This document shows, in pieces, positions 1-26,375 of a stretch of DNA of 26,375 nucleotides. A program made the position numbers and the translations under genes. The notes below the pieces were generated by a model. The model ran no database searches, had not been told where the DNA came from, and worked only from the letters and a program-made list of their open reading frames with translations. Origin of the DNA: a virus; the IMG/VR virus record IMGVR_UViG_3300025671_000431, positions 1 through 26,375 of that record. One strand, 5' to 3'. Numbering within the stretch: position 1 is the first letter of the stretch; each line of letters begins with the position of its first letter.

Positions 1-1
1 G

Positions 2-1144
2 AAAACTTTTGACCTTGATTATGCTGAAAAACTTAAGATAAACTATCCTTCTATATGGAGAGCAGGAGGAAACATAAGAGGAAACGATCAATATAGAAAA
101 CTCAGACCTATAGCAAAAAGGGGAGGAGTTCCTGAAGGCCTATCTGAAGAACGTGCTATCAGATTGAGAGAAGCATGGGTTGCTCGTCATCTCAAAGATG
201 GATCTCAGTTTTCAGATGCTGATCATCCTGTCAATCTATCAACCATTGCAGGAATTGTAGCTCAAATTAAATGGTTAGCTATAGGATCAATTGGTGAATC
301 CAAAATGAAGAAGGTGATCAATGAAATGAAAAAAAAGATTGATGCCTCAAAAAAAGAAGAACGTAAAAAAAAACAATACTGGGATCAATGGGTGAAAAAC
401 TCACAAGGAAAAGCAGAGAAGGATCTGTTGAAGAGATTCAAAAGTTATCTAACAGATGCAAAAAATAGATATGCAAAAAGAATAGAAGATATTGATAAAG
501 AACAGAAGGCTTTGATTGTCGATAGAGAAACATTCCTTGCTATCCAAGAAGAAAGGCAAGAACTAGATCGGGCTGTTGGCGATGAATGGTTAAGATGGTG
601 GATGTTGACAGGAAATCAACAACTTAGCGATCTATATAGAAGAGCAGGAAAAGAAAAGCCTCTTGATCTTGTCTTTGGCAATCGTGATTATGCTAGGCAG
701 TTATGGAATTCATCTCTAGAAGAAATAACAAACAGCACAGGAAGAGCGATAATGCAAACTGTTGAGAGAGGTTTGAATCAAGGTCTATCAACAAGAGAGA
801 TAGCAAACAATCTTCTAACATCTGATCAAAGTGGTATCTTTTCCTTATCTCGTGCAAATACGATCGCAAGAACAGAAAGTACTAGAGTTGTAAATGAAGC
901 AACTACAGAATCTTATAGACAATTACAAGCAAATGGAATTCAAGTAAAAAAACAATGGTTATCTTCTAGAGATGCAAAGGTCAGAGATTCACATGTTGCT
1001 CTTGATGGTCAGATTGTAGGAGCAAATGAAGAATTTCAACTTCCTTCTCAATACGGAGGATATTCTGCTTCTTCTCCTGCCTCTTTTCCTGTTGTAGGTG
1101 AGAATGTAAACTGTAGATGTACAATCATTCCTGTTCTAGAATAA
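2..1144 (+). CDS. Minor head protein, phage Mu F-like / SPP1 gp7-like (5' partial)
   Basis: The frame is open from base 2, so the real start lies before the window; a TTG at 164 is internal. The in-window part has about 380 codons. Its last ~100 residues carry the Mu-F/SPP1-gp7 signature: an ART-E-STR helix, a W-LSSRDAKVRDSH-LDG stretch, and a terminal ENVNCRC. Proteins of this family sit inside or at the portal of the procapsid and help head assembly or DNA delivery. The N-terminal visible part has a separate conserved-looking block (IRLREAWVARH, then GIVAQIKWL) of a type I recall from other phage head-module proteins, followed by a lysine/glutamate-rich helical linker. The portal gene is expected just upstream. 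Family assignment is firm; the exact role is inferred. Confidence 0.85.
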   Translation, partial: KTFDLDYAEKLKINYPSIWRAGGNIRGNDQYRKLRPIAKRGGVPEGLSEERAIRLREAWVARHLKDGSQFSDADHPVNLSTIAGIVAQIKWLAIGSIGESKMKKVINEMKKKIDASKKEERKKKQYWDQWVKNSQGKAEKDLLKRFKSYLTDAKNRYAKRIEDIDKEQKALIVDRETFLAIQEERQELDRAVGDEWLRWWMLTGNQQLSDLYRRAGKEKPLDLVFGNRDYARQLWNSSLEEITNSTGRAIMQTVERGLNQGLSTREIANNLLTSDQSGIFSLSRANTIARTESTRVVNEATTESYRQLQANGIQVKKQWLSSRDAKVRDSHVALDGQIVGANEEFQLPSQYGGYSASSPASFPVVGENVNCRCTIIPVLE

Positions 1145-1177
1145 AAAAAAGATCGAACCTTTTACAGATCCGATCTT
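1142..1177 (-). terminator. Rho-independent terminator of the reverse-strand recombinase unit
   Basis: Read on the minus strand, AAGATCG (1177-1171) pairs with CGATCTT (1155-1149) around a 15-base loop and runs straight into an eight-base U tract made by the A run at 1143-1150. No T run follows the stem on the plus strand, so it should stop only reverse transcripts. It lies 30 bases past the stop codon of the gene at 1207-1587 and overlaps the stop codon of the plus-strand head gene. Confidence 0.75.
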
Positions 1178-1206
1178 ATATGTAAAGAAATCAGAAGAAT
1201 CTTCTC

Positions 1207-1587
1207 TTATCTCTCTCCTAGTTCTTCAAGTGCTGTATATCCACAACCTGTATACAATCGTAATGCTCTTGCTATTGCTCTTGTTTCTGCCATTCTTATC
1301 AAATGAGGAGCTATCATTCTTCCCACATTTCTAGGAGAAGCATCACCAAAAGCATTATAAGTTCCTTTTGATCCTGATACCGTTGCTTTGAAAATACATA
1401 GACCAGTTGCAACTGTTATATAGGTTTTGCCATCTTTCTCTTCAGAGGTTGTATCTTTATCTAGAGAGATCATTTCTGTAGCTATAGATTGAAGACCTTG
1501 ATCATGTGCTATTGCTAGAAGTCCTTTGAAGGTTATGAATTCCTGACCTTGTAATTTTATTATGTATTGTTGATATGGGTTTTTCAT
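1207..1587 (-). CDS. Putative single-strand annealing recombinase (Sak3-like)
   Basis: 126 aa. The N-terminus (LQGQEFITFKGLLAIAHDQGL) and the C-terminus (APHLIRMAETRAIARALR, then TGCGYTALEEL) match the pattern I know from small phage recombinases of the Sak3 type and related halophage proteins, which anneal complementary single-stranded DNA. A GDASPRNVG loop in the middle is also typical. It starts at ATG 1587 with AAAGGAG seven bases upstream. It is the second gene of a two-gene reverse unit with the ArdC-like ORF, and both would act on single-stranded DNA. The placement, inside the head operon and opposite to it, is unusual. Assignment is by motif memory only; an uncharacterised ssDNA-binding protein is the alternative. 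Confidence 0.6.
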   Translation of the reverse strand: MKNPYQQYIIKLQGQEFITFKGLLAIAHDQGLQSIATEMISLDKDTTSEEKDGKTYITVATGLCIFKATVSGSKGTYNAFGDASPRNVGRMIAPHLIRMAETRAIARALRLYTGCGYTALEELGER

Positions 1588-1607
1588 TGTTTTCTCCTTT
1601 GGTGAAT

Positions 1608-1625
1608 GGGAGGTTTTACCCTCCC
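1608..1625 (-). promoter_or_regulatory. Intercistronic hairpin before the recombinase gene
   Basis: GGGAGG (1608-1613) pairs with CCTCCC (1620-1625) around a six-base loop. It lies between the two reverse-strand genes, about 20 bases before the recombinase start codon, and is not followed by a U tract in the transcribed direction. It may protect or process the transcript or tune translation of the downstream gene. It uses the same GGGAGG/CCTCCC stem as the terminator at 16547. Confidence 0.5.
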
Positions 1626-1645
1626 TTTGTTAGTTGGTTGTTAGA

Positions 1646-1927
1646 TTATGCTCTTTCTTCTACTTGCTCAATGTTGAATACAAAGAATCTTTTAGGAACG
1701 CTCTTCTTTTTTTCAGGATCATTTTTATCTGTAACTGTTACAACTTTGATCAACTCAGTTCCTTTTGATCCTTTTTTTACTTTGAATCCTGCATCTGACC
1801 ATTGCTTAAAGGTTGCAAATCTTCTATCTTCAAAAGGTGTATCTAAGAGTCTGAAGATATTGCCTTCTGTATATTCTCTTCCTGTTATTGCATTTGTAGG
1901 TATTACTATTTGAGGTTGTGCATTCAT
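1646..1927 (-). CDS. Stand-alone ArdC N-terminal-like ssDNA-binding protein
   Basis: 93 aa. The pattern AITGREYTEGNIFRLL, then RRFATFKQWSDAGFKVKKGSKG, then FFVFNIEQVE follows the N-terminal domain of ArdC antirestriction proteins (DUF1738 region), which binds single-stranded DNA. The metallopeptidase half of full ArdC (HELGH motif) is absent, and the stop codon follows directly after the domain. Start at 1927 has AAGGA just upstream. It is the first gene after a strong promoter with an operator, and it is co-transcribed with the Sak3-like gene. It could be a single-strand binding partner of the recombinase, an anti-restriction protein, or both. Domain match is good; function is inferred. Confidence 0.65.
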   Translation of the reverse strand: MNAQPQIVIPTNAITGREYTEGNIFRLLDTPFEDRRFATFKQWSDAGFKVKKGSKGTELIKVVTVTDKNDPEKKKSVPKRFFVFNIEQVEERA

Positions 1928-1968
1928 TGTGTTTTCCTTTTGTTAGTTGTTAGTTTGTTAGTAATTAT

Positions 1969-1997
1969 ATTATAACTGATGTTACATATTATGCAAC
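1969..1997 (-). promoter_or_regulatory. Early-type promoter with 17-bp operator (site 1)
   Basis: On the minus strand: -35 TTGCAT (1996-1991), 16-base spacer, -10 TATAAT (1974-1969). The palindrome GTTGC-N7-GTAAC (1981-1997) covers the -35 box, the position expected for a repressor or activator site. The same arrangement occurs at 16640-16668 with a 30-base identical stretch. The transcript leader carries several CTAAC repeats. Confidence 0.8.
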
Positions 1998-2078
1998 AAA
2001 AAAAACAATAAATTGTATTATTTTTTTCAAATTGTTGTTATCGCTGATCGCCTTTGGTATATTTCAAGGGAGGATTCT

Positions 2079-2891
2079 ATGAAAAAGTATACGTACATTA
2101 TGAAAAGAACAGAACCTGCAACATCAAAGCAGGATACCGTTTCTTTTGTAGCTTCTACTTCTTCTCCTGATCGCTATGGTGATATTATCGATCAAAAGGG
2201 ATGGATATTAGAGAACTATAAAAAGAATCCTGTTGTTTTGCTCAATCACGATTCAAATCAATTACCGATAGGAAAAGGCAATGTTCACGTCAGAGATGGT
2301 CAACTTGTTATTGACGTACAATTCGATCAAGAGGATGAAAGAGCGAAAGAAGTTGAAAGAAAAGCGAAAAAAGGATTCATGAATGCTGTTTCTGTTGGTT
2401 TTCGACCTTTGGAAAGCAAATCAAGATCAGAACTTCCTGAAGATAATAAATACTATGGGAAGAGAGGCATGTACTATAGCAAATCTGAATTGCTAGAAGT
2501 ATCTATTGTTACAATTCCTGCAAATGGAGAAGCAACTATGTTAGAGCAAAAGTTTTATAACGCTATCAAAGAAGAACTTGTTGAAGAAGTCAAATCTATC
2601 ATCAAAGAAAATATGTTTGTTGGAAAACATATCTTATCTGTATCTGAAGAAGATGATCGCTACATTGTTGAATTTGCAAAGATGCCTTTAGAAGAATCTG
2701 CACTTGAAGAAGAAGAGATTGAAGAAGAAGGAATGCATGAAGAAGAAGAAGAAAAAGCAATGGATGAAAAAGAGGAAGAAAAAGAGATGGATGAGGAAGA
2801 GGAAAAAGCAGAAGACTCTGATGAATCCACAGAAGAAAAGAATTTCGATACTTTAATAGAGGCTTTTGCCTATATCTTAACGTCAAAATAG
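2079..2891 (+). CDS. HK97-type prohead protease with acidic C-terminal tail
   Basis: 270 aa from ATG 2079, chosen because GGGAGG lies six bases upstream; an in-frame start at 2013 has no such site. The Peptidase_U35/HK97 protease core is clear: the H57 motif (VLLNHD), the S105 motif (NAVSVGF) and E140 in LLEVSIV match the spacing of the HK97 triad. It would cut the capsid N-terminal domain and itself during maturation. Residues about 205-254 are almost all Glu, Asp and Lys, then a short hydrophobic end follows. Such a tail is not part of the catalytic core and may act as a scaffold inside the procapsid. The capsid gene follows after nine bases. Confidence 0.92.
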   Translation: MKKYTYIMKRTEPATSKQDTVSFVASTSSPDRYGDIIDQKGWILENYKKNPVVLLNHDSNQLPIGKGNVHVRDGQLVIDVQFDQEDERAKEVERKAKKGFMNAVSVGFRPLESKSRSELPEDNKYYGKRGMYYSKSELLEVSIVTIPANGEATMLEQKFYNAIKEELVEEVKSIIKENMFVGKHILSVSEEDDRYIVEFAKMPLEESALEEEEIEEEGMHEEEEEKAMDEKEEEKEMDEEEEKAEDSDESTEEKNFDTLIEAFAYILTSK

Positions 2892-2900
2892 GAGTAACCT

Positions 2901-4352
2901 ATGAACACCAAAATAGAAGAAGCAAAACGCCTTATAGCAGGCATTGTTTCACATCAAAAAAACACTGATGATCGTTTGCGTAACTTTGAAGATCAAGTAA
3001 AAGATCTGAAGAAAGCACAAAAGTTACTTGCAGAAGGTCAAAACACTATTGTTAAGCCTGAAGTAGGTACAAATGATCATGCTTTGAAACAATACATCAA
3101 AGAAGATTCTTCTGTACAATGGAATACAGAAAACGTATCTAAGAATATTACAGGTCAAGGACGTGTAAACATTCAGGAAAAAGGTTTGTTAGATGCGGAT
3201 GTTTATGCAAATCAATGGCATGCTGATCTTTGTGAAATGGTACAACAAAGAAGTCTTGCTCGTATGATGATGAAAGATCCTCATACTCCAAAAGCAGATA
3301 TTAAATTGTACAATCATCTTCAAAAGGCTCCTGCTTTTATGAAAGACGCAGTAAACAAAGCCTTCACAGATAACGCAGGAGTAGGTGCTGAATGGATTCC
3401 TGATCAATTCTCTACAGACTTGTATCAAACATTTCAAATTCCTAGAGGCCTTCGTGCTTTGTTGCCTTCTGTACAAATGGAACGTGAAACTCTTCTTATT
3501 CCAAAGTTGAATAGAGGCGGTCGTCCTTATATCAAAGGACAAATTACAGATGATCTTGCAAAGTATCAAGCAAGTACAATAGAAACCGCTCAAAAAACTG
3601 TTAGAGCAAAAGGTTTAGCTACTCTTATGAATATTGATGATGCTTCAGGAGAAGATTCTGCTTTTGCGATCATTCCTGCTATGTCTCGTCAAATCGCTCA
3701 AGACCTTGAAGATGCTTTTGAAGATTGTATGATCAACGGTGATTCTGCTGTAACTCATCAAGATGATATTGCAAACTGGAATATTAGAGAAAGATGGGGA
3801 GCTTCAGGACTTGGATCTTCTGCTGATCACAGACGTTTATTCAGAGGTATGAGAGCATCTGCTATTGATAAATCATCTATCAAAGACTTTGCAGGATCTG
3901 CTATGACCTTTGCAGGGTTTATGGATGCTGTAGCGCAACTTGGAGAACTTGCTGTTGGAAATAAAGTTTGTGTTGTATCTCCTGAGGCTCTTGTTGCAAA
4001 CTTCCTTCAATTGGATCAAGTTGTAACTCTTGAAAAGTTTGGAGCACAAGCAACGATTCTCACAGGTCAACTAGCTTCTCTTGCAGGTATTCCTATTGTT
4101 ATGTCTCGCTTTATTGGTGCAGATATGAATGGAAACGGATTGTATGATAATGTTACAAAAGACAAAACAGGATTTTTGGTATTTAATACAGATTCTTGGT
4201 ATCAATACCTACGTAGACAAATAACTGTTGAATCTGATAAAGATATTACTTCAGGTGCTATTCAAATCGTATCTACAATGCGTGCTGTTATGGATTCTCC
4301 TGATGCTGAAGCAGTGAAAAATGTTGTTTATGGTTATGACTTGCCTATCTAA
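2901..4352 (+). CDS. Major capsid protein, HK97 fold
   Basis: 483 aa. Residues 1 to about 55 form a charged heptad-type helix (delta/scaffold domain), expected to be removed by the protease encoded just upstream. The rest reads as an HK97-family capsid protein: AGVGAEWIPDQFS, LPSVQMERETLLIPKL, then an insertion with LGSSADHRRLFRGMR and a C-terminal AIQIVSTMRAVMDSPDA. Position directly after the protease and before the connectors is the standard order. RBS is GGAG at 2891-2894. The exact cleavage site is not visible from sequence alone. Confidence 0.92.
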   Translation: MNTKIEEAKRLIAGIVSHQKNTDDRLRNFEDQVKDLKKAQKLLAEGQNTIVKPEVGTNDHALKQYIKEDSSVQWNTENVSKNITGQGRVNIQEKGLLDADVYANQWHADLCEMVQQRSLARMMMKDPHTPKADIKLYNHLQKAPAFMKDAVNKAFTDNAGVGAEWIPDQFSTDLYQTFQIPRGLRALLPSVQMERETLLIPKLNRGGRPYIKGQITDDLAKYQASTIETAQKTVRAKGLATLMNIDDASGEDSAFAIIPAMSRQIAQDLEDAFEDCMINGDSAVTHQDDIANWNIRERWGASGLGSSADHRRLFRGMRASAIDKSSIKDFAGSAMTFAGFMDAVAQLGELAVGNKVCVVSPEALVANFLQLDQVVTLEKFGAQATILTGQLASLAGIPIVMSRFIGADMNGNGLYDNVTKDKTGFLVFNTDSWYQYLRRQITVESDKDITSGAIQIVSTMRAVMDSPDAEAVKNVVYGYDLPI

Positions 4353-4369
4353 TTTTTAAGGAGTTAAAA

Positions 4370-4735
4370 ATGTTTATACTTACAGAAAAAATTGAAGCGA
4401 TCACAAATGCAGATAAAACTCTTGCTCTTGTTGCTCCTGTTGATTGTCGTGTTGAATCCGCTTATATTATCGCAGATGTTGCTGTTGCTTCAGGTGCTAC
4501 TCCTAAGCTTGTCTGTGAAATCTACGCAGATGATGATGCTACAGTATTACTTTCAGCAGATTCAGAGGCAGATGGTTTCTCTCAAAATGCTCCTGTTCCT
4601 ATGGATCTTCAAAATGGAGTTTCAAAGCGATATGAAGCAGGAGAAGCTATTCAAGTCAAAGCAGATGTAACTGGTACTTTATCAGCTACAAATGTTCGAT
4701 TTGTTCTCAAATGTGTACCTGCTAGAGACATTTAA
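4370..4735 (+). CDS. Small protein after the capsid gene, possible head decoration protein
   Basis: 121 aa, preceded by AAGGAG. The sequence is rich in short beta-type stretches with alternating hydrophobic residues (TLALVAPVDCRVESAYIIADV, then IQVKADVTGTLS, then VRFVLKCVPA) and has no clear membrane segment. Lying between the major capsid gene and the first head-tail connector, it is where many siphoviruses encode a capsid decoration or stabilising protein. I do not recognise a named family; decoration is a guess from context and fold impression. Confidence 0.5.
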   Translation: MFILTEKIEAITNADKTLALVAPVDCRVESAYIIADVAVASGATPKLVCEIYADDDATVLLSADSEADGFSQNAPVPMDLQNGVSKRYEAGEAIQVKADVTGTLSATNVRFVLKCVPARDI

Positions 4736-4747
4736 GGAAAAAAATGA

Positions 4748-5359
4748 ATGAGTTTAGTATCTGTATCAACATTAAAAGAATATCTTCCTGAGATACAAGG
4801 ATCTTCTATTGATGCAGATCTAACTTCGCTTATTGCTCGAGTAGAGGGCTTTATTGCTCGATACTTGGGCTTTCCTTTATCTGATAGTGCTACTTCTTAC
4901 ACCTTAGATCAATCAACATATACAATATATGCAGATGGTTCTATGTATGGCCTTGAGTATGTTCTTCAGTCACCTTTGAAGCCTATTGTATCAATAACAT
5001 CTATTCATTCTGATGTTGATCGTGTTTATGGTTCTGATACTTTGTTAGATTCATCTCAATATGAGATAGATAAGGAATTGGGAAGAGTGATCTTAGATGA
5101 TACCTCTCCTGATACTTTTGATCGTGGTTTTAGAGCAATTAAAATTGTAGGTTCTTTTGGTTTCAGTACTTCAAACCCTCCTTCTGATTTGGTTCATGCT
5201 ATTTGTGTGTATTGTTCTCATTTACAGCGTGCAAAAAGCAATCAAGGGAATGTATCGGTTACTCAAAGGAATTCTACAGTTACTCTTTCTCCTAGAACAA
5301 TGCCTGAAGAGGTCAAAGAAATATTGAGAGGATATAGAAATGTCTCAACTATCCTTTGA
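4748..5359 (+). CDS. Head-tail connector (HK97 gp6 / SPP1 gp15-like)
   Basis: 203 aa. It begins with a short helical region (STLKEYLPE, then DADLTSLIARVEGFIARYLGFPL) that is characteristic of head-tail adaptor proteins, and continues with a beta-rich part and VGSFGFSTSNPPSDLVHAIC near residue 140, a usual pattern of this family (GY/F-G plus PxDL). It would form a ring under the portal. Start at 4748 is preceded by AAGGA; an out-of-frame ATG lies four bases earlier. It overlaps the next gene by 20 bases. Confidence 0.75.
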   Translation: MSLVSVSTLKEYLPEIQGSSIDADLTSLIARVEGFIARYLGFPLSDSATSYTLDQSTYTIYADGSMYGLEYVLQSPLKPIVSITSIHSDVDRVYGSDTLLDSSQYEIDKELGRVILDDTSPDTFDRGFRAIKIVGSFGFSTSNPPSDLVHAICVYCSHLQRAKSNQGNVSVTQRNSTVTLSPRTMPEEVKEILRGYRNVSTIL

Positions 5360-5723
5360 TGATTTTCTCAAGCGTGTCAGAGAAGCGGATAATAGATTGT
5401 TAGATGAACTTGAAAGGATTCTAACAATTTCCGCTTTGAGTATGGAAAGAGAAGCAAAACTGAACGCTACTTCATATCCAAAAGTAAGAACTGGAAGATT
5501 GAGATCATCTATAACAGGTCTTATTGATGCACCTATGGGATCTCCTAGAGTTGTTTTAAGAGCAGGAGGATCTTCTTCAGGTCGTGATGTCAATTATGCG
5601 GACTTTGTTGAATTTGGTACTCGGTTTATTCGTCCTCGTCTTTTTCTTGGCAGGGCTGTATCTTCAGAAAGAGAGCGTTTGCCTGATAGGTTATCTTCTC
5701 TTCTTAATGTTAGTTTGGGATGA
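5340..5723 (+). CDS. HK97 gp10-like head-tail joining protein
   Basis: 127 aa. The core TSYPKVRTGRLRSSI and YADFVEFGTRFIRPRLFLGRA is the hallmark of the HK97 gp10 family, which takes part in head closure and tail attachment. The N-terminus is a long helix (FDDFLKRVREADNRLLDELERI). The start lies inside the end of the previous gene, after GAGAGG, which suggests translational coupling. The next gene starts seven bases after the stop. Confidence 0.82.
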   Translation: MSQLSFDDFLKRVREADNRLLDELERILTISALSMEREAKLNATSYPKVRTGRLRSSITGLIDAPMGSPRVVLRAGGSSSGRDVNYADFVEFGTRFIRPRLFLGRAVSSERERLPDRLSSLLNVSLG

Positions 5724-5729
5724 TCTATA

Positions 5730-6182
5730 ATGCCTGATATCGTACATGTAACAATATTGAATAGATTGAAGACTTTAATAGCTACAGATTTCTCTAGTGG
5801 TTTTTCAGGTCTTGATCTTTCTGATCGTGTTGTTATTGGTGCAGTTCTTCATTCTCCTCAAATCCCTTCTGCTAGTATCGTTTTTATTGATACCATAGAG
5901 CAACAAGGGAGAACTCTAGGAAGATATGTAGGAGAATCTGTATATCAGATTGTATGTTACGCAGGAGGAGAAATTCTAGAATCTAGAATTCAGAATGCCA
6001 TGAATCTTGCAGGAGACATTCAAAAAGCAATAACTTCAGATCGTACTTTAGGCCTTTCAGGTCTTACAGAAGATGTAATTGTCAATTTTACATCTCTAGA
6101 TGGTGAAGAGTATGGTATAAGTAACACAGGGATCTCATTGTTAGAGGTTAGAGTATCCCATCAATCTCAATTCGGTGTATAG
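5730..6182 (+). CDS. Tail terminator / tail completion-like protein
   Basis: 150 aa. An N-terminal helix (VTILNRLKTLI) is followed by alternating strands, an SVYQIVCYAGG stretch, a helix (IQNAMNLAGDIQKAI) and a final strand (ISLLEVRVSHQSQFGV), the general plan of gpU / HK97 gp11-type tail terminators that cap the tail tube at the head side. Position after the gp10-like gene and before the tail tube supports it. No strict motif exists for this family, so the call rests on context and pattern. Confidence 0.6.
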   Translation: MPDIVHVTILNRLKTLIATDFSSGFSGLDLSDRVVIGAVLHSPQIPSASIVFIDTIEQQGRTLGRYVGESVYQIVCYAGGEILESRIQNAMNLAGDIQKAITSDRTLGLSGLTEDVIVNFTSLDGEEYGISNTGISLLEVRVSHQSQFGV

Positions 6183-6938
6183 ATGACTTGGTATAGTTCA
6201 AATTGGAAAAGAAGAATGCCTATAGCGATAGATACAAGTCTTGTATCTTCAGGCTCTTTTATCTTTTCGATCAATCTATCATTAACATGGGATGACTTTT
6301 GGAACAATGTTAGATCAGACGGTTTTGATGCTGTTATTGTAGATCAAAACGGAAATCAACCAATTTCTTTTGAAAGAGTTACATGGAATTTCTCAAGCAA
6401 GCAAGCAACATTTAGAGCAAATTACGGAGCTATTAAATCTCCTAATGTTATTCATCAGGTTTGGCTATATTGGGATAACCCCGATCAATCTTCTGATCTT
6501 GCTACAACAGGACTGACTTCAACCGTTAACGGATATATCTATTTAGGTGCTCCTTTTAAGAATATTGTCAATCTAGCATCTCAATCAGGTCTTTCAACTG
6601 TACCTACAACAATCATACAAAAAGATCCTGATGAAAAAATAGATATTTGGTTTCCAATCTCTCAATTGCTTGCTCCTCGATCATTACCTTCAGGAGAGCA
6701 TCTAGATTTTAAATTGGTTGATTATTATGATTTTGAGGTTTTGGATTCTTCAGGAGTTGCACAGCCTTCAATGATCTCTTTAGGAGAGACAAGATCGATC
6801 AATGGTTGGGTCAAATGTCGTATCATTTCAGGAACAGTAAATACTGATTATGTTGTACGTTGCCTTGTACAAAATACAGATCTAGAATTGTTCGTTATGT
6901 CATGTTTATTACAAGTTAGAAAATTATTACCTACATAG
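6183..6938 (+). CDS. DUF2341-like virion protein of unknown role
   Basis: 251 aa, starting immediately after the stop of the preceding gene. The first ~100 residues resemble DUF2341: W-SSNWKRRMPIAID at the start, DDFWNNVRSDGFDAVIVDQNG, and a strand ending in VWLYWDNP. In other proteins this is a beta-sandwich often linked to surface or carbohydrate-binding proteins. The remainder is not recognised. Its place between the tail terminator and tail tube genes means it is probably a virion protein, for example a neck or tail decoration. Role is inferred. Confidence 0.6.
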   Translation: MTWYSSNWKRRMPIAIDTSLVSSGSFIFSINLSLTWDDFWNNVRSDGFDAVIVDQNGNQPISFERVTWNFSSKQATFRANYGAIKSPNVIHQVWLYWDNPDQSSDLATTGLTSTVNGYIYLGAPFKNIVNLASQSGLSTVPTTIIQKDPDEKIDIWFPISQLLAPRSLPSGEHLDFKLVDYYDFEVLDSSGVAQPSMISLGETRSINGWVKCRIISGTVNTDYVVRCLVQNTDLELFVMSCLLQVRKLLPT

Positions 6939-6947
6939 GAGGATATT

Positions 6948-7907
6948 ATGCCGTTAGAATTTGGACGTGGAGCATTTATAAAACTAGGAGAAGAATCAAC
7001 TTATGGAACAATAGCTTCTTCAATGCCTGTAGATAACAGAATCATTTCTGCTTCTTTTCAAAAAACACAAGAGAAGGAACGCAAAACACATTTATCTCAA
7101 TCAGGTGCAGGTGGTTTTCAGAATGGCCATTTTGATGCTTTTTTGAATGTTGGAGGTTCTATAGATCTTCCTCTTCTCTATGAAGGTACAGGAATGCTTA
7201 TCAAGGCATCAATCGGATCTGCAACAACTACAGATCTATCTCCTGCTACTCCTCAGTATCAACATGATTATGAACCTTCCTCAAATGGAGAACTCCCTTC
7301 TTTGTCTATAGGTCTTCAAAGAGGTACTGGAGAATATGAGGTTTTTCTTGGTTGTAAAGTCGCTACAATGAGTATTTCAGGAACAGCAGGAGAAGAAGTA
7401 ACAGCATCTTTTGAAATAATAGCTCAAAATGCAAACGCAAGATCAACAGCTACTTCTTCAACTTTTGGATCAGGTCGTCAAATCTTTCATTATGAATCAG
7501 GAGATTTGAATTACAACTCTGCTACATACAAAATGAAAAGTTTTGAATTGTCACTTGATAACAAACTAGAAAGAAGAAATGTTCTAGGAGATAAGAAGAC
7601 CTTAGAACCAATTACAAATGATGTCAAAGATATTACATTGTCTGTGACTTTGGAAATGCAAGATAATGATCTTTATACTGATTATTTGAATGGTACACAG
7701 TCAGATGTAGAATTCACCTTCACAAATTCAGATGGTGATCTGTGTAATGTATTGATACGTAACTGTTATATTACAGACTATGATGATGCTGTTAATACCT
7801 TTGGAGCAATAGAAAGAACTATGACCTTTGTAGGAGAAGGAGATGCTTCAAATGAACCTATCAGAATCAGAATAACAAACAATCAATCAAGTGCTGTAGC
7901 AAACTAA
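6948..7907 (+). CDS. Major tail tube protein
   Basis: 319 aa, with GGAGG upstream. The opening (FGRGAFIKLGEESTYGT) and the later stretches (ATMSISGTAGEEVTASFEI; YKMKSFELSLDNKLERRNVLG; ITLSVTLEMQDNDLY) fit phage tail tube proteins of the phi13/Phage_tube type. It should polymerise into the hollow tube around the tape measure. Chaperone and tape-measure genes follow in the standard order, with an extra small gene between. Confidence 0.85.
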   Translation: MPLEFGRGAFIKLGEESTYGTIASSMPVDNRIISASFQKTQEKERKTHLSQSGAGGFQNGHFDAFLNVGGSIDLPLLYEGTGMLIKASIGSATTTDLSPATPQYQHDYEPSSNGELPSLSIGLQRGTGEYEVFLGCKVATMSISGTAGEEVTASFEIIAQNANARSTATSSTFGSGRQIFHYESGDLNYNSATYKMKSFELSLDNKLERRNVLGDKKTLEPITNDVKDITLSVTLEMQDNDLYTDYLNGTQSDVEFTFTNSDGDLCNVLIRNCYITDYDDAVNTFGAIERTMTFVGEGDASNEPIRIRITNNQSSAVAN

Positions 7908-8159
7908 ATGGATCGAAAACTTCTAGAATACATACTGAACAAATGTCAGATAGATATAAATATTCTATCGAAGCAAACAGGAATAAAATATCAATATTTG
8001 TATCAGGTGTTTTATAGTGATCGAAAACTGAAAGATTATGAACTGGAAGTTTTGAATGCATATTTGAAGAAAAAAACAGAGTTATCATCATTCTATATAG
8101 ATAAAAGGATCAACAAAATAAAAGGCAGGAATTATGGAAATATTAAAGGAGATCGCTGA
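7908..8159 (+). CDS. Small helix-turn-helix-like protein inside the tail module
   Basis: 83 aa. The ATG follows the tail tube stop codon directly, with no clear Shine-Dalgarno site, so translation probably depends on the upstream gene. Residues about 8-50 (LNKCQIDINILSKQTGIKYQYLYQVFYSDRKL) look like a Cro/CI-type HTH, with the usual pattern of a first helix, a turn at TGI and a recognition helix. The C-terminus is basic. It overlaps the chaperone gene by 26 bases. It could bind DNA or RNA or be an unrelated helical assembly protein. Confidence 0.6.
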   Translation: MDRKLLEYILNKCQIDINILSKQTGIKYQYLYQVFYSDRKLKDYELEVLNAYLKKKTELSSFYIDKRINKIKGRNYGNIKGDR

Positions 8160-8661
8160 AGCAAGTACATTTCAAGTATCTTGTTTTGGTGGAAAGTTAC
8201 TCATAGAAGGAAGAATCTTAACCGCTCCCGAAATAGAGCAGATCGGATTGGGTTCTTCTTTGCTTGCACAGGAGGTCTTGATATCAAACAAACAAAAAGG
8301 CCTCAACACGATCGATCAAATCAGAGAAAAAGCGGATAAAGAAGGAATGGAAGGTCTTGAAGAATCAGAACTTATGAGACTTCTAGATTTTGCAAAATCG
8401 ATCAGACCTGAAACAATGGCAAGGATATCAGAAGATCAGGATAAGATTCTCTGCAAGGTCATCAAAAGAGCATCTCAGGATCAAGGCGTGACGTGGGAAA
8501 ATATCACATTATGTCATGCTATGGAACAAATGAACGCAGATCAAAATGTTTTATGGGTTGGAGTTTTCACTTCTGAAGATCGTAATAGCATCATAAATAA
8601 AGCGATGCAAGGCCAACAGGAGGCAGTTGAACGGCTTAAACGATTTCAAGGAAGATCCTAA
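8134..8661 (+). CDS. Tail assembly chaperone, upstream frame (gpG-like)
   Basis: 175 aa, preceded by AGGA. The sequence is mostly helical and acidic (IDQIREKADKEGMEGLEESELMRLLDFAKSI; SIINKAMQGQQEAVERLKRF) with no membrane or catalytic motif. It lies between the tail tube and tape measure genes, where nearly all siphoviruses encode a gpG/gpGT chaperone pair that coats the tape measure during assembly. The end overlaps a second frame (+1) open from 8597 to 8872, as expected for the pair. Family call is from position and architecture. Confidence 0.72.
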   Translation: MEILKEIAEASTFQVSCFGGKLLIEGRILTAPEIEQIGLGSSLLAQEVLISNKQKGLNTIDQIREKADKEGMEGLEESELMRLLDFAKSIRPETMARISEDQDKILCKVIKRASQDQGVTWENITLCHAMEQMNADQNVLWVGVFTSEDRNSIINKAMQGQQEAVERLKRFQGRS

Positions 8662-8872
8662 TTATGTTTTTGTTGTTGATCTTGTTGCTCGGACTTATTC
8701 AAAACTTCCTTCAGAGGTTCTTCAGTTGGACTTTGATGATCTGTATATATGTTTACATTGTCTTATACAAAGGTCAAAGCGGTTTAATGAGATTCTAAGG
8801 AAGCAAAGCAAGGGGAAAAATGCTATGCTCTTTCCAGTTATCAATATCTCAGATCTTACAGATATGATATAA
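8627..8872 (+). CDS. Tail assembly chaperone, downstream frame (gpT-like extension)
   Basis: 81 aa if started at TTG 8627, which has AGGAGG three bases upstream. The frame is open from 8597 and lies +1 relative to the gene before it. As a frameshift product from TCC at 8656, the extension is 70 aa and gives a fused protein of 245 aa. The content (VDLVARTYSKLPSEVLQLDFDDLYICLHCLIQ) is typical of the short second half of chaperone pairs. The tape measure gene begins 20 bases after its stop. Whether it is made by frameshift, reinitiation or both is not decided by the sequence. Confidence 0.65.
   Translation: MNGLNDFKEDPNYVFVVDLVARTYSKLPSEVLQLDFDDLYICLHCLIQRSKRFNEILRKQSKGKNAMLFPVINISDLTDMI
8648..8661 (+). 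other. Candidate +1 programmed frameshift site
   Basis: Internal Shine-Dalgarno-like AAGGA (8648-8652), three bases, then TCC (8656-8658) followed by the TAA stop (8659-8661). A +1 slip at TCC-TAA joins the frames as ...RS-NYVFVVD. The spacing copies the bacterial prfB site (SD, one codon, slip codon, stop). A second candidate slip is CTT-AAA-C at 8635-8641. Confidence 0.5.
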
Positions 8873-8892
8873 TAGGATGCAAAGAGGTTATC

Positions 8893-11292
8893 ATGGCTCA
8901 AAAAAATGTTGTAGAGTACATCTTAGATATCAAAACAAAGGCTTCTGAAGAAGGTCTTGAAGATGTTGTTGATGCTTTGGAAAAAGTTGAAAAAGAACTG
9001 AAGAAAACACAAAAGGAAAGTGAAAAAACATCATCTTCATTTTCTCAAATGAAAGACATGGGCATGGCTGTTGGAAAAGTAACTGCTGTTATTAGTGCTG
9101 TTGCAGTTGCTATAGGTGTTGTTGGAAAAGTCTCTTTTGAAGCATCTAAGAAAGTTACAGACCTTGTAAATGAGTTGAATGATTTATCTGTTAGAAGTGG
9201 GGTATCTGCAAAGACGATTCAGGGATTAAGACAGGCCATGCTATCTTCAGGACAATCTGCTGAAGGTCTTACAGAAGTTCTTGGAGCAATATCAGGACAA
9301 TTTGCACAACTATCAACAGAAGGATCAGCAGTTGAAAAGAAGTTCATGTCGTTTGGAATTGCTGTAAAAGATACAAATGGAGAACTCAGATCAAACAATG
9401 ATATTCTTCTAGATTCGATCAAGTTGTTACAAGATATTTCAGATTCTTCAGAAAGATCAAGGACTGCTGTTACTCTCTTTGGAGAAGCAGGAGCAAAGTT
9501 GAATCAGGCTCTTGCTTCAGGAGACTTTGAAAAGTTTCTATCATTTACTGAAAAATTCGGTATAGATGCAGGGCCTGAAGCATCTAGAACAGCATCACAA
9601 TTTCAACTAGTTCTATCAGGACTTGGAACCGTTTTAGATGGTACGCTACAGAAATTTGTAACTGCTACAGATGGGCAAAATAGATTTATTCAAGGCATGA
9701 TCAAATTGGGAGGTGTTATAGCCTTCACAGGTTCTCTTGTTAATTCTTTATCTGATGAGATCGCATGGTTAACGGATAAACTTATTGATTTTCTGAATTT
9801 TGGATTGAGACAAACGATCGCTCTTATGGGTGGCCCTTTTACACTTGTAATAGGAACAGCAATTAATTCTTTGAATATTCTAGGCATTGAAATTGAATTT
9901 CTGAACAAAGCCATGTCAAGTTTGGCAGGATTTACTTTACAGACAATAGATCCTTCAAACAAACTTGGAAATGCGATAGACAAAGCAACAGAAGATATGA
10001 AAGAGTATGAAGATACAATTGGAAATATCAATGTATCATTAGATGCTTTTCAAATGGGATCTCAAGGTGCTTCTAATGAGTTGAATGATCTAGGGAAGGA
10101 AGCAGAGAAAACAACAGAGAAGATCAGAACTTTGAATGATGTAGTTAATGATCTTCTAGGAAGATTTATAAAGATAGATATTGCAAAAGTTCTAGGTGAT
10201 TTTAATTTGATATTTTCAAGTCTTAGTTTCAATCTTGAAAAGCAATTTTTCCAGTTACGACAAAATCTTCAAAAAATCCTCAATCCTTTTGGGCTATTGA
10301 ATCAACAGGAATGGATGGAATTTCTTAGTGATCCAATCAAAAGAGCAGAATTTGAAGCACAAAAATCACAAGGAAGATTGAAAAAATTGTTTGCAAAGGG
10401 TTTACTGGGAACCATAACAAAAACACAAGATATATTTTCAAATGACTTCTTTAAAGGCTTCAAAACAAAGTTTCAAAATGTTCTCAAAGGTGCTTCTGAA
10501 GATGGTTTAATGGGTGCTTTTCAAAGTCTAGGAAAGGGAGGAAAAATAGCTTCTATTATACTTGCTCTTTTTGTAGGTGTTATTAAAGTCGCTTCTAAAC
10601 TAGGTCAAAGAGCTAGATCAGAATCAGAAATTAGAGAGATGCAAAGAAGAAGAAGAGAAGAAGGAAAGACTGTATCTATGACTGTTGCAGAGGTACAACA
10701 AAGAGATATACAAAAAAGTGTTGAAGAAGATATCAGAGCAAGAGCAAAAGCAATAGAAATAGGTCTTCAGGCTCTTCCTAGAATTCTTTTTGATGTATTG
10801 CCTAAAGTATTCATTGAGTTTGTTGATAGAATTATCTTTGGTTTTCAAAAAGGAACAGCTGAATTTATCAATGTAATGATTGAAAGATTTAAGGCTCTTT
10901 TTACAAGAGAAGGTAGACAAGCTTTAGCGGAAGGTATCAAGAACGGATTCAAAGCATCTTTTGAAGAATTTCTAAGAAGAATAAATGTTCTAGGTGGTAT
11001 AATTTCAAAGAGATCAGGAGGTCGATATATTCCTTCTGCTAGAGGTGGCATAAAATTCACAGGAGCAGATGAAGGTCTTGCAATGTTACATAGAGGAGAA
11101 TTTGTAGTACCTGAAACGGGTCAAATGCCTCAAGCAGTTCAGAGGACTATGGGCATGGGTCAAAGTGGTATAAATATAACAATCAATGCTTCTGTCGTTG
11201 AATCAAATGCTGTAGATGAGTTGGTTAGACAAATAGAACGTAGGTTTCAAACTTTCGGATCTTCTACTTCTCCTCTCTTTGGAGGTCGTTAA
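8893..11292 (+). CDS. Tape measure protein
   Basis: 799 aa, the second longest gene. The N-terminus is a charged coiled coil followed by a glycine/alanine-rich hydrophobic segment near residues 55-76, with further hydrophobic stretches near 270-330 and 580-600. The C-terminus carries the usual end of tape measure proteins (ADEGLAMLHRGEFVVPE, then ITINASVV, then LVRQIERRF). By the general rule of about 0.15 nm per residue it predicts a tail near 120 nm long. It sits after the chaperones and before the distal tail genes. Confidence 0.9.
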   Translation: MAQKNVVEYILDIKTKASEEGLEDVVDALEKVEKELKKTQKESEKTSSSFSQMKDMGMAVGKVTAVISAVAVAIGVVGKVSFEASKKVTDLVNELNDLSVRSGVSAKTIQGLRQAMLSSGQSAEGLTEVLGAISGQFAQLSTEGSAVEKKFMSFGIAVKDTNGELRSNNDILLDSIKLLQDISDSSERSRTAVTLFGEAGAKLNQALASGDFEKFLSFTEKFGIDAGPEASRTASQFQLVLSGLGTVLDGTLQKFVTATDGQNRFIQGMIKLGGVIAFTGSLVNSLSDEIAWLTDKLIDFLNFGLRQTIALMGGPFTLVIGTAINSLNILGIEIEFLNKAMSSLAGFTLQTIDPSNKLGNAIDKATEDMKEYEDTIGNINVSLDAFQMGSQGASNELNDLGKEAEKTTEKIRTLNDVVNDLLGRFIKIDIAKVLGDFNLIFSSLSFNLEKQFFQLRQNLQKILNPFGLLNQQEWMEFLSDPIKRAEFEAQKSQGRLKKLFAKGLLGTITKTQDIFSNDFFKGFKTKFQNVLKGASEDGLMGAFQSLGKGGKIASIILALFVGVIKVASKLGQRARSESEIREMQRRRREEGKTVSMTVAEVQQRDIQKSVEEDIRARAKAIEIGLQALPRILFDVLPKVFIEFVDRIIFGFQKGTAEFINVMIERFKALFTREGRQALAEGIKNGFKASFEEFLRRINVLGGIISKRSGGRYIPSARGGIKFTGADEGLAMLHRGEFVVPETGQMPQAVQRTMGMGQSGINITINASVVESNAVDELVRQIERRFQTFGSSTSPLFGGR

Positions 11293-11293
11293 T

Positions 11294-12166
11294 ATGGGTA
11301 ACGCAATATTTTATTATTTTCCTATTCCTGATGCTAGATCACTTGTAACCATCGATCTAGGAGAGAAGTTAGGAGAACTCTTTTCAGAATATCAATATGA
11401 TGTAGCAGAATCTATATCTAGAGGAGGAAGAAGATATCTTTCACATGGTTTACAAAGGGAATTTGTGACGATTCAAAGAGATAGAATGCTATTGGGTGAA
11501 TCTTTAGCTATGAAACTCCAATCAATGCAAAACCATCTAGATCGAGGAGGTTATGTTTCATTTTGTGCAGATTCAGATAAAGCCTATATTCATCCTCTTC
11601 TATCAACTCCTGAGCAGGGAAGAGATTCTATCCTAGTTGGATCAAATCCTTTCAAAGATGTAACAGGTGCAAATCTTCCAACAGGAGGAGATTATGTAAC
11701 GATACAAACAAATTCTCCTACATCTATCATAGAGCAAAAGAACATTAAAATTGTAGATGGTTCTTTTTCCGCTTCTGTAGGTGGAAATCTTACATTATCT
11801 CCTGAAAATGTCTATACATATCCTGAGAGATCATTTTTAAGATATTATAGATTTTGGCCTACATTACGCAGAGGTGCTTCTGATATAGGTCAAAGCATTA
11901 TAACAAATGAAGGAGGAAGATTATTTTCTTTGAATGTACGTTTATATCTAGATACACATACATTATTCAATTTTCATTCAGGTTTTGATGGTATTGATCG
12001 ATCTCCAAACTTCAAACCAAACACAATTCCTTCTGCTTCAGGAGGAGACGCAGGATCGTCAAATCCATTCTTGACAGATTACGGAAATAAAGGAGGTATG
12101 AAAGGAACTGCTTCTGCTGATATTCCTGAACCTGTAACTCCTGATATAACAGTAGGTCAAATCTGA
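11294..12166 (+). CDS. Putative distal tail protein
   Basis: 290 aa from ATG 11294, chosen because a full GGAGGT lies seven bases upstream; a TTG at 11279 is inside the tape measure gene. The protein is beta-rich, with strands such as SLVTIDLGEKL and FVTIQRDRM at the start and a glycine/serine/proline-rich end (residues about 245-290). It follows the tape measure and overlaps the hub gene by one base (TGATG). That position is normally held by a distal tail protein. No specific family motif was recognised. Confidence 0.55.
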   Translation: MGNAIFYYFPIPDARSLVTIDLGEKLGELFSEYQYDVAESISRGGRRYLSHGLQREFVTIQRDRMLLGESLAMKLQSMQNHLDRGGYVSFCADSDKAYIHPLLSTPEQGRDSILVGSNPFKDVTGANLPTGGDYVTIQTNSPTSIIEQKNIKIVDGSFSASVGGNLTLSPENVYTYPERSFLRYYRFWPTLRRGASDIGQSIITNEGGRLFSLNVRLYLDTHTLFNFHSGFDGIDRSPNFKPNTIPSASGGDAGSSNPFLTDYGNKGGMKGTASADIPEPVTPDITVGQI

Positions 12167-14622
12167 TGACTTGGAGTTCTGATTTTATTTCTAGACTTGA
12201 TCATGCTTCTATATCAGTACGTTATAGATTGTCTTTTGTTGGTGTTCTGAATTCATTAGGAGAGCCTTTTGATATCTATGATGATTCAGGAGATATTCAG
12301 ATCGCAAGAGGATCGATCAGGATAACAGGAACAAGAGTAATACCTCAAAGATGGTCTGTTTCTTTTGGTGGTTTTTCGCTTCAATTGTCAGGAGACATTA
12401 GAAGAATACTGCCAAAGATGAGAAGAGGACAGATCGCTGTTTTGAGTTGTTCTATCAATCGATCAACATTTCAGAATTTAGCTATAGGATCATTGGATTC
12501 TTTATCAGGTCAAAGAGGCCTGTTTTCTTTGAGATTCAAAGACCTTCTTTCTGCTCTTCAAACGTCACTAGATACAAGAGCAGGAACAGTTTTCTCAGAT
12601 ACCGATCCTCCTCATTTCAGTCTATTTTATGAGGTAGGGAGAACAACAACAACAACTTCTAACTTTTTGGTATCTGATACTACAATCAATCTTTCAGATG
12701 CTTCCTTCTTCAAAAAAGCAGGTTCTCGAGGTATCGCAAGAGTAACAGGAGGATCAGAAGATTTCTATATCTTTTGGACTGGTTCAACAGGTACAACTTT
12801 AACAGGATGTACAACAGCAACATATAATAACAAATTGAGAACAGGAACAGCACCTTCAGGATCTACTGTGACATATTGTGCATGGTTAGAAGGTACTCCC
12901 CTTGAAATTATTGCAAGCATTCTAACCAGTACAGGAACAGGAAATAATGGATCATATGATCTGTATCCTGTTGAATGGTCTATAGGTGGGAAGATTGACA
13001 AACAAATCTTTGATCTATCTGATGCTGTTAGGGGATCGATACAAATAACTCGATCAGATTCAGGAGTCTATGATCTAGGAATTGCAATAGAATCACCTTT
13101 GACAAATGGTTTTAGATCACTTGTTGATATTTTTTTGACTGTTGGAATATTTCCAGTTTACAGACAAGATTCTATATCTATAAGAGCATGTACTGATCCT
13201 GAAGGAGTTGAAACAAGGATACAGACAGATATCAGAGCATCTATATCAGATTATGACATTATAGATATATTACAGCATGACTTCTTTTCTCCTGATATCG
13301 CAAACATCTATAGAACTACATACATCAAATATAACTTTGTAAATGTCTATTATTCAGGAGGTGTTTATAATGGATCTCGTGTTGATTCTCTTCCTGCGAT
13401 CTCTGAAATAGGTAGAGATTTTTCATTGTATTATCTAGGTGATCCTGACAATAGACAATCTCAAGCTCTTCAAGATTTGAGACGTTTAAGAGTATGGGAT
13501 CTTTACATATCTGAGAGAGTTGTAGTTCGTCTTCCTTTGCGTTTTGCTGTTTTGGTAGCAGGTGATATTGTAACGATCAGAAGTAACTATCTAGAGCATC
13601 TTTATGATAGTATCAATCCAGTATATGAAGGTCGTTATTGTATGGTCTTAGGTGTTGATTACAGCATAGACAATCAAGAATGCATTGTCACTTTAGGAAT
13701 TCCTTCTCCAAAGATGCAAAGGACTACAGATTCAGAAGATTCAGATGGTGCTTATAGTGGTTGGTTGCCAAACGAAGATCATAACAATACAGAGTTATTT
13801 GTATGGTTATCTTCAGATGTTGATATGAATGAATCAGGAGGAGATATAACCACATGGATCGATAGACAGAATTCTTTTTCATTCTCGAATCAAGCAGGAA
13901 ACAATAACAACTACAACACAGGAGCAGGATCACCTTCAAAAGAGACTACAGCAGGAGCAACTTTTGACTATGCAAGGTTTGTACATGGTAGTCATGAATT
14001 CTTAGCTACAGACTTCAATTCTAAGATGGATCTACAATCTACAGATGGGGTTTGTATCGCTATGTTAGTTCGTGCTTTTGCTGATCCTATTGGAGATGTT
14101 GATACAGCAGGAAACGTATATTATAAGGCTCCTATTGTGAATTGTGGAAGAGCATATCAGTTTCATTTTCTAGATTCTTTTACAGGTTCAACATATACAA
14201 ACACAGCAGGTTTTGAGAATGGATCAGGAAGTCAAGCAAATAAAGATAATGTTATTGCTCCTCCTGATACAACATGGAAGATCATAATATATAATTCTTC
14301 AGCGATCGGAGGTTATACTGGAGAAGAAGGAATTTATGTAAATGGTACGCAGGAAACATCCACAAATTACGATCCTACAAATACAGATATGTCAATCTCT
14401 CCTGATTTTCGTATAGGTCGAGATCCTGATATAAACTATGCTGATCAAGTTACGCAATTTAATTATGCTTTTGGCTCTTTTGATCTTGCAGAGTTACTTG
14501 TATTTTCTATTCCTTTACATGATTCAGAACGTGAAAAAGTAGAGGGTTATATTGCACATAAGTTTCAACTTACATCTCTTCTTCCTGTTTCACATCCCTA
14601 CAAAAACACAGCACCAACATAG
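12166..14622 (+). CDS. Tail hub / tip protein with C-terminal LamG-like domain
   Basis: 818 aa. The N-terminal two thirds read like a tail-tip hub protein, including LEGTPLEIIASILTSTGTG near residue 245 and VLVAGDIVTI near residue 463. From about residue 540 a concanavalin/LamG-type beta-sandwich begins (LFVWLSSDVD, W-DRQ) and ends with the typical LAELLVFSIPL, EGYIAHKFQL and HPYKNTAP motif. Such domains often bind sugars and are commonly appended to phage and marine surface proteins. It probably contacts the host envelope. The hub role is inferred from position and pattern; the LamG part is more certain. Confidence 0.7.
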   Translation: MTWSSDFISRLDHASISVRYRLSFVGVLNSLGEPFDIYDDSGDIQIARGSIRITGTRVIPQRWSVSFGGFSLQLSGDIRRILPKMRRGQIAVLSCSINRSTFQNLAIGSLDSLSGQRGLFSLRFKDLLSALQTSLDTRAGTVFSDTDPPHFSLFYEVGRTTTTTSNFLVSDTTINLSDASFFKKAGSRGIARVTGGSEDFYIFWTGSTGTTLTGCTTATYNNKLRTGTAPSGSTVTYCAWLEGTPLEIIASILTSTGTGNNGSYDLYPVEWSIGGKIDKQIFDLSDAVRGSIQITRSDSGVYDLGIAIESPLTNGFRSLVDIFLTVGIFPVYRQDSISIRACTDPEGVETRIQTDIRASISDYDIIDILQHDFFSPDIANIYRTTYIKYNFVNVYYSGGVYNGSRVDSLPAISEIGRDFSLYYLGDPDNRQSQALQDLRRLRVWDLYISERVVVRLPLRFAVLVAGDIVTIRSNYLEHLYDSINPVYEGRYCMVLGVDYSIDNQECIVTLGIPSPKMQRTTDSEDSDGAYSGWLPNEDHNNTELFVWLSSDVDMNESGGDITTWIDRQNSFSFSNQAGNNNNYNTGAGSPSKETTAGATFDYARFVHGSHEFLATDFNSKMDLQSTDGVCIAMLVRAFADPIGDVDTAGNVYYKAPIVNCGRAYQFHFLDSFTGSTYTNTAGFENGSGSQANKDNVIAPPDTTWKIIIYNSSAIGGYTGEEGIYVNGTQETSTNYDPTNTDMSISPDFRIGRDPDINYADQVTQFNYAFGSFDLAELLVFSIPLHDSEREKVEGYIAHKFQLTSLLPVSHPYKNTAPT

Positions 14623-14631
14623 GAGAATATT

Positions 14632-14790
14632 ATGAAAATATGGTGTAGACTCAAAACAGAAGATGGATATCATTATGTATATGTAGATAAAGATTTTGCT
14701 ATGATGCTATGTATCAAACAAGGATATGAGATCAAAATAGATCCTTCAGAAGTTCCTGAGCATATAAAAAAAGAATGGATGAATAGATGA
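14632..14790 (+). CDS. Small protein (52 aa) of unknown function
   Basis: Starts at ATG 14632 with AGGAG eight bases upstream. The stop overlaps the next start (ATGA), so it is tightly coupled to the transpeptidase-like gene. Contents: MKIWCRLKTEDGYHYVYV, then a short helix and a KIDPSEVPEHIK segment. No membrane segment. Not recognised. Confidence 0.7.
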   Translation: MKIWCRLKTEDGYHYVYVDKDFAMMLCIKQGYEIKIDPSEVPEHIKKEWMNR

Positions 14791-15374
14791 TAAGATACTC
14801 ACTTGATAAACCTCCTGTAATAACAAGATCTGAATCTTTGGGCTTTGCAACCTTCAAAGGAAAGTATGATCTTAATATTATTGCTTGTAGGAATATGGTT
14901 GAAAGGCCTGATACATTTCAAGATACGATTCATGTAGTTTATCATGATGGTTCAAAGTGGATTGAATATATCTTCCCTTGTACAACCCATGCAGGTCAAT
15001 ATTATTTGAACAATCCATCTAGAAATTCAGGAACAGCTATTCTTAAACATGATCATCAATATAGATCCTCTTTTAAGATTGGGATGAGGTCTTCAGGGTA
15101 TGAATGCCTTATCCCTTGCAAAGATATTGCAGTTTGGAGAGATGGAGATTGTGATTCTATTGTTGAGTACGGAGGAGAGGATCATGATAGCGCAGGAATA
15201 CAAATTCATAGAGCAAATGCAACAGATACAACAGTCTTGATCGGTCGTTATTCTGCAGGCTGTGTTGTTCTTCAAAGCGGTTTTACTATGTTTATGGATT
15301 TGTGCAAAAAGCAAGTTCAAAACAGAAAAGGATCAACTTATTCATTAACCATTTTACAAGGGATCTACCTATGA
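14787..15374 (+). CDS. L,D-transpeptidase-like (YkuD-type) cell-wall enzyme
   Basis: 195 aa. Key motifs: TFQDTIHVVYHDG at 43-55, FPCTTHAGQYYLNNP at 63-77, GTAILKHDHQY at 82-92, GIQIHRA with H141, and YSAGC with C159. The His and the S-x-G-C block are spaced as in YkuD catalytic domains, where the cysteine forms the acyl-enzyme on peptidoglycan stem peptides. No signal peptide. It is directly upstream of genes that look like holins, so it may serve as the endolysin or as a virion wall-remodelling enzyme. Other phage proteins of this pattern are usually unnamed. Fold call is fairly good; lytic function is inferred. Confidence 0.65.
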   Translation: MIRYSLDKPPVITRSESLGFATFKGKYDLNIIACRNMVERPDTFQDTIHVVYHDGSKWIEYIFPCTTHAGQYYLNNPSRNSGTAILKHDHQYRSSFKIGMRSSGYECLIPCKDIAVWRDGDCDSIVEYGGEDHDSAGIQIHRANATDTTVLIGRYSAGCVVLQSGFTMFMDLCKKQVQNRKGSTYSLTILQGIYL

Positions 15375-15763
15375 AATTACCTTATGCAACATTATCAAAA
15401 GTTCTTATGGATCAACTATATGAAACATACATCAGAATCAGATCAGCACAGGATGAAGATTCTGATGGTGGTAAAAAAGTAACGAGAAGAGAAATTTGGG
15501 ATCTGATAACAAACTTCATACTTATCACAGGCATGAGAATGGAAGAGCTTGTATCCTTGAATAATAAAATGAATTACAGTGTGCGTTATCGTTGGAAGGT
15601 GCTGTCAATCATTGTACAATCTTTGAATGATTTGCCTGAAGCATTTGAGGAAGCAAAGAGCGACGATCAGAGAATAGATAGAGAAGAAGCACTTGAGATC
15701 ATAGGTCATATTTTGAAAAAAGCGATACCTGAAATTCTAGATATGACAGTTGACGAATTATAA
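15371..15763 (+). CDS. Hypothetical protein in the lysis region (130 aa)
   Basis: Start at ATG 15371, overlapping the previous stop (ATGA), with AAGGGAT upstream; a GTG at 15302 in the same frame lies within the previous gene and is less likely. The protein is helical and charged (VTRREIWDLITNFILITGMRMEEL; AFEEAKSDDQRIDREEALEIIGHILKKAI). No clear membrane span or known motif. It is translated between the wall enzyme and the holin-like genes. Function unknown. Confidence 0.72.
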   Translation: MKLPYATLSKVLMDQLYETYIRIRSAQDEDSDGGKKVTRREIWDLITNFILITGMRMEELVSLNNKMNYSVRYRWKVLSIIVQSLNDLPEAFEEAKSDDQRIDREEALEIIGHILKKAIPEILDMTVDEL

Positions 15764-15770
15764 TATTGCT

Positions 15771-15998
15771 ATGGATATCTCTAGTCTTCTCAATGCTATT
15801 ACAGGTCAATTTGGTGCTCTTGTACTTGCTTGTGTTGTTTTGTGGCATCTTCTTCAAGGCCATAAACAGCACATGGAAAGGTTGTATAAAGATAACAAGG
15901 AGGATCGAGAACTCTATAGAACTACTTTGACAAATTTATCTATGAAGATTGATCGAATAGGAGAAGATGTAGCAGAGATCAAAAAGGAATTGAGATGA
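15771..15998 (+). CDS. Single-pass membrane protein with coiled coil, holin candidate
   Basis: 75 aa from ATG 15771 (a TTG at 15750 would add seven residues; neither has a strong ribosome site). One hydrophobic span (GQFGALVLACVVLWHLL, about residues 11-28) is followed by a charged heptad-rich tail (RLYKDNKEDRELYRTTL; MKIDRIGEDVAEIKKEL). This plan is like XhlA-type or single-span holin-associated proteins. It overlaps the next gene, which has the same plan. Lysis function is inferred from topology and from the wall enzyme nearby. Confidence 0.6.
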   Translation: MDISSLLNAITGQFGALVLACVVLWHLLQGHKQHMERLYKDNKEDRELYRTTLTNLSMKIDRIGEDVAEIKKELR

Positions 15999-16255
15999 TG
16001 GATATGTTCTATGAAGTTCTTCTTAATGGTTCTCCTATTGGATTATTAGCTATTTATGCTATTTATTCAAATTCTCAATCAGAAAAGCGGATAGAAGACC
16101 TACTTGAGAAGAAAGAGATCAAAGAAGAGCAAATCAGAGAAAGATGGTTTGCTGTTGTTGAAAAAGTACAAAAAGAAAGGGATGAACTGGAAAGAGATAT
16201 ATCTAGGAAGTTGGAATCTATAGAAAAGATTTTGGAGAAGAAGCATGAAAAATGA
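15995..16255 (+). CDS. BhlA/UviB-like holin candidate
   Basis: 86 aa. A short N-terminal segment with the LLNGSPIGLLAIYAIY span (about residues 9-24) is followed by a long charged coiled coil (KRIEDLLEKKEIKEEQIRERW; SRKLESIEKILEKKHEK). This matches the plan of BhlA/UviB holin-like proteins (GP-F-A-LF-YLLY then a KE-rich helix). Start at 15995 overlaps the previous stop; ATG 15998 is an alternative. The next gene starts 11 bases before its end. Confidence 0.65.
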   Translation: MMDMFYEVLLNGSPIGLLAIYAIYSNSQSEKRIEDLLEKKEIKEEQIRERWFAVVEKVQKERDELERDISRKLESIEKILEKKHEK

Positions 16256-16517
16256 AAAAGATAACAAAGCTTGTGCTCTCGAAATGAACAATCTTATCTA
16301 TGAACTTCAGGAAAGGGGATATACAAACAATTCTATAGCAAATGGAATTCTCTTTGCTCTTTGCATTCACATTTTGAACTCTAGATTTTCTTTGAATGAA
16401 ATTATAGAGCAACTTACAAAGCTATTTCATACGATAAAAACAGAAATTGGAAAGATAGATGATTCTGATTCTATAACAGTATCAGATACTACTCCTATCA
16501 ATCCACAATTCGATTAA
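16245..16517 (+). CDS. Hypothetical protein at the end of the lysis operon (90 aa)
   Basis: Begins inside the end of the holin-like gene, with GGAG about nine bases upstream. Mainly helical (CALEMNNLIYELQERGYTNN; LNEIIEQLTKLFHTIKTEI), with a mildly hydrophobic stretch around residues 33-47 that is too polar for a confident membrane span, and a Ser/Thr/Asp tail. It is the last gene before a strong terminator. Not recognised. Confidence 0.65.
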   Translation: MKNEKDNKACALEMNNLIYELQERGYTNNSIANGILFALCIHILNSRFSLNEIIEQLTKLFHTIKTEIGKIDDSDSITVSDTTPINPQFD

Positions 16518-16546
16518 AAAAAACATTCTTCCTGCCTTCGGTTTTT

Positions 16547-16576
16547 CCTCCCTTTCTCCTTTGGGAGGTTTTTTTT
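16547..16576 (+). terminator. Strong rho-independent terminator after the lysis operon
   Basis: CCTCCC (16547-16552) pairs with GGGAGG (16563-16568) around a ten-base loop and is followed by eight T. It closes the long structural and lysis transcript 30 bases after the last stop codon. Confidence 0.92.
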
Positions 16577-16639
16577 CATCAAGATCATATCGTGTATGAC
16601 GTGATCTATAATTTATTTTATCTTTTTTTATAAATAAAT

Positions 16640-16668
16640 GTTGCATAGCGTGTAACATCAGTTATAAT
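16640..16668 (+). promoter_or_regulatory. Early-type promoter with 17-bp operator (site 2)
   Basis: -35 TTGCAT (16641-16646), 16-base spacer, -10 TATAAT (16663-16668). The palindrome GTTGC-N7-GTAAC (16640-16656) covers the -35 box. From the second half of the palindrome to 10 bases past the -10 box it is identical to site 1, which faces the other way at 1969-1997. The leader continues with CTAAC repeats and AAGGA. Confidence 0.85.
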
Positions 16669-16703
16669 ATAATTACTAACCAACTAACAAAAGGAAAAAC
16701 AAA

Positions 16704-17414
16704 ATGTCAAACATCATCACAAATATCGAAAACCTACTTGTAGAATCAAAAACCTTTTCAAATCAAGATTTTCTAGTAAAAAACTTTATGAAAAATGAAG
16801 AATTATCAAATAGAACAGATTCTGTTTTTATTCAAGATCAAAAAGGAAATATTATATTCAAAGGTGATTTTGATTCTGCGATCAAATTGTTAGAAGCAGA
16901 AAAAAATATCATCACTTCTTCACACTTTGATTTTTTAGAATCAGATGCAATATCATTGTTTATTACAGTCACAACAGAAGAAGAAGAAGAAGAAAAAGCA
17001 TCAACAAAATTCAAAATAGAAATCTTATTTGGTTTTTATTTCACATACACAGAAAATCTTAATTTAGAACTCAAAGAAGATTTTCAATATCTACAAGAAG
17101 AATTGAAATCTGTATTCTCTCAAATCAAATACAATCATATTGATGATCTTATGTATTGTGACTTTGAAGATATCACAGAAACATCAAATAAAGACTTGAA
17201 AAAACTCATTAGAGAGTATCAAATCAGAACAGACTATACAATCATCACAGAAGATATGTTTAACGCTGTAACATCAAAATATGAGATTCAATCAAGTACA
17301 TTTACATCTAAAGCAACAAAACATTATGATTTGACTTATAAAAGATACTTGAAAAATAGTAGAACATTCAAATATCAAGGAAATACATACATACATAAAG
17401 AACAAATGATCTAA
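16704..17414 (+). CDS. Unknown protein in a single-gene early-type unit (236 aa)
   Basis: Start at ATG 16704, with AAAAGGA upstream. The protein is acidic, with a run of Glu at about residues 93-98 and a Tyr/Phe-rich middle (FKIEILFGFYFTYTENLNLELKEDFQYL). No signal peptide, membrane span, cysteine pair or catalytic motif that I recognise. It has its own operator-controlled promoter and its own terminator, and lies between lysis and fibre genes, as a moron-type cassette would. Codon use looks slightly more A-rich than in the structural genes. Possible roles include host takeover or anti-defence, but nothing in the sequence proves it. Confidence 0.85.
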   Translation: MSNIITNIENLLVESKTFSNQDFLVKNFMKNEELSNRTDSVFIQDQKGNIIFKGDFDSAIKLLEAEKNIITSSHFDFLESDAISLFITVTTEEEEEEKASTKFKIEILFGFYFTYTENLNLELKEDFQYLQEELKSVFSQIKYNHIDDLMYCDFEDITETSNKDLKKLIREYQIRTDYTIITEDMFNAVTSKYEIQSSTFTSKATKHYDLTYKRYLKNSRTFKYQGNTYIHKEQMI

Positions 17415-17437
17415 CAATCAACAACCAAACAATCAAC

Positions 17438-17465
17438 AAAGACTTCTTCTGAGGTCTTTTTTTTT
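17438..17465 (+). terminator. Terminator of the 236-aa gene
   Basis: AAAGAC (17438-17443) pairs with GTCTTT (17454-17459) with two inner pairs, followed by a run of T to 17465. It lies 23 bases after the stop codon and isolates the unit from the fibre genes. Confidence 0.85.
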
Positions 17466-17473
17466 GCCTTGTT

Positions 17474-17502
17474 TTGTGTATTACAATATATTGATATATA
17501 AT
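17474..17502 (+). promoter_or_regulatory. Promoter of the tail-fibre cassette
   Basis: TTGTGT (17474-17479), 17-base spacer, TATAAT (17497-17502), placed between the upstream terminator and the first fibre-region gene at 17525. It lacks the 17-bp operator palindrome of the early sites, so it is probably controlled differently. Confidence 0.6.
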
Positions 17503-17524
17503 ACTCAGAAGGCAGGAAAAAGAT

Positions 17525-17935
17525 ATGGGCATGGGTTTTGGTAAATTTACAGGATCGATCACTGGTATAGGTACAACCTACGATCTAACAAAGAAAGCAG
17601 AGATTGATCTGAACTACAATCCTAGAACTGCAAGATTTTTAGCTCATGTTTCCTATCTCAATATTCAATGCTCTAACCTTGCTCCTGCAGATAAACCTGA
17701 TGAGATCACAATCTGCATATCAGAAGATCCTGAAGGGGATCAGATGATTGTAACAGATACCACAAGTACATTACAACATGGTCTATCAACTGATACAAAA
17801 GCAACAGCGATCTATAAGATTGACGTTATCATAACCTTAGATCGTGCAGATACAGTATATCTTCACATCAAAACCAACAAGGGAACCTTAGAGCTTAACG
17901 AGGCCTTTATAACTTGGCAGGATGAAAAGAAATAA
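17525..17935 (+). CDS. Fibre-cassette protein, probable virion component (136 aa)
   Basis: Starts at ATG 17525 with AGGA upstream. Beta-rich with conserved-looking blocks GFGKFTGSITGIGTTYDLTK, LNYNPRTARFLAHVSYLNIQ and DADTVYLHIKTNKG-like strands near the end. No signal peptide or membrane span. The overlap of its stop with the next start (TAATG) and the fibre gene further on suggest a tail-fibre accessory or adhesin component. Family not recognised by name. Confidence 0.65.
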   Translation: MGMGFGKFTGSITGIGTTYDLTKKAEIDLNYNPRTARFLAHVSYLNIQCSNLAPADKPDEITICISEDPEGDQMIVTDTTSTLQHGLSTDTKATAIYKIDVIITLDRADTVYLHIKTNKGTLELNEAFITWQDEKK

Positions 17936-18195
17936 TGTCTATCGGTAATGTATTCAATAATTCAGGAGGTACAGCATCTTCAGGAGGAGGAGGATCTTCA
18001 GATGGTACGATCAAAGAGGTATCATTTACAAATCAAACCTCTCTATCTATCTCTCATGATTTTTCGCATCATCCAACAGTTATAATTGTTGATGCTTCAG
18101 GAAATCTTATAGAAGCACAAGTTCAATATAATTCAAGTAGCAATATATTGATAAATTTTGCTATTTCTGTTTCAGGTACTGTAATAATTAGATAA
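17935..18195 (+). CDS. Short fibre-tip-like protein sharing the C-terminal domain of the long fibre
   Basis: 86 aa. After a glycine/serine-rich linker (residues about 8-23) comes a domain VSFTNQTSLSISHDFSHHPT, VIIVDASGNLIEAQVQYN and a final strand VSGTVIIR. The same order of features (T-SI-H-F/L, then V-I-D-SG/D-LI/V-AQV) makes up the last ~70 residues of the 416-aa fibre encoded next. It thus looks like a detached copy of the fibre tip. It may add to or compete for a tip position on the fibre. Confidence 0.65.
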   Translation: MSIGNVFNNSGGTASSGGGGSSDGTIKEVSFTNQTSLSISHDFSHHPTVIIVDASGNLIEAQVQYNSSSNILINFAISVSGTVIIR

Positions 18196-18235
18196 TATAA
18201 TAGAGTCTTTTAACCCATAACAAAAGGATTTTATT

Positions 18236-19486
18236 ATGCCATTCAATAATTATGCTCCTCAGTACGTCTTCAAAGGTCAAGTACAATCAGATACTGCTCC
18301 TTCTGCAAACAATGATCTAGTAAGAAAGCAAGATGTATCAGGACTTTCATATATCTCCTCGATTGCTTCAGGTTCTTCGAGTTATCTATCTGTGACAAAT
18401 GGAGAATTATCTGTTTCAAACTTGCTTGTAACTGATGTTATTGTCAATACAACAGATGCTTCTTTGAGTGCTTATATCACAAACTCTGCTTCAGGTGACA
18501 ATCTAGGAGTAGGTGACATCGTTATCTTGACAGCTCCAACAGACAATCTTATGTATATTGTCAAAGCAGGAACAGGTTCACAGGCTTCAGACTATGAAGA
18601 GATTCAATCATCTTTAACATCTGCTGAAATCGTTGCATTGTTGACAGGTGGAACTGGGATCAGTGTTGCTTCAAATGGTACAATTGCAATTGATTTTACA
18701 GAATTCGATACAGATAGTATAACAGAAGGATCTTCAAATCTTTTCTATTCTTCTTCCTTGTTTGATACAGATTTTGGAGGAAAGAGCACAAGTGATCTAT
18801 CTGAAGGATCTAACTTGTATTACACAGATGCAAGAGCAAGAACAGCTGTTTCTGCTTCAGGAGATTTGAGCTATAATAATTCCACTGGTGTTTTTAATGT
18901 CGTAACTTATAAGAGTTCAGATTTTGATTTGGATTTTGGCGGTAAAGATACAGATGATCTTTCAGAAGGATCTACAAATCAATACTTTACAGATGCAAGA
19001 GCAAGAGCTTCTTTATCAGGTGGAAGTGGTATCAGTTATGATTCTTCAACAGGTCAAATTTCTGTTGATTCAGGTGATGGTCTTATTTTTGATATCTCAA
19101 CTGGAGAGATGAGCGTAAAACTTGGAACAAACAAAGGTCTTGAGTTTGTTTCAGGTGGTGTTAGTATGAAACTTGGAGATGGTTTTGCTTTCTCTTTGGC
19201 TGGTGAACTTGCTCTAAATTTGGGTGCAGGACTTGAAATTGATTCTGTGAATGGCCAATTAAAAGCAAATGATGATCACTTCAGAAAAGAATTTTCATCT
19301 CAATCTTTTACTGCAAATACAGGAAAAACGATAAATCATAACTTGGGCAAAAAATACGTACATGTATCAATCTATGATTCTTCGGATCAACTGGTACAAG
19401 CGCAGGTTTCTTTGACAGATGCAAACAATCTTGAAATAACTACATCTTCTTCCTTGACAGGAGTCACAGTAGTTGTTAGTATCTAA
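18236..19486 (+). CDS. Tail fibre protein with TDARAR repeats
   Basis: 416 aa, preceded by AAGGA. The N-terminus (YVFKGQVQSDTAPSANNDLV) is the usual virion-anchoring start of repeat-type phage fibres. From about residue 158 to 258 it has repeats of DFGGK-T-DLSEGS-YFTDARAR, a motif common in tail fibres. A glycine-rich beta region follows (GLEFVSGGVSMKLG), then a C-terminal domain from about residue 345 (INHNLGKKYVHVSIYDSS) like that of the 86-aa neighbour. It probably trimerises and recognises the host. No chaperone gene is obvious. Confidence 0.8.
   Translation: MPFNNYAPQYVFKGQVQSDTAPSANNDLVRKQDVSGLSYISSIASGSSSYLSVTNGELSVSNLLVTDVIVNTTDASLSAYITNSASGDNLGVGDIVILTAPTDNLMYIVKAGTGSQASDYEEIQSSLTSAEIVALLTGGTGISVASNGTIAIDFTEFDTDSITEGSSNLFYSSSLFDTDFGGKSTSDLSEGSNLYYTDARARTAVSASGDLSYNNSTGVFNVVTYKSSDFDLDFGGKDTDDLSEGSTNQYFTDARARASLSGGSGISYDSSTGQISVDSGDGLIFDISTGEMSVKLGTNKGLEFVSGGVSMKLGDGFAFSLAGELALNLGAGLEIDSVNGQLKANDDHFRKEFSSQSFTANTGKTINHNLGKKYVHVSIYDSSDQLVQAQVSLTDANNLEITTSSSLTGVTVVVSI
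18770..19005 (+). repeat. Diverged direct repeats in the fibre gene
   Basis: Two copies, 18770-18840 and 18932-19005, encode the DFGGK-DLSEGS-TDARAR unit. They differ by one codon in length and end in the same bases (AGATGCAAGAGCAAG). A third, degenerate copy lies just upstream (about 18706-18769). Such repeats can recombine to change fibre length. Confidence 0.75.
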
Positions 19487-19502
19487 TGGGGTTTGTTTTT
19501 GC

Positions 19503-19540
19503 CATGTTTCTCCGAACATGATATTTTAAAATAGAAACAT
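19503..19540 (+). other. Two overlapping hairpins after the fibre gene
   Basis: CATGTT (19503-19508) can pair with AACATG (19515-19520), or ATGTTTCT (19504-19511) can pair with AGAAACAT (19533-19540). The two cannot form together. They lie in the 207-base gap 19487-19693, before the main terminator. Function unknown. Confidence 0.45.
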
Positions 19541-19578
19541 TATTTGTTTTACTATTGTTTGTTGTTAGTTATTTAAGG

Positions 19579-19617
19579 CTCCTACAGAAGTTCGTCCTGT
19601 GGGAGTTCTTTTTTTTT
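19579..19617 (+). terminator. Terminator of the fibre cassette
   Basis: CTCCTACAG (19579-19587) pairs with CTGTGGGAG (19597-19605) over nine pairs including one G-T, followed by a T-rich run to 19617. Confidence 0.92.
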
Positions 19618-19629
19618 GTTGTTTTTTTA

Positions 19630-19664
19630 TTGGACTTATTCAAAGATGTTACTTATAATGTAAC
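19630..19664 (+). promoter_or_regulatory. Promoter and operator of the replication operon (site 3)
   Basis: -35 TTGGAC (19630-19635), 18-base spacer, -10 TATAAT (19654-19659). Here the 17-bp palindrome GTTAC-N7-GTAAC (19648-19664) covers the -10 box, not the -35 as at sites 1, 2 and 5. The leader has CTAACAA repeats and AAGGA. Confidence 0.8.
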
Positions 19665-19693
19665 TACTAACAACTAACAAAAGGAAAAACAAT

Positions 19694-20011
19694 ATGATAA
19701 ATTTCATACTCGATTTTCAAGATGAGAATGTCATCATTCAACTTGAAAAGAAATCATACATCTTTGATAATGCTAGAAATGGAGCAGAGGCAGTTTATTA
19801 TCTTCTTCAAGGCATTGATACAATTGAATCTCTAGGAGGTAAAGAATATTTATTCTCGTGTATTGTACGATATGATCATGAGGATGTTGAAAATATTATG
19901 AAGACCTTCACAGAATACAAAAAAGAAAATGAATTTGATTCATTATTTGCGGAAATCTTTTTTGAAGAAGTACACCTTGCATGGTACGTTAGAGGAGGCT
20001 GTGATGAATAA
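19694..20011 (+). CDS. Hypothetical protein, first gene of the replication operon (105 aa)
   Basis: Start at ATG 19694, with AAAAGGA about ten bases upstream. Acidic, mixed alpha/beta (INFILDFQDENVIIQLEKKSY, then VENIMKTFTEYKKENEFDSLF). No domain recognised. It overlaps the initiator gene by eight bases, so the two are likely translated in coupled fashion. Confidence 0.7.
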   Translation: MINFILDFQDENVIIQLEKKSYIFDNARNGAEAVYYLLQGIDTIESLGGKEYLFSCIVRYDHEDVENIMKTFTEYKKENEFDSLFAEIFFEEVHLAWYVRGGCDE

Positions 20012-20999
20012 CCAATTTGCTATTATATACAAAGAAGAAATTGCTATGCTTCGAGACTGTAAAACAGTTACAAAAAGCGTTTTCATGGCATTATCATATC
20101 ATTTCAGTACAGAAGAAAAAGAAGGCGTTAGAACTAGGTTCTGCTGTCCTTCTTATGATGTTATATCTGATCTTACAGGATACTCAAAAGGAAGCATAAA
20201 AAGAGCTATCAGAGAACTCAAAGATAAAGGTGTTCTATCTTCAAAAAAGAGAATGGGATCATCTTCTTTGATTTATGTTGAATACAAAATTGATACTACA
20301 GAAGGATCACATGTTAAGCCTTTCGAGGGATCACATGTTAAGCCCACAGAAGGATCACATGTTGATACCTCAGAAGGATCACATGTTAAGCCCAAAGAAG
20401 GATCACATGTTAAGCCCACAATTAACAACAAAGATAACAACAAAGAATTAACAACAAATATTAACAGATTGATATTGTCAGAAAAGCAAAAAACAATCTT
20501 AGATCATTTTTGTCAATTCTTTGGATGGATAACCAAAGAAGATTACATTGAAGACCTTGAAAATAAACTGCCTTCTTCCTGTTCTGAATATCTTACAGAT
20601 GAATTGATGTTGATAGGTGCATACAATTTGAAAAGAATCGAGGAGAAGAAAGGAGCATGGACTGGTAACTATTTTATTACTGGAATTGTTAGATGGATTG
20701 AAGGAGGAAAAGGAAAATCATCAAAACCTTCTGTTTATATGAGTTCTTTGATTGAGAGGTTACATAAAGAGGTTCTTCCATTCAAACGAGAAAAGAAGCA
20801 AATCAAAGAAGAGCAACCTTTGAAAATAGCAACCACAAAAGAAGGTCAAGAGGATTTTGATTGGTTGCTAGATCATCTTATCAAACAATATCAGAATCTT
20901 CCTTCAGGCCTCAACAGGGATCAACTTATCAATCTCAAAGAATCCGTATATTGTCACGATCTCAATCTTCAAAAAATAAAAACAGCTATAGGAGAGTAA
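20004..20999 (+). CDS. Replication initiator protein with N-terminal winged HTH (lambda O-like layout)
   Basis: 331 aa from ATG 20004, preceded by GAGGAGG; a longer reading from 19929 would run through the previous gene. Residues about 1-95 form a winged helix of the kind seen in phage initiators (CCPSYDVISDLTGYSKGSIKRAIRELKDKGVL). Residues 100-139 are five 8-residue repeats of EGSHVKPT type, encoded by DNA iterons. The C-terminal part (DEDYIEDLENKL-like region, then GAWTGNYFITGIVRWIEGG) resembles replisome-organiser proteins that load a helicase. The initiator probably binds the iterons in its own gene. No helicase or loader gene is clear nearby. Confidence 0.75.
   Translation: MNNQFAIIYKEEIAMLRDCKTVTKSVFMALSYHFSTEEKEGVRTRFCCPSYDVISDLTGYSKGSIKRAIRELKDKGVLSSKKRMGSSSLIYVEYKIDTTEGSHVKPFEGSHVKPTEGSHVDTSEGSHVKPKEGSHVKPTINNKDNNKELTTNINRLILSEKQKTILDHFCQFFGWITKEDYIEDLENKLPSSCSEYLTDELMLIGAYNLKRIEEKKGAWTGNYFITGIVRWIEGGKGKSSKPSVYMSSLIERLHKEVLPFKREKKQIKEEQPLKIATTKEGQEDFDWLLDHLIKQYQNLPSGLNRDQLINLKESVYCHDLNLQKIKTAIGE
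20301..20420 (+). repeat. Five 24-bp iterons, probable replication origin
   Basis: Five units with an exact 24-base period: 20301, 20325, 20349, 20373 and 20397. All share GGATCACATGTT, and four continue AAGCC; the third differs there. The units keep the reading frame. Location after the DNA-binding domain of an initiator and before an A/T-rich stretch matches the lambda-type origin. Confidence 0.85.
20421..20475 (+). other. A/T-rich stretch beside the iterons, possible unwinding element
   Basis: Directly follows the last iteron. Nearly free of G and C pairs, with repeated TTAACAACAAA-type units and an A-rich upper strand. It encodes a simple Asn/Lys/Thr linker of the initiator. In lambda the same position holds the easily melted region. 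Confidence 0.6.
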
Positions 21000-21000
21000 C

Positions 21001-21309
21001 ATGAAACACATAGCAAGCAATCTAACAGAATATACAGATAAAAATATCAAAACCTTACAGGAGCAGTATGAGGAGAATAAGAAGAAACTATCTAGTGATC
21101 TTGATCTTCATGTTGATGATATGGTTATTTTCAGGAAAAAAGAATTGTCAAAGGTTCAAATTGTTGGTAAGATTCTTTCAATCACTGAAAACACATTACA
21201 TGTCAAGACATTTGTTTCTTTTAAGGGGATCAATGAATTCTATCTTGATATCGGAGCAGTTAAAAAGTATGATACAGTATCGAATAGCAAACAGCATAAG
21301 AAAACTTGA
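21001..21309 (+). CDS. Hypothetical protein in the replication operon (102 aa)
   Basis: ATG 21001 follows the initiator stop by one base, with GGAG about eight bases upstream. It has an N-terminal helix (LTEYTDKNIKTLQEQYEENKKK) and a small beta-rich part (VDDMVIFRKKELSKVQIVGKIL, then TLHVKTFVSFKG) that could be an SH3- or OB-like barrel. Overlaps the HNH gene. Not recognised. Confidence 0.65.
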   Translation: MKHIASNLTEYTDKNIKTLQEQYEENKKKLSSDLDLHVDDMVIFRKKELSKVQIVGKILSITENTLHVKTFVSFKGINEFYLDIGAVKKYDTVSNSKQHKKT

Positions 21310-21934
21310 AACGATAGAAGATTCTCTGAGATTCTTTGAATCTGCAAAAAAAGAAGAAGAAGAATCTCTGTTAAATCTTATATCTAACTATATGCAACAA
21401 TGTACAGCAGAAGAGAATCAGGAAGGGATAGATAGTCTTGTCAGATATTTATACTGGTATACAGATTTTAAGCCTTCTCACATCTCAGAGATTACAGGAA
21501 TAGATAACAGAACAATTACAAAAAGAGCAGGGGATCTCGTGTTCTCTGCTTCCTGTTCTCGCTGTCAAACATCTTTTGCAAACAGAAGAACCTCAAGAAC
21601 CGATCAAGGCTCTCATCTTTGTCCTGCTTGTCAAAATCAGGATATTCTAGATCATCATAAAGTTTTTTTAGAAGATTGGATTGATAGCTCATGGGCTACT
21701 CATAAAAATCCAAAGATGGATCAGGGAACATATTCTGCATATCTTCACAGTCAACACTGGAAGAAAACACGAGGAGAAGCATTAAAAAGAGCATCTTATA
21801 GATGTCAAGCATGTTCCTCCAAAGATGAGATTCTAGATGTTCATCATAACTCTTATGATAGACTAGGAGCAGAAGATCCTTCTGATTTGATTGTTCTTTG
21901 TCGATCCTGTCATTCAAAGGTACATGGCAAATGA
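21269..21934 (+). CDS. HNH endonuclease with extra zinc ribbon
   Basis: 221 aa from ATG 21269; ATG 21233 (with AAGGGG upstream) is an alternative start, and the frame is open further back within the previous gene. Order: a helical N-terminus (about 1-45), an HTH-like part (HISEITGIDNRTITKRAGDL, 71-90), a zinc ribbon with C96, C99, C118 and C121, and an HNH domain with C179, C182, VHHNSYDRLG (H192, H193) and C211, C214, H219. The HNH motif is complete. It may act in recombination, replication or host DNA breakdown. It is not next to the terminase, unlike packaging-linked HNH enzymes. Confidence 0.8.
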   Translation: MIQYRIANSIRKLETIEDSLRFFESAKKEEEESLLNLISNYMQQCTAEENQEGIDSLVRYLYWYTDFKPSHISEITGIDNRTITKRAGDLVFSASCSRCQTSFANRRTSRTDQGSHLCPACQNQDILDHHKVFLEDWIDSSWATHKNPKMDQGTYSAYLHSQHWKKTRGEALKRASYRCQACSSKDEILDVHHNSYDRLGAEDPSDLIVLCRSCHSKVHGK

Positions 21935-22278
21935 CTTGTCTAGTGAGTACAAAACGCAAAGAGATAGATAATAGCTATTCTGTTCTAGTCACTTGTTTGT
22001 CTTGTGGTTACTCTATGAGAGTTGACGCAGAGTTTGATAAGATTCTTTGCCTCAACTGTACCTGCAAACTATACAAAACAAAATACTTGTCACAGAAGGC
22101 CTTGAAAGAAAGAATATCGCACCTAGAAAAAGAACTGAAGCAGGAACTAGATGCAACAGCAAAAACTGTAATAGCAGGATTCTCTCCTGTATCTCCCTTC
22201 ACATCGTACAAAAAGAGCAAACAAAGATTAAAACGGATCTCTGCTCTTCCTGAAAAGATAAAAAAAGAGAAAAAATAA
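21931..22278 (+). CDS. Small zinc-ribbon protein
   Basis: 115 aa from ATG 21931, overlapping the HNH stop (ATGA). C22, C25, C40 and C43 make a CxxC-CxxC zinc ribbon (LVTCLSCGYSMR, then ILCLNCTC). The rest is a long Lys/Glu-rich helix (LKERISHLEKELKQELD) and a basic end. Possibly a DNA- or RNA-binding helper. Last gene before the next operator site; no clear terminator follows. Confidence 0.7.
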   Translation: MTCLVSTKRKEIDNSYSVLVTCLSCGYSMRVDAEFDKILCLNCTCKLYKTKYLSQKALKERISHLEKELKQELDATAKTVIAGFSPVSPFTSYKKSKQRLKRISALPEKIKKEKK

Positions 22279-22288
22279 CAAATAATTG

Positions 22289-22326
22289 TTTACAACTCCT
22301 TTTCTATGTGTTACATAATAAGTAAC
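22289..22326 (+). promoter_or_regulatory. Operator with weak promoter (site 4)
   Basis: The palindrome GTTAC-N7-GTAAC at 22310-22326 precedes the gene at 22347 and is followed by the same CTAACAAAGGAG leader type. A -35-like TTTACA (22289-22294) stands 17 bases before TACATA (22312-22317); the -10 match is poor. Confidence 0.6.
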
Positions 22327-22346
22327 AACTAACAAAGGAGAAACAA

Positions 22347-22556
22347 ATGATAGAAGTAGACTACAAACCAGTTCTAGAAAACAATACATTCAACTACATC
22401 AATGTCGTATCTAGCGCAGGAATCATCATTGAAAGATTCACTTGCAAAGAAAAGATGAGTGCATATCTTGTACAAAATTGCTTCCTTCCTTTTGAATGGA
22501 GAGCATACTGGAGAGAATACACAAATGAAACCTTCATTACAGTCTTTGTAATGTAA
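22347..22556 (+). CDS. Hypothetical protein (69 aa)
   Basis: ATG 22347 with AAAGGAG upstream. Compact mixed alpha/beta sequence (YINVVSSAGIIIERFTCKEKM, then FEWRAYWREYTNETFITVFVM). First gene of a small early operon under operator site 4. Not recognised. Confidence 0.65.
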   Translation: MIEVDYKPVLENNTFNYINVVSSAGIIIERFTCKEKMSAYLVQNCFLPFEWRAYWREYTNETFITVFVM

Positions 22557-22588
22557 TAACCAACAACTAACAACCATAGGAGAACAAA

Positions 22589-22708
22589 ATGAATACAATC
22601 ATTGAAATAGCTACTTTATGCCTTGAATATAGAACAGAGGTTTATATCTTCCTCTTCTCTTCTGCTCTTTTCACTTCTCTTCTTATGTTTGGAGGATCAA
22701 ATGAATAA
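22589..22708 (+). CDS. Tiny membrane protein (39 aa)
   Basis: ATG 22589 with AGGAGA about six bases upstream and a CTAACAAC leader before it. One hydrophobic span (VYIFLFSSALFTSLLMF, about residues 18-34). Its stop overlaps the next start, and the next gene's GGAGG lies within it. Could be a small membrane-acting early protein. Function unknown. Confidence 0.6.
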   Translation: MNTIIEIATLCLEYRTEVYIFLFSSALFTSLLMFGGSNE

Positions 22709-23099
22709 ACAGCAAATCATACAACACTTGAATGAATATGTCGATCAGATTGTAGAAGAACACAAGTTCAAACTCTTTTCTAGATACGTCAAAAGTAAGA
22801 AGGTGCAATTTGTAGATTGCTCTGTTGCTCCAAATCTAGAATATACATTCATGACTGGCAAAACCATAACAGGAGGCCACACTGTAAAAATCTTTGATAG
22901 ATTGGGCAAAAGAGAACCTCAAAGAATGCAATGTAGTTGTGCAGATTGGACTTATAGACTGAAGAAAGAACAGAAGCCTTGTAAACACATTTTCGCATTA
23001 ATAGAACGCTATCAAACCAAAAGAAAGTACTTGCTTGAAAAAGCATGGCTTATACAGCAGAAGAAACTTAAAGAACTAACCAACCTCAAAGGAGAATAG
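22701..23099 (+). CDS. SWIM zinc-finger protein (132 aa)
   Basis: Start at ATG 22701, chosen because GGAGG (22691-22695) precedes it; a reading from 22623 would pass through the small upstream gene. C78-x-C80, then C94-x-H96 (CSCADWTYRLKKEQKPCKHIFAL) is a classic SWIM motif, known for binding DNA or proteins in transposases, kinases and Rad51-linked factors. It is a stand-alone form with no other catalytic domain. In the early region it may join replication, recombination or host DNA control. Confidence 0.75.
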   Translation: MNKQQIIQHLNEYVDQIVEEHKFKLFSRYVKSKKVQFVDCSVAPNLEYTFMTGKTITGGHTVKIFDRLGKREPQRMQCSCADWTYRLKKEQKPCKHIFALIERYQTKRKYLLEKAWLIQQKKLKELTNLKGE

Positions 23100-23100
23100 A

Positions 23101-23370
23101 ATGAAACTCAATATCTATATCAATCGACTTGTTAGAAGCATTGAAAAAGAGATCGGAAAAAAAGAAGCAATGAATCTTCTAGGAGTACGTAGAGAAACGA
23201 TCTTCAGATGGAGAAAAAACTACTATGGCCTATCTGTAGACAATCTTGAACATATCTCTAGAAAATATTGTTCTGTATTTCCTGATTCTGATCTCAAAGA
23301 AGTGTTTATGCAAGGTTTGATCTGTTTGATGGAAGATAGACTATCTGATCCAAAGAAAATGAAGAATTAA
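23101..23370 (+). CDS. Small HTH DNA-binding protein, candidate regulator
   Basis: 89 aa. ATG 23101 follows the SWIM gene by one base, with AGGAGA upstream. The segment KKEAMNLLGVRRETIFRWRKNYYGLSVDNLEHISRKY (about residues 20-56) fits a Cro/CI or XRE-type HTH. It sits at the end of the operon under operator site 4 and just before site 5, which would suit an autoregulating repressor. No evidence links it to the operator directly. Confidence 0.65.
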   Translation: MKLNIYINRLVRSIEKEIGKKEAMNLLGVRRETIFRWRKNYYGLSVDNLEHISRKYCSVFPDSDLKEVFMQGLICLMEDRLSDPKKMKN

Positions 23371-23397
23371 TTATTTTGATCTTTTTTATATATATTT

Positions 23398-23426
23398 GTT
23401 GCATAACAAGTAACATATGTTATTAT
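23398..23426 (+). promoter_or_regulatory. Early-type promoter with 17-bp operator (site 5)
   Basis: -35 TTGCAT (23399-23404), 16-base spacer, -10 TATTAT (23421-23426). The palindrome GTTGC-N7-GTAAC (23398-23414) covers the -35 box, exactly as at sites 1 and 2. Confidence 0.8.
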
Positions 23427-23456
23427 ACATGTATAACCAACAACAAGGAGTCTTTT

Positions 23457-23702
23457 ATGACTATTTCAATCAACCTTCCTGTCGATCAAATATCTTCTCT
23501 TTCTGCTCTTGATAAAGCAGCTGTAATTTATGCTTTGGCTGTTAAATATTGTACAGCTGATCTTCAAGGTTTTCTTTCTGAAGCAACAGCTTCAAAAAAA
23601 GCAGGAGGTTTTAACAAATGCAAAAACATTTGTTTGATTGATATCCTTTCTCATGTCAATATGTCAAATGAAGATCAAAACATCCTAGAAGATTGTAAAT
23701 AA
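23457..23702 (+). CDS. Hypothetical early protein (81 aa)
   Basis: ATG 23457 with AAGGAG upstream; an earlier in-frame start would lie in the promoter. Helical, with a Cys/Lys patch (FNKCKNICLIDIL). The only gene between promoter site 5 and a good terminator, so it is a single-gene unit like the 236-aa gene. Not recognised. Confidence 0.7.
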   Translation: MTISINLPVDQISSLSALDKAAVIYALAVKYCTADLQGFLSEATASKKAGGFNKCKNICLIDILSHVNMSNEDQNILEDCK

Positions 23703-23729
23703 AACAATTTATTGTCAATCTCATTATAA

Positions 23730-23760
23730 AAGGCTAGATTATTTCATCTAGTCTTTTTTT
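23730..23760 (+). terminator. Terminator just before the methyltransferase gene
   Basis: AAGGCTAGAT (23730-23739) pairs with ATCTAGTCTT (23746-23755) over ten pairs, one being G-T, then T to 23760. It ends only 11 bases before the next start codon. Confidence 0.88.
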
Positions 23761-23771
23761 ATGGGGTTTGT

Positions 23772-25493
23772 ATGGCAGGGAAGAAGAAGCAGGAGAGCAT
23801 AGGACAATATGTAGATATAGATTCACTGGTTGAATGGGAACATAACCCTAGAATCAACACTGAAGCGATCTCTAAGGTTGCAAGGTCTATAGAGCGTTTT
23901 GGTTTTGCTTCTCCTATCATAGCAAAACAATCAGATGAACCTCCGTATATTGTTCTTGCAGGCCATACAAGACTGAAAGCAAGTAAGAAGATCGGATTGT
24001 CAAGTGTTCCTGTTAGATTCTTAAATTTGAGCCAAACAGAAGCAGAATTGTTTGCTATAGCAGATAACAAACTTGGAGAAATATCTGATTGGGATGAATC
24101 TATGCTTAAAGATATTCTCTCAGTACTTCCTGAAAATGATCTTGATGATATTGGTTTTTCAAATGAAGAACTAGAACTTCTTCTTCAAGATGTTGAAGAT
24201 ACAGAAATATCTCCTGAATCTGATAACGCTGTTTATTCTGACGACTATGAAGATGCAGATAATATAGACCTTGAACGGGTGAAAATAGCAGAAGAAGGAG
24301 GAATCTATGCTGTAGGGGATCAATATGTTCTATGTGGTGATTGTGTTGAAATTTTGAGGTCTTTTCCTGATAACTCGATAGATAGTATTGTTTGCGATCC
24401 TCCTTATGGGATCGGGTTTATGGGTAAGGATTGGGATCATTCTGTACCTACTGAAGAATGGGCAAGGGAATGTTATAGGGTATTGAAGCATGGGGGTCAT
24501 ATTGTTGCTTTTGGTGCTACAAGAGCAATTCATAGAATGGTTTGTGCTTTGGAAGATGAAGGGTTTGAGATTAGAGATATGATCAACTGGTTGTACTTTT
24601 CAGGTTTTCCAAAAAGCATGGATATATCAAAGCAGATAGATAAGATGAAAGGAAGCGAAAGAGAAATTATCAGTGATGTTTTGAAAAGTGGAAAAAAAAG
24701 AAATAGCATGGCAGGTGATTTTGTAGGAGAATATTATATAACAAAACCAGCTACAGAAGAAGCACAATATTGGGAAGGTTGGGGAACTGCCTTGAAACCT
24801 GCTCAAGAGCCTGCTATCCTTTGCAGAAAGCCGATAGAGAATGGTTTGAATGTATCAGAGAATGTTTTGAAGTGGGGAACAGGTGCGATCAATATAGATG
24901 CTTGTAGATTTGGATTTGGTGATCCTTGTTGGGTAGGGCCTCAAACTGAAAATCTTGGAGGAGGAGGATACAACACAAATGAAACAAGTACTAAGAAAAA
25001 AGATGATGCTACTTCTTATTATACTCCTGTGATGAATAAAGAATTTGTCAATCCTGTTGGTGGTCGATGGCCTGCAAATATATATCAATGTGCAAAACCT
25101 TCAAGATCAGAACGTGAAACAGGACTTGATGATTTACAGAGTAAAAAAGGACATGAAGTGGTTCATAGAAAAGAAGGAACAGCAGGTCTTGAGAATCCAA
25201 GAGCAGGAGCAGGAAGAACAGCAAGCGAAGTAAAAAACTTTCATCCTACTGTCAAGCCTACAAAACTCATGGCATGGTTATGTCGTCTTCTAACTCCAAA
25301 AGGAGGAATCGTATTAGATACATTTCTTGGATCAGGAACAACAGGAGTATCTGCTTCTATGGAAGGGTTCAAATTTATAGGTACAGAAAAGAATCCTGAG
25401 TATTGTGATATTGCGCTACAGAGAATCAAACATGCAACAGGTCATGATATAATGAAGGTGGAAGCAGTTATCTTTGAGGTGAAAAATGGGTAA
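23772..25493 (+). CDS. ParB-like N-domain fused to DNA methyltransferase (beta class)
   Basis: 573 aa from ATG 23772. Residues about 10-110 are a ParB/Srx-like domain (HNPRIN, then VLAGHTRLKASKKIGLSSVPVRF). The methyltransferase part has motif IV DPPYGIGF at 209-216 first and motif I DTFLGSGTTG at about 516-525 last, the beta-class order of N6-adenine or N4-cytosine enzymes. HPTVKPTKLMAWLCRLL stands just before motif I, as usual. It probably protects phage DNA from host restriction, or marks it for packaging, since the terminase small subunit follows in overlap. Recognition site cannot be read from the sequence. Confidence 0.9.
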   Translation: MAGKKKQESIGQYVDIDSLVEWEHNPRINTEAISKVARSIERFGFASPIIAKQSDEPPYIVLAGHTRLKASKKIGLSSVPVRFLNLSQTEAELFAIADNKLGEISDWDESMLKDILSVLPENDLDDIGFSNEELELLLQDVEDTEISPESDNAVYSDDYEDADNIDLERVKIAEEGGIYAVGDQYVLCGDCVEILRSFPDNSIDSIVCDPPYGIGFMGKDWDHSVPTEEWARECYRVLKHGGHIVAFGATRAIHRMVCALEDEGFEIRDMINWLYFSGFPKSMDISKQIDKMKGSEREIISDVLKSGKKRNSMAGDFVGEYYITKPATEEAQYWEGWGTALKPAQEPAILCRKPIENGLNVSENVLKWGTGAINIDACRFGFGDPCWVGPQTENLGGGGYNTNETSTKKKDDATSYYTPVMNKEFVNPVGGRWPANIYQCAKPSRSERETGLDDLQSKKGHEVVHRKEGTAGLENPRAGAGRTASEVKNFHPTVKPTKLMAWLCRLLTPKGGIVLDTFLGSGTTGVSASMEGFKFIGTEKNPEYCDIALQRIKHATGHDIMKVEAVIFEVKNG

Positions 25494-25932
25494 TATAGGA
25501 CGTCCTTCAAAATTGAATGAAATAATGATCGCTACTCTAGAGAAAGCCTATTCTGTAGGGATGACTACAAAACTATCTTGTGAATATGCAGGAGTATCAA
25601 CTTCAACCTTTTTCACGTGGATGCAAAGAGGCAAATATGAAGAAGGAACAATCTATGCAGAACTCTATCAAAGAGTGAAAAAAGCAGAATCTTCACATGC
25701 TCTTGCAAATCTAGCCTTGATTCAAAAAGTAGCTAAAGAAGGAACATGGCAGGCTTCAGCATGGCTCCTCGAAAGAAAGCATGGTTATCAAAAACAACAA
25801 GATCCCCTTGTAGAAGTGAATATTGATTCTCGTCAAATATCTGTCAATCAGTTACTTCAGGAGATACAGACAAGTGATCAAGAGTTACAAGAGTTGATAT
25901 CTAGACCTGAGATAGATCTAGAGGAGGAATAG
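25486..25932 (+). CDS. Terminase small subunit
   Basis: 148 aa. GRPSKLNEIMIATLEKAYSVG, then CEYAGVSTSTFFTWMQRGKYEEG, then LIQKVAKEGTWQASAWLLERKHGYQ is the pattern of HTH-type terminase small subunits, which recognise the packaging site. The C-terminal tail is acidic. The start overlaps the end of the methyltransferase gene (ATGGGTAA), with GAGGTG upstream, and stop meets the next start with no gap. The pac or cos site is not visible. Confidence 0.8.
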   Translation: MGNIGRPSKLNEIMIATLEKAYSVGMTTKLSCEYAGVSTSTFFTWMQRGKYEEGTIYAELYQRVKKAESSHALANLALIQKVAKEGTWQASAWLLERKHGYQKQQDPLVEVNIDSRQISVNQLLQEIQTSDQELQELISRPEIDLEEE

Positions 25933-26217
25933 ATGAATATATCAGTAAAAAATCAATACTTTGCAAAATGGTTGAATCGAAAGATTGGAGCAAAAGACAA
26001 ATTCATTCTTAGATTCAATTGGCGATCTAGAGAATTAAATAGATGGTGCAGAGGTTTGAACTTTCCAAAAGCACCTATTTTATCTCAGTTGCTCTTTGAT
26101 CTACATCTATATACAGGTCAGGAATATACATCTCTCTTATCAGAGTGTCACGAGCAACTTATGAAGGACTACAAAGAATATAAATATGGAAAGAAGGAAG
26201 ATAGAACAACTACTTGA
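25933..26217 (+). CDS. Small HTH-like protein in the packaging operon
   Basis: 94 aa, preceded by GAGGAGGA. The central part (FILRFNWRSRELNRWCRGLNFPKAPILSQLLFDLHLYTGQEY) resembles an XRE-like helix-turn-helix, with a recognition-type helix at RELNRWCRG. Basic overall. Located between TerS and the gene that should be TerL, and overlapping the latter by 32 bases. May help packaging-site recognition or regulate the operon. Confidence 0.6.
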   Translation: MNISVKNQYFAKWLNRKIGAKDKFILRFNWRSRELNRWCRGLNFPKAPILSQLLFDLHLYTGQEYTSLLSECHEQLMKDYKEYKYGKKEDRTTT

Positions 26218-26375
26218 TAAAAAAAACAAGTTGATACAATACATCAAACAATATCCTCTTTCTGTTGCTCTTCTTTGGGTTCCTCATTGTCACAATTGGA
26301 AAGGGATCAAAGGTGAAAGAAAAAAGGGTTGTGGTCAACCTATGAGAAGAATCAAAGGTGATCTGTTCAAATGTG
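26186..26375 (+). CDS. Start of a zinc-finger-containing protein, possibly terminase large subunit (3' partial)
   Basis: ATG 26186, open to the window end (63 codons). Contains a basic N-terminal helix, then WVPHCHNWKGIKGERKKGCGQPMRR and a last FKC, a C-x-H, C, C spacing that looks like a zinc-binding knuckle. Order after the TerS gene suggests a large terminase, whose ATPase motifs would lie beyond the window. It overlaps the preceding gene. No ATPase motif is in view, so this is a guess from context. Confidence 0.5.
   Translation, partial: MERRKIEQLLDKKNKLIQYIKQYPLSVALLWVPHCHNWKGIKGERKKGCGQPMRRIKGDLFKC

Follow-up and report, generated by a model that had tools for sequence, protein, structure and literature searches.

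Five promoter-borne dyads and a covarying helix-turn-helix protein suggest a repressor–operator circuit with private specificities in related phages

Which protein reads a 17-bp palindrome that recurs at promoters across a phage genome, and with what effect on the genes behind it? In the window, by which we mean the whole 26,375-bp stretch of viral DNA that was analysed, the dyad GTTRC-N7-GTAAC has five exact copies, each within a promoter and all at positions listed in an earlier note on this DNA (Table 1); no sixth exact copy was found in a scan of the whole virus record. Shuffled sequence is expected to hold 0.05 matches and no shuffle reached the observed count, which rules out chance dyads and speaks against the possibility, raised in the earlier note, that the dyad is equally common away from promoters.

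Five dyads within promoters

The position of the dyad differs between promoters, as had been described before: it covers the −35 element at sites 1, 2 and 5, the −10 box at site 3 and a weak −10 at site 4. Read from the sequence, the site 3 promoter has TTGGAC 18 nt upstream of TATAAT, and the weak −10 of site 4 (CATAAT/TACATA) is preceded by TTTACA. The distinction between −35 and −10 placement is real in the window and recurs in relatives; the graded control that the earlier note suggested from it is a possibility. Iterons or ParB-type sites were ruled out, as the dyads are single and lie at promoters, and so were RNA hairpins, as sites 1, 2 and 5 are upstream of the transcription start and hence untranscribed; an Rfam search gave no match.

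Table 1. Candidate operators, genes and terminators of the units opened by the five dyads.
Feature	Position	Strand	Description
Intrinsic terminator	1149..1177	-	3' of leftward site 1 unit
126-aa protein	1207..1587	-	gene 2 under site 1; phrog_22961, family without name
ArdC N-domain-like protein	1646..1927	-	gene 1 under site 1; PF08401, E 7e-15
Operator site 1	1981..1997	-	GTTGCATAATATGTAAC; covers -35 of TTGCAT-16-TATAAT (1996..1969); promoter of leftward ArdC-like unit
Intrinsic terminator	16551..16568	+	just before site 2; parts tail genes from site 2 unit
Operator site 2	16640..16656	+	GTTGCATAGCGTGTAAC; covers -35: TTGCAT 16641-16646, spacer 16, TATAAT 16663-16668
236-aa protein	16704..17414	+	under site 2; no function assigned
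Intrinsic terminator	17438..17459	+	3' of site 2 gene/unit
Operator site 3	19648..19664	+	perfect dyad GTTACTTATAATGTAAC; covers -10 TATAAT 19654-19659
105-aa protein	19694..20011	+	gene 1 under site 3
O-like replication initiator	20004..20999	+	under site 3; phrog_678 and others
HNH endonuclease-like protein	21269..21934	+	downstream of site 3; PF01844, phrog_119
Operator site 4	22310..22326	+	perfect dyad GTTACATAATAAGTAAC; covers weak -10
69-aa protein	22347..22556	+	gene 1 under site 4
SWIM zinc-finger protein	22701..23099	+	under site 4, immediately 5' of H1; PF04434
H1	23101..23370	+	89-aa XRE/Cro-like candidate regulator, proposed binder of all five dyads (operator covariation, XRE-type fold)
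Operator site 5	23398..23414	+	GTTGCATAACAAGTAAC; covers -35: TTGCAT 23399-23404, spacer 16, TATTAT 23421-23426
81-aa protein	23457..23702	+	under site 5

Family matches agree with the ArdC-like, initiator, HNH and SWIM labels that the earlier note had given to these genes, while its "recombinase", the 126-aa protein, finds no named family to back that label; this protein is 87–90% conserved in relatives. A homologue of the 236-aa protein is absent from the relatives compared. The gene content suggests that the genes behind the dyads form an early set. The initiator gene carries internal 24-bp repeats, and it is these in-gene repeats, not the dyads, that look like origin iterons in the window.

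Operator classes and the gene that covaries with them

We compared the homologous promoters of about 20 related IMG/VR contigs, in which the 17-bp 5-N7-5 geometry is kept and the half-sites have changed. The half-site classes are GTTRC, GTTGC/GTTTC, GTTGA, GTTTA, GTTTA/GTTCA, GTTGT, GTAAC/GTATC and GTAGC, and within any one genome all sites are of a single private class. Exact matches to a class occur almost solely in genomes of that class, with 2–5 per larger genome, and those stray matches that were inspected lie within coding sequence. The divergent promoter of the site 1 type carries class-specific dyads in relatives, and classes C, D, D' and E differ in the operator but share a near-identical 60-bp promoter flank. 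Classes A and B overlap: genome G012 has an H1 of class A together with one site that reads GTTGC/GAAAC.

Across 23 distinct operators, the bases of half-site pair 5 are always complementary, whether the base is C, A or T (p 5e-5 by permutation), as are those of pair 3 (p 5e-4); pair 4 is often non-complementary, probably through the constraint that the −35 puts on that base. Such symmetry bears on whether the dyad might be due to chance or belong purely to the promoter itself, as an extended −35 would, and need no regulator. The left half-site does contain the −35, so that conservation is partly promoter constraint, but we give this reading practically no weight, since it is already contradicted by varying bases that stay dyad-symmetric, by sites that lie over the −10 and by class-private sets.

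The recognition helix of H1 (approximately residues 30–39, RRETIFRWRK) tracks operator class across the relatives: same-class pairs of H1 are at least 90% identical and different-class pairs at most 73%, with no overlap, and of the 35 gene families compared no other separates the two kinds of pair completely. Mantel tests against the operator gave r 0.80 (p 0.0002) for H1; the neighbouring SWIM gene scored 0.05, the methyltransferase behind H1 −0.07 and the terminase 0.66 (p 0.017, n=7). The sample comprises only about nine independent H1–operator pairs, and the permutation p-values are indicative only because the phages share ancestry. The change is also local, since DNA of a GTTGA phage and a GTTTA phage (G007 and L008) agrees at ~95% before H1, 47–63% in the HTH and ~87–100% just after it. 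Together, these comparisons indicate that H1 acts on the dyads as an on/off switch, and that its DNA code has shifted no fewer than seven times on an otherwise almost constant genome.

We had predicted beforehand that Arg36 in H1 goes with C as the fifth base of the half-site, and the divergent relative L038 bore this out: GTATC-N7-GTTAC lies in its promoter, with a chance of 1 in 200 shuffles. Its operator class is that of L029, and the H1 proteins of both have His35-Arg36. Residue 36 with half-site base 5, and residue 35 with base 3, are candidate specificity determinants; the proposed pairings are R36 with C5, and F/Y35 with T3 against H/G35 with A3. Comparison of L038 with L068 did not establish a single phage. 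Among the contigs compared, class E operators lack a paired H1 and the H1 of L037 lacks a paired operator; a viral scan for the latter's operator partner, possibly one of class E, returned no new contig.

Could another HTH protein, of phage or host, read the dyads, the divergence of H1 being coincidental? Two further small HTH-like proteins are encoded at 7908 and 25933, and host regulators could bind. We regard this as very improbable, because the 25933 protein is 96–100% identical across classes A, B, C, D, D' and E, the 7908 protein is 87–90% identical across classes B, C and D, neither covaries with operator class, a host reader would not explain phage-private classes with near-identical flanks, and H1 is the sole linked family. 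Of the two HTH regulators proposed in the earlier note, the one at 23101 is therefore strongly favoured by operator covariation and the one at 7908 drops out.

The AlphaFold2 model of H1 (pLDDT 89.3) is a compact all-helical fold with five main helices (3–18, 20–27, 31–39, 46–59 and 65–81), the HTH lying in helices 2–3, consistent with an XRE or lambda-repressor-like fold. Fold searches (Foldseek, VIA) returned top lists of mostly XRE proteins with a modest best Z of 7.2. Since all Pfam hits, those to HTH_3 and its sister families included, were below the cut-off, we do not claim XRE membership by sequence; no homologue was matched in described phages.

A putative repression circuit

We consider it highly probable that H1, encoded by the phage itself, has the five dyads as its operators, in a repressing circuit that has class-matched counterparts in relatives, with direct binding and repression suggested by covariation and promoter position. 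The H1 covariation supports the core idea of the earlier note, a lambdoid-sized operator at several non-structural operons with a phage HTH reader. An H1 dimer would occupy the 17-bp dyad with each of its two recognition helices on one 5-bp half-site, and would cover the −35 (sites 1, 2 and 5) or the −10 (sites 3 and 4), blocking RNA polymerase; dyads placed over either element fit repression. Anti-restriction, replication, nuclease and other operons lacking an assigned function would thereby be silenced. H1 lies between the SWIM gene on one side and the 81-aa and methyltransferase genes on the other, in an operon whose first element is site 4, and no terminator-like sequence was found from site 4 through the end of H1. 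Lying inside an operon that opens with a dyad, H1 is probably autoregulated and would shut its own operon through site 4. In relatives the circuit would be the same except that the recognition helix differs and every site has the half-site that fits it, and such matching would define separate operator-specificity, or immunity-like, groups. More speculatively, their divergence may have been selected by superinfection or co-infection.

A different reading of the same sites is that H1 is a CII-like activator that turns these promoters on, which we hold to be unlikely. Three of the dyads cover the −35, which is also where CII sites lie, and a few H1 members hit CII-like families weakly (best E 0.004). 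However, lambda CII reads direct repeats, whereas the sites in the window are inverted repeats, some of them over the −10, and the CII-type direct repeat TTGC-N6-TTGC across the −35 was not seen. At sites 3 and 4 and in L029 an activator over the −10 would block polymerase; the dyad-to-start distance varies where activation needs a fixed position; and sites 1, 2 and 3 already have a consensus TATAAT −10 with normal spacers. Also on the activator side, the site of the CII equivalent YdaT, given as TTGATTN6AATCAA in PMC9986795, resembles class C.

Comparison with known systems and lysogeny genes

By analogy, the H1–operator system would work like the lambdoid or cluster A repressor–operator pairs, with a different layout. 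It shares with the lambdoid CI/Cro switch (lambda, 434, P22, 933W) symmetric operators on the 17-bp scale over core promoters, an HTH repressor fold, and immunity groups set by the recognition helix and a matching operator. It differs in that each promoter has a single dyad and the dyads are spread along some 30 kb, that neither a neighbouring, divergent cI-cro pair nor a shared multi-site operator was seen, and that a single small regulator lies within one of the operons it would control. In phage phiC31, too, one repressor reads several inverted repeats of 17 bp that lie at early promoters, but phiC31 is a temperate integrating Streptomyces phage and its repressor is not known to be related to H1. 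Restriction–modification controller proteins such as C.Esp1396I, small autoregulated XRE-fold dimers, are among the Foldseek matches of H1, which also has a DNA methyltransferase gene downstream. Here, however, the sites lie at replication and other genome-wide operons and not at methyltransferase or endonuclease genes, and no restriction enzyme was recognised among the proteins scanned, which were part of the ORFs.

Cluster A mycobacteriophages also have dispersed sites, whose motif is specific to the genome and drifts with the repressor; their stoperators are asymmetric, mostly in one orientation, lie outside promoters as well and also halt elongation, in phages that carry int or parABS (PMC6550527, PMC9283540). 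The present sites differ in being inverted repeats at promoters with an 89-aa regulator, and where the cluster A motif tracks whole-genome distance, discrete classes here occur on near-identical backbones.

Also unlike the lambdoid switch, no integrase was detected: neither the window, an incomplete genome, nor four larger relatives held a tyrosine or serine recombinase, and integrase and ParA were not found in near-complete relatives. A capsid query had no match among GTDB contigs, and a terminase query matched a single distant contig (51%) of a Verrucomicrobiales MAG, too weak to name a host. The circuit raises the question of why phages without a recognisable integrase keep immunity-like specificity groups. 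One tentative answer, which we hold less likely than not, is that phages with no detectable lysogeny genes form at least seven such groups on a near-constant backbone, all dispersed operators and the recognition helix having been exchanged as a set; the divergence would then be driven by repression between lytic phages that meet in one cell, or by an episomal state that escaped recognition, and not by classical prophage immunity. The relatives offer a natural experiment in which one small regulator has several DNA specificities with almost constant flanks, and matched protein–DNA pairs for probing the helix-turn-helix recognition code.

Dyad-bearing promoters in the window

The earlier note had placed the palindrome GTTRC-N7-GTAAC at five positions, and a scan of the 26,375-bp record returned exact matches at all five and none elsewhere, with 0.05 matches expected by chance in shuffled sequence. 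Its promoter assignments also hold as read from the sequence: sites 1, 2 and 5 have the dyad over the -35 of a TTGCAT-16-TAT(A/T)AT promoter; at site 3 it lies over TATAAT, and at site 4 over a weak -10. Several dyad units are set apart by intrinsic terminators. We infer that control is negative: because either core box is covered, registers vary and promoters are near consensus, steric repression, with a promoter box covered at each site, would fit far better than activation. The controlled genes are non-structural (anti-restriction, replication, HNH, SWIM and unknowns), which makes the label 'early' plausible.

As a complete virus contig of IMG/VR, the record carries tailed-phage head, tail, replication and terminase genes; it is without a portal gene and most of the large terminase, both found in relatives G004 and G007. 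Each of these two contigs begins and ends inside one gene, and we read them as near-complete permuted genomes.

The dyad-controlled genes have in common a CTAAC-rich leader that closes with TAACAAAAGGA or TAACAAAGGAG ahead of the start codon; in relatives, similar TAACCAAAGGA leaders occur at genes both with and without dyads.

Coordinates of features (in the window unless marked)
Feature	Position	Strand	Remark
Site 1	1981-1997		
Site 2	16640-16656		
Site 3	19648-19664		
Site 4	22310-22326		
Site 5	23398-23414		
Degenerate dyad	22536-22552		ATTAC-N7-GTAAT, two mismatches, end of 69-aa gene; possible weak sixth site
CTAAC-rich leaders	1920-1960, 16672-16695, 19665-19690, 22327-22345, 22557-22585		
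Promoter-like element	2035-2063		TTGTTA-17-TATATT, outside the dyad
H2 gene	7908-8159		HTH-like, between tail genes
Tandem repeats	20298-20420		five of 24 bp (ACAGAAGGATCACATGTTAAGCCC)
H1 gene	23101-23370	+	89-aa XRE/Cro-like
ParB-like domain fused to DNA methyltransferase	23772-25493		directly 3' of regulator unit
H3	25933		HTH-like
L094 dyads (on L094)	4059-4075, 5151-5167, 6403-6419		directly 5' of genes

Operator classes and the candidate regulators

Searches seeded with several proteins, among them the ArdC-like one, H1 and the capsid protein, gave about 20 related contigs, four of them 30-32 kb. The record set is metagenomic and includes about nine independent H1-operator pairs. The 17-bp geometry is kept 5' of the same genes, with changed half-sites. 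Exact class matches are almost confined to genomes of their own class, and the stray matches inspected lie in coding sequence (e.g. GTTGA-N7-TCAAC at window position 604, within a head gene).

Operator classes and H1 recognition helices
Class	Half-sites	Genomes	H1 helix
A	GTTRC/GTAAC	window, G012, L026-L028, L010, L011, L065	RRETIFRWRKN
B	GTTGC/GAAAC	G004, L044, G026	NRTTIFRWKKN
C	GTTGA/TCAAC	G007, G014	ERTTLYKWENN
D	GTTTA/TAAAC	L008, G017, G028	SRTSIYLREYN
D'	GTTTA/TGAAC	L033, G027, G029, L056	SRTSIYMTEHN
E	GTTGT/ATAAC	G031, L050, L053, L072	
F	GTAAC/GATAC	L029 (both sites over -10, like window sites 3 and 4)	SRMTIHRWKND
G	GTAGC/GCTAC	L088 (same phage as L070)	SRWTLGRWQKG
	GTTGC/GGAAC	L068	

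Three small HTH-like proteins, H1, H2 and H3, are common to these phages. Of the two candidates proposed earlier, H1 stands, its recognition helix differing by operator class, and H2 falls, being 87-90% identical among phages with B, C and D operators. H3 (96-100% identical across operator classes A, B, C, D, D' and E) was likewise rejected as dyad reader; neither protein covaries with the class. Compared with G007 or the window, the H2 gene of G004 is only 36-39% identical and its neighbours are 71-94%, an unusual variability that does not track operator class.

With D and D' pooled, 35 gene families had enough members to be compared. H1 alone separated the classes completely, its least similar same-class pair (90%) exceeding its most similar different-class pair (73%); with D' taken separately, this separation persists by a margin of 2 points, and a few families with a single same-class pair also score above 0. 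In a Mantel test, H1 gave r 0.80 (p 0.0002, n=11), and other families gave 0.05 (adjacent SWIM gene), -0.07 (methyltransferase) and 0.19 (H3); some smaller families reach 0.4-0.66 (e.g. terminase, r 0.66, p 0.017, n=7), plausibly through shared ancestry. Between G007 and L008, DNA identity falls from ~95% in the SWIM gene to 47-63% over the H1 HTH and returns to ~87-100% directly 3'.

Operator symmetry, a prediction and H1 itself

Half-site pairs 5 and 3 are complementary in every one of 23 distinct operators (permutation p 5e-5 for pair 5, whose base may be C, A or T, and p 5e-4 for pair 3, with T or A). Pair 4 is frequently mismatched, likely because promoter and operator compromise there: its left base, where it doubles as the third -35 base, is mostly G or T. 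The two half-sites are read together as a symmetric unit. At the divergent promoter, classes C, D, D' and E differ in the inner operator bases but are nearly identical over ~60 bp beside the operator, so specificity switches locally and not by a large cassette swap.

Arg36 of H1 accompanies C at half-site base 5. We fixed in advance the prediction that relative L038, whose H1 has Arg36 and is only ~35% identical to that of the window, would carry this C. The promoter of its 108-aa ORF holds GTATC-ATTTTAT-GTTAC beside TTACAA-16-TATAAT, that is, class F half-sites with the predicted C (chance ~1 in 200 shuffles); His35-Arg36 is common to H1 of L038 and of class F phage L029.

An AlphaFold2 model of H1 (13 homologues, pLDDT 89.3) has five main helices, and XRE proteins (HigA, C proteins, Stl, DdrO, ImmR, SinR) make up most of its best fold matches, with modest scores; no Pfam family scored above its cut-off. 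In the window, G004, G007, G014, G017, L008, L033 and L029, a promoter that carries a dyad precedes H1 on its own strand, and in the window nothing terminator-like separates site 4 from the 3' end of H1, so H1 is likely autoregulated.

Relation to known systems and further elements

The H1-dyad system would work similarly to lambdoid immunity groups and to the covarying repressors and stoperators of cluster A phages (PMC6550527). We nevertheless file it with neither. It lacks both a cI-cro region and an integrase, and its symmetric sites lie at promoters. Searches of the window and the four larger relatives found no integrase of the tyrosine or serine type and no ParA; candidate benefits of immunity-like groups are co-infection, an episomal state, or lysogeny through unrecognised genes.

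In L094, a Verrucomicrobiales MAG contig and distant relative with 51% terminase identity, 17-bp dyads of its own recur, two GTTCT-N7-AGAAC and one GTATT-N7-AATAC, and there is no H1 homologue; these are perhaps another regulator's sites or leader hairpins.

The promoter-like element, a candidate late promoter, is conserved (TTGTAC-17-TATATT in relatives) and, with a conserved CCTTTGG, lies 5' of protease and capsid genes. The tandem repeats fall within the O-like initiator gene, like the origin iterons within lambda O.
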